DNA of 64,000 bases from Emticicia sp. C21. Its GTDB lineage: Bacteria; Bacteroidota; Bacteroidia; Cytophagales; Spirosomataceae. The stretch spans positions 970,063-1,034,062 of the forward strand of contig NZ_QVMT01000001.1 of NCBI RefSeq assembly GCF_003418935.1. The letters are read 5' to 3'. The notes under the pieces were generated by a model that saw only the letters and a program-made list of their open reading frames with translations, made no database searches and was not told where the DNA came from. Made by a program: the position numbers and the translations under genes. Below, piece after piece: positions 1-64,000 of this stretch. Every line of letters starts with the position of its first letter. Within the stretch, counting starts at the first letter, position 1.

Positions 1-2845
1 CAAATGCACTATTTTTAATAAATTTTGAATGAGTGATTTGTGCTCTTCCTACACTAAACATTCCTCCGCCCTCGTAGCTACTGTTGTTTGCGGTAAAAAT
101 GATATTATTGAGTTTTATCCCATATTCTCCTGCAGGAGAATCGGTATAATTAATGAACCAAAGTCCTCCACCCTCTCTTAGTGCAGTCCCTCTTGTGTTA
201 TCCGCATTACCTCCTTTTATCGTAAACCCATCTATTATTCCGGCCAAAGGATTTGCCAGAATTAGCAACACGTGATAAGCATTTTCATCATTATTTGTAA
301 TGCTGAGTGTGTTTCCCTCGCCTGAGATAACATCATCATTATTAAAGTCTCCACTCAGAATTGTAGGATTCGCCTCTATATCCCTTTCGGCAAGTGAAGT
401 TTCGTTAATACCGGCAAATCCGCCATATATCTGCAAATTTGTTGTATAAAAAAATGTCCTGTGTCTATTACCTATGCTATCGAAAGGGATAGTTGTCGGG
501 TAATAAGTACCTTTAGCCACCCATATTTCTGCTCCATCGCAGGAAGCATCCAGCGCAGGCTGAAGTGTGGTATAAGCATTTGCCCAACTTGACCCATCAT
601 TAGTACCAGCGGCGTTATACTTTACATATTTGCGGGTAGGTGTACCTACTTTTACAAGAACAGGTTTACGGACTGATTCACAATTAACGACAAGGCAGCC
701 CGCATAATAAGTAGCAGAGGCTGAAGCTCCCGTTATGGTTAAACTCCCTCCTGTACCTATTATGCTCCCACCGCTTGCCTGATTATACCATCTAACGGTA
801 TTATTATTATCACAGCTTGCCTGCAATACGATATTCTCTCCTGCACAATACACAAGTTTGTCTGCTCTTACATTAGAGGGAGGATTTGGCAAAAAAACAG
901 GAATATTCTGTTTAATACTCTGACATGAGGGATCTGATGAGGAACAATAAATATCAATAAAATAAGACCTCTGTACCGGAAGTTGAGATTGTACATTAAA
1001 AGAGGTACCTGTACTTAAAAGAGTATTTCCATTATACCACTGCACTTGTCCGGTCTGGCAACTAGCCGTTAAGTCTGATGAACTAAAATAACATATTTCT
1101 GTCTCTGAGTTAATATAGGGACTTGCTGCTTTGACCAGAGGTATAAAAGTTGTATTCTGAAATTCATAGGCACCTATATCAACAGTTGTATTAAATATGC
1201 GGGTATTACCAGCTATATCAGTTCCGGTTACTCCACTATTATTTCCGGCATTAATCATCGGAGAACAGCTTAAAAGATTATATCCATCGTCAGCTGTCCT
1301 GTAAATATTATCCGCACCATCCGCATCGTCAGGGTTAATAAACTGTGCCTTTTCATTGATAAAACTTCCGGCAGGTGGTGGTAGTGGTGAGAATGAGTTT
1401 TCAAATAAATAATTAGCTGATGCCGGATTCAGTTTACGGTCATCAGGCATACTTTGTAAATAAGAATTTTTTAGTGTTAAAGTTGCGTTAGCACCACTAA
1501 GTTGTACATAACCAGAAATCGTACAATTGTTAAAAACATTGGTGGTGCCATAGCTTTCATAACTGTAATTACCATTATTCGCTAGCAAACAATTATTCAT
1601 CACCAGCGTAGCATCATTCTGAATCCCCCCACCCTGATTGGCAGTGGAAGTATTTCCAGCAATAATTAACCTGTTTAAGGTCAGATTCCCTGCATTATTA
1701 ATACCTGCTCCCTGATTATCATTTCCATTAGTAAGTATCAGGTCATTAATAGTTACCGTTCTACCCGAACTTATAGACAGAATTCTGAAATTACTGGAGC
1801 TATTTCTGGTAATTATCAGATTTCCTGTAGTTGGCCCGTTGATAGTCGTATTGGCATTAATAACAGGTAATGCGCTTGACAAATTAATAGTACCTGTAAT
1901 GCCTGTGGCATTGATAATACTGCCACAAGTGCTCGCATTGGCATTAATAATAGCTTGTCTTAAACTACCTGTGCCCGAATTATTCAGGTTTGAAACCGTG
2001 AAAGTTGTGGCTGATACAGTTACCTGACTGGTGCCTACTCTGATACTCTCACAACTGCCGCTTTCACAAACAGCATAATAGGTTGTGTTACTGGTTGGAT
2101 TTTGAACAAGCCCACTTCCTGTGCCAATGCTTGTTCCGCCAGATGCCTGATTATACCACTTTACTGTACCTGATGCACAAGTAGCAGATAATGATACATC
2201 AGATCCGCTGCAAACAGAAGTTTGACTAACCGAAACACTTGTGGGGGCATCAGGTCGGCTACCAATAATATAATGGGGTGTACAATTAACAGACCTGTTT
2301 TCAAATGTCGTAAAAAATGGATAGGCCTTTCCTTTTCCACCAATAATCGAAATATTGGCATCGCTGGCGATAATTGTAGTAGGAGAAGAGTTGTTAGTAT
2401 AGCGAACCCCAGCTGTGCTACTATTATCAGTAGTTGTAATGTAAAAGCCATAAGTAGAATTGGCAGGTATAGTAATATTGAGTGCCAGAGGTATTGGTGA
2501 AGGGTAATCAAGACCTGTAGACAGAGTCATAGAAGTTATGCCTGCGTACGTCCACGCGGCAGCGTTATTTTCTGAGCCTATAAAAGTGCCGGATTTGTAA
2601 TAAATCTCATACTGTCCGACGCTTCCTAGTATGAGATTTACATCAAAACTTGTGATTGTTACAGGATTGGCTCCTGTAACAATATTAAACATAACACCTT
2701 TACCTCCGTTATTAGATTCATAAGATGTAGCAAGTTCTGCCTCCGTACATTGGGCCTGTATAGAGCTTAATTTTAAGCAGAACAGAATAAGTAATAGATA
2801 AAGATTTTTTAATACTTTTTTGATGGTAAAACTTGCAACTTTCAT
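1..2845 (-). CDS. Giant secreted Ig-like / parallel beta-helix protein (3' end beyond window)
   Basis: The frame is open from an ATG at 2845 to the window edge, giving at least 948 codons with no stop, so the C-terminus is missing. Residues 1 to about 30 are a signal peptide ending in SIQAQ. Next come a lectin-like segment, an Ig-like domain with the WYNQASGG signature, a GTGSLRQAI motif typical of secreted CSLREAI-type beta-helix proteins, a helix region rich in short N/G-containing strands, two more Ig-like WYN domains, and a second beta-helix region opening with GTNDGSSWANAY, a hallmark of Bacteroidetes right-handed beta-helix surface proteins. It lies 49 bp downstream of the 105-residue exported protein and LytTR A on the same strand, so it is probably the last gene of that operon. 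An adhesin or surface-layer role is inferred; the substrate is unknown. Confidence 0.85.
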   Translation of the reverse strand, partial: MKVASFTIKKVLKNLYLLLILFCLKLSSIQAQCTEAELATSYESNNGGKGVMFNIVTGANPVTITSFDVNLILGSVGQYEIYYKSGTFIGSENNAAAWTYAGITSMTLSTGLDYPSPIPLALNITIPANSTYGFYITTTDNSSTAGVRYTNNSSPTTIIASDANISIIGGKGKAYPFFTTFENRSVNCTPHYIIGSRPDAPTSVSVSQTSVCSGSDVSLSATCASGTVKWYNQASGGTSIGTGSGLVQNPTSNTTYYAVCESGSCESIRVGTSQVTVSATTFTVSNLNNSGTGSLRQAIINANASTCGSIINATGITGTINLSSALPVINANTTINGPTTGNLIITRNSSSNFRILSISSGRTVTINDLILTNGNDNQGAGINNAGNLTLNRLIIAGNTSTANQGGGIQNDATLVMNNCLLANNGNYSYESYGTTNVFNNCTISGYVQLSGANATLTLKNSYLQSMPDDRKLNPASANYLFENSFSPLPPPAGSFINEKAQFINPDDADGADNIYRTADDGYNLLSCSPMINAGNNSGVTGTDIAGNTRIFNTTVDIGAYEFQNTTFIPLVKAASPYINSETEICYFSSSDLTASCQTGQVQWYNGNTLLSTGTSFNVQSQLPVQRSYFIDIYCSSSDPSCQSIKQNIPVFLPNPPSNVRADKLVYCAGENIVLQASCDNNNTVRWYNQASGGSIIGTGGSLTITGASASATYYAGCLVVNCESVRKPVLVKVGTPTRKYVKYNAAGTNDGSSWANAYTTLQPALDASCDGAEIWVAKGTYYPTTIPFDSIGNRHRTFFYTTNLQIYGGFAGINETSLAERDIEANPTILSGDFNNDDVISGEGNTLSITNNDENAYHVLLILANPLAGIIDGFTIKGGNADNTRGTALREGGGLWFINYTDSPAGEYGIKLNNIIFTANNSSYEGGGMFSVGRAQITHSKFIKNSAF

Positions 2846-2894
2846 TGGTAGAAATTGTTTAAAGTCATGTAAGAATGAGTATATTTTTAGATAG

Positions 2895-3212
2895 CTACAT
2901 TTGCTCAGGCGTATATGGCCTTTTAGGAATCTCAGCTATTGCAAGATTATCGCAGGTAGTTCCATCTAACCGATAAGTCCTTGTTGTATTTGGCAGCGAT
3001 TGCTCTGTATATATATCATTGCCAATAGTTACTGTCCACATGGTATTTTTCGTTTCAGGCATTATCCAGGTGCCACATATCATATGGGCTTGAGTGTGAG
3101 AAGCTACCCATAAGTGATTGTTGGAAGTTAAATTCTGGACTATTTTTTCAGGCTCCTGCGCAATAGCATAAGTGATTATGCTTATCAGAATAATACATAA
3201 AAGTTTTTTCAT
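2895..3212 (-). CDS. Small exported protein, unknown function (105 aa)
   Basis: This short protein starts at an ATG (3212) directly followed by a clear signal peptide, MKKLLCIILISIITYAIAQ. The frame extends 32 codons upstream, but that stretch overlaps a conserved intergenic hairpin element and would bury the signal peptide, so the internal ATG is preferred. The mature part has about 86 residues, two cysteines (HMIC and TTC) that could form one disulfide, and no domain I recognise. It lies between LytTR A and the beta-helix giant on the same strand, 103 bp after the LytTR stop and 49 bp before the giant, so it is probably co-transcribed with them. The other two modules have no equivalent gene. 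A periplasmic or surface location is inferred from the signal peptide only. Confidence 0.7.
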   Translation of the reverse strand: MKKLLCIILISIITYAIAQEPEKIVQNLTSNNHLWVASHTQAHMICGTWIMPETKNTMWTVTIGNDIYTEQSLPNTTRTYRLDGTTCDNLAIAEIPKRPYTPEQM

Positions 3213-3241
3213 GGTAGTATGACTTAATTTGTATATTTTTT

Positions 3242-3332
3242 GAAGACCGTAACAGGATAAAAGAGGAGAGAAATCTATCAGAGAAACTTCATCAGGAAAT
3301 CCCTCCAAATCTTTCTACCACGAAAGGTCTTT
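3242..3332 (-). ncRNA. Candidate structured intercistronic RNA element, copy A
   Basis: Read on the minus strand, this stretch can fold as a closed junction. AAAGACC (3332-3326) can pair with GGTCTTC (3248-3242) over six bases, TTTC-GTGGTA-GAAA makes a small hairpin, and GGAGGGA (3306-3300) pairs with TCTCTCC (3271-3265). It begins inside the last codons of LytTR A. A second copy with the same parts lies at 18655-18723, also between a LytTR gene and the next gene. The function is unknown; attenuation or RNA processing within the operon is possible. It could also be just a duplicated remnant. Confidence 0.4.
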
Positions 3333-3665
3333 ATTTGTATAGCTGATATTTCTGGATTTTTTCAAAAAGCCCTTTACTCTTCTTCTTGAAATAGTAATAG
3401 ATTCGTCGTTTTCCATTCTGATAGTAGAAGCCTCTTGCTGAAAATCAACGATGTAATTGAGATTGATAATAACGGAGCGATTAGGTCTGAAAAAAGATTG
3501 ATTGAATAAACGTCGTTCGAAGATTCCGAGTGTTCGGGAAGAAAGTACAGAACTGCCATCTTCCATTACGATGTGCGTATAATTAATATCTGCTTTGAGC
3601 ATTAATATCTGGCTCGACCGGATGGTCAGGTGTTTGTCAATGGTAATAAGTAATTCGTTGTTCAT
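3315..3665 (-). CDS. LytTR-type DNA-binding regulator A (116 aa)
   Basis: This is a stand-alone LytTR DNA-binding domain with no receiver domain. The family hallmarks are visible: a middle stretch reading ILMLKADINYTHIVMEDG, the RPNRSVIINLNYI block, and the ITISRRR ending. The paralogues at 18759 and 42301 share the RPNRS and SRRR blocks and nearly the same length. The start ATG at 3665 lies 32 bases downstream of a TAGTTTTG promoter box. The gene leads a minus-strand operon with the 105-residue exported protein and the beta-helix giant. Unlike its paralogues it has no divergent sensor kinase next to it, so its signal source is unknown. Autoregulation through the direct repeats at 3730-3762 is inferred from the conserved arrangement at all three loci. 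Confidence 0.9.
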   Translation of the reverse strand: MNNELLITIDKHLTIRSSQILMLKADINYTHIVMEDGSSVLSSRTLGIFERRLFNQSFFRPNRSVIINLNYIVDFQQEASTIRMENDESITISRRRVKGFLKKSRNISYTNKDLSW

Positions 3666-3696
3666 GGTAGAAAGTTCAATAGATGATTTATTGAGA

Positions 3697-3762
3697 CAAA
3701 ACTACGTCGCAACCCCTGGTGAGGGTTAGCGCATTTTGAACATTCTCTTACTCATTTTGAAC
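3697..3762 (-). promoter_or_regulatory. LytTR A promoter with paired direct repeats
   Basis: A -7 element TAGTTTTG (3704-3697 on the minus strand) matches the Bacteroidetes consensus TAnnTTTG. Upstream lie two direct repeats, CGCATTTTGAAC (3730-3741) and CTCATTTTGAAC (3751-3762) as written on the plus strand, with a period of exactly 21 bp. LytTR proteins are known to bind paired direct repeats with about this period. The distance from box to first repeat, 26 positions, is identical at LytTR B and C. There is no -33 TTG at the usual spacing, which fits an activator-dependent promoter. Confidence 0.65.
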
Positions 3763-3921
3763 TTTGAGATAGAAGAAAACTTCGTTTACAAGGTAAAATA
3801 TGAATAAACGGAGATAAATAGCGAAAGTGGCTTAAATTTTATAAACCCTTTCTTGTTCTGATTATAGATCTGAATTAGCTATTGTGGAAGTAATATATAT
3901 TGTGATTGTGACGGGGTGTCC

Positions 3922-3995
3922 CCGGACTGCATGTCCCGCCCGCATCTAAAGTTCAGGAAACTTCTATTCTTAATGAAGAGTGACCTCGCCGGGAA
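3922..3995 (-). repeat. tRNA-Arg-derived boundary repeat X
   Basis: Read on the minus strand, this holds the 3' end of a tRNA-Arg (T-stem 3' strand plus acceptor 3' strand, CCCGGCGAGGTCA), an 11-nt linker, and an anticodon arm with loop TTCCTGA, followed by GC-rich palindromic DNA. It closely matches repeats Y (22502-22590) and Z (46948-47036). The match to the complete tRNA at 47023-47094 stops inside the T-loop. Confidence 0.7.
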
Positions 3996-4000
3996 ACAGA

Positions 4001-4177
4001 ACTTTCTTGACACAAGAAAAAAGTAAAATAAGTTAAGCTTAGTAAAAGAAATTCGTCTGCAATGTCGTCTGCATTCATAGGGTGTCATTACATATTATAA
4101 AGACAGAGTCTAGCAAGATAAAAATTACTAAACTCTGTCTTTTGAATTGCCTCAGAAAAAAACGTTAAGTTTTCATA
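4001..4177. repeat. 177-bp flank shared by the 3' ends of both giant genes
   Basis: This stretch aligns without any indel to 22655-22831, differing at only scattered positions. It contains a TCTTG-aca-CAAGA hairpin, a TCGTCTGCA direct repeat pair and the terminator described separately. It joins tRNA-derived repeat X to the stop codon of the giant gene, so the whole module end was duplicated as a block. The rest of the 3666-4177 gap holds the LytTR A promoter and repeat X; I see no gene in it. Confidence 0.8.
4099..4143 (-). terminator. Terminator of the first giant gene
   Basis: An inverted repeat pairs AAAGACAGAGTCTAG with CTAAACTCTGTCTTT around a 14-base AT-rich loop, about 35 bp past the stop codon. 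It is followed by an AT-rich tract. The same structure lies at the matching place after the second giant gene. Confidence 0.7.
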
Positions 4178-7100
4178 TCAATTATTACAACTCTGTATCT
4201 GGGCTTTAAAAACACTACCCTCTCTTGATTCAAATCCTGGATTTAATAAAATAGCTTTCCCTGAATTGTATGTCACATTCGCTGGAGAAGTAATCTTATT
4301 GTTTGCATTAATCAGTATAGATGCCTGTTCGGTAATTGTACCTGTATTGACATTTGCTGTCAGGCTCTTCGTAGCTGGCACAACAGACAAGTATTGCAAG
4401 GTTGGATTACTGGCAACCACTTGATTAGAGGAAGCTACCCGAATCAGATAACGGCCGGTCGATGATAAATTCTGTGGTAATTGGCAGGTAATGGTTCCGG
4501 CTATAGACGTTGTTCCAATCATAATAGGATTTGTAAAGCCACCTGTTGAGTCTGATAATTGAATATTAAACCTGTTACTTGAGTCGAATACACCTATTGT
4601 CCCGAAGGTCACATCAACTGTACTACCAGCACACAAACGGTTATTAGGAACAGTCGGTGCATGAATCACGGCCATTGTACCCACCACTGTAAAGGTTGTT
4701 ACCACCGGGCCATAGACTGTTCCTCCTATCCGGTTATCTTCTGTATAGCCTGTTACGGTCATCGTGTAAGTACCTGGTATCAGGTTGCGACCATATACAT
4801 TGACGCCCAAATTATCAAAAACTGCATAAGGTTCTACATTCTGTAAGATAGTCCAGTTAATTTCAGGGCCTGTGATAGTTAAATCAACGCTTCCAATTGA
4901 AGTAGTTGGACATATGGGCTTGGCAATAATTGAGACCTGTTCAGGAATTTGCTGGATAATCATGCCATCTTTCAAGGAGAACATATTCTGGTAAGGGTCT
5001 CCTGATTTTACATACTGCAAATCAACCACCTGTATACAAGGGTCTATACCACTGACAATAACCTGAGTTGTAGCGGTAGCAGAGCAGGCATTGTTAGAAA
5101 CAGTGACTGTATAAATTCCACCATTACTCTCTATTGCATTAGGAATAGCAGGATTTTGAATCGAACTGGAAAATGAAGCTGGCCCTGTCCAATTGTAAGA
5201 GGTACCGCCAGATGCATTTAATTGAATCGTTTGACCTATATTATAAGGTCCGGTATTAGTTGCTTGAGCGATAGGTTGAGATGTAATCTGTAAACCTGTT
5301 ACAACTGTACTTACCACACTTGTACAGCTACCAATTGTACAAGTAGCTGAGATTGAATAAGTGCCAATACTTGATAGTGTTAAACTTGTACCACTCCCAC
5401 CATTTGACCAATTTACTGTACCAGCACAACTACTGGCGGTCAATGTCAAAGTGCCTGGTAAACATACTACTTTCTGAGTTGGGGCGGTAATGGTTGGCGC
5501 TAATGGTTGTGTTACAATCTGTAAACCTGTTATTGCTGAACTTGCTGGAGATGTACAACTTCCCACTGTACAAGTAGCTGTGATGCTATAAGTACCCACA
5601 CTTGATAAAACCAGGCTTGTACCTGTTGTTCCTGTTGACCAGCTTACAGTTCCACCACAACCACTAGCTGTTAAGGTCAAAGTATTCGGTGCACATACTA
5701 CTTTTGAATTAGGAGCGGTAATGGTTGGCGCATTAGGTTGAGTCACAATCTGCAAACCTGTCACTGCCTGACTTGCTGGAGATGTACAATTTTCCACTGT
5801 ACAAGTAGCCGTAATGCTATAAGTACCCACGCTTGAAAGTGTTAAACTTGTTCCAGATGAGCCATTTGACCAAGTAACTTTTCCTGCACAACCACTAGCT
5901 GTTAAGGTCAAAGTATTCGGTGCACATACTACTTTTGAATTAGGAGCGGTAATGGTTGGCGCACTTGGTTGAGTCACAATCTGTAAGCCTGTAACCGTTT
6001 GGCTGGCTGCACTTGTACAAGAACCAACTGTACAGGTTGCAGAAATGCTATAAGTACCCACGCTTGATAAAACCAAACTTATCCCTGTTGCTCCATTCGA
6101 CCAGTTTACAGTTCCACCACAACCGTTGGCTGTTAAAGTCAATGTATTAGGTGAACAAACTACTTTTGGACTTGGTGTTGTAATAGTCGGCGCACTTGGT
6201 TGGGATACAATTTCTAACCCAGTAACTGCTGAACTTGCTGGAGAAATACAACTACCAATCGTACAAGTAGCCGTAATGCTATAAGTACCCACGCTTGATA
6301 AAACCAGGCTTGTACCTGTTGCTTCCGTTGACCAGTTCACTGTTCCAGCACAACCACTGGCTGTTAAAGTCAAAGTATTTGGGGCACACACTACTTTTGT
6401 ATTAGGGGATGTAATAGTTGGCGCAGATGGTTGTGTTACAATCTGTAAACCTGTTATTGCTGAACTTGCTGGGGAAGCACAACTTCCCACTGTACAGGTT
6501 GCTGTAATACTATAAGTGCCAACGCTTGATAAAACCAGGCTTGTACCTGTTGTTCCTGTTGACCAGTTCACTGTTCCAGCACAACCACTGGCTGTTAAAG
6601 TCAATGTATTCGGTGCACACACTACTTTTGGTGTTGGCGCTATAATGGTTGGTGCTGATGGTTGAGCGATGATTTGCAAACCTGTCACTGCGGTACTTGC
6701 TAGAGAAGTACAACTGCCGATTGTACAAGTAGCAGCGATTGAATAAGTCCCCACGCTTGAAAGCGTCAGACTTGTACCTGATGAACCATTTGACCAGTTT
6801 ACAGTGCCTGCGCATCCACTAACTGTTAATGTCAATGTGTTTGGGACACAGACTACTTTTGGATTTGGAGCGGTGATAGTTGGTGCTAATGGTTGGGTTA
6901 CGATTTGTAAGCCTGTTACTGCTGCGCTTGCATTGGAAGTACAACTTCCAACTATACAAGTAGCTGAAATTGAATAAGTTCCTACACTTGAAAGTGTTAA
7001 GCTTGTACCCGATGCACCTGTTGACCAATTCACTGTTCCTGCACAACCACTAGCTGTCAAAGTCAATGTATTTGGTGCACACACTACTTTTGGATTCGGC

Positions 7101-10100
7101 GCTGTAATGGTTGGTGCAGATGGCTGAGTCACAATCTGCAAACCTGTTACAGGCTGACTTATAGGAGATGTACAACTGCCTATCGTACAAGTGGTTGTAA
7201 TACTATAAGTTCCAACTGATGAAAGTGTCAGACTTGTGCCACTTGCACCATTCGACCAATTCACTGTTCCTGCACAACCACTAGCTGTTAAAGTCAATGT
7301 ATTCGGTGCACAAACTACTTTTAGTGTTGGCTCAATTATAGTTGGCGCACTTGGCTGCGTTACAATCTGCAAACCTGTCACTGCCTGACTTATAGGGGAT
7401 GTACAACTACCTACTGTGCAGGTTGCTGTAATGCTATATGTTCCTACACTTGAAAGTGTGATACTTGTGCCACTTCCACCATTTGACCAGTTTACAGTTC
7501 CTGCACAACCACTGGCTGTTAAGGTCAATGTATTTGGTGCACAAACTACTTTTGGATTAGGAGCTGTGATAGTTGGGGCAGACGGCACTGAACTTTCAAG
7601 AGTTACCGAAGTGGTCGATGTTGATGTACAACCATTATCACTAGTTACTGTAACTGTATATGTACCTGGAGAGGAAATAGTAGCTGTGGCATCAGTACCT
7701 AGTCCATTTGACCATTGATAGGTAGGTGATGAGCCACTCCCATTAGCTGTTCTGGTCACAGAAGCGATATTACATGATAAATTAATATTTCCAGTAATGG
7801 TAACCGTTGGCGGTGCTGCTATCTGTAAACCTGTTACAGCCTGACTCGAAGATGAAGTACAACTACCAACCGTGCAGGTGGCCGTAATGCTGTAAGTTCC
7901 CACCGAAGAAAGTGTGATACTTGTCCCACTTCCACCATTCGACCAGTTCACTGTTCCGGCACAACCGCTGGCTGTCAAGGTTAATGTATTTGGGGCACAT
8001 ACTACTTTTGGTGTTGGCGAGGTAATGGTTGGGGCAGATGGTTGGGTCACAATCTGTAAACCTGTCACGGATGAGCTTGCTGGAGATGTACAACTTCCAA
8101 CCGTACAAGTGGCTGTAATGCTATATGTACCTACACTTGATAAAACCAGGCTTGTAGCTGTTGCTCCCGTTGACCAGTTCACTGTTCCAGCACAACTACT
8201 GGCTGTCAAGGTCAAGGTGCTTGGTGCACACACTACTTTTGAATTAGGAGCTGTAATAGTTGGCGCAGATGGTTGAGTGAATATTTGCAAACCTGTCACT
8301 GCGGTACTTGCTGGAGAAGTACAACTGCCGATTGTACAAGTAGCAGAGATTGAATAAGTCCCCACGCTTGAAAGCGTCAGACTTGTACCTGATGAACCAT
8401 TTGACCAGTTTACAGTGCCTGCGCATCCACTAGCTGTTAATGTCAATGTGTTTGGGGCACATACAACTTTTGGTGTTGGTGCTGTGATAGTTGGCGCACT
8501 TGGCTGAGTTACAATCTGCAAATCTGTTACGGCCGGACTTACCGGAGATGTACAACTACCCACTGTACAGGTAGCTGATATGCTATAAGTACCCACGCTT
8601 GATAAAACCAAACTTGTACCTGTTGCTCCGGTTGACCAGTTCACTATTCCACCACAGCCACTGGCTGTTAAAGTCAATGTATTTGGAGCACACACTATTT
8701 TTGGATTAGGGGCGGTAATGGTTGGTGCTGATGGTTGAGGCAAAATCTGCAAACCTGTCACTGCAATACTTGATGGAGAGGTACAACTACCCACTAAACA
8801 AGTGGCAGTAATACTATAAGTACCCACACTCGAAAGTGTAATACTTGTGCCACTTCCGCCATTTGACCAGTTCACTGTTCCTCCACATCCACTGGCTGTT
8901 AAAGTTAATGTGCCTGGGGAACAAACTACTTTTGGATTTGGACCAACAATAGTTGGAGCACTTGGTTGTGTCATAATCTGTAAACCTGTTACAACTGCAC
9001 TTGCGGGAGAAGTACAAGAACCCGCTGTACAAGTGGCACTAACACTATAAGTGCCTACGCTTGATAAAATCAAACTTGTTCCTGTCGCACCCATTGACCA
9101 GTTCACTGTTCCACCACAACCACTCGCTGTTAAAGTCAATGTACTTGGTGCACACACTACTTTCTGAGTTGGGGCGATAATAGTTGGTGCTAATGGTTGA
9201 GTAACAATCTGTAAACCTGTTACAGCCTGACTTATCGGAGACGTACAACTACCTACTGTACAGGTTGCTGTAATGCTATAAGTGCCTACGCTCGAAAGTG
9301 TGATATTTGTGCCTGTCCCCTCGGTTGACCAGTTCACTATTCCGGCACAATCACTGGCTGTTAAGATCAATGTATTTGGCGCACATACTACTTTTGGATT
9401 AGGAGCTGTAATGGTTGGTGCAGAAGGCTGAGCAACAATTTGCAGACCTGTTACTGCTGAACTAGCTAGAGAAATACAATTTTCCACTGTACAAGTAGCT
9501 GTGATACTATAGGTACCCACGCTTGATAAAACCAGACTTGTACCTGTTGCTCCCGTTGACCAGTTCACTGTTCCGCCACAACCACTGGCTGTTAAGGTCA
9601 ATGTATTTGGTGCACACACTACTTTTGGATTAGGTGCCGTAATTATTGGCGCAGATGGTTGAGTCACAATCTGCAAACCTGTCACTGCAATACTTGATGG
9701 AGAGGTACAACTACCCACTGTACAAGTGGCAGTAATACTATAAGTTCCCACACTTGATAAAACCAAACTTGTACCTGTTGCTCCCGTTGACCAGTTCACT
9801 GTTCCGGCACATCCACTGGCTGTTAAAGTTAAAGTATTTGGTGCACACACTACTTTTGAATTAGGAGTTGTAATGGTTGGTGCAGAAGGCTGAGCGAGAA
9901 TTTCTAAACCTGTTACTAAATTGCTGGCATTAGAAACACAATTATTGACTGTACAAGTTGCTGAGATGGCATAAGTACCAACCGATGAAAGCGTCAGGCT
10001 TGTACCACCGCTACCATTCGACCACCTGATGGTTCCGGCACATCCACTGGCTGTCAAAGTAAGGGTATTTGGAGAGCAAACTACTCTTGGACCTGGTGCG

Positions 10101-13100
10101 TTGATGACTGGTGCCGATGGCGCACTTGGGTCTGCAATAGATTTACTTGTTGCGTCCCTACTTATACAACCTGAGGTCGTGATTGCAAAATCGCTATAAG
10201 TACCTGCTGATAACCCGGTTAACTCAAATGTACCATTCACCACATTAATCGTTTTCGGACTTCCTGAACCTGTAAAAGTAATCGAATATGATCCATTACC
10301 TAACGCTGTTGTAAAAGCTATTTTTCCATTTGTTCCACCACATACTGATGGGGAAGTTACAGCACCTGCTGTTAACGTCGGTGCTGGTGTTACACTCACC
10401 AGAGAAGTAGGTAATCTACATCCTTCTAATCCACCAGCTTTGCAGGAAGCATAATAGGTAGTGTTGTTAGTTAATGTTACCGAAAGCCCGCTGCCTGTTC
10501 CTATGGCAGCAGTTCCTGTCTGGCTATTGTACCACTGGACTACTCCTGAACTACAGGTGGCAGATAATACTATGCTTGCTCCCGAACAGGCTGAGGTAGT
10601 AGAAACCGAAATATTGGTTGGGGCATCAGGCCCGCAATCAGGAACCCCGGTTAGATAGACATTATGTACATTATTGCCATTGCTACTTACGTTCTGTGCA
10701 TTAATGGTAGCAGGGAATGCATTGGCAAAATTTAATGGAAGATAGAAAGTTGGATTAGACAGTTGCTGATTCAGCAAAAAGTACTCACCATTATTTACAC
10801 CTGCCTTCACTACATAAGCAATCCAGTAATCACCGCAATTTAATGTAACCGGATTATCCAGTGGAAAACTGTTTAGTCCGGCATTGAGTGTTGGTGCATT
10901 ATCCGAAGAATTGCCTGACGAACTTGCCAAAAGATTTGTCGGGACATTATTCACATCAGAGTAAACCGCAAAGCGGATTCTTGCCCCACCGTTGATATTC
11001 TGAGATAAGATTGCCGAAACAGCACTGACCATGATAGGTTTTGTGATGCGGACCTTGTATCCAAATAAGTTATTTTGTACTAAAAATCCCGGGAAATTAT
11101 CTCCGGTCTCACTAAATGGGGTGTCATACCCTATGTTTGCCTGCTGAACTACGACCGGAGTAGTAGCAACCCTGCTACTTTCGCAAGCACCATTTTTACA
11201 GGCTGCATAGTAAGTAGTAGTGGTGGCTGGTGTCTGACTAAAGGCAGTACCTGTTCCTAAGGCAGTTCCTCCGGTAGCCTGATTGTACCAGGTTAAAGTA
11301 CCGCTACTACAAGTAGCTGAAAGTGATACACTTTCGCTGCCACAAATTGAATTAGTACTGGTAGTAACATTAGTCGGCGCGCTGGGTAATGCATTCAGGC
11401 TTAGACTTGTAGTAGAAGTATATAGTGGGCAGGCTCCGGAAACCGAATAGGTAACAGTATAAGTACCCATCGAACTGGTACCGGGTGTAATTTGTCCGGT
11501 AGCCGGATTAATAGTTAATCCTGAAGGACTTGACGTAAAAGTACCCCCGGCTGTGCCTGTCCGGCTGACTTCAATAGGGGTGGTAGCACCACAGAATGGT
11601 GTACCTGTATAAGTAATAGTTGCATTGGGTACAGTAGAGATGCCTACATTTGCCGTGCTGGTAAAGGCTGCACATCCGCCATTGGCAGCGATAGTATAAG
11701 TAATGGTATAATTGCCCTGTAAACTGCTCGCCGGAGTAATTTGTCCTGAACCTGAATTAATAGTCAGTCCTGTGGGGCTTGACGTAAACGTACCTCCACC
11801 TGTACCTGTCAGGTTTACAGTTACTGGCTCTGAAGTACTACAGAAAGGTGACCCGGTATAACTAATAGTAGCATCAGGCACCTGCCTGATTGATACATTG
11901 TAAGAAGTCTGGAATTCAGCACAGCCATTGGCTGCAGGGATAGTATAATAGACAGTATAATCGTTAGGTGTACTGGTAGAAGGTGTAATCTGGCCTGTGC
12001 TGGCATTAATTGTCAGCCCTGACGGCAGAACAGAGTAAGTTCCACCGGTTGTACCGGTTCTCGAAACACTTTTTGGACTTTCGTTCGTACAAAAACTGTT
12101 GGCCGCATAGCTGATTGTGGCGCTGGGTGCTGCTGAAACTGCTATGCTGGTAGTAGTTGTAAAAGCCGGACATCCACTACTGGCTGCAATCGTATAGGTA
12201 ACTGCATAGGTATTAGGTGTACTTGTACCAGGGGTAATCTGCCCATTGCTTGAGCTGATAGTCAAACCCGCCGGGCTTGAACTGAATGTCCCCCCGGTTG
12301 TACCTGTGCGATTAACTGATTTAACTGAAGAAGTAGTACAGAAGGGTGAGCCTGTATACGCAATTGTGGCGCTTGCAGGTGTGCCGATTGCCACATTAGC
12401 GCTTGTCTGGTATGCGGCGCAACCTCCTGTCTCAGGAATACTATAATAAACTATATAATTATTGGGTGTACTGGAGCCCGGCGTAATCTGGCCTGTGCTG
12501 GCATTAATTGTCAGTCCTGATGGTTGAGCAGAATAAGTACCTCCGGCTGTCCCTGTCAGGGTTACATTCTGAACACCCTGCGTAGTACAAAAACCATTGC
12601 CTGCATATCCGATTGTCGCACTTGGTACGGCGGTGATGGTTATAGCAGTTGTTGCGGTATATGCAGGGCAATTTCCGGATGCAGCTATAGTGAGCGTAAC
12701 TGTATAGGTGCCTGCCGTACTGGTACCCGGTGTAATGCGGCCTGTACTGTTATTGAGTGATAAACCACCAGGGCTTGAGCTGAATGTGCCTCCTGTTGTA
12801 CCCGAGCGCACAATATCTGTAGTGCCCGCATTTTTACAAATAGCCGGAGACGGATAGGAAATAACTGTATTAGGAGCCGCATTTACTGTCACATTTACAC
12901 TTACAAATGCACTGTTGCATCCAACAGTTTCACAACGAACGTTATAGGTTGTAGCAGTTGTCAACGGTGGAGTAACAAATGGTGAAACAGTTGAAAGTCT
13001 GGTACTACTGGTTGAATTATACCAGCTTACTGTTCCTGTTGCACATGAAGCACTTAATGAGGCCGTTGTGCCGCTACAAATAATAGCATTGGCCGTACCT

Positions 13101-16100
13101 GTCGGGGCAGTACAATTCACCACCTGCGAAAGTACATCTGATACACTACTCCCATACACCCCATCACCACTATATTCAGCAGTGATAACATGAGTACCTG
13201 CTGTAAGGGTATTGATAGTTAAGGTAGCTGTTCCGCCGCTTATAGTGGTAGTACCTAAAACCGTAGCGCCTTCTTTAAATGTTATGGTGCCTGTGGCTGC
13301 ACCTGGTGTTATCGTGGCTGTCAGTTGTACATTAGCACCCGGGTTAGCAGGGTTGTTGTTTGAAGTAAGTGCAGTAGTAGTGGTTACACTAGCGTTGATT
13401 GTGTATCTGGCTAAAAATCCTTCAGAGTTATTGAGCGCAACCAACTGGTTACTTCCGGTTATTGATGGGTTATTAAAATTAATGCTATTACTAAAATTGC
13501 CCACAACTGAAACATTATTACCCGATACTGCTATACCACTGGCTCTCTCCATACCTATACCTCCCATTCTTTTAAGACCGTTTACATTACCAGAGGCATC
13601 ATACATCGCCAGAAAGCCATCTGATTGTCCGGCAGATACGATTTCATTACTTCCTTCGGCCGATGGAGTATTAAAGTTGGCCGTGTCGCCAAAAGCACCT
13701 GCCATGAATATATTTGTATCTGATGCCTTTATGTCTACTGCACCATCAACGTATAATCCTCCTGCTCGTTTAGCCCACTGAATAGCACCATTGGCATTAT
13801 ATTTTGCCAGAAAAGCGTCACTATTCAATACATCTACAATTTCGAAGGTACCACTTGCTGATGGCGTATTAAAATTGGCAGTACCTGTAAACACACCTCC
13901 AACATATACATCGGTTCCCAAGACAGCTATTCCATAAGCGTAATCCTGATTTGTTCCGCCCCCTCTTCTAGCCCATTGGCAATTGCCCGCTGAATTAAAT
14001 TTAGCTACGAAAATATCTGAACTCCCTGCACTTATGACCGAATTAGTGGCAGCATTGGAAGGTGTATTAAAATTGGCGGTACTTTCAAATCCCCCTGCTA
14101 TGTAAATATCACTTCCTGATGTTACAATTGCGCCATAACTTATCTCAGTTCCTGTGCCACCGCCACGTCTTACCCATTGTATATCGCCTGATGTATTATA
14201 TTTTGCCAGATAAACGTCGCTTAACCCGGCACTTACGATTTCATTACTACCAGAAGCTGATGGGTTATTGAAATTAGCTGTACCTGCAAAATCGCCGCAC
14301 ACGTATATGTCAGTACCCGATATGGCAATTCCTCTACCAGACCCACCTGTTCTCCTGATCCATAGAACATCACCCAGGGCGTTATATTTCACAATAAAAC
14401 CATCGCCTCCAGAATTTACCAATTCGTTACTACCGCTTGCCGATGGAGTATTGAAATTAGCAGTACCTGTAATATTCCCTGTGAGGTAAACGTCGCTACC
14501 CGATACTGCCAGACCATAAACCCTGTCATCGCCTGTTCCTCCAGCTCTTTTAGCCCATTGCAAAACACCCGCAGAATTAAACTTGGCAATATAAATGTCG
14601 TTACCGCCAGCACTTTGAACAGTATTACCACTTATGGTGGCACTTACGGCGAAGAACCCGGCTACATATACATTACCTGAGGCATCAATGGCCGTTCTGT
14701 TAAATTGTGCTCCGGAAGAAATAGACCCCCTGATAAAATTAAGTTGTGGCTCAGTGAGCGCATTCACCACCTGCGAAACCGCACTGGAAGTGCTGGCAGC
14801 ATTAGTTAAGTCGCCTGAGTACTCTGCTGTAATGCTATGTGTACCTACTATTAGTAAATCGGTATTGAATCTGGCAATGCCACTGCTCAAAGTAGCTGTA
14901 CCTAAAGTAGTAGAACCATCTTTAAAAGTAACAGTACCTGTGGCAGTGTTTGGCGTTACTGTTGCCGTAAACTGGATATTTGCCCCTACACTCGCGGGGT
15001 TGTTGTTAGATGTAAGCGCGATGTTTGTTGAAGTTGTTGCAAAATTATATTTAGCCAGAAAAGCATCTGTTCCTGAGGTAGCTACTAATTGATTGCTTCC
15101 ACTTGCCGAAGGATTATTGAAATTAATATTATCTATAAAACCACCGGCTATATAAACAGTCGTGTTTGTTAACGCAAGTCCGCTTATATTCGTATAACCA
15201 GTTCCTCCAATTCTCTTATTGAAAACATAAGTACCAGTGGTAGAATAATCGGCAAGAAAACCGTCTTCATTCCCGGCACTTGTAATTTCATTGCTACCTG
15301 TGACCGAGGGCGTATTAAAATTAATTGTACCGGCAAAATTACCTGTCATGTACACATGAGAACCTGAGACACCTACGCTGCTTAAATTTTCACTCTCTGT
15401 CCCTCCTGCCCTTCTAAGCCATTGTAACTCTCCTGAATCATTATATTTAGCTAAAAACAGGTCGGTCTCTCCAGCACTTGTAACTTCATTGCTTCCTGTG
15501 ACCGAAGGGGTATTAAAGTTAGCAGTACCTCTAAAACTACCAGTCAGATAAACATCTGTGCCAGAAAAGGCGATAGCATTTCCGAAATCTCCTCCTGTTC
15601 CACCTGCTCTTTTTACCCATTGTAAATCTCCTGCCGGACTATACTTAGCTAAAAATATATCTCCATTCCCTGCACTTGTAATCTCATTGCTACCAGAAGC
15701 CGATGGTGTATTAAAATTAGCTGTCTCATTGAAGTAACCTGTTACGTAAATACCTGTGGCCGATGCTACTATTCCAGAGCCTTGATCATGCCCTGAACCT
15801 CCGGCTCTTCTGGCCCAAAGAAAATTACCTGAGGCATTATATTTAGCAATAAATATATCGTCAAGTATACCACTACCGCTAATTATTTCATTACTACCCG
15901 ATGCCGAAGGGGTATTAAAATTAGCTGTAAGCCTGATATTACCTGTAATATATATATCCGTTCCTAAAATAGTTATACCCTCGCCTGCATCAGTATTAGC
16001 TCCTCCTGCTCTTCTGATCCATTGTATATCACCAGAACTATTATACCTGGCAATAAATATATCTGTACTTCCGGCACTTGTGATTTCATTACTGCCTGTG

Positions 16101-18613
16101 GCTGAAGGCGTATTAAAATTAGCTGTAGCAGTAAAAGTCCCAACAATATAAATATCTGTACCTGATACCGCAATATCAGTAACCACATCATCATTTGTGC
16201 CGCCGGCTCTTTTAGCCCATTGTAAAGCACCTGAGGAATTATACTTGGCAATAAATACATCATATGATAGCCCTCCTCCTGCATTGATGAGACCTACATT
16301 ACCTAAAGAAATATCTCCTTTAAACAGGCCTGTTACGTAAACATTTCCGTCAGCATCAATAGCGGTAGCCGAAATAGCACCAAGATAAGAGAGTGAACTA
16401 CTTACCGATTGCCTGATAAAACTCAGATTAGGGGCTGTTAAGGCATTAACTACCTGGGAAACAGCACTTGAAGTACTGGCAATATTTGAACCATCACCAC
16501 CATATTCGGCTGTAATGCTGTGTGTACCTACTGTCAGTAAATCAGTATTGAATTTAGCTACCCCACTACTTAGCGTTGCTGTGCCTAATGTGGTAGCGCC
16601 CTCTTTAAAGGTAACCGTACCTGTAGTCGTATTTGGTATTACAGTAGCCGTAAACTGTATATTACCCCCTACGCTGGCCGGGTTGTTGTTGGAGGTGAGG
16701 GTTGTGGTGGTGCTTGCAGGCGTACTACCTGTACCCTGAATGGCGAAAGTATAAGGGTTTTCATCTGTATCATCGTTGGCGATGCTTACATTAGCAGTTC
16801 TTAAGCCTTGTGCTAAAGGATCAAAAGTGATTTGAAAGTCAGTTGTACCTATGGTCGCTGCCAGTGGTGATACAGGCTGTATAGTAACGGTAAAATCTGC
16901 GGCATTGGTACCGCTAATCGCAACTTTGGGTGTGCCAGTTAGATTTAACAATGTGGTGCCCGTATTTGAAAGGGTAAATGTTTTTACAATGCTACCCGAT
17001 GAAGCACTCTGAGAACCAAAATCGGTATTGTTTTCTGTATCCGGAACCGTACTCCCGTTTATTACCCAATTAGTGTTTCCTTTAATATTTATTTTAGGCG
17101 CGTCACTATCTGTATACCGGGCAAGATAAAATTCCCTTTGAGAAGATACTGCAGTAAGTTCGTTGGTTCCTGGAGAATCTGGCGTGTTAAAATTAACAGT
17201 TCCTTTAAAAAACCCTGCTGAATAAATAGCATTACCAGAAACAGCTATACTATTATTCTGAATAGATGAGGAGGCGTCTCCACCCGAACGTTTGGCCCAT
17301 TGAAAGTTACCAGTCTCGTCAAATTTCGACACAAAAGATCCTCTGGCAGAGGATATATTAGAAATTTCATTGAGCCCGGTAAAGTAGGGAGTATTAAAAT
17401 TTATCGTATTATTAAATTTACCTGAAATAAACACTCCGGCATCATTAGCATCAATATCATACCCTGCGGCTGAATGGCCTATAAGTATTCCCCCAGCTCT
17501 TTTAGCCCAAACAGGGTCTCCATTTGTCTCATATCTTGCGACTAAAACATCATAGATATAAGTATAAGGCTCACTCTCAGGTGCCGTAAAAAGAGTCGTT
17601 GTACCAAAGGTTGCAGATGAACTATAGTCTCCCGTTATATAAATCGAAGACCCATTAATAGAGATTGCTTTTATATATGCATAGTCCGTTGAAGAAACTT
17701 GCCTGGCCCATGAGACATCTCCGTTAGTTTCATATTTAACCACATATCCATCACTCCCGCCTGGAGTTGTCAATAAAAAATCATGTTGACCCGATTGGTC
17801 AAAGCTGATGTTTCCCTGGAAAGACCCAACAACATAAACGCCATCCTCTGTTGCAACAAGATCATAAGCATGAGTTGTACCACTGGTACCACCTGCTCCC
17901 CTTACCCATTGAAAATTTCCGCTGAGGTCATACTGAGCCACGCACATATATCTATTATTGCCATTGCCTTGCAATTCATTAGTGCCGGTTGCACTTGGAG
18001 TATTGAAATTGATAGTCGAACTGCCTGTGAAATCACCTGTTACATAGATTTTAGAACTGGTAACTGTAATTCCTGTAAATTCTTCCAAACTTTCTGGTCC
18101 TCCTGCTCTTTTTGCCCACTGAAAGTTTCCTGAGTCATCAAATTTAGCTAAAAACATATCTTCAGAATTCGCACTAGTAATTGTATTGGTTGCGTTAGAA
18201 GAAGGCGTATTAAAATTGGCAGTATTAGTAAAACTACCACATATATAAACATACCCGTCTTTAACAGCAATACTATTTGCGCCATCATTAAAGATGCCTC
18301 CCGCTCTTTTAGCCCAAAGTACAGTACCTGAAGAATTGTATTTAACAATAAAAACATCACCGTAAGTAGGAGACCCGGAGGTTAAACTTATGGCCCCGAA
18401 GGTAATATTTCCATAAAAACTACCTGTGGCATATACATTTCCGGCATTATCAGTAGCTACCTTATATGCTACTGAACTATGTGTATTACTACCCATAATT
18501 GCCTGCCTTAGAAAGTCTAATTGCTGTGCGAAACTTTCGTTTGCAAAGCAGAGCATGCAAAGCACTAAAATACTTCTGGTGAGACTGTTTTTTAAATAAT
18601 AAAGATATTTCAT
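4178..18613 (-). CDS. Giant secreted propeller / Ig-repeat surface protein 1 (4811 aa)
   Basis: The start is the ATG at 18613, directly before a signal peptide (residues 1-30, ending NESFAQ); an in-frame ATG 45 codons upstream would bury it inside a conserved hairpin element. Order: beta-propeller repeats (SBBP type, recurring KRAGG and NFNTPSA motifs); a choice-of-anchor D segment (about 508-628); a Big_3-type Ig domain; two more propeller-plus-Ig rounds; an Ig domain with a WYN motif; six repeats of 81-83 residues; another WYN domain; a sugar-binding-like segment; a further WYN domain; twenty 77-residue four-cysteine repeats with one 75-residue spacer; and a C-terminal part ending NPGFESREGSVFKAQIQSCNN-like, resembling the Bacteroidetes GCX-type C-terminal motif. 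It follows LytTR B in an operon. A secreted adhesin is inferred; no enzyme domain is visible. Confidence 0.9.
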   Translation of the reverse strand: MKYLYYLKNSLTRSILVLCMLCFANESFAQQLDFLRQAIMGSNTHSSVAYKVATDNAGNVYATGSFYGNITFGAISLTSGSPTYGDVFIVKYNSSGTVLWAKRAGGIFNDGANSIAVKDGYVYICGSFTNTANFNTPSSNATNTITSANSEDMFLAKFDDSGNFQWAKRAGGPESLEEFTGITVTSSKIYVTGDFTGSSTINFNTPSATGTNELQGNGNNRYMCVAQYDLSGNFQWVRGAGGTSGTTHAYDLVATEDGVYVVGSFQGNISFDQSGQHDFLLTTPGGSDGYVVKYETNGDVSWARQVSSTDYAYIKAISINGSSIYITGDYSSSATFGTTTLFTAPESEPYTYIYDVLVARYETNGDPVWAKRAGGILIGHSAAGYDIDANDAGVFISGKFNNTINFNTPYFTGLNEISNISSARGSFVSKFDETGNFQWAKRSGGDASSSIQNNSIAVSGNAIYSAGFFKGTVNFNTPDSPGTNELTAVSSQREFYLARYTDSDAPKINIKGNTNWVINGSTVPDTENNTDFGSQSASSGSIVKTFTLSNTGTTLLNLTGTPKVAISGTNAADFTVTIQPVSPLAATIGTTDFQITFDPLAQGLRTANVSIANDDTDENPYTFAIQGTGSTPASTTTTLTSNNNPASVGGNIQFTATVIPNTTTGTVTFKEGATTLGTATLSSGVAKFNTDLLTVGTHSITAEYGGDGSNIASTSSAVSQVVNALTAPNLSFIRQSVSSSLSYLGAISATAIDADGNVYVTGLFKGDISLGNVGLINAGGGLSYDVFIAKYNSSGALQWAKRAGGTNDDVVTDIAVSGTDIYIVGTFTATANFNTPSATGSNEITSAGSTDIFIARYNSSGDIQWIRRAGGANTDAGEGITILGTDIYITGNIRLTANFNTPSASGSNEIISGSGILDDIFIAKYNASGNFLWARRAGGSGHDQGSGIVASATGIYVTGYFNETANFNTPSASGSNEITSAGNGDIFLAKYSPAGDLQWVKRAGGTGGDFGNAIAFSGTDVYLTGSFRGTANFNTPSVTGSNEVTSAGETDLFLAKYNDSGELQWLRRAGGTESENLSSVGVSGSHVYMTGNFAGTINFNTPSVTGSNEITSAGNEDGFLADYSTTGTYVFNKRIGGTGYTNISGLALTNTTVYIAGGFIDNINFNNPSASGSNQLVATSGTDAFLAKYNFATTSTNIALTSNNNPASVGANIQFTATVTPNTATGTVTFKDGSTTLGTATLSSGIARFNTDLLIVGTHSITAEYSGDLTNAASTSSAVSQVVNALTEPQLNFIRGSISSGAQFNRTAIDASGNVYVAGFFAVSATISGNTVQSAGGNDIYIAKFNSAGVLQWAKRAGGTGDDRVYGLAVSGSDVYLTGNITGTANFNTPSASGSNELVNSGGDGFIVKYNALGDVLWIRRTGGSGRGIAISGTDIYVCGDFAGTANFNNPSASGSNEIVSAGLSDVYLAKYNTSGDIQWVRRGGGTGTEISYGAIVTSGSDIYIAGGFESTANFNTPSNAATNSVISAGSSDIFVAKFNSAGNCQWARRGGGTNQDYAYGIAVLGTDVYVGGVFTGTANFNTPSASGTFEIVDVLNSDAFLAKYNANGAIQWAKRAGGLYVDGAVDIKASDTNIFMAGAFGDTANFNTPSAEGSNEIVSAGQSDGFLAMYDASGNVNGLKRMGGIGMERASGIAVSGNNVSVVGNFSNSINFNNPSITGSNQLVALNNSEGFLARYTINASVTTTTALTSNNNPANPGANVQLTATITPGAATGTITFKEGATVLGTTTISGGTATLTINTLTAGTHVITAEYSGDGVYGSSVSDVLSQVVNCTAPTGTANAIICSGTTASLSASCATGTVSWYNSTSSTRLSTVSPFVTPPLTTATTYNVRCETVGCNSAFVSVNVTVNAAPNTVISYPSPAICKNAGTTDIVRSGTTGGTFSSSPGGLSLNNSTGRITPGTSTAGTYTVTLTIAASGNCPAYTATTAITITAVPSATIGYAGNGFCTTQGVQNVTLTGTAGGTYSAQPSGLTINASTGQITPGSSTPNNYIVYYSIPETGGCAAYQTSANVAIGTPASATIAYTGSPFCTTSSVKSVNRTGTTGGTFSSSPAGLTISSSNGQITPGTSTPNTYAVTYTIAASSGCPAFTTTTSIAVSAAPSATISYAANSFCTNESPKSVSRTGTTGGTYSVLPSGLTINASTGQITPSTSTPNDYTVYYTIPAANGCAEFQTSYNVSIRQVPDATISYTGSPFCSTSEPVTVNLTGTGGGTFTSSPTGLTINSGSGQITPASSLQGNYTITYTIAANGGCAAFTSTANVGISTVPNATITYTGTPFCGATTPIEVSRTGTAGGTFTSSPSGLTINPATGQITPGTSSMGTYTVTYSVSGACPLYTSTTSLSLNALPSAPTNVTTSTNSICGSESVSLSATCSSGTLTWYNQATGGTALGTGTAFSQTPATTTTYYAACKNGACESSRVATTPVVVQQANIGYDTPFSETGDNFPGFLVQNNLFGYKVRITKPIMVSAVSAILSQNINGGARIRFAVYSDVNNVPTNLLASSSGNSSDNAPTLNAGLNSFPLDNPVTLNCGDYWIAYVVKAGVNNGEYFLLNQQLSNPTFYLPLNFANAFPATINAQNVSSNGNNVHNVYLTGVPDCGPDAPTNISVSTTSACSGASIVLSATCSSGVVQWYNSQTGTAAIGTGSGLSVTLTNNTTYYASCKAGGLEGCRLPTSLVSVTPAPTLTAGAVTSPSVCGGTNGKIAFTTALGNGSYSITFTGSGSPKTINVVNGTFELTGLSAGTYSDFAITTSGCISRDATSKSIADPSAPSAPVINAPGPRVVCSPNTLTLTASGCAGTIRWSNGSGGTSLTLSSVGTYAISATCTVNNCVSNASNLVTGLEILAQPSAPTITTPNSKVVCAPNTLTLTASGCAGTVNWSTGATGTSLVLSSVGTYSITATCTVGSCTSPSSIAVTGLQIVTQPSAPIITAPNPKVVCAPNTLTLTASGCGGTVNWSTGATGTSLVLSSVGTYSITATCTVENCISLASSAVTGLQIVAQPSAPTITAPNPKVVCAPNTLILTASDCAGIVNWSTEGTGTNITLSSVGTYSITATCTVGSCTSPISQAVTGLQIVTQPLAPTIIAPTQKVVCAPSTLTLTASGCGGTVNWSMGATGTSLILSSVGTYSVSATCTAGSCTSPASAVVTGLQIMTQPSAPTIVGPNPKVVCSPGTLTLTASGCGGTVNWSNGGSGTSITLSSVGTYSITATCLVGSCTSPSSIAVTGLQILPQPSAPTITAPNPKIVCAPNTLTLTASGCGGIVNWSTGATGTSLVLSSVGTYSISATCTVGSCTSPVSPAVTDLQIVTQPSAPTITAPTPKVVCAPNTLTLTASGCAGTVNWSNGSSGTSLTLSSVGTYSISATCTIGSCTSPASTAVTGLQIFTQPSAPTITAPNSKVVCAPSTLTLTASSCAGTVNWSTGATATSLVLSSVGTYSITATCTVGSCTSPASSSVTGLQIVTQPSAPTITSPTPKVVCAPNTLTLTASGCAGTVNWSNGGSGTSITLSSVGTYSITATCTVGSCTSSSSQAVTGLQIAAPPTVTITGNINLSCNIASVTRTANGSGSSPTYQWSNGLGTDATATISSPGTYTVTVTSDNGCTSTSTTSVTLESSVPSAPTITAPNPKVVCAPNTLTLTASGCAGTVNWSNGGSGTSITLSSVGTYSITATCTVGSCTSPISQAVTGLQIVTQPSAPTIIEPTLKVVCAPNTLTLTASGCAGTVNWSNGASGTSLTLSSVGTYSITTTCTIGSCTSPISQPVTGLQIVTQPSAPTITAPNPKVVCAPNTLTLTASGCAGTVNWSTGASGTSLTLSSVGTYSISATCIVGSCTSNASAAVTGLQIVTQPLAPTITAPNPKVVCVPNTLTLTVSGCAGTVNWSNGSSGTSLTLSSVGTYSIAATCTIGSCTSLASTAVTGLQIIAQPSAPTIIAPTPKVVCAPNTLTLTASGCAGTVNWSTGTTGTSLVLSSVGTYSITATCTVGSCASPASSAITGLQIVTQPSAPTITSPNTKVVCAPNTLTLTASGCAGTVNWSTEATGTSLVLSSVGTYSITATCTIGSCISPASSAVTGLEIVSQPSAPTITTPSPKVVCSPNTLTLTANGCGGTVNWSNGATGISLVLSSVGTYSISATCTVGSCTSAASQTVTGLQIVTQPSAPTITAPNSKVVCAPNTLTLTASGCAGKVTWSNGSSGTSLTLSSVGTYSITATCTVENCTSPASQAVTGLQIVTQPNAPTITAPNSKVVCAPNTLTLTASGCGGTVSWSTGTTGTSLVLSSVGTYSITATCTVGSCTSPASSAITGLQIVTQPLAPTITAPTQKVVCLPGTLTLTASSCAGTVNWSNGGSGTSLTLSSIGTYSISATCTIGSCTSVVSTVVTGLQITSQPIAQATNTGPYNIGQTIQLNASGGTSYNWTGPASFSSSIQNPAIPNAIESNGGIYTVTVSNNACSATATTQVIVSGIDPCIQVVDLQYVKSGDPYQNMFSLKDGMIIQQIPEQVSIIAKPICPTTSIGSVDLTITGPEINWTILQNVEPYAVFDNLGVNVYGRNLIPGTYTMTVTGYTEDNRIGGTVYGPVVTTFTVVGTMAVIHAPTVPNNRLCAGSTVDVTFGTIGVFDSSNRFNIQLSDSTGGFTNPIMIGTTSIAGTITCQLPQNLSSTGRYLIRVASSNQVVASNPTLQYLSVVPATKSLTANVNTGTITEQASILINANNKITSPANVTYNSGKAILLNPGFESREGSVFKAQIQSCNN
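5273..10117 (-). repeat. Tandem 231-bp repeat array, 20 units plus one spacer
   Basis: Twenty units of exactly 77 codons (consensus start SAPTITAPNPKVVC, end TGLQIVTQP) lie in tandem, interrupted once by a 75-codon unit with the NINLSC motif. The array length, 4,845 bp, equals 20 x 231 + 225 exactly, so no unit has gained or lost a codon. Each unit carries cysteines at VVC, SGC, ATC and near GSC, compatible with two disulfides per Ig-like fold. Confidence 0.9.
11384..12871 (-). repeat. Six-copy 83-residue repeat array in giant protein 1
   Basis: Six related units open with forms of SATISYTGSPFC and carry GTTGGTF, SPSGLTIN and GQITPGTS motifs. Five units are 83 residues and the last is 81, and the 1,488-bp span equals 496 codons exactly. 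They are more divergent than the 77-residue units and are absent from giant protein 2. Confidence 0.8.
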
Positions 18614-18654
18614 AATGGCAGAAAGTTTTTGGGTTAATTTATGGTAGGAGATGT

Positions 18655-18723
18655 AAAGACCGGAGAGAAATTCCTCGTCAGGAACTCCCTCCGAATCTAT
18701 TCTTTCTACCACGAAAGGTCTTT
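18655..18723 (-). ncRNA. Candidate structured intercistronic RNA element, copy B
   Basis: On the minus strand AAAGACC (18723-18717) pairs perfectly with GGTCTTT (18661-18655). Inside are the hairpin TTTC-GTGGTA-GAAA and a longer stem in which GGAGGGAGTTCC pairs with GGAATTTCTCTCC around TGACGA. The 5' part reads as the last codons of LytTR A (KDLSW stop) although LytTR B ends differently upstream, so the element may have been carried in with a copy of the A-type junction. Confidence 0.45.
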
Positions 18724-18758
18724 TTAGCTGTTTGTTTTTCAGCTTCATTTATTTAAGA

Positions 18759-19085
18759 TTAATAAGTATTGATGCTTCTGGTTACCTGTTTAGTTCTTCT
18801 CCTCGATACCTGAATCACTTCATTATTATTGAGTTTAATAGATTTGTCTCTTCTCTGATATTCTGTCAGGAAATCAAGATTTACCAGTACCGATCGGTTA
18901 GGTCTTATAAACTGGCAGGAAGGCAATCGTTTGGCTAACCTCCCCAATGATGTTGCCGAAAGAATCATGTTTCCGTTGTTGAGATGTACTTCTGTGTAGT
19001 TGCTGTCGGCTCTCATAAACAGAATAGTAAAAGGGTCTATTTTGGTACGCCAGCCAAGTTGTAAAAGGGGTTCCTGAATCATCAT
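18759..19085 (-). CDS. LytTR-type DNA-binding regulator B (108 aa)
   Basis: This is a stand-alone LytTR DNA-binding domain. It shows ADSNYTEVHLNNG, the FIRPNRSVLVNLDFL block and VSRRRTKQ near the end. It lacks a receiver domain and transmembrane segments, so it acts in the cytoplasm as a DNA-binding protein. The ATG at 19085 is the first of two adjacent start codons (MM), and the second is equally possible. Its nearest relative here is LytTR C, with which it shares KIDPxTIL and SRRRTKQ. It lies 145 bp upstream of giant gene 1 on the same strand and diverges from hybrid kinase 1, which makes that kinase the likely partner; how a signal would pass between them is not visible. The promoter carries the shared 21-bp-period direct repeats. 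Confidence 0.9.
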   Translation of the reverse strand: MMIQEPLLQLGWRTKIDPFTILFMRADSNYTEVHLNNGNMILSATSLGRLAKRLPSCQFIRPNRSVLVNLDFLTEYQRRDKSIKLNNNEVIQVSRRRTKQVTRSINTY

Positions 19086-19119
19086 TGCGTTTGGGTATTT
19101 CGGGTTAATTTTGGGTTTT

Positions 19120-19185
19120 CAAAACTAGTCTGAAACAGGCTGTAAGGGCTAACTCAAAATTGCTATTCTATAGCTCATTTTTTAT
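19120..19185 (-). promoter_or_regulatory. LytTR B promoter with paired direct repeats
   Basis: The -7 box TAGTTTTG (19127-19120, minus strand) is identical to that of LytTR A. The upstream repeats begin CTCAAAATTGC (19153) and CTCATTTTTTA (19174), again 21 bp apart, and the first begins 26 positions from the end of the box, exactly as at the other two loci. Confidence 0.6.
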
Positions 19186-19304
19186 ATTCTGTCATTTTTG
19201 GGTAGTTTCAAGGGTATTTTTGCAGGTTTTTACCACTCAATAACTCATGTCCTTATTTTTTTCAATTCCTGGTTTCTATGCTTAACTTTGGTATTGAAAC
19301 TTAT

Positions 19305-19388
19305 ATGTTGATTAGAATTTTCTTTATACAACTGCTTTCTTTCGCTTGTTTGGCTCAAAAGAATTTATTGCAGCCAATTGGTATTACC
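19305..19388 (+). pseudogene. N-terminal remnant of a propeller-type hybrid sensor kinase
   Basis: The 28 residues encoded here contain LLSFACLAQKNLLQPIGIT, which aligns with the start of hybrid kinase 2 (FLSIACVAQQNLWKPITIA): both are a signal peptide followed by the first propeller strand. After that the similarity stops and the frame soon ends. Upstream DNA is also shared: TTTTACCAyTCAATAAyTCA occurs at 19228-19247 and again just upstream of hybrid kinase 2. This looks like the stub of a kinase gene whose sensor part was lost, lying just in front of the intact kinase 1. Confidence 0.6.
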
Positions 19389-19482
19389 AGTAGTAGGAAA
19401 GTAAAAAATGGCTATCGAGAGGCTCAACTAATGAATAAGATTTATTCATTTACGTATAGGCCCCAACACTTTGCATTCTAAT

Positions 19483-19490
19483 TATATTTG
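19483..19490 (+). promoter_or_regulatory. Candidate -7 element of hybrid kinase 1
   Basis: TATATTTG matches TAnnTTTG and lies 54 bp before the start codon. The same octamer sits 27 bp before hybrid kinase 2. No clear -33 element is visible. Confidence 0.35.
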
Positions 19491-19543
19491 TAGAGTGCTA
19501 TCCTAAGGTCTGAATTTAACCCAAACGTAATTCTTTCAAACTC

Positions 19544-22486
19544 ATGCGTCTTGCTGTTGTTTTTGTTAATCTGCTTTTTTCTTTGGTTATATCAGCAATG
19601 CTTCCCATGCCTTCGTCAGGGCAAAAAAGTGTAAGCAATTATTTGCTTTTAAAAGGGCAGACCCGATTCGACAGCTTAGAAGTAAGGCAGGTTTTAATGC
19701 ATGATACGGCAGATAGTCTTACTGTATTTGCTGATATAGAAATCATAAAAGACTATGCGTTTAAAACCAAAGACCCATTGTTAGAAATTTTTGCTGATTA
19801 TTTAAAAAGGAGCTATTATCTCGCTACACAAAAGAGAAGAAAAAACCTTTATGAAGATTTTAAAAATCTGCAATTAGCACTCAAAAAGCAGCCTTTTAGT
19901 CCTCTTACTGAAATGTTTCAGGCAAATATTGAATATAGCATGGGTGTTGTTTCTTACTACGAACGCAAGCAATCTGCTAAAACTATCACACATTTTCTTT
20001 CTGCCGATTTATTATACCGGAAACTCGGTTATGATAAGGTATTGTTTGCAGCAAACAAGTTATCTACTTTGGGTTCTTACTATTATGACAGAGTAAATGA
20101 TTACGACCTGGCGCTCGTCTATCTGCGAGAAGCTGAAAAATATGTTTATAAAACCCCGATTGATGTTCAACGAATACTTCTTTACAGGAATATTGCCAAA
20201 TGTCTGGTTGAAAAGGGACAATATGCTGAAGCCATCAGGTACAATAAACTTGGTATAGCACAGGTTCGTTTAAAGAAAGACAGTGTCAGAATAGGCTCAC
20301 TTAGTGGTAATATCGGCGAGATAATTCTTAACCACTATCCAAATCCACTGGAAGCCGAACCTTACTTTCTGAAAGAACTACAATACAGATTGCACTACAC
20401 CCCTGATGGTGCCGACGACATTGCCAAAGTTTTTGGAAATCTTTGTCTGATAGAGGGACTAAGATATAACCGGGAGAAGGTAAATGACCTCTACAATAAA
20501 GCCATGAATGAGTTGAGGGTATATAATAAAAGTAATGATAATGCTACCATTAATTATGCCTTGAAAGTTATATATAAGAACCGGATGGTTGCCGATACAC
20601 TTCTGGGAGATTATAAAAGTGCCTTCCATTTCCAGGAATTATACAATCAGGTGACATCAGAATTAAATAAGCATGAACTAAAAGTAGTGACTAATGAGGC
20701 ATCAGCCAGGTTTGAATCCGAAAAATTTAAACTTCAGGCCGATTTGGCTAATGAGCAGGCAGAAAATTCGCGCTTCTGGATATTATTTATTTCTCTGTTA
20801 CTTATAGTCGTCATTGTGGGTGCTTACTATATTTATAATTACCAGCGACTAAAAAGAAATAAGCTAGCGCAACAACTCTCATTTGAACTCAAAGAAGCTG
20901 AGAGACTGAGCGAACTGGACATACTCAAAACCCGCTTCTTTGCCAACATCTCGCATGAGTTCCGCACACCTCTTACACTATTGTCTGCTCCTTTATCTGA
21001 TTTCAGTAAAAAATATCCAAACGAACCAATGTTTGGTGTAATGCAACGTAATCTGGTAAGACTACAGAATTTGATTAATCAGATATTGGATTTATCGAAA
21101 CTGGAAGCCGGGAAAATGAAGCCTCAGATACAAGAAGGAGACCTGGCAGCCTTTATCAGGCATCTGGAAGCCTCTTTCGAATCACTTGCGCAAAGCAAAA
21201 ATATCAGCTTTGAATATGATAGGTCTATTAACACATATATAGCGTGTTTTGATGCTGATAAGCTCGAAAAAATTGTCAGTAATTTATTATCCAATGCCTT
21301 TAAGTTTACCCCTGAAAAAGGCAAAATTGCCGTTAAAACCAGCTATTCCGACAAAGATTTTACTATTAATATACAAGATTCAGGCATTGGTATAGAGACA
21401 GAACGACTCCCATTTATTTTCGACCGTTTCTATCAGGTAGAAGATAGTACCTCTCTCAAAAGCTATACCCGTAATTATGAAGGCACAGGTATTGGACTGG
21501 CATTAGTAAAAGAACTGGTAGATGTGCTGAAAGGCAAAATACAGGTAGAAAGTAAGATATCAGTGGGCACAACCTTTACGATAACTATACCCACCGATAA
21601 ATCGACATGGCAGGAATTCATCAGTCAGGAGCCAGGACCTACTAATGACGATGAAAAAGCAAAAGCTGAAATCATTGTAGTCAATGGCAAGAATAGTAAC
21701 CCAAAAGCTATTGAAAAACCGATTGATACCGAACAACCAATTTTATTGATTATTGAAGACAATGAAGATTTACGAGCTTACATCAGAAGCCACTTTGAGT
21801 TGTCGTATCAGATTATAGAAGCTATTGATGGGCAAGATGGCTACGAAAAAGCATTAGCGTTTATCCCCGATTTAGTGATTTGTGATCTGATGATGCCCAG
21901 GCTTGATGGTTTTGAATTCTGTAAACTGGTTAAATCTGATATTCGTACTAATCATATTTCGGTAATTATGCTGACAGCCCGTGCCGCACTTGAAGACCGA
22001 TTGGAAGGCCTTGAATTAGGAGCCGATGATTATCTGGCTAAGCCATTTAATACAGAGGAGCTACAAACCAGAGTAAGAAATCTGATTAATATCAGGCAAA
22101 CACTTCAACAAAAATACAGTCAGACTATTGTTGCACCATTGCCTGTGAATGAAGCGAAACTCATGAGCTTGGATGAACAGTTTTTGCAAAAACTTTATGA
22201 CATCATTGACAGAAATCTACAAAACACTGATTTCAATACCAATCAGCTGGCTGATGAAGTGAATATGACTGCCGGACAATTGCGCCGTAAGCTAAAAGCC
22301 ATTACCGACCAGAATATCATTGAATTTATACGTAACTATCGGTTACAAAAAGCAGCCATACTCTTGCAGAACAAATCGGTCAGTGTATCAGATGTAGGCT
22401 ATCAGGTAGGTTTTGAAAATTTATCCTACTTCTCAAAAATGTTCTTTGAAACATTCGGTAAATACCCTTCGGAGTGGAATAATTGA
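19544..22486 (+). CDS. Hybrid sensor kinase 1: TPR sensor, HisKA, HATPase, receiver, AraC HTH (980 aa)
   Basis: This is a one-protein two-component system. Residues 1 to about 27 are a signal peptide. Residues 30-400 are helical TPR-like repeats that should lie in the periplasm, followed by one membrane segment (about 410-432, WILFISLLLIVVIVG). In the cytoplasm come the HisKA domain with the phospho-acceptor in ISHEFRTPL (His471), the ATPase domain (NLLSNAFKF, DSGIGI, GTGIGLALV), a receiver with phospho-acceptor Asp781 (VICDLMMPRLDG) and a C-terminal AraC helix-turn-helix ending YPSEWNN. The kinase-to-HTH half is very similar to hybrid kinase 2, but the sensor is unrelated. It diverges from LytTR B and giant gene 1. 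Proteins of this build in Bacteroidetes often control surface nutrient systems; here the target is inferred to be the adjacent module. Confidence 0.92.
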   Translation: MRLAVVFVNLLFSLVISAMLPMPSSGQKSVSNYLLLKGQTRFDSLEVRQVLMHDTADSLTVFADIEIIKDYAFKTKDPLLEIFADYLKRSYYLATQKRRKNLYEDFKNLQLALKKQPFSPLTEMFQANIEYSMGVVSYYERKQSAKTITHFLSADLLYRKLGYDKVLFAANKLSTLGSYYYDRVNDYDLALVYLREAEKYVYKTPIDVQRILLYRNIAKCLVEKGQYAEAIRYNKLGIAQVRLKKDSVRIGSLSGNIGEIILNHYPNPLEAEPYFLKELQYRLHYTPDGADDIAKVFGNLCLIEGLRYNREKVNDLYNKAMNELRVYNKSNDNATINYALKVIYKNRMVADTLLGDYKSAFHFQELYNQVTSELNKHELKVVTNEASARFESEKFKLQADLANEQAENSRFWILFISLLLIVVIVGAYYIYNYQRLKRNKLAQQLSFELKEAERLSELDILKTRFFANISHEFRTPLTLLSAPLSDFSKKYPNEPMFGVMQRNLVRLQNLINQILDLSKLEAGKMKPQIQEGDLAAFIRHLEASFESLAQSKNISFEYDRSINTYIACFDADKLEKIVSNLLSNAFKFTPEKGKIAVKTSYSDKDFTINIQDSGIGIETERLPFIFDRFYQVEDSTSLKSYTRNYEGTGIGLALVKELVDVLKGKIQVESKISVGTTFTITIPTDKSTWQEFISQEPGPTNDDEKAKAEIIVVNGKNSNPKAIEKPIDTEQPILLIIEDNEDLRAYIRSHFELSYQIIEAIDGQDGYEKALAFIPDLVICDLMMPRLDGFEFCKLVKSDIRTNHISVIMLTARAALEDRLEGLELGADDYLAKPFNTEELQTRVRNLINIRQTLQQKYSQTIVAPLPVNEAKLMSLDEQFLQKLYDIIDRNLQNTDFNTNQLADEVNMTAGQLRRKLKAITDQNIIEFIRNYRLQKAAILLQNKSVSVSDVGYQVGFENLSYFSKMFFETFGKYPSEWNN

Positions 22487-22501
22487 ATGTCTTAAGTTTG
22501 T

Positions 22502-22590
22502 GACCTCGACTGCGCGTACCGGACTACGCGTCGCGCCCGCATCTAAAGGTCAGGAAACTTATATTCCATTAAAGAGTGACCTCGCCGGGA
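22502..22590 (-). repeat. tRNA-Arg-derived boundary repeat Y
   Basis: This 89-bp stretch begins 15 bp after the hybrid kinase 1 stop. It holds, on the minus strand, the tRNA 3' tail CCCGGCGAGGTCA, a degraded anticodon arm and a GC-rich palindromic insert, ending in another CGAGGTC. It matches Z (46948-47036) over its full length and stops at the same base in the T-loop, followed here by unrelated DNA. Confidence 0.75.
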
Positions 22591-22654
22591 CACATAACTT
22601 TCTTTTTCTTTACAACTTATCCTTACTTAATCATACTAACTATCAGCTAATTAC

Positions 22655-22831
22655 ACTTTCTTGACACAAGAAAAAAGTAAGATAAGTTAAGATTAGTAAA
22701 AGAAATTCGTCTGCAATGTCGTCTGCATTCTTAGAGTGTCATTACACATTATAAAGACAGAATTTAGCAAGATAAAAATCACTAAACTCTGTCTTTTGAA
22801 TTGCATCAGAAAAAAACGTTACGCTTTCATA
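22655..22831. repeat. 177-bp flank of giant gene 2, duplicate of 4001-4177
   Basis: It aligns base for base, without indels, to the 3' flank of giant gene 1, including the TCTTG/CAAGA hairpin, the TCGTCTGCA pair and the terminator. The 22487-22831 gap otherwise holds only repeat Y and about 65 bp of AT-rich DNA with no recognisable content. Confidence 0.8.
22753..22796 (-). terminator. Terminator of the second giant gene
   Basis: AAAGACAGAATTTAG pairs with CTAAACTCTGTCTTT with one mismatched position, which a G-U pair can accommodate in one strand. It lies 36 bp past the stop of giant gene 2, in the same position as the terminator of giant gene 1. Confidence 0.7.
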
Positions 22832-25800
22832 TCAATTATTGCACCCCTGAATCTGCGCTTTAAAGACACTTCCTTCTCTTGATTCAAATCCCGGATTCAA
22901 TATAATAGCCTTCCCTGCATTGTATGTTACATTGGCCGGAGAAGTAATCTTGTTATCTGCGTTAATCTGTACGGATGCCTGTTCGGTGACAGTCCCTGTA
23001 TTAATATCAGCTGTCAGATTCTTTGTTGCTGGGGTAACCGACAAGTATTGCATAGTCGGGTTACTGGCAACCACTTGATTAGAGGAAGCTACCCGAATCA
23101 GATATTTCCCGGTTGCTGAAAGATTCTGTGGCAGCTGGCTGGTAATTGTTCCGGCTGCTGTAGTCGTCCCTATCACAACTGGATTAGTAAATCCGCCCGT
23201 TGAATCTGATAACTGAATCTTGAAGAGGTTACTTGAATCAAATGAGCCTGTTGTTGCAAAGGTCACATCAACCGTACTGCCTGCACACAAACGGTTGTTA
23301 GGAACAGTCGGTGCATGAATCACGGCCATTGTGCCCACCACTGTAAAGGTTGTCACCACAGGACCATAGACTGTACCCCCTACCCGGTTATCCTCTGCAT
23401 AGCCTGTTACGGTCATAGTATAGGTACCGGGAATCAGATTACGACCATACACATTAACGCCCAGGTTGTCAAAGACCGCATAAGGTTCTACATTCTGTAA
23501 GATAGTCCAGTTAATTTCAGGGCCTGTGATGGTTAAATCAACACTGCCGATTGAAATAGTCGGACATATCGGCTTGGCAATAATTGAGACTTGTTCAGGA
23601 ACCTGCTGGATAACCATGCCATCTTTTAATGAGAACATATTCTGATAAGGGTCTCCTGATTTTACATACTGCAAATCAACTACCTGCACACAAGGGTCTA
23701 TTCCACTGACAATAACCTGGGTAGTAGCCGTAGCAGAGCAAGCATTGTTAGAAACAGTAACTGTATAGACTCCACCATTATCCGCTATAGCATTGGGGAT
23801 AACAGGGTTTTGAATCGAACTGGTAAATGAAGCTGGTCCTGCCCAACTATAAGAGGTGCCGCCAGAAGCATTTAATTGAATAGTCTGACCAATAGCATAA
23901 GGGCCAGTATTACTAGCCTGAGCATTTGGTGGAGTAACAATTTGCAGACCCGTAACAGCAGCGCTTGCGACACTTGTGCAAGAACCAACTGTACAAGTAG
24001 CGCTTATACTATAAGTACCTACACTCGAAAGTGTCATACTTGTACCTGATGCTCCTGTTGACCAGTTAACAGTTCCTGCGCATCCGCTCGCCGTTAAAGT
24101 CAACGTACTTGGCGCACAAACTACCTTTGGATTAGGTGCTGTGATGGTTGGCGCACTCGGTTGAGTGACTATTTGTAAGCCTGTTACTGCTGCGCTAGCA
24201 ACGCTCGTACAAGAGCCAACTGTACAAGTAGCAGAGATAGAATAAGCACCTACAGATGAAAGTGTCAGACTTGTACCTGATGCACTATTCGACCAAGTCA
24301 CTGTTCCTGTACAACCACTCGCTGTCAATGTTAAAGTATTTGGTGCACAAACTACTTTTGGGTTCGGCGCTGTTATAATTGGTGCTGATGGTTGAGTGAC
24401 TATTTGTAAGCCTGTTACGGCTGTACTTGCAGGGGAAGTACAACTGCCAACTGTACATGTAGCAGTAATACTATAGGTACCCACACTTGAAAGGGTAAGG
24501 CTTGTGCCTGATGCTCCTGTTGACCAGTTAACCGTTCCTGCGCATCCGCTCGCTGTTAAAGTCAATGTACTTGGCGCACAGACCACTTTTGGATTGGGTG
24601 TCGTAATCGTTGGAGCACTTGGTTGGCTAACAATTTGTAAACCTGTTATTGCTGTGCTTGCAGGGGAGGTACAACTGCCTACTGTACAAGTAGCGGTAAT
24701 ACTATAAGTACCAACACTTGATAAAACTAAACTTATACCTGTTGAACCATTCGACCAGTTAACTGTTCCTGCACAACCGCTGGCTGTTAAAGTTAAAGTA
24801 CTTGGTGCGCAGACTACTTTTGGATTCGGTGCGGTAATGGTTGGCGCGCTTGGTTGAGTGACTATTTGCAAACCTGTTACAGTAGTGCTAGGTACACTCG
24901 TACAATTGCCTACGGTACAAGTAGCAGAGATAGAATAAGTACCTACAGATGAAAGTGTCAGACTTGTACCTGATGAACTTGTTGACCAAGTCACTGTTCC
25001 TGCACAACCGCTGACTGTTAAAGTTAAAGTGCTTGGCGCACACACTACTTTTGGATTAGGTGCGGTAATGGTTGGGGCTGATGGTTGAGTGACTATTTGC
25101 AAACCTGTCACTGCAGTACTTGCAGGAGATGTACAACTGCCAACTGTACAAGTAGCTGAGATAGAATAAGTGCCCACACTCGAAAGTATCAGACTTGTGC
25201 CCGACGAACTATTTGACCAGTTCACTGTTCCTGCACAACCACTGGCTGTTAAGGTTAAAGTGCTTGGCGCACACACTACTTTTGGATTAGGTGCGGTAAT
25301 CGTTGGAGCACTCGGTTGAGTGACTATTTGTAAGCCTGTTACGGCCGTACTTGCAGGAGAAGTACAACTACCAACAGTACAAGTAGCAGTTATTGAATAA
25401 GTACCGACACTTGAAAGAGTAAGACTTGTACCTGTTGAACCATTCGACCAGTTAACTGTACCTGCACAACCGCTGGCTGTTAAAGTTAAAGTACTTGGTG
25501 CGCAGACTACTTTTGGATTCGGTGCTGCGATAATTGGCGAACTCGGTTGAGCGACGATTTGTAAACCTGTTACCTCAGCACTTGCAGGGGAAGTACAACT
25601 GCCTACTGTACAAGTAGCTGAAATGCTATATGTTCCCGCACTCGAAAGTGTCAGACTTGTACCAGATGAACTTGTTGACCAAGTCACTGTTCCTGCACAG
25701 CCGCTCGCCGTTAAAGTCAATGTACTTGGCGAACAGACTATTTTTGGATTAGGCGCTGTGATGGTTGGCGCACTCGGTTGAGTGACGATTTGTAAGCCTG

Positions 25801-28800
25801 TTACAGCTGTGCTTGCAGGAGAAATACAACTACCGACAGTACAAGTAGCAGTTATTGAATAAGTGCCTACAGATGAAAGTGTCAGACTTGTACCTGAAGA
25901 ACCATTTGACCATGTCACTGTCCCTGCGCATCCGCTAGCTGTCAAGAGTAAAGTACTTGGCGCACAAACTACTTTTGGATTCGGTGCTGTGATGGTTGGG
26001 GCGGCTGGTTGAGTGACTATTTGCAAACCTGTTACAGCTGTGCTTGCAGGGGATGTACAGCTTCCAACTGTACAAGTAGCTGAAATCGAATAAGTACCAA
26101 CACTTGATAAAACTAAACTTGTGCCTGTTGCTCCTGTTGACCAGTTAACTGTTCCAGCACATCCACTCGCTGTCAATGTTAAAGTGCTTGGTGCACACAC
26201 TACTTTTGGACTAGGTACTGTGATAGTTGGTGCGCTCGGCTGAGTGACTATTTGCAAACCTGTTACTGCTGTGCTTGCAGAGGAAGTACAACTGCCAATT
26301 GTACATGTAGCAGTTATTGAATAAGTTCCTACACTTGAAAGAGTAAGACTTGTGCCTGTTGCTCCTGTTGACCATGTCACTATTCCTGCACAGCCGCTAG
26401 CTGTTAAGGTTAAAGTGCTTGGCGCACACACTACTTTTGGATTAGGTGCGGTAATCGTTGGAGCACTCGGTTGAGTGACTATTTGTAAGCCTGTTACTGC
26501 TGTACTATTTACACTTGTACAACTTCCAACTGTACAAGTAGCTGTGATAGAATAAGTGCCCACACTTGAAAGAGTAAGGCTTGTACCTGATGAACCATTC
26601 GACCAAGTCACTGTTCCTGCACAGCCGCTGGCTGTCAGTGTTAAAGTACTTGGTGCACACACTACTTTTGGATTAGGTGCTGTGATGATTGGCGCGCTCG
26701 GTTGAGAAACTATTTGTAAGCCTGTTACTGCTGTGCTTGCAGGGGAAGTACAAATTCCAACTGTACAAGTAGCTGTAATGCTATATGTGCCTATACTTGA
26801 AAGTGTCAGGCTTGTGCCTATTGCGCCTGTTGACCAAGTTACTGTTCCTGCACAGCCACTTCCCGTTAATGTAAGTGTGCCTGGTGCACATACTACTTTT
26901 GGATTCGGTGCAGTAATTGTTGGAGCAGACGGTTGATTAACAATTTGTAAGCCTGTCACTGTAGTACTTGCAGGAGAAGTACAATTGCCAACTGTACAAG
27001 TAGCAGAAATTGAATAGGTGCCTACACTTGAAAGCATCAGGCTTGTACCTGAAGAGCCATTTGACCAATTGACTCCTCCCCTACATCCGCTAGCGGTTAA
27101 TATAAGTGTGTTTGGCGAACACACTACTTTTGGATTCGGTGCATTTACTGTGGGGGCTGCTGGTTGAGTGATAATTTGTAGACCAGTCACAGCTGTACTT
27201 GAAGGAGAAGTACAACTGCCAACAGTACAAATAGCTGTAATGCTATAAGTACCCACATTTGTAAGTGTGATACTTGTGCCACTTCCACCATTCGACCAGT
27301 TTACAGTTCCTGCACAACCACTGGCTGTTAAGGTCAATGTATTTGGTGCACAAACTACTTTTGGATTAGGAGCTGTGATAGTTGGTGCAGACGGCACAGA
27401 ACTTTCAACAGTTACAGAAGTTGTAGCCGTTGCTGTACATCCATTATCACCAGTTACCGTAACTGTATAGGTTCCTGGAGTACTAATAGTAGCTGTGGCA
27501 TCGGTACCTAATCCATTTGACCATTGGTAGGTAGGTGTTACCCCGCTCCCATTAGCTGTTCTTGTCACCGAAGCAATATTACATGATAAATTAATATTTC
27601 CTGTAATGATAACCGTTGGTGGTGCTACAATTTGTAATCCTGTTACTGCCTGACTTGTAAGAGAAGTACAAGTTCCCACCGTACAGGTTGCTGTAATGCT
27701 ATAAGTTCCTACACTTGAAAGTGTAATACTTGTGCCACTTCCACCATTCGACCAGTTTACTGTGCCTGCACATCCACTGGCTGTTAAAGTCAATGTATTT
27801 GGTGCACATACTACTTTTGAATTAAGGGCTGTAATGGTTGGCGTAGATGGTTGAGCAACAATTTGCAAACCTGTTACAGCCTGACTTACAGGGGATATAC
27901 AACTGCCCACTGTACAAGTGGCTGTAATACTATAAGTTCCCACCGAAGAAAGCGTGAGACTTGTACCACTTCCACCATTCGACCAGTTGACAGTTCCACC
28001 ACATCCACTAGCTGTTAAAGTTAAGGTGCCTGGTGAACATACTACTTTTGGATTGGGGGCGGTAATGGTTGGTGCAGACGGTTGGGTAAAAATCTGCAAA
28101 TCCGTAACTGCTAAACTTGCTGGAGATGTACAACTGTCCACTGTACAAGTTGCTGTAATACTATAAGTTCCCACCGATGAAAGTGTCAGACTTGTGCCAC
28201 TTCCACCATTCGACCAGTTCACTGTTCCTCCACAACCGCTCGCTGTCAAAGTCAATGTATTTGGTGCACACACTACTTTTGAATTAGGAGTTGTAATGGT
28301 TGGCGCAGATGGTTGTGAAATAATCTGTAGACCTGTCACTGCAGTACTTGCAGGGGAAGTACAACTACCTACTGTACAAGTTGCTGTGATGCTATAAGTT
28401 CCAACTGATGAAAGTGTGATACTTGTGCCACTTCCACCATTCGACCAGTTTACAGTTCCTCCACAGCCACTGGCTGTTAAAGTTAATGTATTTGGCGCAC
28501 ATACTACTTTTGGATTAGGGGCAGTTATGTTTGGTGCTGATGGTTGATTAACAATCTGTAAACCTGTTACAGCATTGCTAGATGGAGAAGTGCAACTTCC
28601 CAATGTACAGGTCGCCGTAATGCTATAAGTACCTACACTTGAAAGTGTGATACTTGTGCCACTTCCGCCATTCGACCAGTTTACAATTCCACCACATCCA
28701 CTGGCAGTTAAAGTCAATGTATTAGGTGCACAAACTACTTTTGGTGTTGGTGCCGTAATGGTTGGCGCAGATGGTTGAGCAATAATCTGCAGACCTGTTA

Positions 28801-31800
28801 CAGTCTGACTTATCGAAGATGTACAACTACTTACTGTACAGGTTGCTGAAATACTATAAGTACCTAAGCTTGATAAAACTAAACTTGTTGCTGCTGCTCC
28901 TGTTGACCAGTTCACAGTTCCTGCACAGCCGCTTGCTGTCAGCGTTAAAGTGTTTGGTGCACAGACTACTTTTGGATTCGGCGCGGTAATGGTTGGAGCA
29001 GATGGTTGAGTGACTATTTGCAAACCTGTTATAACACTACTAGCAACACTCGTACAAGAACCAACTGTACAAGTAGCAGAGATAGAATAAGTGCCTACGC
29101 TTGAAAGAGTCAAACCTGTACCTGATGCTCCTGTTGACCAATTAACAGTTCCTGCGCATCCGCTCGCCGTTAAAGTCAACGTACTTGGCGCACAAACTAC
29201 TTTTGGATTAGGCGCTGTAATCGTAGGTGCACTCGGTTGAGTGACTATTTGCAAACCTGTTACAGCTGTGCTTGCAGGGGATGTACAACTGCCAACTGTA
29301 CAAGTAGCAGTTATTGAATAAGTACCGACACTTGAAAGAGTAAGGCTTGTACCTGATGAACCATTAGACCAAGTCACTGTTCCTGCACAACCGCTGGCTG
29401 TTAAGGTTAAAGTGCTTGGCGCACACACTACTTTTGGATTAGGCGCTGTAATCGTTGGGGCGGATGGCTGACTTACAATTTGCAAGCCTGTGATTGTTTC
29501 ACTAGGTACGCTTGTACAACTTCCGACCGTACAAGTAGCTGAAATGCTATATGTTCCCACACTCGAAAGCGTCAGACTCGTGCCCGATGAGCTATTCGAC
29601 CAAGTTACTGTTCCTGCACAGCCGCTCGCCGTTAAAGTCAATGTACTTGGCGCACATACTACTTTTGGATTTGGTGCTGTAATCGTTGGGGCACTTGGTT
29701 GATTGACTATTTGCAAACCTGTTACGGCCGTGCTAGCTACACTTGTACAAGAACCAACAGTACAAGTAGCAGAGATAGAATAAGTGCCTACACTTGAGAG
29801 GCTTAGGCTTGTACCTGATGACCCATTCGACCAATTAACTGTCCCTGCACAACCACTGGCTGTCAGTGTTAAAGTACTTGGTGCACACACTACTTTTGGA
29901 TTGGGTGCTGTGATAGTCGGGGCTAATGGTTGACTTACTATTTGCAAACCTGTTACGGTCGTACTAGCTATACTCGTACAACTTCCAACTGTACATGTAG
30001 CAGTAATACTATAGGTACCCACACTTGAAAGGGTAAGGCTTGAACCTGATGCACCTGTTGACCAATTCACTGCTCCTGCACAGCCGCTAGCCTTTAAAGT
30101 CAATGTACTTGGTGCACACACTACTTTTGGGTTCGGCGCTGTTATAATTGGTGCTGATGGTTGAGTGACTATTTGTAAGCCTGTTACGGCTGTACTTGCA
30201 GGGGAAGTACAACTGCCAACTGTACAAGTAGCGGTAATACTATAAGTACCAACACTTGATAAAACTAAACTTGTACCTGTTGAACCATTCGACCAGTTAA
30301 CTGTTCCTGTACAACCGCTGGCTATTAAAGTCAAAGTGCTTGGTGCGCAAACTACTTTTGGATTAGGTGCTGTAATTGTTGGTGCTGATGGTTGACTTAA
30401 GATTTGTAAGCCTGTCACAACTGCGCTTGCAGGAGAAGTACAATTGCCAACTGTACAAGTAGCAGTGATAGAATAAGTGCCTACGCTAGAAAGTGTCAGA
30501 CTTATGCCTGATGAACCATTCGACCAAGTCACTGTTCCTGCACAACCACTGGCTGTTAAGGTTAAAGTACCTGGCGCACACACTACTTTTGGATTAGGCG
30601 CTGTGATGGTTGGCGCACTCGGTTGAGTGACTATTTGTAAGCCTGTTACTGCTGCGCTAGCAGGGGAAGTACAACTTCCAACTGTACAAGTAGCTGAAAT
30701 GCTATATGTTCCCACACTCGAAAGTGTCAGACTTATGCCTGATGAACCATTCGACCAAGCCACTGTTCCTGCACAACCACTGGCTGTTAAGGTTAAAGTA
30801 CCTGGCGCACACACTACTTTTGGATTAGGTGAGGTAACTGTTGGCGCGCTCGGTTGAGTAACTATTTGCAAACCTGTTACTGCTGAGCTTGCAGGGGAAG
30901 TACAAATTCCAACTGTACAAGTAGCAGTTATTGAATAAGTGCCCACACTCGAAAGTGTCAGACTTGTGCCAGACGAACCATTTGACCAAGTAACTGTTCC
31001 TGCACAACCGCTGGCTGTTAAGGTTAAAGTGCTTGGCGCACATACTACTTTTGGATTAGGCGCTGTAATCGTAGGTGCACTCGGTTGAGTGACTATTTGC
31101 AAACCTGTTACTGCCGTGCTAGCTACACTTGCACAAGAACCAACAGTACAAGTAGCAGAGATAGAATAAGTCCCTACAGATGAAAGTGTCAGACTTGTAC
31201 CTGATGAACCATTCGACCAGTTCACTGTTCCTGCACAACCGCTGGCTATTAAAGTCAAAGTGCCTGGTGAGCAAACTACTTTTGGATTAGGTGCGGTAAT
31301 GGTTGGAGCAGATGGTTGGCTAACGATTTGTAAGTCTGTTACGGCCGTACTTGCAGGAGAAGTACAACTGCCAACCGTACAAGTAGCAGTTATTGAATAA
31401 GTGCCTACACTCGAAAGTGTAAGACTTGTACCTGATGAACCATTTGACCAATTAACTGTTCCTGCACAACCGCTGGCTGTTAAGGTTAAAGTGCCTGGTG
31501 CGCAGACTACTTTTGGATTAGGCGCTGTGATGGTTGGTGCATCAGGAACGGTGCTCTCAACAGTAACTGAAGTTGTGGCAATAGCTGTGCAATTATTGGC
31601 GCCTGTTACAGTAACAGTATAAGTACCCGCAGAGGTAATAGTAGCTATGGCATTAGTACCCAAACCATTTGACCATTGATAAGTTAGCAATATGCCACTC
31701 CCACTAGCAGTTCTGGTTACAGAAGCAGTAGTACAAGATAAGTTAATATTCCCTGAAATAGTGACAGTTGGCGGTGTAACGATTTGTAAACCTGTCACTG

Positions 31801-34800
31801 TTGGACTGGATACACTTGTGCAAGAACCAACTGTACAAGTAGCAGAGATGGAATAAGTGCCTACACTTGAAAGTGTCAGACTTGTACCTATCGCACCTGT
31901 TGACCAGTTAACTGTTCCTGCGCATCCGCTGGCTGTCAAGGTTAAAGTACTTGGCGAGCACACTACTTTTAGATTAGGCGCTGTAATCGTTGGTGCACTT
32001 GGTTGAGTGACAATCTGTAAGCCTGCGACAGTTGTGCTTGCAGGGGATGTGCAACTGCCAATCGTACAAGTAGCAATTATCGAATAAGTATCGACATTTG
32101 AAAGGGTCAGACTTGTGCCTGATGCTCCTGTTGACCAATTCACTGTGCCTGCACAACCGCTCGCTGTCAATGTTAAAATATTTGGTGCACAAACTACTTT
32201 TGGATTCGGTGATGTAATTGTCGGTGCTGATGGTTGAGTTATGATTTGCAAACCTGTCACTGTTGCGCTTGCAGGAGATGTACAACCACCAACTGTGCAA
32301 GTAGCTGAGATTGAATAAGTTCCCACACTAGAGAGCGTCAGGCTTGTGCCTGATGAGCCTGTTGACCAGTTAACTGTTCCTGCGCATCCGCTGGCTGTAA
32401 GCGTTAAAGTGCTTGGCGCACACACTACTTTTGAATTAGGCGCGGTGATAATTGGTGCTGATGGTTGGGTTACGATTTGTAAACCTGTTACTGCTGCGCT
32501 CGCATCGGAAGTACAACTGCCAACTGTACAGGTTGCCGTAATAGAATAAGTTCCTACACTTGAAAGCGCCAAACTTGTACCAGTTGCGCCTGTTAACCAA
32601 GTGACTGTTCCTGCACAGCCACTTGCTATTAATGTTAAAGTACTTGGCGCACACACCACTTTTGGATTCGGTGCTGTGATTGTCGGTGCTGATAGTTGAG
32701 TGATGATTTGCAAACCTATCACTGCGGTACTTGCGGGGGAAGTACAGCTACCAACTGTACAGGTTGCCGTAATAGAATAAGTGCCTACACTTGAAAGCGC
32801 CAAACTTGTACCAGTTGCACCTGTTGACCAAGTGACTGTTCCTGCACAGCCACTTGCTATTAATGTTAAAGTACTTGGCGCACACACCACTTTTGGATTC
32901 GGTGCTGTGATGGTTGGGGCAGACGGCATTGAACTTTCAACAATTACTGAAGTTGTAGCCGTTGCTGTACAGCCATTATCACCAGTTACCGTAACTGTAT
33001 ATGTACCAGCAGAGGTAATAGTAGCTGTGGCATCAGTACCTAAGCCATTTGACCATTGATAAGCAGGTGATGCCCCACTCCCACTGGCAGTTCTGGTTAC
33101 AGAAGCAGTATTACAAGATAAGTTAATATTCCCTGTAATACTGACTGTTGGAGGTACTACAATTTGTAAGCCTGTCACTGTTGGACTGGATACACTTGTG
33201 CAAGAACCAACTGTACAAGTAGCAGAGATGGAATAAGTGCCTACACTTGAAAGTGTCAGAATTGTACCTGTCGCACCTGTTGACCAGTTAACTGTTCCTG
33301 CACAGCCACTCGCAGTTAAAACTAAAGTGCTTGGTGAACAAACTACTTTTGTAGTAGGTGCATTGATTGTTGGGGCAGATGGTTGAGTTACAATCTGCAA
33401 ACCTGTTAATGCTATACTCGCAGGGGAAGTACAATTTTCAACCGTGCAAGTAGCAGATATTGAATAAGTACCTATACTTGAAAGTGTCAGACTTGTACCT
33501 GTTGAACCTGTTGACCATGTTACTGCCCCTGCACATCCACTGGCTGTTAAGGTCAAAGTGCTTGGAGCACAGACTACTTTTGGATTGGGTGCTGTGATGG
33601 TTGGTGCTGATGGTTGACTTATAACCTGCAAACCTGTTACTGCTGTGCTTGCAGGAGAAGTGCAACTTCCGACTGTACAAGTAGCTGAGATAGTATAAGT
33701 ACCCACACTTGAAACAGTCAGGCTTGTGCCTGTTGAATTATTTGTCCAGATAACCGTTCCTGCACAGCCACTCGCAGTTAAAACTAAAGTGCTTGGTGAA
33801 CAAACCACTTTTGTAGTAGGGGCTGTAACTGTTGGTGCATTCGGTACTGAACTTTCAACGGTTACCGAGGTGGTGGCGGTCGCTGTGCAATTATTAGCTT
33901 CTGTCACAATAACTGTGTAAGTGCCTGGTGAGGTAATAGTAGCTAAAGCATTAGTTCCTAACCCATCTGACCATTGATAAGTAGGTGATACTCCGCTGCC
34001 ATTAGCAGTTCGAGTCACTGAAGTAGTATTACAAGATAAATTAATATTTCCTGTAATGCTAACAGTTGGAGGTGCAACAATTTGCAAACCTGTCACTGCT
34101 GAACTAGGCACACTCGTACAACTTCCAACTGTACAAGTAGCTGAGATGGCATAAGTACCTACAATTGAAAGAGTAAGACTTGTGCCCGATGAACCATTCG
34201 ACCAATCCACTGTTCCGGCACAACCGCTGGCTGTCAAAGTTAAAGTGCTTGGTGAACAAACTACTTTTTGATTCGGTGCTGTAATGGTTGGCGCGCTCGG
34301 TTGATTGACTATTTGCAGACCTGTTACTGCTGCGCTTGCAGGAGAAGTACAAGAACCAACTGTACAAGTAGCTGTAATACTATATGTGCCAACACTTGAA
34401 AGAGTCAAACTTGTACCTAATGAACCATTTGACCAAGTGACTGTTCCTGCACAACCGCTAGCTGTTAAAGTCAAGCTGCTTGGCGCACATACTACCTTTG
34501 GATTAGGCGCTGTGATAGTTGGTGCACTTGGTTGTGTTACGATTTGTAATCCTGTTACGGCTGCGCTTGCAGGGGATGTACAACTTCCAACTGTACAAGT
34601 AGCAGAGATAGAATAAGTGCCTACACTAGAAAGCGTCAGGCTTGTGCCAGATGAACCTGTTGACCAAGTAACTGTTCCTGCGCATCCGCTGGCTGTAAGC
34701 GTTAAAGTACTTGGTGCACACACTACTTTTGGATTCGGTGCTGTAATTGTCGGTACTGATGGTTGAGTGATGATTTGCAAACCTGTTACTGCTGTGCTTG

Positions 34801-37800
34801 CAGGAGATGTACAACCGCCAACTGTGCAAGTAGCTGAGATTGAATAAGTTCCCACACTTGATAGGGTTAAAATCGTACCTGAAGAACCATTTGACCAGTT
34901 TACTGCTCCTGCACAACCGCTGGCTGTTAAGGTTAAAGTACTTGGCGCACACACTACTTTTGGATTCGGTGCTGTGATGGTTGGTGCTGACGGCTGAGTT
35001 ACAATTTGCAAACCTGTGATTGTTTCACTAGGTACGCTTGTACAACTTCCGACCGTACAAGTGGCAGATATTGAATAAGTACCTACGCTTGAAATTGTCA
35101 GACTTGTGCCTGATGAACCAGTTGACCAAGTAACTGTTCCTGCACAGCCGCTGGCTGTTAAGGTTAAAGTGCTTGGTGCACATACAGTCAATGAATTTGA
35201 TGCTGTAATTGTTGGGGCTGATGGCGTACTAACAGTTACCTGACTGGTAGCTGCTCTGCCACTCTCACAACTCCCATCTTTACAACTGGCATAATAAGTA
35301 GTATTTACTATTGGACTTTGCGTTAGACCTGAACCTGTTCCAATTTCAGAGCCCCCTGTTGCTTGGTTATACCAGGTTATTATTCCGGTGGCACAAGAGG
35401 CAGTCAGGTTTATGCTTGACCCACTGCAAATATTGGCATTATCAACAGATACATCAGTTGGATTTACACAATTTATAACTTGCAAAAGTTCATTTGATGT
35501 ACCGGTCTCATAAGTACCATTTCCGCTATACTCTGCTGTAATTGAATGAGTACCTGCCAGTAATGTATTTGTGGTAAAAGTGGCCACGCCATTACTTAAA
35601 GTAGCTGTGCCCAAAGTTGTATTCCCCTCTTTAAAAATAACTGTACCTGTAGCAGCGCTCGGCGATAAGGTTGCCATAAACTGAACATTGGCTCCTACAC
35701 TGGCAGGGTTGCTGTCTGAAGTGAGGATTATGGTAGTTGGAATATTAATATCAGAATAATTTGCGAGAAAAAATTCTGTAAGACCCGCTGCTTTCAATTC
35801 ATTACTACCTGTAGCTGTGGGTGTATTAAAATCAGATATACCTGAAAAACTTCCGCTTACATAAATATTAGTCCCTGAGGCAGTAATACCCCAGCCATAA
35901 TCATTACCTGTACTACCTGATCTTTTAGCCCATTGAAAAACACCACTATCATTATATTTAGCAACAAAAACATCACTACCCGAAACACTCGTAATTTCAT
36001 TGCTTCCATCAGCAGATGGCGTATTAAAGTTAGCTGTACCTCTAAAATTTCCGGACATATAAATATTATCGCCTGAGGTAGTAATTGCATACCCTACATC
36101 ATTACTTGTATCTCCTGCTCTTTTAGCCCATTGTATAATACCAGAAGGATTATATTTTGCAATAAAGGCGTCTTGCCCTCCAATACTAGTAATCTCATTG
36201 CTTCCAGCAGCCGATGGCGTATTAAAATTAGCAGTTGAAAGAAAATAGCCTGTTAAATAAATATCTGTGCCAGACCACACTATAGCACTGCTAACATCGT
36301 CAGAACTACCACCTGCTCTTTTAAGCCATTGTAAATTACCCGAAGAACTGTACTTTGCAACAAAAACATCATACCCTCCATCACTTATCAATTCATTGCT
36401 ACCAGAAGCCGATGGTGTATTAAAATTGGCAGTTTCACTGAATATACCAGTAAAATATATCTCTGTATCTGAAGCAGCTAACGCATAACCTTCATCGGCA
36501 TTTAGGCCTCCGGCTCTTTTAGCCCATTGAAAAGCACCTGAATTAGTATATTTAGCTATAAATATATCAGACCCACCACTACTAGTCAGCTCATTACTAC
36601 CAGAGGTCGATGGTGTATTAAAATTGATAGTTCCGTTAAAATTACCCCCTATATACACATCAGAGCCCAATACTGTTATAGCACTCCCCATATCATAGCC
36701 TCCTCCACCAGTTCTTTTTACCCACTGGATATCACCTGAAGCATTGTATTTGGCAATAAAGATATCATTATTCCCAGCACTTGAAATCTCATTACTACCT
36801 GATGCTGAAGGTGTATTAAAATTGGCAGTTCCAGCAAAATACCCAATAATATATACGTCTGTACCCGCTACTGCTATATTTATTCCTGCGTCATTGCCAT
36901 TGCCACCCGCTCTTTTAGCCCATTGCAACACACCAGCAGCATTATATTTGGCAAGTAATATATCATTTCCTCCATCACTTCTTAGCGTTGTGCCGCCTAA
37001 TGTAAGAGTCTCCGAAAAAATACCGGTTATATACACATTTCCGGAAGCGTCTGTTGCACTATTAAAGGATGATGCAGTTCCATTAGTTTTAAGATTGGCT
37101 GATTGCCTGATAAAACCAAGATTTGGTGCTGTAAGTGCATTTACCTCTTGCGAAACCGTACTCGAAATACTGGCAGCATAGGTATCATCACCGTTATACC
37201 CGGCTGTAATACTATGTGTACCTACCGGGAGTAAAGTTGTATTGAATTTTGCCACGCCACTACTCAATGTAGCTGAGCCTATGGTAGTCGCACCATTTTT
37301 AAAGGTAATAGTGCCTGTAGCCGAGGATGGTAAAACTGTGGCTGTTAATTGTACATTGGCACCTACACTGGCGGGGTTGTTGTTAGAGGTGAGGGTAGTA
37401 GTGCTTGGTGAAGCTGAAATATCATATTTCACTAAAAAGGATTCATAAAAGCTTACTCCACGTAGCCGATCCCTGCCTACACCATCTAGGTTATAAAAAG
37501 CAATACCGGTATTAAAGGTGCCAACTATGTATAAATCATTGCCTGATACTACCATATCCTCCTGATGAGAGGATCCCCCCCCAATTCTTTTTATCTTTTG
37601 TAAATCTCCGGAATGATTATATTCTGCCAAAAACATATCGGATAAACCAAATAAAAACTCATTGATACCTGTAGCTGATGGTGTGTTAAAGTTGGCTAAA
37701 GAACTACCAATTCCTATCTGATAGATAGTTGTATTTGTTAAAGCTATATTAGTACTGGCATCAATGCCTGTTCCTCCGAATCTTTTTAACCATTGTATAC

Positions 37801-40800
37801 TACCTGTATTGCTGTATTTAGCGATAAATCCATCGCTGTCCCCTGCACTTACCAACTCATTACTCCCACTGGCAGAGGGTGTATTGAAATTGGCTGTACC
37901 ATTGAAAAGGCCTGTTATGTATACATCGTTATTATATACTGCAATAGCGGAAATACGATCAGTTGCTGTTCCTCCTCCTCTTCTGACCCACTGAATGTCG
38001 CCGGAGGTCGTAAAATTAGCTATGAATATATCGTCGTTTCCGGCACTGGTAATCTCATTACTACCACTGGATGACGGCGTATTAAAATTATTTGACCCCT
38101 GAAAAACACCTGCAATATAAACATTAGTGCCTGATACAGCTATTGATGTACTGCTGTTATAAGTGCTTGTACTTGCTCCTCTTCTTGCCCACTGGAAATC
38201 ACCTGAGCTATTATATTTTGCCAGAAAACAATTTGAACCTCCTGAATTGATTAACTCGTTACTACCCGTTGCCGAAGGATTATTAAAATTAGATTTTGCC
38301 TGCATTATACCTGATACATAGATATCACTCCCGGAAATGGCCAGTCCACTGGCCTCTTCCCCGGCAGTTCCACCAGCTCTTTTTGCCCATTGAAAATTAC
38401 CTGAATCATCAAATTTCGCGACAAAGGCATCAGAAGAACCAGCACTTATAATTTCATTACTTCCGGATGCAGATGGTGTATTAAAATTGGCCGTGTTAAA
38501 AAATATTCCTACTATATAAACATAGCTGCCAGATACCGCCACATTAACCCCCTGATCATTTCCTGTCCCTCCGGCTCGTTTTGCCCACAAGACTGTGCCT
38601 GAGGCATTATATTTAACAAGAAAAATGTCTTCGCCTCCTACACTCGTCAGGGTTGTAGTGCCAAAATTAACTATCTCTTTAAAATAACCTGTCTTATATA
38701 CATTACCCAAGGCATCTGTAGCTACTGATTCTGCATAAGTGGAACTACCAGAAGAAATACCTGCTGACTGCCGGATCAAAGTCAGCCTAGGAGTGTTTAA
38801 TGCATTAACAACCTGTGAAAGAGCATTTGATGTACTAGCTGCATAACTACCATCTCCTGCGTATTCAGCAGTGATGTTATGAGTTCCCACAGTTAGTAAA
38901 TCTGTATTGAATTTAGCCACTCCACTACTTAAGGTAGCTGTGCCTAGCGTAGTACTCCCCTCTTTAAATGTTACTGTACCTGTAGCTCCGCTTGGTGTTA
39001 ATGTAGCAGTGAGTTGCACATTAGCACCCAAGCTCGCGGAGTTGTTGTTGGAAGTAAGGGTGGTGGTGGTAGTGGTTTCTGAAATATCATATTTAGCCAA
39101 AAAGCCATTTGAACTACCTGCTGCTACTAACTGATTACTACCTGGATTTGCCGGAGTATTAAAGTTGGCAGTATCACTAAAGAGCCCGGCGATATATATA
39201 TTATTACCTGAACCAACAATCCCATAAGGATTATCATATTCAGTTCCCCCCGCTCTTTTCAACCAGATAACTTCTCCGGAGTTATTATATCTGGCAATAA
39301 CAATATCTGCAGAACCTGCACTTATAATCTCATAAATTCCATTTATATAGGGAGTACTGAAATTTCCTGAATATTGGAAAAAACCTAAAACATATACATT
39401 GTTATTTACAATGGCAATATCATAGCCACTATCATATGCACTTCCTCCACCTCTTTTTACCCATTGCAGCTCTCCAGAGGTATCATATCTGGCCACAAAT
39501 ATATCAGTATTACCATTGCACGTTAAGATATTGGTGGTAGAATTACCAGAGGTATTAAAATCTGCTACCACACTGAATGAACCTGTAACATACAGCTCAG
39601 TATCTGATACTGCAATACCTCTACCTATATCCTCTCCTGTTCCACCTGCCTTTTTAACCCATTGCAATTCGCCCGAGGAATTGTATCTGGCAATAAATAT
39701 ATCAGCACTTCCTGCACTTGTAAGAATATTAGCAGCAGTATTTCCTGTTGTATTAAAATCAGATGTACCATAGAAATGCCCTGTAATATATACATCAGTA
39801 CCAGATATTGTTATATCTGTACTAGTTTGAACACCCAATCCACCTGCTTTTTTAACCCATTGTAACTCTCCTGAAGAATTGTATCGGGCAATAAATATAT
39901 CATTAAACCCTCCACTCGTAAGAATATTACCAGCAGCATTTCCTGTTGTATTGAAATCAGACGTACCAAGAAACTCGCCTGTTATATACAAATCATTACC
40001 TAATACGGCGATACTCTTTGATGATTCGCTACTTGTGCCACCTGCTTTTTTAACCCAGATAAAATTACCATCACCATCATATTTGGCAAGAAAGATGTCG
40101 GTTGAACCTGCTGAGATGATTTCATTAGTACCAATGGCTGATGGCGTATTAAAATTTGCAGTGCCATTAAATATACCAGTTATATATACGTCGTTGCCTG
40201 ATATTGCAATACTATTTCCATTGTCATTAGCTGTACCTCCGGCTCTTTTAGCCCACTGAAACACCCCTGCAGCATTGTATTTAGCAATAAATATATCTTC
40301 TTCTCCTGCAGATTGCAATATAGTATTGCCAAAGGTAAGTGTTCCATTAAAAAGGCCCGTTACATAAACATTACCTGTTGCATCCGTGGTTGTATGTTTA
40401 TTAGTTGAAGCACCTGTGCTAGCCGTCTGCCGGATAAAACTTAGCTTTGGCTCTGTCAGAGCAATTACTTCTACCGATAAACCACTTGATTTACTGGCAA
40501 TATGATTAGTATCAGCTACATATTCAGCCGTAATGGTATGTGTACCTAAATCGAATCCGTTTACATTGAATCTTGCATATCCAAGACCATCCAGAGTGCC
40601 TGCCCCTAACAAAGTATTGCCTTCTTTAAAGTTGACGGTCCCTGTTGCACTACTTGGCACTACCTGAGCCGTAAACTGCACATTACTCCCGACACTGGAT
40701 GAATTGTTACCTGTGGTTATTGCAGTAGTAGTTGAGGTTAAATCTTTGTATTTTGCCAGAAAGAATTCTTTAGCGCCAACCGCTGTCAGTTCATTAGTCC

Positions 40801-42244
40801 CGGTGGTAGAAGGAGTATTAAAATTGGCAGTTTCGGTAAAATATCCGGTAAAATAGAAATAGGTATCAGATGCCACAATGGCATTCCCGAAATCTTCCCC
40901 TAATCCCCCTGCTCTGTTAGCCCATTGAAAAACACCACTGGTATTATATTTAGCAAAAAAAATATCACTGCTAACAGCAGTAATTTCATTGCTTCCACTG
41001 GCAGACGGGGTATTAAAATTGGCAGTTTCATTAAAACGACCTGTGATAAATATATTCGTACCAGCTGTGCTGATGCCGTAACATTCATCATCAAATCTTC
41101 CTCCGGCTCTTCGTGCCCATTGTATGACACCTGATGAATTATATTTAGCTACAAAAACATCTGACCCTCCACTACTTACAATCTCATTGCTTCCTGAAGC
41201 AGATGGCGTATTAAAATTAGCTGTATTGTTAAATATACCCACTATATATATATCGCTTCCCCGTATCGCTATATCAGAACTTTTATCTTCATTCGCCCCT
41301 CCTGCTCTTCGTACCCATTGCAATGCGCCTGATAGATTATACTTAGCAATAAAAATATCAAAACTCCCGGCACTTGTAATCTCGTTGCTCCCACTAGTAG
41401 AAGGTGAATTAAAGTTAGCCGTACCTGCAAAAGTGCCTGTGATATAGACGTCAGTATTATTTAATACAATATTATTGCCAGAATCATGAGATGTTCCCCC
41501 CGCTCTCCTACTCCATTGATAAACCCCTTCCGCACTAAATTTAGCAACAAATACATCTAGCCCCCCTCCACTTACAAGTTCGTTACTTCCGGTAGCAGAT
41601 GGTGTATTAAAGTTGGCTGTAAGAATAAAATCACCTGTTATAAAAACATCCTGTCTGGAGGCAGATATAGCTACTCCTCTACTTAAATCCTGTCCACTCC
41701 CACCTGCTCTTTTTATCCATACTAATTCACCGCTAGTATTATATTTGCCAAGAAAAATATCCGTTGATCCGGCACTGACAATCTCATTACTACCAATAGC
41801 AGATGGAGTATTAAAATTGGCCGTTCCGTTAAATTCGCCTGATACATATATATCCAGGCCTGATACCGCAATATCATTTGCTTTATCAACTCCCGTTCCT
41901 CCTGCCCTTTTAGCCCATTGAAAGTTACCCGAAGCATCATATTTAACAATAAAAATATCTTCTGCACCAGCACTTGTCAGTGTTGTGGTTCCAAAAGTAG
42001 CTGTACCCTTAAAGTATCCTACCTGATAAACATTATCACCGGCATCAATACCTATAGATTTCGCAACCACTTCATCCGAAGAAGAACCAGCGGTAGATTG
42101 CCGGATAAAATTTAAAGTTTGGGCAGATGTTTTATCAATTGCACAAATCCAGAGTATTATCAGCAAAAATAATTTTACACTAAATCCTATCTGCTTTTTT
42201 ACAAAGAATGGCAATAACCGGGTAGTAAAAAATACTTTTTTCAT
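22832..42244 (-). CDS. Giant secreted propeller / Ig-repeat surface protein 2 (6470 aa)
   Basis: The 19.4-kb gene starts at the ATG at 42244; a TTG seven codons upstream is less likely. Residues 1-42 are a signal peptide with a long basic start, ending DKTSAQ. Four rounds of SBBP-type propeller repeats (KRAGG, ANFNTPSASGSNE) follow, each closed by a Big_3-type Ig domain, at about residues 502, 1055, 1615 and 2168. Then come one WYN Ig domain (about 2258-2335), forty-five 77-residue four-cysteine repeats with four 75-residue spacers (to about residue 6106), a PKD-like segment (TGPYAIGQTIQL) and a C-terminal region nearly identical to that of giant protein 1, ending in the same GCX-like motif with a single cysteine before NN. 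It follows LytTR C by 56 bp. No catalytic domain is visible; a fibrous surface adhesin is inferred from the architecture. Confidence 0.92.
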   Translation of the reverse strand: MKKVFFTTRLLPFFVKKQIGFSVKLFLLIILWICAIDKTSAQTLNFIRQSTAGSSSDEVVAKSIGIDAGDNVYQVGYFKGTATFGTTTLTSAGAEDIFIVKYDASGNFQWAKRAGGTGVDKANDIAVSGLDIYVSGEFNGTANFNTPSAIGSNEIVSAGSTDIFLGKYNTSGELVWIKRAGGSGQDLSRGVAISASRQDVFITGDFILTANFNTPSATGSNELVSGGGLDVFVAKFSAEGVYQWSRRAGGTSHDSGNNIVLNNTDVYITGTFAGTANFNSPSTSGSNEITSAGSFDIFIAKYNLSGALQWVRRAGGANEDKSSDIAIRGSDIYIVGIFNNTANFNTPSASGSNEIVSSGGSDVFVAKYNSSGVIQWARRAGGRFDDECYGISTAGTNIFITGRFNETANFNTPSASGSNEITAVSSDIFFAKYNTSGVFQWANRAGGLGEDFGNAIVASDTYFYFTGYFTETANFNTPSTTGTNELTAVGAKEFFLAKYKDLTSTTTAITTGNNSSSVGSNVQFTAQVVPSSATGTVNFKEGNTLLGAGTLDGLGYARFNVNGFDLGTHTITAEYVADTNHIASKSSGLSVEVIALTEPKLSFIRQTASTGASTNKHTTTDATGNVYVTGLFNGTLTFGNTILQSAGEEDIFIAKYNAAGVFQWAKRAGGTANDNGNSIAISGNDVYITGIFNGTANFNTPSAIGTNEIISAGSTDIFLAKYDGDGNFIWVKKAGGTSSESSKSIAVLGNDLYITGEFLGTSDFNTTGNAAGNILTSGGFNDIFIARYNSSGELQWVKKAGGLGVQTSTDITISGTDVYITGHFYGTSDFNTTGNTAANILTSAGSADIFIARYNSSGELQWVKKAGGTGEDIGRGIAVSDTELYVTGSFSVVADFNTSGNSTTNILTCNGNTDIFVARYDTSGELQWVKRGGGSAYDSGYDIAIVNNNVYVLGFFQYSGNFSTPYINGIYEIISAGSADIVIARYNNSGEVIWLKRAGGTEYDNPYGIVGSGNNIYIAGLFSDTANFNTPANPGSNQLVAAGSSNGFLAKYDISETTTTTTLTSNNNSASLGANVQLTATLTPSGATGTVTFKEGSTTLGTATLSSGVAKFNTDLLTVGTHNITAEYAGDGSYAASTSNALSQVVNALNTPRLTLIRQSAGISSGSSTYAESVATDALGNVYKTGYFKEIVNFGTTTLTSVGGEDIFLVKYNASGTVLWAKRAGGTGNDQGVNVAVSGSYVYIVGIFFNTANFNTPSASGSNEIISAGSSDAFVAKFDDSGNFQWAKRAGGTAGEEASGLAISGSDIYVSGIMQAKSNFNNPSATGSNELINSGGSNCFLAKYNSSGDFQWARRGASTSTYNSSTSIAVSGTNVYIAGVFQGSNNFNTPSSSGSNEITSAGNDDIFIANFTTSGDIQWVRRGGGTATDRISAIAVYNNDVYITGLFNGTANFNTPSASGSNELVSAGDSDGFIAKYSNTGSIQWLKRFGGTGIDASTNIALTNTTIYQIGIGSSLANFNTPSATGINEFLFGLSDMFLAEYNHSGDLQKIKRIGGGSSHQEDMVVSGNDLYIVGTFNTGIAFYNLDGVGRDRLRGVSFYESFLVKYDISASPSTTTLTSNNNPASVGANVQLTATVLPSSATGTITFKNGATTIGSATLSSGVAKFNTTLLPVGTHSITAGYNGDDTYAASISSTVSQEVNALTAPNLGFIRQSANLKTNGTASSFNSATDASGNVYITGIFSETLTLGGTTLRSDGGNDILLAKYNAAGVLQWAKRAGGNGNDAGINIAVAGTDVYIIGYFAGTANFNTPSASGSNEISSAGNNDIFIAKYNASGDIQWVKRTGGGGYDMGSAITVLGSDVYIGGNFNGTINFNTPSTSGSNELTSSGGSDIFIAKYTNSGAFQWAKRAGGLNADEGYALAASDTEIYFTGIFSETANFNTPSASGSNELISDGGYDVFVAKYSSSGNLQWLKRAGGSSDDVSSAIVWSGTDIYLTGYFLSTANFNTPSAAGSNEITSIGGQDAFIAKYNPSGIIQWAKRAGDTSNDVGYAITTSGDNIYMSGNFRGTANFNTPSADGSNEITSVSGSDVFVAKYNDSGVFQWAKRSGSTGNDYGWGITASGTNIYVSGSFSGISDFNTPTATGSNELKAAGLTEFFLANYSDINIPTTIILTSDSNPASVGANVQFMATLSPSAATGTVIFKEGNTTLGTATLSNGVATFTTNTLLAGTHSITAEYSGNGTYETGTSNELLQVINCVNPTDVSVDNANICSGSSINLTASCATGIITWYNQATGGSEIGTGSGLTQSPIVNTTYYASCKDGSCESGRAATSQVTVSTPSAPTITASNSLTVCAPSTLTLTASGCAGTVTWSTGSSGTSLTISSVGTYSISATCTVGSCTSVPSETITGLQIVTQPSAPTITAPNPKVVCAPSTLTLTASGCAGAVNWSNGSSGTILTLSSVGTYSISATCTVGGCTSPASTAVTGLQIITQPSVPTITAPNPKVVCAPSTLTLTASGCAGTVTWSTGSSGTSLTLSSVGTYSISATCTVGSCTSPASAAVTGLQIVTQPSAPTITAPNPKVVCAPSSLTLTASGCAGTVTWSNGSLGTSLTLSSVGTYSITATCTVGSCTSPASAAVTGLQIVNQPSAPTITAPNQKVVCSPSTLTLTASGCAGTVDWSNGSSGTSLTLSIVGTYAISATCTVGSCTSVPSSAVTGLQIVAPPTVSITGNINLSCNTTSVTRTANGSGVSPTYQWSDGLGTNALATITSPGTYTVIVTEANNCTATATTSVTVESSVPNAPTVTAPTTKVVCSPSTLVLTASGCAGTVIWTNNSTGTSLTVSSVGTYTISATCTVGSCTSPASTAVTGLQVISQPSAPTITAPNPKVVCAPSTLTLTASGCAGAVTWSTGSTGTSLTLSSIGTYSISATCTVENCTSPASIALTGLQIVTQPSAPTINAPTTKVVCSPSTLVLTASGCAGTVNWSTGATGTILTLSSVGTYSISATCTVGSCTSVSSPTVTGLQIVVPPTVSITGNINLSCNTASVTRTASGSGASPAYQWSNGLGTDATATITSAGTYTVTVTGDNGCTATATTSVIVESSMPSAPTITAPNPKVVCAPSTLTLIASGCAGTVTWSTGATGTSLALSSVGTYSITATCTVGSCTSPASTAVIGLQIITQLSAPTITAPNPKVVCAPSTLTLIASGCAGTVTWLTGATGTSLALSSVGTYSITATCTVGSCTSDASAAVTGLQIVTQPSAPIITAPNSKVVCAPSTLTLTASGCAGTVNWSTGSSGTSLTLSSVGTYSISATCTVGGCTSPASATVTGLQIITQPSAPTITSPNPKVVCAPNILTLTASGCAGTVNWSTGASGTSLTLSNVDTYSIIATCTIGSCTSPASTTVAGLQIVTQPSAPTITAPNLKVVCSPSTLTLTASGCAGTVNWSTGAIGTSLTLSSVGTYSISATCTVGSCTSVSSPTVTGLQIVTPPTVTISGNINLSCTTASVTRTASGSGILLTYQWSNGLGTNAIATITSAGTYTVTVTGANNCTAIATTSVTVESTVPDAPTITAPNPKVVCAPGTLTLTASGCAGTVNWSNGSSGTSLTLSSVGTYSITATCTVGSCTSPASTAVTDLQIVSQPSAPTITAPNPKVVCSPGTLTLIASGCAGTVNWSNGSSGTSLTLSSVGTYSISATCTVGSCASVASTAVTGLQIVTQPSAPTITAPNPKVVCAPSTLTLTASGCAGTVTWSNGSSGTSLTLSSVGTYSITATCTVGICTSPASSAVTGLQIVTQPSAPTVTSPNPKVVCAPGTLTLTASGCAGTVAWSNGSSGISLTLSSVGTYSISATCTVGSCTSPASAAVTGLQIVTQPSAPTITAPNPKVVCAPGTLTLTASGCAGTVTWSNGSSGISLTLSSVGTYSITATCTVGNCTSPASAVVTGLQILSQPSAPTITAPNPKVVCAPSTLTLIASGCTGTVNWSNGSTGTSLVLSSVGTYSITATCTVGSCTSPASTAVTGLQIVTQPSAPIITAPNPKVVCAPSTLTLKASGCAGAVNWSTGASGSSLTLSSVGTYSITATCTVGSCTSIASTTVTGLQIVSQPLAPTITAPNPKVVCAPSTLTLTASGCAGTVNWSNGSSGTSLSLSSVGTYSISATCTVGSCTSVASTAVTGLQIVNQPSAPTITAPNPKVVCAPSTLTLTASGCAGTVTWSNSSSGTSLTLSSVGTYSISATCTVGSCTSVPSETITGLQIVSQPSAPTITAPNPKVVCAPSTLTLTASGCAGTVTWSNGSSGTSLTLSSVGTYSITATCTVGSCTSPASTAVTGLQIVTQPSAPTITAPNPKVVCAPSTLTLTASGCAGTVNWSTGASGTGLTLSSVGTYSISATCTVGSCTSVASSVITGLQIVTQPSAPTITAPNPKVVCAPNTLTLTASGCAGTVNWSTGAAATSLVLSSLGTYSISATCTVSSCTSSISQTVTGLQIIAQPSAPTITAPTPKVVCAPNTLTLTASGCGGIVNWSNGGSGTSITLSSVGTYSITATCTLGSCTSPSSNAVTGLQIVNQPSAPNITAPNPKVVCAPNTLTLTASGCGGTVNWSNGGSGTSITLSSVGTYSITATCTVGSCTSPASTAVTGLQIISQPSAPTITTPNSKVVCAPNTLTLTASGCGGTVNWSNGGSGTSLTLSSVGTYSITATCTVDSCTSPASLAVTDLQIFTQPSAPTITAPNPKVVCSPGTLTLTASGCGGTVNWSNGGSGTSLTLSSVGTYSITATCTVGSCISPVSQAVTGLQIVAQPSTPTITALNSKVVCAPNTLTLTASGCAGTVNWSNGGSGTSITLSSVGTYSITATCTVGTCTSLTSQAVTGLQIVAPPTVIITGNINLSCNIASVTRTANGSGVTPTYQWSNGLGTDATATISTPGTYTVTVTGDNGCTATATTSVTVESSVPSAPTITAPNPKVVCAPNTLTLTASGCAGTVNWSNGGSGTSITLTNVGTYSITAICTVGSCTSPSSTAVTGLQIITQPAAPTVNAPNPKVVCSPNTLILTASGCRGGVNWSNGSSGTSLMLSSVGTYSISATCTVGNCTSPASTTVTGLQIVNQPSAPTITAPNPKVVCAPGTLTLTGSGCAGTVTWSTGAIGTSLTLSSIGTYSITATCTVGICTSPASTAVTGLQIVSQPSAPIITAPNPKVVCAPSTLTLTASGCAGTVTWSNGSSGTSLTLSSVGTYSITATCTVGSCTSVNSTAVTGLQIVTQPSAPTITAPNPKVVCAPSTLTLTASGCAGIVTWSTGATGTSLTLSSVGTYSITATCTIGSCTSSASTAVTGLQIVTQPSAPTITVPSPKVVCAPSTLTLTASGCAGTVNWSTGATGTSLVLSSVGTYSISATCTVGSCTSPASTAVTGLQIVTQPAAPTITAPNPKVVCAPSTLLLTASGCAGTVTWSNGSSGTSLTLSSVGTYSITATCTVGSCISPASTAVTGLQIVTQPSAPTITAPNPKIVCSPSTLTLTASGCAGTVTWSTSSSGTSLTLSSAGTYSISATCTVGSCTSPASAEVTGLQIVAQPSSPIIAAPNPKVVCAPSTLTLTASGCAGTVNWSNGSTGTSLTLSSVGTYSITATCTVGSCTSPASTAVTGLQIVTQPSAPTITAPNPKVVCAPSTLTLTASGCAGTVNWSNSSSGTSLILSSVGTYSISATCTVGSCTSPASTAVTGLQIVTQPSAPTITAPNPKVVCAPSTLTLTVSGCAGTVTWSTSSSGTSLTLSSVGTYSISATCTVGNCTSVPSTTVTGLQIVTQPSAPTITAPNPKVVCAPSTLTLTASGCAGTVNWSNGSTGISLVLSSVGTYSITATCTVGSCTSPASTAITGLQIVSQPSAPTITTPNPKVVCAPSTLTLTASGCAGTVNWSTGASGTSLTLSSVGTYSITATCTVGSCTSPASTAVTGLQIVTQPSAPIITAPNPKVVCAPNTLTLTASGCTGTVTWSNSASGTSLTLSSVGAYSISATCTVGSCTSVASAAVTGLQIVTQPSAPTITAPNPKVVCAPSTLTLTASGCAGTVNWSTGASGTSMTLSSVGTYSISATCTVGSCTSVASAAVTGLQIVTPPNAQASNTGPYAIGQTIQLNASGGTSYSWAGPASFTSSIQNPVIPNAIADNGGVYTVTVSNNACSATATTQVIVSGIDPCVQVVDLQYVKSGDPYQNMFSLKDGMVIQQVPEQVSIIAKPICPTISIGSVDLTITGPEINWTILQNVEPYAVFDNLGVNVYGRNLIPGTYTMTVTGYAEDNRVGGTVYGPVVTTFTVVGTMAVIHAPTVPNNRLCAGSTVDVTFATTGSFDSSNLFKIQLSDSTGGFTNPVVIGTTTAAGTITSQLPQNLSATGKYLIRVASSNQVVASNPTMQYLSVTPATKNLTADINTGTVTEQASVQINADNKITSPANVTYNAGKAIILNPGFESREGSVFKAQIQGCNN
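23927..35221 (-). repeat. Tandem 231-bp repeat array, 45 units plus four spacers
   Basis: Forty-five units of exactly 77 codons are interrupted at four places by a 75-codon spacer with NINLSC and GTYTVTV motifs. The 11,295-bp span equals 45 x 231 + 4 x 225 exactly. Units carry four cysteines each. Units in the middle (for example around 29,000-31,500) are closer to one another than to the outer ones, which suggests local homogenisation. Confidence 0.92.
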
Positions 42245-42300
42245 GGGGGTAGAGATTTTATTCAATAGCTGTATTGTGAGTATAAATAATAGAGAGGTTC

Positions 42301-42636
42301 TTAGTTTGATTGTCTCATACTTCTTCGGGCCTGCTTGGTTCTCCTTCTCGAAATATGTATGAGTTCGTTATTAGCCAGCTTGATAGTAGCAGTATCTTTT
42401 TCAAAATCGACCAGATAATTAAGGTTGATAAGCGTTGAGCGGTTGGGTCTGAAAAACTGGTAGGCAGACAATCTTTTTTGTAGAATACCCAACGTAGTAG
42501 ACGATAAAATCATAGTGCCATTAGCCAGATAAACCTGGGTATAGTTGCAGTCGGCCTTCAACAAAAGGATAGTATCTGGGTCAATTTTGTGGTGCCATCC
42601 AAGGCGGATCAGCACATCTTCTCTCATCAATTCCAT
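42301..42636 (-). CDS. LytTR-type DNA-binding regulator C (111 aa)
   Basis: A stand-alone LytTR domain with LLLKADCNYTQVYLANG, the FFRPNRSTLINLNYL block and ISRRRTKQARR. An upstream start is possible in the same frame (to 42789), but it would cover the promoter box and direct repeats shared with LytTR A and B. The ATG at 42636 gives 111 residues, matching the paralogues (116 and 108), so I chose it. The gene lies 56 bp upstream of giant gene 2 on the same strand and diverges from hybrid kinase 2. The protein should bind DNA in the cytoplasm; control of the giant gene and of its own promoter is inferred from the arrangement. Confidence 0.9.
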   Translation of the reverse strand: MELMREDVLIRLGWHHKIDPDTILLLKADCNYTQVYLANGTMILSSTTLGILQKRLSAYQFFRPNRSTLINLNYLVDFEKDTATIKLANNELIHISRRRTKQARRSMRQSN

Positions 42637-42675
42637 AGCTTGGCAGTAGTGTTTTTTCGGGCTTACAAACTGTTT

Positions 42676-42741
42676 CAAAAGTAGCATAGGTAGCCCCGGA
42701 GGCGTGAACGCAAAAATTACAAACTTGCCCTCATTTTTTAC
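42676..42741 (-). promoter_or_regulatory. LytTR C promoter with paired direct repeats
   Basis: A TACTTTTG box (42683-42676, minus strand) matches TAnnTTTG. Direct repeats CGCAAAAATTAC (42709) and CTCATTTTTTAC (42730) are 21 bp apart, and the first begins 26 positions from the end of the box, the same spacing as at LytTR A and B. This also supports the shorter start for LytTR C. Confidence 0.65.
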
Positions 42742-42850
42742 ATTCATTAAAAAAATGCGTTGTTTTTGCATTTTTCCCCAAACAAACATTCATTTTTTAC
42801 CATTCAATAATTCAGCTATTGAATTGTTTTTTATTGACCTCTTATCGTAT

Positions 42851-42858
42851 TATATTTG
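42851..42858 (+). promoter_or_regulatory. Candidate -7 element of hybrid kinase 2
   Basis: TATATTTG fits TAnnTTTG, 27 bp before the start codon, and equals the octamer before hybrid kinase 1. A TTG at about 42835 is spaced too close for a standard -33 element. Confidence 0.35.
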
Positions 42859-42884
42859 ATTTTTTTTAAAGCCTACTTCCTTGC

Positions 42885-45800
42885 ATGCGTCTTAAAATTG
42901 TCATACTTCTATTTCTTTCAATAGCCTGTGTTGCGCAGCAGAATCTATGGAAACCCATTACCATTGCTGATGGGCTTTCGCAAGGAATGGTTAACGACAT
43001 TGTTCAGGATAGGCAGGGTTTTATGTGGGTAGCTACCAAAGATGGACTGAACAGATATGACGGCTATAATTTTAAAATATTTACGCACAATCCTTATAAG
43101 GAATATAGCATTTCGGGTAATAACTGCACACGGCTTTTAGAAGACTCAAAAGGTAGAATCTGGGTGAGTACAGAAAACGACGGGCTCAATTTATTTGACC
43201 CTCTTACTCAAAAGTTTTATCATGCCAATCCCAGAATAGCCAACAACGAACGCAACTTTGTTATCTTTTATCTGAAAGAAGATACAGCAGGCAATATCTG
43301 GGTTATTACGGATAATCCTGAAAAATCATTCTTCATTACACAAAAAGGGTATCCTGCTCAGGCAGATTTCAGTAACTGGCTTATTGAAGCCGACTTTGCT
43401 TCCAGACAAAAAACCAGTTTCAGATACGATGTTCATTCAATGAGTCTTCAAATAGCTAAATCATTCTCTATAAAAAATCATTTCCCCTCCAGTTTTGACG
43501 CGAAGATAGACCTTGAAGCCTATAAAGTTTTAGAAGATAAGCAAAAGCGCTACTGGGTAGCCGGACAAACCGCCATTCATTGCATTGTTAATAATAAAAT
43601 CATCAAAACTATTCCTTTTCCAACCTCTGTTTTGGGAATTACTGTACTCAATCAGTTTGATGACGAGACTTTAACCATTTGTAATCAGGAATATCTGTGG
43701 CTTATAAAGCCTGATAAATTAATAAAAACAGCGCAATTGACTCCTGCGAATGCTTTTGCTACAATGCCCAGACTCCTTGAAGGAATGAGACAGTTTTTTA
43801 AGGATAAGAGCGACAATATATGGGCTGGCACTTTTGGTTATGGTTTATTTCGCTTCAATAAAAATGTCAAGCAGTTTCAATCGTTTCTGGCTGGTTATTC
43901 GCCAAGCCACCTTTTACAAGACAAACAGGGGCGGTTATATATACATGGCAACTACCGGCCCAAGTATAGATATTATCAGGTAGATAAAGCTCGCAATACT
44001 ATATCACCAATACCCCATAGCATCGACCACCCCACTTATGTAGACAATCTGCTGATGCAGGATAGCAGGAATAATTTTTACCTGATTTATACTATCAATG
44101 GTAAAAGAGTGATGGCCTATTTTTCTACAGATTGGCAAAAGCTGAAAGAATATGAATTACCCCCCGTCTATGTGTTTGGAGGAGGCGTTTACAGTTATAA
44201 AATGCTAGAGGATAAAGACGGTAATATCTGGTTGGGTGTTACGGATGGAAACCTGATTAAGTTTAATCCTGAAACAGAAACATTTCAGGTATTTAATTAC
44301 CAGCACCTGCTGCCTGAAAACAGCCTCACTGTAGAGACTTTTTCTATATATCAGGATCATAAAGACATTATCTGGATTGGTACACAAAAGGGATTAATAA
44401 AGGCCGAGGGGCTTTCGGGTAAACCCAGGTATACCATTTACAAAAACAACAAAACCGATGGGCAGAGTTTAAGCAACGATTTTGTATCGGCTATAGTAAG
44501 CGACCCCAATCAACCTGACAAATATTTGTGGGTAAGTACGAAAGGCGGAGGCCTTGAAAGACTAGATAAACAAAGTGGGAAATTTGAGCATTTTACGGAA
44601 GAACAAGGCTTACCTAATAAAGTTGTTTATGGCATATTAGTGGGCAATGATACTAATCTATGGTTATCGACTAATAGAGGTTTATCAAGATTTACCCCTA
44701 AAACGGCGGCATTTACTAATTTTAATAAATCAGATGGGTTACAGGATGATGAATTTAATACCAATTCTTACTTTAAAGCCCCAACAGGTGAATTATTTTT
44801 TGGTGGGATAAATGGCATCAACATTTTTAAAGCGTCGGATATTAATCATAGTAAAGACATACCTGTCATTAAGATTTTCGGTTTAAAAATTAACAACAAG
44901 CCTATAGAAGTCAACGATAAAGCAGCTGTGCTTGAAAAACCTATTGAATATATCCGGAAACTGGAAGTAGCGCACGAACAGAATCAGATTTCTTTAGAGT
45001 TCGGAGTTATGGACTTTACCAACCCTGTCAAAAACCGCTATCGCTATCAATTAGTAGGTCTGGACGATGATTGGGTAGAAGCAGGAACTGACCATTTTGC
45101 CAACTATGTTCAGATACCCAGTGGAACTTATACATTCAGGGTAATGGGTACGGTAAATGGTGAAGTTTGGAGTAAACCCATTGAGTTAATCATTCGTGTC
45201 AATCCGCCATTTTATCGCACGTGGTGGGCTTATCTTATTTATCTGACCCTATTCACTTATACCGTTTATCGTTTGTATAAGAACCAGTTAAAAAGGGTTC
45301 GTTTGCAGGAACAACTCATATATAAAGACAAAGAAGCGGAAAGACTGGCTGAACTGGATTCATTGAAGACCAGATTCTTTGCTAATATTTCGCACGAGTT
45401 CCGTACACCGCTAACTTTGCTGGCAGGCCCACTGTCTGATTTAAAGAAAAAATATCCTCAGGAAGGGATTGTGCATGTCATGCAACGTAACCTGAGCCGA
45501 TTGCAGACCTTGATTAATCAGTTACTCGATTTATCGAAACTGGAAGCAGGGAAAATGGCTCCAAAAATTCAGCAGGCAGATTTAGCCGGTTTTCTCAAAC
45601 AGCTACTGGCTTCGTTTGACTCTCTGGCAGAAAGTAAGGACATAAGCTTTGTGTATGATAAAAACGATACCAGACAGATTGCGTATTTTGATAGTGATAA
45701 AATCGAGAAAATCATTACCAATTTATTATCTAATGCTTTCAAATTTACACCTGAAGGTGGAAAGATTGCTATACAAACTACCTATACCGACACTTCGTTT

Positions 45801-46925
45801 ACCATACAAGTACAGGACTCGGGTATTGGTATTGAACAAGAACGGCTAACGTCTATTTTTGACCGTTTCTATCAGGTTGAAGATAGTGCTTCGCTAAAAA
45901 GTTATACTCGGAATTATGAAGGAACGGGCATTGGATTGGCATTGGTAAAAGAATTAGTAGATGTATTACAGGGACAAATAAACGTTGAAAGTCAGATAAG
46001 CGTAGGTACGACCTTTACGGTCTCTATTCCGACAGATAAAGCCACGTGGGGAAAATACCTGAATAAGGAGGCTTTATTAACCGAACCTAATGTTGGTAAA
46101 ATAGAGAGGTCTGATTCAGGCTATTTAACATCAAACCTTACCAACAATGAATCGATTCAACATGATTCAGAATTACCAATTCTACTGATTATTGAAGACA
46201 ATACAGATTTAAGAGCTTATATCAGAAGTCATTTTGAGTTAAGCTACCAGATTGTAGAAGCGGCAGATGGACAAGAAGGTTATGAAAAAGCAGTAGAGCT
46301 GATTCCGGATTTAGTGATTTGCGATTTAATGATGCCCCGGTTAGATGGCTTTGGTTTCTGTAAACTCGTGAAATCAGATATGCGCACCAATCATATTCCG
46401 GTAATCATGCTTACCGCCAGAGCAGCGCTTGAAGACCGATTGGAAGGGCTTGAATTAGGTGCAGATGATTATCTGGCCAAGCCTTTTAATACAGATGAAT
46501 TACAGATTCGGGTGCGTAACCTGATTTTTATCAGACAGGCACTGCAACAAAAATACAGTCAATCAGTTTATCAGGAACCTTTGAGCTATGAGCCCAAAGA
46601 GGATTCTTTAAACGACCAGTTTCTACAGCAACTTCATGCCATAATAGATAAGAACTTAATAAATACTGACTTTAGTGTAAATATATTGGCTGACGAAATG
46701 AATATCACGCCAAGCCAGCTAAGACGTAAATTAAAAGCCATAACCGACCAGACAATTATTGAATTTATTCGCAATTATCGTTTGCAGAAAGCGGCAAAAA
46801 TGCTTCAGAATAAATATATTACGGTTTCAGAAGTAGCCTATCAGGTGGGCTTTGAAAGTATCTCGTATTTCGCAAAAGTATTTCAGGAAGTATATGGTAA
46901 AACTCCATCGGAGTGGAGTAATTGA
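42885..46925 (+). CDS. Hybrid sensor kinase 2: propeller sensor, Y_Y_Y, HisKA, HATPase, receiver, AraC HTH (1346 aa)
   Basis: This is a hybrid two-component protein of the kind common in Bacteroidetes polysaccharide-utilisation control. A short signal peptide (1-18) leads into two-component-regulator propeller repeats (about 20-680, beginning ITIADGLSQGMVNDI and recurring IWVSTENDGL-type blades), a Y_Y_Y domain (about 690-770, RYRYQLVGLDDDWVEAG) and one membrane segment near 780-800. The cytoplasmic part has the HisKA box ISHEFRTPL with His837, the ATPase motifs NLLSNAFKF, DSGIGI and GTGIGLALV, a receiver with Asp1147 in CDLMMPRLDG, and an AraC helix-turn-helix ending TPSEWSN. It is close to hybrid kinase 1 from the HisKA domain on. 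It diverges from LytTR C and giant gene 2. Module control is inferred; the GH20 gene beyond the tRNA is another possible target. Confidence 0.93.
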   Translation: MRLKIVILLFLSIACVAQQNLWKPITIADGLSQGMVNDIVQDRQGFMWVATKDGLNRYDGYNFKIFTHNPYKEYSISGNNCTRLLEDSKGRIWVSTENDGLNLFDPLTQKFYHANPRIANNERNFVIFYLKEDTAGNIWVITDNPEKSFFITQKGYPAQADFSNWLIEADFASRQKTSFRYDVHSMSLQIAKSFSIKNHFPSSFDAKIDLEAYKVLEDKQKRYWVAGQTAIHCIVNNKIIKTIPFPTSVLGITVLNQFDDETLTICNQEYLWLIKPDKLIKTAQLTPANAFATMPRLLEGMRQFFKDKSDNIWAGTFGYGLFRFNKNVKQFQSFLAGYSPSHLLQDKQGRLYIHGNYRPKYRYYQVDKARNTISPIPHSIDHPTYVDNLLMQDSRNNFYLIYTINGKRVMAYFSTDWQKLKEYELPPVYVFGGGVYSYKMLEDKDGNIWLGVTDGNLIKFNPETETFQVFNYQHLLPENSLTVETFSIYQDHKDIIWIGTQKGLIKAEGLSGKPRYTIYKNNKTDGQSLSNDFVSAIVSDPNQPDKYLWVSTKGGGLERLDKQSGKFEHFTEEQGLPNKVVYGILVGNDTNLWLSTNRGLSRFTPKTAAFTNFNKSDGLQDDEFNTNSYFKAPTGELFFGGINGINIFKASDINHSKDIPVIKIFGLKINNKPIEVNDKAAVLEKPIEYIRKLEVAHEQNQISLEFGVMDFTNPVKNRYRYQLVGLDDDWVEAGTDHFANYVQIPSGTYTFRVMGTVNGEVWSKPIELIIRVNPPFYRTWWAYLIYLTLFTYTVYRLYKNQLKRVRLQEQLIYKDKEAERLAELDSLKTRFFANISHEFRTPLTLLAGPLSDLKKKYPQEGIVHVMQRNLSRLQTLINQLLDLSKLEAGKMAPKIQQADLAGFLKQLLASFDSLAESKDISFVYDKNDTRQIAYFDSDKIEKIITNLLSNAFKFTPEGGKIAIQTTYTDTSFTIQVQDSGIGIEQERLTSIFDRFYQVEDSASLKSYTRNYEGTGIGLALVKELVDVLQGQINVESQISVGTTFTVSIPTDKATWGKYLNKEALLTEPNVGKIERSDSGYLTSNLTNNESIQHDSELPILLIIEDNTDLRAYIRSHFELSYQIVEAADGQEGYEKAVELIPDLVICDLMMPRLDGFGFCKLVKSDMRTNHIPVIMLTARAALEDRLEGLELGADDYLAKPFNTDELQIRVRNLIFIRQALQQKYSQSVYQEPLSYEPKEDSLNDQFLQQLHAIIDKNLINTDFSVNILADEMNITPSQLRRKLKAITDQTIIEFIRNYRLQKAAKMLQNKYITVSEVAYQVGFESISYFAKVFQEVYGKTPSEWSN

Positions 46926-46947
46926 ATGAAGAAATTTACAGAATTAA

Positions 46948-47036
46948 GACCTCGACTGCGCATCCTGGACTATACGCCGCGCCCGCATCTAAAGTTCAGG
47001 AGACTTGTATTCTAATTAAGAGTGACCTCGCCGGGA
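46948..47036 (-). repeat. tRNA-Arg-derived boundary repeat Z
   Basis: It begins 22 bp after the hybrid kinase 2 stop. The last 14 bp are the 3' end of the tRNA-Arg gene itself; the rest is a degraded second copy with an anticodon arm (loop CTCCTGA), a GC-rich palindromic insert in place of the T-arm, and a CGAGGTC acceptor strand. It matches repeat Y over 89 bp and repeat X over 74 bp. Confidence 0.75.
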
Positions 47037-47094
47037 ATCGAACCCGGATCTAAAGTTTAGGAAACTTCTATTCTATCCGTTGAACTACGTGGTC
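47023..47094 (-). tRNA. tRNA-Arg (anticodon CCT)
   Basis: The 72-base sequence folds as a standard cloverleaf: acceptor GACCACG/CGAGGTC with discriminator A, D-stem GTTC/GAAT, anticodon stem GAAGT/ACTTT with loop TTCCTAA (anticodon CCT, reading AGG), and T-stem CCGGG/CCCGG with loop TTCGATT. No CCA is encoded. The acceptor has one A-A mismatch at the fifth pair. The same A is present in both partial copies upstream, so this 5' half may have been copied among them. It is probably functional, but the mismatch leaves some doubt. Confidence 0.85.
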
Positions 47095-47258
47095 TTTATA
47101 TTTTTTAGTTATAGTTCAAAAGTTTAGGAAACTTCTATCGGTGCGACGCTCGCTCTATCCGTTGAACTACGTGGTCTTTATATTTTTTAGTTATAGTTCT
47201 AAAGTTCAGGAAACTTCTAGCGGTGCGACGCTCGCTCTATCCGTTGAACTACGTGGTC
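47095..47258 (-). repeat. Two tandem 82-bp units, each a tRNA-Arg 5' half with a 15-base insert
   Basis: Two head-to-tail units, 47095-47176 and 47177-47258, differ at only a few bases. Each holds, on the minus strand, the acceptor 5' strand, D-arm and full CCT anticodon arm of the tRNA-Arg, with GCGAGCGTCGCACCG inserted between the D-arm and the anticodon stem. Each then breaks off into an AT-rich spacer; T-arm and acceptor 3' strand are missing. The tRNA follows in the same direction with the same 82-bp spacing of 5' ends. Confidence 0.85.
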
Positions 47259-47268
47259 TTAAAATTTA

Positions 47269-47298
47269 CGAAGATGGTTCAAGGTTGAGCCATCTTCG
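47269..47298 (-). terminator. Terminator of the GH20 gene
   Basis: CGAAGATGGTTCAA and TTGAGCCATCTTCG form a 14-bp stem with one mismatch around a two-base loop. In the minus direction it lies 66 bp past the hexosaminidase stop and is followed by TAAATTTT. Only ten bases separate it from the first tRNA-half unit, leaving little room for a separate tRNA promoter. Confidence 0.7.
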
Positions 47299-47363
47299 CA
47301 CTTTAATGAATACAAATTTGATGATTTTTTTGTTTCAAATCATGAATTTTATTTAAAAATCCT

Positions 47364-49715
47364 TTATTCAATAGCAATTTCATCAACAAATAGCCAGGCG
47401 GGGTTGCCATTGCCCGGGTGATTGTCTGGTAGTTTGCCATAATTTTTACCAAATACTCTTACATAGCGGGCTTTTTTGCCATCTACTGCCACACCTAATT
47501 GTTGTACTGCACTACCTTTTGGAGGCGTAGCAGCCATTGGGATTTTCTTTATACTGGTAAATGTTTTACCATCATTGGAAATCGACACTTCAACTTCGGT
47601 TGGCAACATAATCCATGAATCGCTTGCTCCTTTGAAAGCAAACGATACTTTATTGACGGTCATGGACTGGCCTAAATCAACAGTTGCATCCAGGTCTTTG
47701 CCTTCAAAACCTATCCATGTGGCGCTGTTGGCGTCTTCGCCTTTTACACCATTGGTTAAGCCGTATGTTTCACCTCCAGTATAGTTTTTTGGTTGGTTCA
47801 CTAAGGTGTATTTACGTCCGGTTGCTTTGTTGATAAAGAAGTATTTGGTTAATACCTTACCCAATTGTTCTCCTTTTGCAGAAAATGCGGCCGCTCTCAC
47901 ACTCCCATCTTTGGTAATAACTACACCTGTAGGCTGGTATAAGGCAGAGCTGGCCGTCGGCTCTGAACCATCCACTGTATATCTGATAGTGGCGGCTTTA
48001 TCTACCGATTGTAATTTGATTACCACCTGGCTTTTATCATTAATGGCCGAAGAGGCGGTAATGTCAAAATAACTTTTAGCATAATTAACAGCCAGATACT
48101 TCAATCGTTCAAAATGGGTTTTCAAACGCGCAGTGAAATCGTCATAATTTTTCAATTTGGCTGAAGTCCAACCCGTTTCTGCTATGGCACAAGCACGTGG
48201 GTAAGCCATGTATTCTACATGACTTGGAGTTTGGATATATTCAGTCCAGAGATTGGCTTGTATACCTAATATATGTTTGGCCTGTTCAGGTGTTAATGCT
48301 TTTGGCGTTGGGTCATACGAATATACTTTTTCTAAAGGCAGGTAACCACCGATAGCCAAAGGCTCAGTTGAGGGGTCTGACTGATAATAGTCCAGATAAC
48401 AAAAACCCGTTGGTGTCATAATGGCATCATGGTTTTGTTGAGCAGCAGCAATACCACCCTCTACCCCACGCCACGACATGATAGTTGCATTGGGAGAAAT
48501 ACCTCCTTCCAATATCTCATCCCAACCAATGATTTTCTTGCCTTTCGAAGTCAGGAATTTATCGAAATGTTTAATGAAATAACTTTGTAATTCGTGTTCA
48601 TCCTTCAAGCCTTCTTTCTTCATTAAAGCCTGACAAAAAGCACTCTGCTTCCAGGCAGTTTTCGGGCACTCATCACCACCTATATGTACATAATCACTTG
48701 GAAATAAGGCAATCACCTCTGTCAATACATCCTCTAAAAACTTAAAGGTTGTTTCAGTCGGGCAAAAAACATCATCATGCACACCCCATATTCCAGTAAC
48801 CTCAAAAGGTCCTCCTTTCAATGATTTTTCTGTACATGCCAATTCAGGGTACGAGGCAAGAGCCGCCAAAGCATGGCCCGGCATTTCTATCTCAGGAATA
48901 ATAGTAATGTATTTCTTTTGAGCATAAGCAATCACCTCCTTGATTTCCTCCTGTGTATAGAATCCACCATGGGGGATCCCATCAAATTTCCATTCATTAT
49001 AATGACCTTTCATGCTTTCTTTACGTTTCGAGCCTACTTCGGTCAGTTTCGGATATTTCTTAATCTCAATTCGCCAACCCTGATCGTCAGTTAAGTGCCA
49101 GTGGAAACGGTTCATTTTATGCAAAGCCAATAAATCAATATATCTTTTTACAAATGAAACCGGAAAGAAATGGCGGGCCACATCAAGCATACTACCACGG
49201 TGTCCATAACGTGGACGGTCGAAAATAGTACAAGCCGGAACAGTCAATTTTACACTTTTTTCAAGCGAGCTACTGAATATCTGTGGTGGCAGTAATTGTA
49301 ATAAGCTTTGTAGGGCATAAAACTCTCCTTTGCCTGTGGCACCTGCCAATATCACACCTTTGGCGTCTGCTTTCAGAATATAGTCTTCATCGCCCAATAT
49401 TTTATTCATCACCTGCTCTTTGTAGGGAGCAAAAACAATAGTTTTATTGGCAGGCACTAAAGTATTTGGTATATCTGCTTCTTCAATTAGTAATTTAATG
49501 CCTGACGTTACCACCACACGTTCAGCCAGCATTTCAGCCAGAGGTCTGATTTCAGTAGCACCTTTTGGAACCAGGATTTTTGTCTGGGCATCAATGGTAA
49601 ACTCACCAGTCAGAGGAGTGAGCTCTAATGGCTTGGGGATAATGGCATATTTGTTTTGAGCAATAGTAGAAAACGCGAGGATAAGCAGGCTAAATAAGCC
49701 AAAGGCTTTTTTCAT
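47364..49715 (-). CDS. Secreted GH20 beta-N-acetylhexosaminidase (783 aa)
   Basis: Exported enzyme that removes terminal beta-linked GlcNAc or GalNAc from glycans such as chitin fragments. Residues 1-20 are a signal peptide. A GH20b N-terminal domain (about 25-165) precedes the catalytic barrel, which opens with RGSMLDVARHFFP and HWHLTDDQGWRIEI. The catalytic pair is Asp348-Glu349 in HIGGDEC. After the barrel come a chitobiase-type C-terminal domain (IRYTVDGSEPT, near 570) and a F5/8-type (CBM32-like) sugar-binding domain ending PAWLFVDEIAIE. The ATG at 49715 starts directly at the signal peptide; a TTG two codons earlier is unlikely. A TATTTTTG box (49753-49746) is a plausible -7 element. 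It stands alone, with its own terminator, next to a hybrid kinase of a glycan-control type. Confidence 0.95.
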   Translation of the reverse strand: MKKAFGLFSLLILAFSTIAQNKYAIIPKPLELTPLTGEFTIDAQTKILVPKGATEIRPLAEMLAERVVVTSGIKLLIEEADIPNTLVPANKTIVFAPYKEQVMNKILGDEDYILKADAKGVILAGATGKGEFYALQSLLQLLPPQIFSSSLEKSVKLTVPACTIFDRPRYGHRGSMLDVARHFFPVSFVKRYIDLLALHKMNRFHWHLTDDQGWRIEIKKYPKLTEVGSKRKESMKGHYNEWKFDGIPHGGFYTQEEIKEVIAYAQKKYITIIPEIEMPGHALAALASYPELACTEKSLKGGPFEVTGIWGVHDDVFCPTETTFKFLEDVLTEVIALFPSDYVHIGGDECPKTAWKQSAFCQALMKKEGLKDEHELQSYFIKHFDKFLTSKGKKIIGWDEILEGGISPNATIMSWRGVEGGIAAAQQNHDAIMTPTGFCYLDYYQSDPSTEPLAIGGYLPLEKVYSYDPTPKALTPEQAKHILGIQANLWTEYIQTPSHVEYMAYPRACAIAETGWTSAKLKNYDDFTARLKTHFERLKYLAVNYAKSYFDITASSAINDKSQVVIKLQSVDKAATIRYTVDGSEPTASSALYQPTGVVITKDGSVRAAAFSAKGEQLGKVLTKYFFINKATGRKYTLVNQPKNYTGGETYGLTNGVKGEDANSATWIGFEGKDLDATVDLGQSMTVNKVSFAFKGASDSWIMLPTEVEVSISNDGKTFTSIKKIPMAATPPKGSAVQQLGVAVDGKKARYVRVFGKNYGKLPDNHPGNGNPAWLFVDEIAIE

Positions 49716-49804
49716 GTGCAACGTTAGGTTTTATTGATTCCTAGGCAAAAATAGGTTTTATCTCGTAAAAAAACTTCGGAGCGCCAGTGTTTTTTGAGAA
49801 TGTA

Positions 49805-50497
49805 TCAAGGTTCTTTGGGATAAGGTACAAATTTATGGCTCTTTTCAATCCACCCCTTGTCAGCAGTTAAATAATAAATATGCTCTCCTAAAGAGACTGC
49901 ACTTGCATGTACGTAGGTAGTTAATGTTCGTTTAGACTTATTTATTTTAGTGGGAAAATAATTCATTGAGTCTGTTAGGTATCTGTTTAAAACAAACTTT
50001 TTGTTTTCCTGTATATAGTAATTGTAAAATACTCCACCATTCCCTCCCGAATTATTTATCACTGCAATATCATCTTTATTGTCAAAATTCAAGTCTGCAA
50101 TGATAATATCCCCATAGTCATTATCGTCTCCTACCCCCTCAAAACTAACTTTAGTAGAGTATGACAAAACATGATTACATTTCTTAAAAACATCAGGGGC
50201 ATAGAAAGACGGATTTATATATAAAGTATCCATTTTTTGATGAGTTAATTTATCAGATATTGTCAGATTGATCGTGCATGAATCATAAATATCATCTTTT
50301 CGCTCGAAACGCCTCAAAAATATCTTAACGTCGAATTCTTTCGATAGATCAGTATAGCTACATTGTTGTATAACCGCCTGTTGTTGCGCACTTATTTTAG
50401 TCAAATCTAGGCCTTCATTTTGGTTCGGTTTATACTTACAACCTGATGAACAGCAATACAAGAAAAGGAGTAATAATTTTAGTTTAGGTGTGTACAT
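49805..50497 (-). CDS. Putative lipoprotein with an FG-GAP-like calcium loop (230 aa)
   Basis: The N-terminus is a lipoprotein signal: a basic start, a leucine-rich stretch and two candidate lipobox cysteines, Cys16 (LYCC) and Cys20 (SSGC). The second fits better because of the glycine before it. The mature part has one clear motif, DLNFDNKDDIAVINN (near 150), a DxNxDxxxD calcium-binding-like loop as found in FG-GAP/VCBS repeats and in the XAC2610-type family. No catalytic motif is visible. It should be anchored in the outer membrane facing the periplasm or surface. It stands alone, 89 bp from the hexosaminidase start and on the same strand, so co-transcription with that gene is possible but not shown. 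The function is unknown. Confidence 0.7.
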   Translation of the reverse strand: MYTPKLKLLLLFLYCCSSGCKYKPNQNEGLDLTKISAQQQAVIQQCSYTDLSKEFDVKIFLRRFERKDDIYDSCTINLTISDKLTHQKMDTLYINPSFYAPDVFKKCNHVLSYSTKVSFEGVGDDNDYGDIIIADLNFDNKDDIAVINNSGGNGGVFYNYYIQENKKFVLNRYLTDSMNYFPTKINKSKRTLTTYVHASAVSLGEHIYYLTADKGWIEKSHKFVPYPKEP

Positions 50498-50603
50498 ATT
50501 TTAGCAGATTTCAATACGCTTACAACGTTAAAGATCTGCTTTCATTGAGTAGTAACTATGATAAATATCATTAAAGGTTCACAAAATAAATCTTCATAAT
50601 ATA

Positions 50604-50701
50604 ACGATTTTGTAAATCGTCAAAATTCAATAGGATTTTCTTAACCAATAATATAGCATGTGGGTTTATTACTCTCAGAAGAGACGATTTAAAAAATCGT
50701 C
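50604..50701. repeat. Two small inverted repeats with the ACGATTT-AAATCGT core
   Basis: ACGATTT-TGT-AAATCGT (50604-50620) and GACGATTT-AAA-AAATCGTC (50683-50701) are two copies of nearly the same palindrome, 79 bp apart, in the 320-bp gap between the lipoprotein and the exported protein. They could be a paired operator for either divergent gene or a small interspersed repeat. The rest of the gap is AT-rich and otherwise empty to my eye. Confidence 0.55.
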
Positions 50702-50817
50702 ATACATAATAATATCCTTTTACCATCTAGTAAATTTTCGTACAGATTTTATCCCAAAATCAATCATAATAACCAAATAAGGCTGAAATTCGTTTAGTAT
50801 TAAACCGTTCAGAAGCC

Positions 50818-52413
50818 ATGAAAAAATACGTCCTATTATCTATTATAATTTGCATTAATGCCTCGCTTTCAATTGCGCAAAAAATATCAAGAGAAGAAAA
50901 GATAAAGGCCGTTGAAATGCTCTCCGATTTCTTCGGGAGACCTACACCCAGCAAAACGCCTGTACCTGATGTAATTTCAGAAAAAGGTTTGCCTGCCAAT
51001 CTCAATACAGCCGATTTTGACAAAAAACTTGCCTTGTTTACCAATAGCTTTTATTTCCAGCAATCAAGTTTCAGAGATAACGAAGCGCGTATTGAGGCAG
51101 ATGTATTTCATTTACCGAATATGGATTTGGTGAACGGACAGTTTCTCTGGAATAAAGCCACTACTAAAGAAGGTGGCACGCTGGAAATTGTACCCAGACC
51201 TGACCAAAACAGGATGTCTTCAATGGATTTTTTCAATGAAGTGGTTACTTATAAACCTCAAAACGGAAAAACGCTAAACACCATCGAAGGTACTTTTTCT
51301 TTTACTTATCCCACAGAGTTTAAACAGATAACCTTGACCAAAGCAGATATTGGTAAAGAAAAAGATCTTGATGGAGAAATGGTGAAGCTGCTATCAATAG
51401 AGAATGATATTGCAGTTTTTGAGATTAAACGTAAAACAGAAGATAGCCGACTGAATTATTATGCCTTAAATGCCAAAGGTGAACCACTTCAGTTAGAAGT
51501 AATACGCTCTGAAGTGCCCAAGTCTATTTATAGTATTTTAGATAAAGATGGCAAAATACCTGAAGCTAGGAAGAAAGAATTGGTTGATAAATTTGATGAT
51601 TTACGCAAAGAACCTATCATCAGCTATGTAAAAGCATTGGGTACAATTGCGCAACTGGTAATTGTACAACCCAAAGGCACAAGCAGCAAAAAGATTCCGA
51701 TTGTGGTACACAGGACACCAGATTTCCAACACGGTGAAACGACTTTATCCCATGAGCGATATGAAAATCTACCTACTATTAAATATGATAAAATAGCAGA
51801 AGCAGATTTAGCGAATCTGACTATCAAAGCCGATAGAACTAATGATGGTTTGAATAACCACAAAATTATTTTATCTATGCCTAATAGCTTCAATTCAGCT
51901 TTTGCCAAAGTAGAGTTTAAAGATGTGGTGGCAACAGATGCAGGAAAAAATTCTCCTTATACACCACAAGGCGCTTTCTATGACAACAAACCCAAAACCT
52001 TTAGTTTCAGACTTGACCCTCCGGGCGGCGACCAGCCTATCGATGCGGATTTAATTAAAGGTAAAGTTGAGATAACCTATCCTGTTGAAATCACCACAGA
52101 GATTTTGCCTGTCAATGCCCCTTCTGATAAATTCGAAATGAAAAATCCACTTACAGTCACGTATTTCACCAACGATGATGATTTAGATAATTCAGGTGAA
52201 TTTAAACCGAAACGAGCCTATGCCGCCAATGGCATGCAATTGAAAAGAGTAGAAGGATTCTATACCGGAGGCTCAAAAGATGGCAAAAACTATATGGAAT
52301 ACGTTTATTGGGGCAAACCTGCCACCATTCAGATTGATAAGGCTACTAAATGGGTTACGAAAGAGATTCCTTTTTCTTTGAAGCCAGCGCCTAAGAGGCC
52401 TAAGGAGTTTTGA
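50818..52413 (+). CDS. Exported protein of unknown function (531 aa)
   Basis: A signal peptide (1-20, MKKYVLLSIIICINASLSIA) is clear and fixes the start. I do not recognise the family. The mature protein has no second membrane segment, no lipobox and no catalytic motif I can name. Its composition is that of a soluble beta-rich periplasmic protein, with repeated charged turn segments and a proline-rich tail (KPAPKRPKEF). It has no cysteine in the mature part. Neighbours give little help: the divergent gene is the FG-GAP-like lipoprotein and the next gene downstream is the helicase, separated by palindromic DNA. Export to the periplasm or beyond is likely; anything further would be a guess. Confidence 0.8.
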   Translation: MKKYVLLSIIICINASLSIAQKISREEKIKAVEMLSDFFGRPTPSKTPVPDVISEKGLPANLNTADFDKKLALFTNSFYFQQSSFRDNEARIEADVFHLPNMDLVNGQFLWNKATTKEGGTLEIVPRPDQNRMSSMDFFNEVVTYKPQNGKTLNTIEGTFSFTYPTEFKQITLTKADIGKEKDLDGEMVKLLSIENDIAVFEIKRKTEDSRLNYYALNAKGEPLQLEVIRSEVPKSIYSILDKDGKIPEARKKELVDKFDDLRKEPIISYVKALGTIAQLVIVQPKGTSSKKIPIVVHRTPDFQHGETTLSHERYENLPTIKYDKIAEADLANLTIKADRTNDGLNNHKIILSMPNSFNSAFAKVEFKDVVATDAGKNSPYTPQGAFYDNKPKTFSFRLDPPGGDQPIDADLIKGKVEITYPVEITTEILPVNAPSDKFEMKNPLTVTYFTNDDDLDNSGEFKPKRAYAANGMQLKRVEGFYTGGSKDGKNYMEYVYWGKPATIQIDKATKWVTKEIPFSLKPAPKRPKEF

Positions 52414-52444
52414 GGGTAAATGAATATCTCATAAACCCATGTAA

Positions 52445-52509
52445 CGGTGAATGAATTCACCGCCTAATACAACAAAGGTCTTGTATACATAGCCGGACTT
52501 AAGTCCGGC
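52445..52509. repeat. REP-like palindromes
   Basis: CGGTGAAT-GA-ATTCACCG (52445-52462) and the perfect 18-bp palindrome GCCGGACTTAAGTCCGGC (52492-52509) lie in the gap after the exported protein, followed by another GC-rich inverted stretch near 52550-52567. The CCGGACT core also occurs in boundary repeats X and Y, which suggests one family of short interspersed palindromes. Confidence 0.6.
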
Positions 52510-52686
52510 GTACATATATAAAAATGTTCCTTTGTTATTTTAGACGCCGACCGCGACGGCGGACCGTTTTATTCGGTGAATGTAGATACATGCTTTAATT
52601 AATTCCCACTCACACTAAACATTCAATAATATTGTTATTACCTTTGTATTCTTCTCCTTGTACTATCGAAATCATTTAGAAAAGAC

Positions 52687-52723
52687 TTGACAAAAATATA
52701 TCGCCGCGATATATTTATATTTG
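52687..52723 (+). promoter_or_regulatory. uvrD/pcrA promoter with an embedded perfect palindrome
   Basis: TTGACA (52687-52692), 17 bases, then TATATT (52710-52715) make a textbook -35/-10 pair; the Bacteroidetes-type box TATATTTG follows at 52716-52723. Between and over these lies a perfect 11-bp inverted repeat, AAATATATCGC-C-GCGATATATTT (52694-52716). A protein bound there would block the promoter, so it is a candidate operator. The bound regulator is not known to me. Confidence 0.6.
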
Positions 52724-52748
52724 CATTACATTTAAAGAAAGGGATTCC

Positions 52749-55034
52749 GTGCAGAACCAGAACAATTACTTAGATAAACTTAACCCACCCCAACGCGAAG
52801 CTGTAACTCACCCCGAAGGTCCGTTGATGATTATTGCAGGTGCAGGTTCGGGCAAAACCCGTGTATTAACCTATCGGATTGCCTGGCTTATCGAGCAGGG
52901 CGTCGACCCATTTAATATCCTGTCTTTGACTTTTACCAATAAGGCTGCTGGTGAGATGCGCCATCGTATCGAGCAGATTATTGGCGCTGATGCCAAAAAT
53001 CTGTGGATGGGTACTTTCCACTCCATTTTTGCCAAAATCCTGCGTTTTGAAGGAAAAAGACTAGGCTATACTTCTGATTTTACTATTTACGATACCGATG
53101 ATTCAAAGTCTTTAATACGTAGTATTATTAAAGAACTAGGACTGGATGATAAAACCTATCGCCCGAACTATGTATTGAATCGTATTTCTAATGCCAAGAA
53201 TGCCTTAGTATCCTGGGAGGCTTATGTCAATAATCCGATTTATATGGAAGATGACAAAGCGGCCCGTATGCCGGAAATCGGACGATTGTATAAGACTTAT
53301 CAGATGCGTTGTTTCCAGGCCAATGCCATGGATTTCGACGATTTATTGTTCAATACCAATATTCTCTTCCGCGACCATATGGATATATTGAACAAATATC
53401 AACATAAATTCAAGCATGTGCTGGTAGATGAGTTTCAGGATACTAACGTTTCGCAGTATCTCATTACCAAGAAACTCTCATCGGTACATCAGAATATCTG
53501 TGTAGTAGGCGATGATGCGCAGAGTATCTATGCTTTCCGTGGGGCAAATATCCAGAATATCCTGAATTTTAAGAGTGATTATCCCGAACTACATGTAGTT
53601 AAACTGGAGCAGAACTATCGTTCTACCAAAACGATTGTCAATGCCGCCAATTCGGTCATTGCCCGTAATAAAGAGCAGTTAGAGAAGAATGTCTTTACAG
53701 ATAATGACGAAGGGCAAAAGATTGAGGTAATCAAGGCGGCATCCGATAACGAAGAAGCACGTTTGATAGCTACCAGTATCTTTGAAGCGAAAAATAACGA
53801 GGGACTTAAAAACAGTGAATTTTCGATTCTTTATCGTACCAATGCCCAATCCAGAGCATTTGAGGAGGCTTTAAGGAAAATCAATATCAAGTACCGTATC
53901 GTTGGAGGTTTATCTTTCTACCAACGGAAAGAGATTAAGGACTTATTAGCTTATCTGCGCTTTACGGTTAATCAGAATGATGAAGAAGCTTTTAAGCGGA
54001 TTATCAACCTGCCCAAAAGAGGCATCGGAGATACAACAGTTGCCAAAATCGTAGTAACAGCCGCTGAAAACAACCGCTCGGTGTGGGAGGTAGTAAGTAA
54101 TATTAGCCAGTTTGTAGCCGGGCGTGCCGGACAAGCGATTGATGATTTTGCAACCTTGATTAAGAGTTTCAAAATCATGATTGATGAGGGCAAAGATGCG
54201 CACACCGTTGCCGCATACATTGCCAAAACCTCGGGTATTCTTCGCGAATTGTATGAAGATAAAACCGTAGAGGGACTATCACGATACGAAAACGTACAAG
54301 AGTTACTCAACTCAGTAAAGCAATTCGTTGACAATCCTGAAAATGAAGAAAAAACCTTAAGTGCCTTTTTGCAGACCGTTACCCTCATGACCTCGGCCGA
54401 CCAGGAAGATGAAGATGGCGACCATGAGCGTGTAACTTTAATGACCATTCACGGTGCAAAAGGATTGGAGTTTAAATACGTGTACATTGTCGGTATGGAA
54501 GAAAACCTCTTCCCATCACAGATGATGTTGCAAAACCGTACCGATCTGGAAGAAGAGCGCCGGTTATTCTATGTAGCAATCACGAGAGCAGAAAAGAAAC
54601 TGACTTTAAGTTATGCTGAAACACGTTATAACTATGGTCGGTTAAACTACTGTGAACCAAGTCGTTTCTTAGAAGAAATCGATAAGAACTTTTTGCAGAT
54701 GTCGAAAAGCCGCTCGGTTTCTTTTGACGATTCCCCAACCCGAAACGACCGTCCGACTTCTACCCTATCATTTGCCAAGAAAGAGAGCATTATCTCTAAC
54801 CTGAAACCTGTGCAAAAGGCGGTGCCTGCTCCGCAGCATACGCCAACAGGCGATTTCGTGGCGAGTGATACCAGTAGCCTGAAAGAGGGAGATAAAGTAG
54901 AACACCCGAAATTCGGCTTTGGTATGGTAAAGAGAATGGATGTGAATGGGACTGACAGAAAAGCAACGATTGTATTTGATGGACAAGGCGAAAAGACTTT
55001 GTTATTGAGCTTTGCTAAGTTGAGGATATTGTAG
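52749..55034 (+). CDS. pcrA: UvrD/PcrA-type ATP-dependent DNA helicase (761 aa)
   Basis: A superfamily 1A 3'-5' helicase acting in nucleotide excision repair and in clearing blocked replication forks. The motifs appear in order: Q motif LNPPQREAV, Walker A GAGSGKT (31-37), LTFTNKAAGEM, Walker B VDEFQD (about 226-231), GDDAQSIYAFRGA, LEQNYRST, TLMTIHGAKGLEF and YVAITRAEKKLTL. The C-terminus (EGDKVEHPKFGFGMVKR) is the small PcrA-type tail domain that contacts RNA polymerase in other bacteria. The length is normal. The start is GTG at 52749, because the next methionine would cut into the Q motif region. Its promoter is separate from its neighbours and holds a palindrome that may be an operator. 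UvrD and PcrA cannot be told apart from the sequence alone. Confidence 0.95.
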   Translation: MQNQNNYLDKLNPPQREAVTHPEGPLMIIAGAGSGKTRVLTYRIAWLIEQGVDPFNILSLTFTNKAAGEMRHRIEQIIGADAKNLWMGTFHSIFAKILRFEGKRLGYTSDFTIYDTDDSKSLIRSIIKELGLDDKTYRPNYVLNRISNAKNALVSWEAYVNNPIYMEDDKAARMPEIGRLYKTYQMRCFQANAMDFDDLLFNTNILFRDHMDILNKYQHKFKHVLVDEFQDTNVSQYLITKKLSSVHQNICVVGDDAQSIYAFRGANIQNILNFKSDYPELHVVKLEQNYRSTKTIVNAANSVIARNKEQLEKNVFTDNDEGQKIEVIKAASDNEEARLIATSIFEAKNNEGLKNSEFSILYRTNAQSRAFEEALRKINIKYRIVGGLSFYQRKEIKDLLAYLRFTVNQNDEEAFKRIINLPKRGIGDTTVAKIVVTAAENNRSVWEVVSNISQFVAGRAGQAIDDFATLIKSFKIMIDEGKDAHTVAAYIAKTSGILRELYEDKTVEGLSRYENVQELLNSVKQFVDNPENEEKTLSAFLQTVTLMTSADQEDEDGDHERVTLMTIHGAKGLEFKYVYIVGMEENLFPSQMMLQNRTDLEEERRLFYVAITRAEKKLTLSYAETRYNYGRLNYCEPSRFLEEIDKNFLQMSKSRSVSFDDSPTRNDRPTSTLSFAKKESIISNLKPVQKAVPAPQHTPTGDFVASDTSSLKEGDKVEHPKFGFGMVKRMDVNGTDRKATIVFDGQGEKTLLLSFAKLRIL

Positions 55035-55044
55035 GAGTTTCTCC

Positions 55045-55090
55045 ATAAAACCAGAAAGTCTGTTCAAATGAACAGACTTTCTGGTTTTAT
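55045..55090. terminator. Bidirectional terminator between the helicase and the ccm operon
   Basis: A perfect 22-bp inverted repeat runs from ATAAAACCAGAAAG at the left to CTTTCTGGTTTTAT at the right, with a two-base loop, an A-run before and a T-run after. It starts 11 bp past the helicase stop, and its right end overlaps the stop codon of the DCC-family gene, so it can end both transcripts. Confidence 0.9.
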
Positions 55091-55476
55091 AAGAATCTAG
55101 CTCTCAATTCAGGTGTTGGAAGCCTACAGGCATCCATCTTACCCATAAACCGATAGCGGTTTTTAGCTACTATATCATAAACAAAATCACGGATAAACTT
55201 CGGGACTATTTTAAACCCATATAAAAGTTTCCACAGTCCATTCATATGGCGGGCTATTTCTAGTGCCGCGTCAGATTTCTGATAGAGTTTACCGTCTTTC
55301 TCCAGTATCACACTATCAAATTCGGTTATAGAAGTTATGTGGTGCTTTTCTAGAATTTCTCTTCCGGGTTCTGATTGCAAGGCGGCAAATTTAAACAGAC
55401 CTTTCTTGTCTCTGTCAATCAGAAAATTGATGGAGGCATTACAGAAATTACAAACACCATCAAACAGAATTACCAT
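55087..55476 (-). CDS. DCC-family thiol-disulfide oxidoreductase-like protein (129 aa)
   Basis: The protein opens MVILFDGVCNFCNASINF, the DGVCxxC motif that names the DCC (DUF393/YuxK) family, with cysteines at positions 9 and 12. The middle keeps the family's FAALQSEPGREILEKHH segment and the C-terminus a KNRYRFMG block. It has no signal peptide, so it should work in the cytoplasm; the redox activity is predicted from the fold and CxxC pair, and the natural substrate of the family is not settled. It lies four bases past the ccmE stop, on the same strand, and so is probably the last gene of the ccm operon. A thiol-redox protein would fit cytochrome c maturation, but that link is inferred only from position. 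Confidence 0.85.
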   Translation of the reverse strand: MVILFDGVCNFCNASINFLIDRDKKGLFKFAALQSEPGREILEKHHITSITEFDSVILEKDGKLYQKSDAALEIARHMNGLWKLLYGFKIVPKFIRDFVYDIVAKNRYRFMGKMDACRLPTPELRARFL

Positions 55477-55480
55477 GTTT

Positions 55481-55933
55481 TTATGGATTTTGCATCGAAA
55501 CCGCTGGTTTGCTTTCTTCTGCTTCCAGATTATTATTGTTGTATTTCGATGGACATTTTAATAAAATTTGTTCGGCACGGAAAACCTTGTTCTGAATATC
55601 CATGCTACCCACTACCACCACTTTCTCCGATTTATCCAGATCCTGTGGTTTTGGTTGGTTATAAATTACTCTTTCTTCACGATTCAGTGAGTCAATCATC
55701 GTAAATTGAAAACTATTCGGGTCAGCCACAGGGTCATATATCATACCGACAACATTTCCCTGCGCATCTTTCTTTAAACTACCAACTACGTGGATAGACT
55801 TATTGTTTCCATCTTTTGCTAATTCTTCAGCTTCGCTGAACCCAACATAAGTACTGGCGTCTCCCACCGTAGAGATAATAATTCCAACAGCTACCGCAAT
55901 TACTGCCAATGCGATAATATGTGATTTTTTCAT
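55481..55933 (-). CDS. ccmE: Cytochrome c maturation heme chaperone CcmE (150 aa)
   Basis: CcmE holds heme covalently in the periplasm before it is passed to apocytochrome c. Residues 1-20 form the membrane anchor (HIIALAVIAVAVGIII), and the rest is the OB-fold beta-barrel. In E. coli the heme-binding residue is the histidine of an HxxxY motif. Here the place is taken by cysteine: LLKCPSKY, with Cys127 and Tyr131. That CxxxY form is known from archaea and some bacteria. An acidic, serine-rich tail follows. The ATG overlaps the stop of the upstream ccmD-like gene in ATGA, so translation is probably coupled. Confidence 0.9.
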   Translation of the reverse strand: MKKSHIIALAVIAVAVGIIISTVGDASTYVGFSEAEELAKDGNNKSIHVVGSLKKDAQGNVVGMIYDPVADPNSFQFTMIDSLNREERVIYNQPKPQDLDKSEKVVVVGSMDIQNKVFRAEQILLKCPSKYNNNNLEAEESKPAVSMQNP

Positions 55934-56136
55934 AAACCTTTTTCTATTTTACTAATCTTTCTATCTAACAAAACTAAATACCCAATAATTCCCGCAAAAA
56001 CTACAGCAATTACTGCTACAACTACCCAAATCTTCCCGTCTTGACGCATTTTATCAGCCATTTCTACTTCCTGTTGGGCAAATAGATTGGTTGTGAAAAG
56101 GAGTGTCAAGGTTAAAAGTGCTAATATTTTTTTCAT
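55930..56136 (-). CDS. ccmD: CcmD-like small membrane protein (68 aa)
   Basis: This 68-residue protein has an N-terminal signal or anchor helix (KKILALLTLTLLFTTNLFA) and a second hydrophobic segment (IWVVVAVIAVVFAGIIGYLVLLD, about 36-58), ending in a basic tail, RKISKIEKGL. Small proteins of this shape between ccmC and ccmE are usually annotated as CcmD in Bacteroidetes. In E. coli CcmD helps to release heme-loaded CcmE from CcmC in the membrane. The call rests on position and membrane layout; there is no residue motif to check. The ATG at 56136 is preferred to a TTG three codons upstream. It overlaps ccmE by four bases and lies 38 bp after ccmC. Confidence 0.75.
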   Translation of the reverse strand: MKKILALLTLTLLFTTNLFAQQEVEMADKMRQDGKIWVVVAVIAVVFAGIIGYLVLLDRKISKIEKGL

Positions 56137-56174
56137 GTATATCAATATATTTAATCAAAAATTACTCGTTAAAA

Positions 56175-56840
56175 CTAAAACTGCTCAGCTTTCAATCTTT
56201 TAATAACTCTCAGTCTGATTCTTAAACTAGTTATCCAGACACCTAAAAGTGTCCAGCCGATGATAGCCGGGTAGAATACCATTCTTACGCGGTTATCCAT
56301 ATCATATTTACCAAAGGCAGGGTTACCACCATTACCTGGATGCAATGAGTCTGTCAGACGTGGTAATATCCATACCAAAGGCATAAAGGCCGCAAAAGCG
56401 ATAATATTATAAACGGCTGATAAACGACCTCTTTTCTGTTCGTCTTCAAATGAGCTTCTCAGAATGAAATAAGCCGCGTATATTAACAAACCTACTTCAA
56501 CGGCAATCAGTTTCGGGTCTTTTGGTAGTGGGTCGCCCCAGGTATAATTACCCCAAACAGCTCCGGTTGCAAAGCCTAAAACGCCGTACAGCATGGCTGT
56601 ATTGGCAAATTCAGCTGAATATTCATCGTGCGCTATATTTCCACCTCTCAGGTATTTGATCGCAAACCATGCAGAAGCTACCATCAGGGTCATCATACCA
56701 AACCACAAAGGCACATGAAAATAGACATTACGCAGTGTTTCGTTCAGGATAGGCTGGCGAGGAATGGCGCCGATTAGCCCTTGTATAATCGTGTAGAACA
56801 AAATCACTACACAAAGAATTTTCCACCAAGATTGTTTCAT
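56175..56840 (-). CDS. ccmC: Heme exporter/handling protein CcmC (221 aa)
   Basis: A CcmC/CcsA-type integral membrane protein that presents heme to CcmE. Six hydrophobic segments can be seen. The heme-handling signature is the tryptophan-rich periplasmic loop WGNYTWGDPLPKDPKL (about 112-127), a form of the WWD domain, flanked by two histidines: one in YFHVPLWF (about 41) and one in SLHPGNGG (about 169). Length and layout are normal for the family. The start ATG at 56840 lies directly before the first hydrophobic segment. It is in an operon with ccmB upstream (109 bp away) and the ccmD-like gene and ccmE downstream. Confidence 0.92.
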   Translation of the reverse strand: MKQSWWKILCVVILFYTIIQGLIGAIPRQPILNETLRNVYFHVPLWFGMMTLMVASAWFAIKYLRGGNIAHDEYSAEFANTAMLYGVLGFATGAVWGNYTWGDPLPKDPKLIAVEVGLLIYAAYFILRSSFEDEQKRGRLSAVYNIIAFAAFMPLVWILPRLTDSLHPGNGGNPAFGKYDMDNRVRMVFYPAIIGWTLLGVWITSLRIRLRVIKRLKAEQF

Positions 56841-56949
56841 AAGTCAATCGTGAATTAGCGAATGGTGAATTAGCGGCCGCCACACAGCGAATAAATAAGC
56901 TAATTCATATCAGACACTTATTATAATAAAAACAGTTTTTTCAAATTCG

Positions 56950-57612
56950 TTAGCTTCTCCATAAATACGGAAAAAGCAAATAGCTGATACTTACAACTAT
57001 GGCATCAATAGCCAGTAAGATTCCGATTTCGTCATAGCTTGTCTCCCACCCCAGACCGTCCATCGCACTTTTCGATAGCTTGATAATCATCATCAACATC
57101 GGTAGAATAACCGGGAAACTCAGAATAGCCATGAGTGTTGAAGTATTCTCGGCTTTTGAGGCTATTCCAGCTACCATTGTCAGGGAAGTAGAAAAACCTA
57201 TAGACCCTAACAGGATACTTACCAGATACATCGGCAGGTTACCGACCGGATTCCCTAGCATAACCACATAAATCAAAAAACCCAATAACGACAATACTAA
57301 CATCAACAAGGTATTATATATTATCTTAGATATAATAATTCCTTGCGGACTGGCTATCGTATAGTAATAGAGTTGTCTGCCTGCGCCCTCTTGTGTAAAA
57401 CTTTTGGTGATGGAATTAACAGCGGTAAACAATAAAATAATCCAGAAGAGGGTATTCCAGGTAATAGGCTCAATATTGTTAACTTTTAGCGTAAAACTAA
57501 GATAGCACACAAAAACCGTACTGACAATATATAGAAGCATCCCGTTAAGCGCATATTTCTGACGCCATTCTAAACGGATTTCTTTTTCTATAAGTGCTTT
57601 GATTTCTTGCAT
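56950..57612 (-). CDS. ccmB: Heme ABC exporter membrane subunit CcmB (220 aa)
   Basis: CcmB is the membrane subunit of the ABC complex CcmAB, which uses ATP to release heme-loaded CcmE from CcmC. Six hydrophobic segments are present. The family core is recognisable in KSFTQEGAGRQLYYYTIA (a cytosolic loop), IIISKIIYNTLLMLV and NTSTLMAILSFPVILPMLMM. I start it at the ATG at 57612 (MQEIKALIEKEI). The frame continues 14 codons upstream to a GTG, but a TACCTTTG promoter box at 57659-57652 would then lie at or over the start. The ATPase partner ccmA is not in the window. It is the first gene of the ccm operon here. Confidence 0.9.
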   Translation of the reverse strand: MQEIKALIEKEIRLEWRQKYALNGMLLYIVSTVFVCYLSFTLKVNNIEPITWNTLFWIILLFTAVNSITKSFTQEGAGRQLYYYTIASPQGIIISKIIYNTLLMLVLSLLGFLIYVVMLGNPVGNLPMYLVSILLGSIGFSTSLTMVAGIASKAENTSTLMAILSFPVILPMLMMIIKLSKSAMDGLGWETSYDEIGILLAIDAIVVSISYLLFPYLWRS

Positions 57613-57654
57613 GTACTGAACCACGATTGCCTTGTCGTACCTATCGTGGGGCAA

Positions 57655-57962
57655 AGGTACTATGCAAACGATTAGGATTTTATGATTTTAATTCTTTTTT
57701 TAAAGTTTTTGCTTAAGAATTTTTATATCCAATAGCTTACTTTCAAAGTAAAACAGTAAAAAACTAATTATAGCTACAAAGTACACTATAGACATGATGC
57801 TATACAATTGGTTTATCAACTGATTGAGTAAATTATGGTATCCCCTGTATTTTACGTTAAATGAATTGCGGCCCTTTATGACAGTATTGTTAAAAATCAT
57901 TTTTATTTCCGAACAAAAACTAGTAAACTTGCGTTTTATTTAAAATTATTCTAAATAAGGAA
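57655..57962. other. Intergenic region between ccmB and feoA
   Basis: This 308-bp gap lies between divergent operons. Its left edge holds the ccmB promoter box (57652-57659), its right edge the palindrome before feoA. Between them I see only AT-rich DNA and a minus-strand 66-codon frame with one hydrophobic stretch, for which there is too little evidence to call a gene. Confidence 0.5.
57936..57958 (+). promoter_or_regulatory. Candidate metal-responsive operator before feoA
   Basis: A 23-bp near-perfect palindrome, TTATTTA-AAATTATTC-TAAATAA, ends four bases before the feoA start codon. Only one symmetric pair mismatches. AT-rich palindromes of this size bind Fur or DtxR-family metal repressors, and the position before an iron-uptake operon fits. 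Which family binds it cannot be told from the sequence. Confidence 0.5.
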
Positions 57963-58208
57963 ATGGTAAAATTTCCCGAAAAAACTGTTGCAGACCTAAA
58001 CATCGGAGAGAAAGGGATTATTAATACTTTCAAAGACCCAGCTATGTCGTTGAAATTATTAGAGATGGGTTGTTTGCCCGGAACTGAAGTAACATTAGAT
58101 TTCATTGCTCCATTAGGTTGCCCCGTAGGTATAAGAGTGGCGGGATATCATCTTTCTCTAAGAAAACGTGAGGCGGCAACTATCGTATTAAAACCCAATC
58201 AGGCATAA
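57963..58208 (+). CDS. feoA: Ferrous iron transport protein FeoA (81 aa)
   Basis: A small cytoplasmic SH3-like protein that assists the FeoB iron channel. The family pattern is clear: KTVADLNIGEKGII at the start, the LKLLEMGCLPGTEVTL core and the SLRKREAATIVL end. Length is normal. The ATG at 57963 follows an AT-rich palindrome that may be its operator. feoB begins 39 bp downstream on the same strand, so the two genes form an operon. No feoC-like gene is seen after feoB. Confidence 0.93.
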   Translation: MVKFPEKTVADLNIGEKGIINTFKDPAMSLKLLEMGCLPGTEVTLDFIAPLGCPVGIRVAGYHLSLRKREAATIVLKPNQA

Positions 58209-58247
58209 GACAACCAATGGCTTGATTATTAAAATTCTGGATTTAAT

Positions 58248-60356
58248 GTGAAAGAGAAAAAAGTTATAGCCCTGCTGGGTAATCCTAATGCAGGTAAGTC
58301 TTCTTTATTTAATCAACTGACGGGACTCCGACAAAAAATCGGGAACTTCCCCGGTGTTACGGTTGATAAAAAAATAGGCTTCTGCCGTTTAGATGCCAAA
58401 ACTGATATTGAAATTCTTGACTTACCCGGTACTTATAGTATTTACCCTAATTCGTTGGACGAACAGGTTGTATTAGAAGTATTGGCGAATCCTCAACACC
58501 CTGAATATCCTGATGTAGCCGTAGTAGTAGCCGATGCCTCAAACCTGAAACGCAATATGCTATTGTTTGAGCAGGTAAGCGATTTAGGAATCCCAACGAT
58601 TCTCGCCCTGAATATGCTGGATGTAGCGGAGGAAATGGGCATTTCCATTAATTCGGGTAAACTTTCAAAAATACTGGGTGTGCCGGTAGTAGAGTTAAAC
58701 GCCCGTCAGGGTATTGGGATCGATGGTTTGAAATATACGATTCTGAACCAACTTGAATCGAAAAAGACACACGTTAATCCGCCTATTCTTGATGAAAAAT
58801 CGGAAGTTATAGCCTCTGAGGTTCGCAAGAAATATAATATTTCCAATAAATACCTGGCCATGCAATATGCGGCTCAGTCGCCTAAGATGATGTTTCTAGG
58901 TGATGATGCCCAGAAGGACCTACAGGCGTTGGTGGAGAAATACAACTTCAATGCTGATGCTTTTCAATCAGCCGAAACTATAGACCGTTATCATGACATT
59001 AGTGGCACACTGACTCAAGTAATCCATGAAACAGGTGAACAGAAAGAAACGATCTCAGAGAAAATCGATAAAATATTGCTCCATCGTATCTGGGGATACG
59101 CCATTTTCTTAAGCATTCTGTTCCTGATTTTTCAATCCGTTTTCTCACTGGCTGAATATCCGATGGATTTGATTGATGGAAGTGTAGCTGGGTTGAATGA
59201 TTGGCTGAAATCGGTGTTACCTGACAGTGTTTTAGTAAGTCTATTAACCGATGGATTAATTGCCGGCGTGGGCGGTGTGGTTATCTTTATTCCACAGATT
59301 GCCTTTTTATTTGCTTTTATATCGATTCTGGAAGAGTCGGGCTACATGGCGCGGGTGGTAGTTTTAATGGATAAACTCATTCGTCGTTTTGGTATGAGCG
59401 GGAAATCGGTAGTCCCATTGATTTCAAGTATGGCCTGTGCCGTACCTGCTATTATGTCGGCTCGCACGATCGGTAGCTGGAAAGACCGCCTGATTACCAT
59501 TATGGTTACACCATTAATGAGTTGTTCTGCCAGATTACCTATTTATACAATTCTGATAGCCTTAGTGGTGCCGGATACCAAAGTATTAGGTATTTTCAAC
59601 CTGCAAGGCATTGCTTTGATGGGCTTATATCTTTTAGGTTTCTTCTCTGCTCTGGTAGCAGGCTGGATTATGAAACTGATTCTGCAATCGAAAGAACGAA
59701 GTTACTTTATCATGGAATTGCCTACCTACAAAATGCCACGTTGGAAACAGGTAGGGTTTATGATTCTGGAAAAAGTAAAAACTTTTGTTTTTGAAGCCGG
59801 AAAAGTAATTGTGGCTATTTCGATATTATTGTGGGTACTGGCTTCTTATGGCCCGGGCAGTGAAATGGAGCAGGCCGAGAAACAGGTGATTGCTGCCAAT
59901 CCAACCCAGACGCAAGAAGAATTGGCTTCAAAAATAGCCTCTGTGAGATTGGAAAGTTCTTATGCAGGACATTTCGGTAAATTCATTGAGCCTGCTATTG
60001 CACCCTTAGGCTACGACTGGAAAATCGGTATTGCCTTGATTACTTCTTTTGCCGCCCGTGAGGTATTTGTAGGAACGGTTTCAACCATTTATAGCATTGG
60101 AGCTGACCCGGAAGACGAGTCGACCATTAAAGAAAGACTACGCAATGAGGTGAATGCCAATACGGGTCAAAAGACTTTTTCGATAGCTACTTCGTTTTCA
60201 TTACTGATATTTTATGTATTTGCCATGATGTGTATGAGTACCATTGCCACGGTTTATCGTGAAACCAAAGGCTGGAAATGGCCGCTTATTCAGTTGGGTT
60301 ATATGTCGGTGCTGGCTTATGTGGCGGCATTGGTAGTTTATCAGGTTTTGAAATAA
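58248..60356 (+). CDS. feoB: Ferrous iron transporter FeoB (702 aa)
   Basis: FeoB imports ferrous iron across the inner membrane with an N-terminal GTPase domain. G-protein motifs are intact: G1 GNPNAGKS (11-18), G2 threonine in FPGVTVD (Thr38), G3 DLPG (58-61) and G4 NMLD (121-124). A helical linker leads to the membrane part (from about 280), with the two gate motifs carrying LISSMACAVPAIMSART and SFAAREVFVGTVST. Length is normal for the family. The start codon is GTG at 58248: an ATG two bases earlier is directly followed by a stop, and the first internal methionine lies far beyond the G1 motif. It forms an operon with feoA. Confidence 0.96.
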   Translation: MKEKKVIALLGNPNAGKSSLFNQLTGLRQKIGNFPGVTVDKKIGFCRLDAKTDIEILDLPGTYSIYPNSLDEQVVLEVLANPQHPEYPDVAVVVADASNLKRNMLLFEQVSDLGIPTILALNMLDVAEEMGISINSGKLSKILGVPVVELNARQGIGIDGLKYTILNQLESKKTHVNPPILDEKSEVIASEVRKKYNISNKYLAMQYAAQSPKMMFLGDDAQKDLQALVEKYNFNADAFQSAETIDRYHDISGTLTQVIHETGEQKETISEKIDKILLHRIWGYAIFLSILFLIFQSVFSLAEYPMDLIDGSVAGLNDWLKSVLPDSVLVSLLTDGLIAGVGGVVIFIPQIAFLFAFISILEESGYMARVVVLMDKLIRRFGMSGKSVVPLISSMACAVPAIMSARTIGSWKDRLITIMVTPLMSCSARLPIYTILIALVVPDTKVLGIFNLQGIALMGLYLLGFFSALVAGWIMKLILQSKERSYFIMELPTYKMPRWKQVGFMILEKVKTFVFEAGKVIVAISILLWVLASYGPGSEMEQAEKQVIAANPTQTQEELASKIASVRLESSYAGHFGKFIEPAIAPLGYDWKIGIALITSFAAREVFVGTVSTIYSIGADPEDESTIKERLRNEVNANTGQKTFSIATSFSLLIFYVFAMMCMSTIATVYRETKGWKWPLIQLGYMSVLAYVAALVVYQVLK

Positions 60357-60456
60357 AACTTTTTCTCAAACATTTGCGTTTGCTTCTCACATGACTTCCT
60401 GAAACCAGTTCGGGAGGTTTCATATTTTTCCATAATTTTGCATTTTAATAGAGTTG

Positions 60457-60549
60457 TGCCACAATGTACACCAGGGGCATAGGACACCTAGTCGATGTGA
60501 CCGAATAGTAATAATTGTGAAACAGTGCTACATAGTGTACATTGTGGCA
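60457..60549. repeat. 93-bp element bounded by a perfect 15-bp inverted repeat
   Basis: TGCCACAATGTACAC (60457-60471) and GTGTACATTGTGGCA (60535-60549) are exact inverted copies enclosing 63 bases that contain GTC-GATGT-GAC and other short complementary stretches. It lies between feoB and the GroES-like gene, 39 bp before the latter. It is too widely spaced for an ordinary terminator. It could be a structured RNA leader, a miniature mobile element or a two-site operator. Confidence 0.6.
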
Positions 60550-60588
60550 AAAATATATTTAGTCTAATCCCATTTATTTTCATCATTT

Positions 60589-60966
60589 ATGATTGGCGTA
60601 ACAGCAGATAACAAATTAAAAAGACTGATTGTAGTAGGCGATAAAGTGTTGGTAAAACCAAATAATCCTTCTGACAAAACCAATTCGGGTTTATACCTTC
60701 CCCCTACCGTAACCGAAAAAGAAGAAGTGCAAACAGGCTACATCATTAAGGTTGGGCCGGGCTACCCGTTACCGCAACAAACCGAAGACGAGCCCTGGAA
60801 AGAAACCGAAGAAAAGGTAAAATATATGCCTCTACAGGCGCAAGAGGGTGATTTGGCTATTTACTTACAGCGCCATGCCATTGAGGTAATGTATGAGGGC
60901 GAAAAATATGTTATTCTACCTCAGGCGTCTATTCTGATGTTAGAACGTTTTGAAGATTTAGCTTAA
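60589..60966 (+). CDS. GroES-like co-chaperonin family protein (125 aa)
   Basis: The protein carries the GroES/Cpn10 pattern: GDKVLVKPNNPSDKTNSGLYLP near the start, EVQTGYIIKVGPG in the middle and YVILPQASILMLERF at the end. It is longer than standard GroES (about 97 residues) because of an extra segment, YPLPQQTEDEPWKETEEKV, where the family normally has a short loop. The usual mobile-loop motif that contacts GroEL is replaced by a TEKEEVQ stretch. No groEL lies next to it, whereas the main groES usually sits in a groESL operon, so this is likely an accessory paralogue. It is cytoplasmic. Its stop overlaps the stop of the convergent thioredoxin-like gene. Confidence 0.85.
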   Translation: MIGVTADNKLKRLIVVGDKVLVKPNNPSDKTNSGLYLPPTVTEKEEVQTGYIIKVGPGYPLPQQTEDEPWKETEEKVKYMPLQAQEGDLAIYLQRHAIEVMYEGEKYVILPQASILMLERFEDLA

Positions 60967-61388
60967 TTTGTCGTCGCGCGTTTAGCGGCAAAATCAGCTT
61001 CGTCCATTAACATCTGCGAGGGCATTACACCCTCTATTCGATGGAGAACTTTTCCTTCGGGAGCAATAAACAGGTAAGTGGGGTAAGCCCCTACTTTATA
61101 AAGATTTCTGACTACCTGTCCCTCGGAAGTATCTCCATCGACTTTAAAATTGACAAATTGCTTATTGAATTTCTCTACCACACGGGCATCGGCAAAAGTA
61201 TGCTCGTCCATCCACTTACATGGCCCGCACCAGGTGGCATACACATCTACAAAAATAATCTGATTTTTAGCTTTGGCATCTGCCAATATCTGCTGCATAC
61301 TTCTTTCCTGCCCTTTGATAAATTTCATTTGAGCGTGAGCAAAGTTTAGGTTTCCAAGTAATAATATCCAGACCAGGTGATTCTTCAT
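60963..61388 (-). CDS. Exported thioredoxin-fold protein (141 aa)
   Basis: A signal peptide (1-19, ending NFAHA) precedes a thioredoxin fold with the active site ATWCGPCKWMDEHTF (Cys54 and Cys57). The cis-proline loop GAYPTYLFI is present near residue 105. This is the layout of the short periplasmic thioredoxin-like (Thioredoxin_7) group, which reduces or isomerises disulfides outside the cytoplasm. The WCGPC motif is that of a reductant. It stands alone, convergent with the GroES-like gene and overlapping it by four bases. Its substrate is unknown; the cysteine-rich giants at the other end of the window are possible clients in the same cell compartment, but that is speculation. Confidence 0.9.
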   Translation of the reverse strand: MKNHLVWILLLGNLNFAHAQMKFIKGQERSMQQILADAKAKNQIIFVDVYATWCGPCKWMDEHTFADARVVEKFNKQFVNFKVDGDTSEGQVVRNLYKVGAYPTYLFIAPEGKVLHRIEGVMPSQMLMDEADFAAKRATTN

Positions 61389-61434
61389 ATGGCTTTGTAT
61401 AATTTTACAAAGCTAATGAAAATATTTACCATTT

Positions 61435-61580
61435 GTAGAGACGACTTTTAGGCGTCTCCATTGGTATTTCAATAGGAGTATAATTCTTTATTCTTTCAAT
61501 ACTTTGCCCTAAATTCGCTTTTTTAAATAGACAGACCCTTGGAGACGTATCGCAATCGCGTGGCGAACCGACGTCTCTAC
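61435..61580. repeat. BIME-like nested inverted repeats
   Basis: GTAGAGACG (61435-61443) and CGTCTCTAC (61572-61580) are inverted copies, and inside them CGTCTCCA (61453-61460) pairs with TGGAGACG (61540-61547). The same GAGACG core thus occurs four times in alternating direction, as in bacterial interspersed mosaic elements. It fills most of the gap between the thioredoxin-like and serine hydrolase genes. Confidence 0.55.
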
Positions 61581-61596
61581 GAAAAAAACATTCTAA

Positions 61597-63240
61597 TCAC
61601 CGCACCACCGAAGGTAAAATATATTCCTGCATCATTCTATCAACCTGTGAATGACCATACGGGCGGTTGTAGGCTTTGGCTGTAATGACTACTGTTAACG
61701 GATAATCTTTGAAGACATAGATTTTGCTTCCGCCATTACCTGCACAATAGAATGTTTCATAATCTTTACCGTTGACAGTAAAGGTTTTGTTCCAGAATAA
61801 ATAGCCATAATACTCATTAATTCTGCCCGGAATAGGTAGGTATCTGGTAAAGGATTTGTCGACCCAGTTTTGAGGAATAATCTGTTTCCCATTCCATTTG
61901 CCTTTTTGCTGGTAAAGCTGTCCATATCTGGCATAACCTAAAGCTGACAGCTTTAAACCTCCGGCTGTGTTTACTACCTTTTGTGGAGTATATTGCCATT
62001 CGTAGTTTTTAATGCCTAAAGGAGCAAAAAGTTTTTTATCCGCATACTTTTCCAGACTTTCAGGTACTGATTTGTTGAGGATATCGCCCAATAAAACCAC
62101 ACCTACAGTAAAATAATCCCATTGCTTACCGCTGACTTTCTTGTCGTCCATTCCTAAATCCAGCCCAAATTTTACCCAGTTATCAGTCGGATACATATTT
62201 TCCTCATTGCCCGGAGAAGCACCATCGCTATCAGAGCCATTAAAAGCCGAACTCATTCTGAGTAAGTCCTTAATTTTTATACTATCCTTTTTAGGGCTAT
62301 AATTGGCATACTTCTTTAAATCATAAAATTGGTCCAGCGTCTGGTTTTCGTCTTTGATATAGCCTTCACCAATAGCAATGCCCATCATGGTAGAGGTAAA
62401 CGACTTACCCACAGAACGGGTATCGTGCAAAGTGCCTCTATCAGCCTTATTAAAGTACTCTTCCAGAAGCAGTTTACCATCTTTTATCACAACAACGCTT
62501 GAAATCTCTTTCAACTTATTAATGGCAATCAGTCTGTTCATTTCCTCAATCTTTGATACGTCAATAGAAGCCTTTGAAACCTCCCAGCCTGAATTTGGTT
62601 GAATCGGCTGTACAGCTATCTGCTCCCGTGTAAGTTCGGGCGTTTTAATAATGAGTTTGATTTCTCCCTGCGCAATCAAATCTCCTACTTTTACTTCTTC
62701 TCCTAATTTGATATAAGGGCGCATTTCTAATCTGAACTGATGTGTTCCATCGGTAAGAGCATCTTCGCCACCTCTCAGCATGAATCGGTTAAACATATAA
62801 ACCGCCCACCAGTCTTCTCCTTTTGAGGTAGTTATGGGTACTCTAAAGGTCGTAGTCGTATGCTTTTTCAAGCCTGCACCGTGATGCAGATTTTCTTTGT
62901 AGATAAGTTTGCCATCGACATAAAAAGAAAACTGATAATTACCTTTTGTAATGATTTCGTCGGCCAGAATATCTGGTGCTAGTTGGTGTAGATAATTGGT
63001 GATTGAATTACCCAGAAATGGTCTGATGCTCAAATCAGATACATATTTCAGCTCAAAACTGGTCAGGAAATCACTTTCTTTTAATTGGTCGATAGGAATA
63101 TCGCTCGGCAGAAAGGCAATTCGCCCGACATTGGCCTTGTGTAAAGGATTAACAAAACCATCGGTTTGAACAATATCTTTGATTTGTGCGCTTGCAGTGG
63201 CAGCGTAGAAAGTAAATAAGATTAAGAGTAGCTTTTTCAT
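61597..63240 (-). CDS. Exported serine hydrolase, class C beta-lactamase family, with N-terminal extension (547 aa)
   Basis: A signal peptide (1-19, ending ATASA) is followed by an extra N-terminal beta-rich domain (about 20-215) not found in plain members, and then the serine hydrolase fold (about 225-547). The nucleophile motif is SVGK (Ser276, Lys279). The second motif, usually YxN, reads YFT (Tyr376), and the third, usually HxG or KTG, is represented by GNGGSKIY. Supporting family blocks are AGGLKLSALGYARYGQLY and PNPWVDKSF-like IIPQNWVDKSF. Family members act as peptidases, esterases or beta-lactamases; a penicillin-hydrolysing role is not implied. The AraC regulator gene lies 74 bp upstream on the same strand and could be co-transcribed with it or control it. 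Confidence 0.88.
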   Translation of the reverse strand: MKKLLLILFTFYAATASAQIKDIVQTDGFVNPLHKANVGRIAFLPSDIPIDQLKESDFLTSFELKYVSDLSIRPFLGNSITNYLHQLAPDILADEIITKGNYQFSFYVDGKLIYKENLHHGAGLKKHTTTTFRVPITTSKGEDWWAVYMFNRFMLRGGEDALTDGTHQFRLEMRPYIKLGEEVKVGDLIAQGEIKLIIKTPELTREQIAVQPIQPNSGWEVSKASIDVSKIEEMNRLIAINKLKEISSVVVIKDGKLLLEEYFNKADRGTLHDTRSVGKSFTSTMMGIAIGEGYIKDENQTLDQFYDLKKYANYSPKKDSIKIKDLLRMSSAFNGSDSDGASPGNEENMYPTDNWVKFGLDLGMDDKKVSGKQWDYFTVGVVLLGDILNKSVPESLEKYADKKLFAPLGIKNYEWQYTPQKVVNTAGGLKLSALGYARYGQLYQQKGKWNGKQIIPQNWVDKSFTRYLPIPGRINEYYGYLFWNKTFTVNGKDYETFYCAGNGGSKIYVFKDYPLTVVITAKAYNRPYGHSQVDRMMQEYILPSVVR

Positions 63241-63314
63241 TTTTCATTTTATTTTGAATTACAAAGGTACACATCTCCTAATCTCAAAAAATAGAACAGA
63301 ATTAACATCAGGTG

Positions 63315-64000
63315 CTAATTCAAAACATTTTTACGGTATTCTAAAGCATTTATGCCGTTGATGGCCTTGAAGCAGCGACCAAAATGGCTCTGATCGGCAA
63401 AACCGCATTCAAAAGCTACATCAGCCAGTGATTTGTTTTTCTGAGAAAGTAGCGACAGTGATTTCTCCACTTTCAGCTTTCTGATATATTCACCTATATT
63501 ACAATGAAAGTATTTAGAGAAATCTCTGGAAAGGTGAACCGGATGGATACCTAATTCGGCAGATAATTCATTGAGGCTCCATTGCTCGGCAAAAGTATCA
63601 TGCAATAATTCTTTCAACTGCCCTACCCATGTCGGATTCTTGTAGATGGTGCTTTCATTATCTCTTTCCATCTGACTCAATAATTGTAACAATAAGGTCT
63701 GAACGCCTAAAGGAGCTGTTATATCATCCGTTTTAGATTCTATAAAAATCTTATATAATATCAACTTCAATGCAGGGTTCGAAATATTCAGACTACCCAT
63801 CAGTTTATCCAAACTAAAGTCGATATCGTTAATCCATTGATGGGTTAATTCGATATGAAAGCCACGGGTAAAGCCAGGTGGTTTAATATTATAGTGAGGC
63901 TCCTGCCAGTTATGAAACAACAGACTTCCTGCATTACAATTATAGACTTCTTTCTTATTACCCTCTATCACTTTGCCTTGCAGAATAAAAGTAAAATAGG
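63315..64000 (-). CDS. AraC-family transcriptional regulator (5' end beyond window)
   Basis: The frame stays open through the right window edge (YFTFILQGKVIEG precedes the first internal candidate start at 63971), so the true start lies outside and the gene is partial. The visible part has a cupin-type ligand-sensing region (NAGSLLFHNWQEPHYNI) and a C-terminal AraC helix-turn-helix pair: LNELSAELGIHPVHLSRDFSKYF and LADVAFECGFADQSHFGRCFK, ending GINALEYRKN. Proteins of this type bind small molecules with the cupin and then activate nearby promoters. It lies upstream of the serine hydrolase on the same strand. The ligand is unknown. Confidence 0.9.
   Translation of the reverse strand, partial: YFTFILQGKVIEGNKKEVYNCNAGSLLFHNWQEPHYNIKPPGFTRGFHIELTHQWINDIDFSLDKLMGSLNISNPALKLILYKIFIESKTDDITAPLGVQTLLLQLLSQMERDNESTIYKNPTWVGQLKELLHDTFAEQWSLNELSAELGIHPVHLSRDFSKYFHCNIGEYIRKLKVEKSLSLLSQKNKSLADVAFECGFADQSHFGRCFKAINGINALEYRKNVLN

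Follow-up and report, generated by a model that had tools for sequence, protein, structure and literature searches.

Tandem giant-protein modules at a tRNA-Arg(CCT) gene of Emticicia sp. C21, a probable array of att-bounded genomic islands

Downstream of the tyrT tRNA of E. coli there are tandem 178-bp repeats, each with the tRNA 3′ end, and the hybrid two-component systems (HTCS) are a class of the Bacteroidetes that is paired with polysaccharide genes. In Dehalococcoides, the ssrA islands are described as tandem, located downstream of the RNA gene and delimited by direct repeats, 20 bp long, of the 3′ end of that gene. Fifteen of these islands lack an integration module and are, according to the authors, possibly cis-mobilizable elements, and one type of cargo is frequent (PMC3146451). 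CIMEs are described as having kept attL and attR and lost the genes for integration and transfer, and they are stacked by integrating into the att site with which a target gene ends (PMC5704250). In the additive flexible islands of Methylophilaceae, the terminal 20 bp of tRNA-Lys are reported to be repeated (PMC10872708). According to the original prediction, no described system is known to pair giant Ig-repeat proteins, a LytTR and a divergent hybrid kinase as a tandem unit in the manner of the locus analysed here. The island architecture is of a known kind, already in print for Dehalococcoides ssrA and Methylophilaceae tRNA-Lys, and what is new is the cargo, together with the hairpin-bearing pseudo-tRNA halves; a literature search gave nothing on point among the matches listed.

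The window is a stretch of 64,000 nucleotides of Emticicia sp. C21 (contig NZ_QVMT01000001.1, positions 970,063 to 1,034,062), to which all coordinates refer. The coordinates and the exact copies of an 18-mer confirmed the predicted order from left to right, which is repeat X, giant 1, LytTR B, kinase 1, repeat Y, giant 2, LytTR C, kinase 2, repeat Z and tRNA-Arg(CCT), with each module placed between tRNA-derived direct repeats. Module 1 is formed by giant 1 (4178..18748, minus strand, 4856 aa), LytTR B (18759..19085, minus strand, 108 aa, the DNA-binding domain alone) and kinase 1 (19544..22486, plus strand, 980 aa), the latter divergent from LytTR B. Module 2 is formed by giant 2 (22832..42265, minus strand, 6477 aa), LytTR C (42301..42789, minus strand, 162 aa as an ORF, with a start that by alignment is probably near 42627) and kinase 2 (42885..46925, plus strand, 1346 aa). 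The intact tRNA-Arg(CCT) is located at 47022..47094 on the minus strand, and on its far side lies a GH20 beta-hexosaminidase gene (47364..49721, minus strand), which is a conserved anchor in the 9 genomes of the genus for which the tRNA locus was retrieved. It was also possible to see, left of X, a third pair that was absent from the original prediction and has no adjoining kinase gene. It consists of giant 0, whose N-terminal part occupies 1..2845 on the minus strand (the protein of 3245 aa extends beyond the left edge of the window, as far as -6892), and LytTR A (3315..3665, minus strand, 116 aa, PF04397).

The 18-mer CCCGGCGAGGTCACTCTT, which corresponds to the tRNA 3′ end plus 4 nt, was found exactly at 3976-3993, 22572-22589 and 47018-47035, always on the minus strand; allowing up to 3 mismatches, shuffled sequence yielded a mean of 0.01 per window. 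The cores, all on the minus strand, are X (3976..3995, 20 bp, tRNA positions 58-77), Y (22572..22590, 19 bp, tRNA positions 59-77) and Z (47018..47037, the tRNA 3′ end and TCTT), and they are proposed as the distal att site of module 1, a chimeric att site of modules 1 and 2, and the tRNA-side att site, respectively. Each 18-mer copy is followed on the minus strand by a degenerate pseudo-tRNA 3′ half of tRNA-Arg(CCT), with the anticodon arm and T arm: X′ (3922..3975, with an altered T arm), Y′ (22502..22571) and Z′ (46947..47017, directly 3′ of the tRNA). The identity among X, Y and Z was 86-87% over the aligned parts. Y lies 24.5 kb and X 43 kb from the tRNA, both exactly at the module ends. 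In the whole genome, the significant matches to Z were these three places only, and the next one (E 0.176) was a tRNA 5′-half copy inside the window. There are two copies of this type on the minus strand, one at 47116..47185 with a 15-nt insert in the D arm and a second at 47198..47267 with the same insert, in an 82-bp tandem unit. The possibility that X, Y and Z are conventional tRNA genes was dropped because Rfam detected the intact tRNA alone in window positions 1-50000 at E<=1. No copy of the tRNA end with a length of at least 12 bp was present at the outer (left) end of the array, which leaves module 0 without a boundary on that side.

Considering these repeats, we think it likely that tRNA-Arg(CCT) is an integration hotspot with a tandem array of integrase-less, att-bounded genomic islands of a CIME-like kind. 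The modules are bounded at X and Y by direct repeats taken from the end of the target gene, and the accretion at one target is tandem, in the order tRNA-Z-module 2-Y-module 1-X. In the Pfam scan, the giant, the LytTR and the kinase were the main ORFs of both module 1 and module 2, with no integrase, relaxase or conjugation gene, so the scanned ORFs lack the combination of an integrase with relaxase or conjugation genes that defines ICEs and IMEs. Circular DNA would have been brought into the terminal ~17-20 bp of the tRNA gene through recombination by a tyrosine integrase, encoded once in cis or provided by another element. This insertion would have preserved an intact tRNA while its 3′ end was duplicated at the distal border of the insert, and a further related island would later have entered the identical site. 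The expected result is the tRNA with core Z, kinase 2-LytTR C-giant 2, core Y, kinase 1-LytTR B-giant 1, core X and what is left of an earlier module (LytTR A-giant 0).

CcrB homologues are serine recombinases. As far as the accessible text goes, the Dehalococcoides islands differ from the Emticicia locus in the target (tmRNA instead of tRNA-Arg(CCT)), in having a CcrB-homologue integrase and in the cargo (reductive dehalogenases instead of giant cassettes), and that text makes no mention of attached pseudo-tRNA halves such as those of Emticicia (PMC3146451). CIMEs are presented as decayed ICEs or IMEs, whereas no transfer or integration remnant was seen in the Emticicia module ORFs scanned (PMC5704250). 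The Methylophilaceae islands are alike in that tRNA 3′-end repeats recur with variable cargo, although they use another tRNA and the term "giant protein" is absent from the text obtained (PMC10872708). The tyrT repeats mentioned above, unlike X, Y and Z, have no module-sized cargo between them.

The tRNA had a match in 54 of 58 genomes searched, and 36 tRNA-Arg(CCT) loci were examined. Six of the 36 bear an integrase, and in four of these six the 3′ end of the tRNA recurs as a distal direct repeat, of 14 bp at +46.2 kb (genome G034), 18 bp at +9.6 kb (G007), 17 bp at +11.7 kb (G030) and at least 14 bp at +7.1 kb (G035). The distal repeats span tRNA positions 57-60 to 73-76 in three genomes, near the pieces present in X and Y (58/59-77). 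Of the other two integrase loci, G003 has a second complete tRNA and no distal core, and in G023 the contig ends too soon to show one. In the control loci with no integrase detected (29 of 32), exact 14-mer copies appeared within 506 bp only, at 5 loci with pseudo-tRNA arrays; the downstream sequence covered by this control was no longer than 10 kb (as short as 2 bases in G029 and 78 in G016), and the 14-mer was shifted by a few bases at 4 loci. Searches with two query proteins detected the G007-type integrase at E<=1e-30 in 3 of 8 genomes, every time adjoining tRNA-Arg(CCT), and not in the Emticicia sp. C21 genome at this threshold; the match in G030 has one stop codon inside. The viral contigs gave 0 matches to the core and 0 to each of two hairpin-tRNA patterns.

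The comparison of related strains that had been proposed showed that the occupancy of the tRNA site varies: G002 has no module, G001 has a kinase and a giant in the opposite orientation, and E. agri has at least one kinase-LytTR-giant set, a relative of kinase 2 and LytTR C. This variable occupancy, with integrase elements that terminate in an almost identical stretch of the tRNA 3′ end, supports the predicted integration at the tRNA. At the E. agri module no X, Y or Z remnant was present on the contigs examined, and thus the att copies predicted there were not seen. In G001 a lone 25-bp copy of the tRNA end (96%) was found far from the tRNA, where no integrase was identified, which indicates that fragments of this kind are not confined to recognised islands. 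Two observations had been named beforehand as unfavourable, and only one was made: the kinase-LytTR-giant triplet does recur at tRNA-free loci (10 of 13 loci were annotated, L171-L180, three distant ones being left out), and the repeats are not common genome-wide. The idea of a strictly tRNA-bound module is ruled out by these loci, and the module is therefore not intrinsically linked to the tRNA.

Kinase 2 contains all the parts of an HTCS in one chain, that is, a propeller sensor (Reg_prop/Y_Y_Y), HisKA, HATPase_c, a receiver and an AraC HTH, like its Bacteroidetes counterparts. Kinase 1 has the same HisKA, HATPase_c, receiver and AraC HTH behind another sensor, in which a TPR match, weak and below the cut-off, takes the place of Reg_prop. 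Unlike the HTCS that accompany polysaccharide genes, the Emticicia kinases are paired with a single-domain LytTR and a giant. The LytTRs (108-162 aa) have the LytTR domain alone, and as the receiver is absent they do not qualify as LytTR response regulators. In the plasmid collection, LytTR C matched 2 records at 32.5-32.7% identity and the giant C-terminus none.

Taking into account that X and Y have an identical flank/core junction, an in-situ tandem duplication was weighed, in which the segment from the tRNA T arm through kinase, LytTR, giant and flank was copied by ordinary recombination and diverged afterwards. The flanks described below (94% identity), the giant C-termini (85-89% identity) and the AU test, which did not reject LytTR B and C as sisters (p-AU 0.24), agree with such copying. 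We nevertheless consider it unlikely, since the two kinases align over the C-terminal ~570 aa alone (69%) and their sensors do not align, synonymous divergence is near or at saturation (2.88 in the kinase cores, saturated between LytTR B and C) in spite of repeats that are ~87% identical, and integrase elements elsewhere use nearly the tRNA positions at which the breakpoint lies. For comparison, the synonymous divergence of GH20 between Emticicia sp. C21 and E. agri was 1.12. An A+B+C clade of LytTRs was also rejected (p-AU 2.6e-5), in a tree for which the program warns of several long branches, and LytTR A is the sister of an E. agri LytTR on another contig (contig-41). A recent triplication of one module is ruled out by the synonymous divergence and the AU test, and a simple local triplication is disfavoured by the divergence, the differing sensor domains and the rejected clade. 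What stands of the module-scale duplication originally suggested is one step, which may be a duplication of B and C, because these sisters were not rejected and the junction is common to X and Y; the saturation, the sensors and the AU test on the three LytTRs speak against the rest.

The predicted 177-bp flank was present after the stop of giant 1 (4001..4177) and of giant 2 (22655..22831), both on the minus strand, with 93.8% identity, and the next best match in the 18 genomes searched had an E of 0.0035 over 41 bp. The flank at 4001..4177 contains the direct repeat TGCAGACGA with 12-bp spacing, whose copies are candidate integrase arm sites. A terminator-like inverted repeat was noted by eye in this same flank. 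At 94%, the flank is far more conserved than the adjoining synonymous sites (dS 0.74-0.77), and this conservation calls for att-arm constraint or gene conversion.

Giant 0 has 20 copies of a 77-aa repeat motif; giant 1 has Big_3_5, Ig_7, 20 of these motifs, SBBP-like repeats below the cut-off of the model and a GCX_COOH C-terminal domain; giant 2 has Big_3_5 and a weak DUF5122 in its N-terminal part, Ig_7 and 44 motifs, and its C-terminal 233 aa are 89% identical to giant 1. In the NCBIfam scan, performed with giant 1 alone, GCX_COOH (NF045639) was matched and the T9SS models were not. Long repeats common to the giants could have favoured homologous recombination, and old modules of differing origin might then have been homogenised later, X, Y, Z and the flank being spread with no site-specific step. 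The synonymous divergence of the giant C-termini (0.74-1.21), lower than that of kinases and LytTRs, fits such a process, as do the E. agri contigs, which break inside the giants as a sign of repeats. It leaves unexplained, however, both the core ends at integrase att positions and the confinement of the repeats to one locus, and we regard it as improbable.

A further aspect is the nature of the pseudo-tRNA halves. Copies were flagged at 13 of the 36 loci, and 11 were retained after dropping G003 (second complete tRNA) and G043 (tRNA-Arg(CCG)). Partial copies with inserts thus flank tRNA-Arg(CCT) in 11 of 36 loci, 10 of them with no module seen, and by eye partial copies also occur at tRNA-Asp, -Gly, -Pro and -Lys in the Emticicia sp. 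C21 genome, where 50 tRNAs were examined out of 54 RF00005 matches. These copies would suit structured elements unrelated to mobility (e.g., transcription terminators or decoy RNAs) that arise beside tRNAs and ended up between the modules; considering that the arrays elsewhere stay within ~600 bp, and that Y and X are tens of kilobases away at module ends, this origin seems very improbable. The 16-nt hairpin pattern gave 25 matches against 13 in the reversed control, and copies of tRNAs at 7 loci account for 17 of the 25 when each tandem copy is counted individually. Individually the inserts are not striking, the fraction of letter shuffles being <=0.02 in 2 of 18, and the insert is absent in a tRNA-Lys-like 3′ half near tRNA-Gly(GCC) (L191). 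Tentatively, and with some doubt, the remnants could be an undescribed class of tRNA-derived structured repeats with a ~16-nt GC-rich hairpin in the D or T loop. The T-loop form would be CGGN-stem-CGNN-stem before TTCGA and the D-loop form roughly its reverse complement, most copies keeping the tRNA 3′ or 5′ end. They might serve as landing pads or att arms, carried along here as punctuation of giant-adhesin cassettes in a shuffling surface-protein array. As landing pads, they would allow islands to insert beside the essential tRNA and not in it, and if functional they would explain how this gene tolerates repeated island insertion.

Returning to the array of att-bounded islands, each island would provide one regulated surface-protein cassette. 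The hybrid histidine kinase with AraC output may sense an envelope signal, and kinase and single-domain LytTR together would switch the divergently placed LytTR-giant operon, the giant being presumably secreted and acting as an adhesin. The 3′ end of tRNA-Arg(CCT) is a concrete site, with candidate integrases of the G007, G030 and G035 type, at which integration can be tested. The locus illustrates how alternative giant surface proteins, each with its regulators, can be stacked by a bacterium at one chromosomal address.

Re-annotation of the window in the 6.64-Mb source genome (33 contigs; C1:970063-1034062) bore out the left-to-right order originally predicted for the repeats, giants, LytTRs, kinases, and tRNA-Arg. 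The three tRNA-derived repeats X, Y, and Z have in common an exact 18-mer, for which shuffled sequences gave 0.01 matches per window when up to 3 mismatches were allowed. The possibility that such repeats are simply common genome-wide did not hold, no further significant copy of Z being found in the whole source genome. Module 1 (kinase 1, LytTR B, and giant 1, from Y to X) and module 2 (kinase 2, LytTR C, and giant 2, from Z to Y) share the 177-bp flank at 93.8% identity, and in 18 genomes nothing else matched it at an E-value below 0.0035. A third giant gene (giant 0, 3245 aa) lies with LytTR A to the left of X, and no kinase is present there. The gap between LytTR A and giant 0 contains a 137-aa ORF (window 2895-3308) with no Pfam match and no counterpart in modules 1 and 2. 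Left of the window, two neighbouring TPR-repeat genes (-11496 to -7214; extracted locus L006, 6504-10786) were located between giant 0 and the lipocalin-like gene adjoining cyd.

The relatives were compared for module number and for an empty site, as the original prediction had proposed. One and the same GH20 gene precedes the tRNA-Arg(CCT) in 9/9 same-genus genomes fetched for this locus (G001, G002, G003, and G005-G010). The interval from the tRNA to the cyd genes, ~59 kb in the source genome, is occupied in G002 by ~3 kb of other genes and no module. In G001 one kinase and one giant are found at the tRNA in the opposite orientation. In E. agri (G008) a kinase, a LytTR, and a giant lie immediately beside the tRNA and the contig breaks within the giant, hence at least one module; a second contig begins within a giant, followed by a CotH-type gene and then cyd. 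A CotH-kinase/lamin-tail protein is encoded directly past the giant on E. agri contig 65 (L108, 1204-4653), at this same place. Considering these differences among G002, G001, and E. agri, the tRNA-Arg(CCT) place is a hotspot of variable content.

A tyrosine-recombinase-like gene starts 56-270 bp downstream of the tRNA, on the same strand, in 6 of 36 tRNA-Arg(CCT) loci (G003, G007, G023, G030, G034, and G035), integrase domains being confirmed in G003 and G007 only. Distal exact copies of the tRNA 3′ end were located at +46.2 kb in G034 (14 bp, tRNA positions 60-73), +9.6 kb in G007 (18 bp, 59-76), +11.7 kb in G030 (17 bp, 57-73), and +7.1 kb in G035 (at least 14 bp). G003 has a second complete tRNA-Arg(CCT) 1.6 kb further on in place of the distal copy, and the G023 contig ends too near the tRNA for this search. 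In the source genome, Y lies at +24.5 kb (19 bp, positions 59-77) and X at +43.1 kb (20 bp, positions 58-77). The control set comprised 32 loci, 29 without a detected integrase; at 4 loci the 14-mer lay a few bases out of register. Exact copies occurred within 506 bp in 5 of the 29 loci and beyond 506 bp in 0/29, over a reach of at most 10 kb downstream (2 bases in G029, 78 in G016). Since distal tRNA-end copies accompany integrases elsewhere and no far copies appear in the controls within that reach, X and Y look like att ends. No distal copy was found in G001 (~50 kb scanned) or G008 (10 kb). A solitary 25-bp match (96%) to the tRNA-Arg 3′ end on another G001 contig (G001:C1, L082 9994-10018), far from the tRNA, counts against this reading; the genes around it have no match to window genes and no integrase was identified near it. 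As to the modules, no G007-type integrase was detected at E≤1e-30 in the source genome, G001, G002, G003, or G008, and modules 1 and 2 are integrase-less in the main ORFs scanned. The G030 match to this integrase has one stop codon.

Module-scale duplication or integration at the tRNA had been predicted. By Nei-Gojobori estimates, dS was 2.88 for the kinase cores, saturated for LytTR B/C, and 0.74-1.21 for the giant C-termini; the GH20 gene gave 1.12 between the source genome and E. agri. The repeats and the flank have diverged far less than the kinase and LytTR pairs, so that these pairs would be older than the flanking repeats, or else the repeats would be under constraint. In a LytTR tree of 16 sequences, several on long branches, a single clade of LytTR A, B, and C was rejected (p-AU 2.6e-5). 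LytTR A was sister (100/99) to an E. agri LytTR from another contig, and LytTR B, LytTR C, and the LytTR of the E. agri tRNA locus grouped together (97/93); LytTR B and C as sisters were not rejected (AU test 0.24). Giant 0 differs from a giant fragment on E. agri contig 81 with dS 1.08, about the GH20 value between the two species, and the neighbours of this fragment differ from those of giant 0. Taking into account the divergence, the tree, and this relative elsewhere, separate arrivals of the modules are favoured; duplication of A, B, and C together is disfavoured, and one of B and C is possible. We consider it fairly probable that the locus grew by tandem accretion of integrase-less, att-bounded islands, a confidence slightly lowered by the solitary tRNA-end match in G001 and by how little downstream sequence the control covered.

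Partial copies stand beside tRNA-Arg(CCT) in 11/36 loci (13 were flagged, 2 being complete tRNAs that were left out). The usual layout is 5′ halves with a D-arm insert upstream and 3′ halves with a T-loop insert downstream, often in tandem (four 130-bp units in G022, four 108-bp units in G032), and one G016 copy bears both inserts. No giant module was seen at the arrays of L154 (G022), L161 (G032), L075 (G006), and L080/L081 (G016, whose contig stops 78 bases past the tRNA). Most of these short, GC-rich inserts can form a hairpin; against shuffles, single inserts were not significant. By eye, the degenerate halves X′, Y′, and Z′ attached to the repeats are of the 3′-half type with longer altered T arms. 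We propose the pseudo-tRNA halves as candidate att arms or landing pads. A partial match was nearby for 9/50 source-genome tRNAs examined; besides Arg(CCT), inserts were recognized by eye at tRNA-Asp, Gly(TCC), Pro, and Lys, not clearly at others, and one Lys-like half has no insert. Two insert patterns searched in 58 genomes matched only tRNA-Arg(CCT) copies, bar one 2-mismatch match in G034. At L198 (source genome, C1:396500-397900), two near-full tRNA copies come after tRNA-Asp(GTC), and both carry a similar terminator as well as the T-loop hairpin insert CGGT-GCGA-CGTT-TCGC. Partial copies with GC-rich inserts were also seen in the source genome at tRNA-Gly(TCC) (L195, 650-900), tRNA-Pro(TGG) (L200, ~1100), and tRNA-Lys(CTT) (L190, 793-869). 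A D-arm insert of G018, which belongs to another genus, has exactly the reverse-complement sequence of the tRNA-Pro insert 16-mer CGGTCCGCCGCTGCGG.

Giants 1 and 2 have, by eye, N-terminal signal-peptide-like stretches, and both Big_3_5 and Ig_7 domains occur in each. Giant 1 has in addition a match to the SBBP propeller model, below its cut-off, and one to GCX_COOH in its C-terminal part. A 77-aa repeat motif was counted 20 times in giant 0, 20 in giant 1, and 44 in giant 2; over the C-terminal ~235 aa these giants are 85-89% identical to one another. Kinases 1 and 2 are hybrid kinase-receiver-AraC proteins alignable only over their C-terminal ~570 aa (69%), with different sensors, Reg_prop/Y_Y_Y in kinase 2 and a weak TPR match in kinase 1. 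A Pfam domain scan gave no receiver domain in the LytTR proteins. The kinase and LytTR-giant genes diverge from one common intergenic region, an arrangement which suggests that the LytTR-giant operon may be under control of the kinase output. A 59-kb Emticicia oligotrophica plasmid (NC_018743.1, 6196-6510) encodes a LytTR-only protein with 32.7% identity to LytTR C.

The original prediction knew of no described system of this kind. This stands for the cargo, as neither a tandem self-regulated giant-protein cassette nor hairpin-bearing tRNA halves were found among the matches listed in open-licence full texts; it does not stand for the architecture, since published work (PMC3146451, PMC5704250, PMC10872708) already describes tandem islands at the end of an RNA gene, some of them lacking an integrase.

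The search for the same triplet in related genomes yielded 13 loci, of which 10 were annotated, and in 3/10 a hybrid kinase and a LytTR were accompanied by a giant or GCX-type protein. One is the E. agri triplet at the tRNA; the E. aquatilis triplet, with a 1970-aa giant, and that of Lacihabitans sp. LS3-19, where a 1129-aa protein has the C-terminal part only, have no tRNA, which contradicts a cassette strictly bound to it, and in both the kinase is co-directional, not divergent. LytTR and giant without an adjoining kinase were found at L172 and L178; at L173, which has both, the contig begins too close to judge the kinase. Given the two tRNA-free triplets, the kinase-LytTR-giant cassette recurs as a unit within the group, with the tRNA as one address for it.
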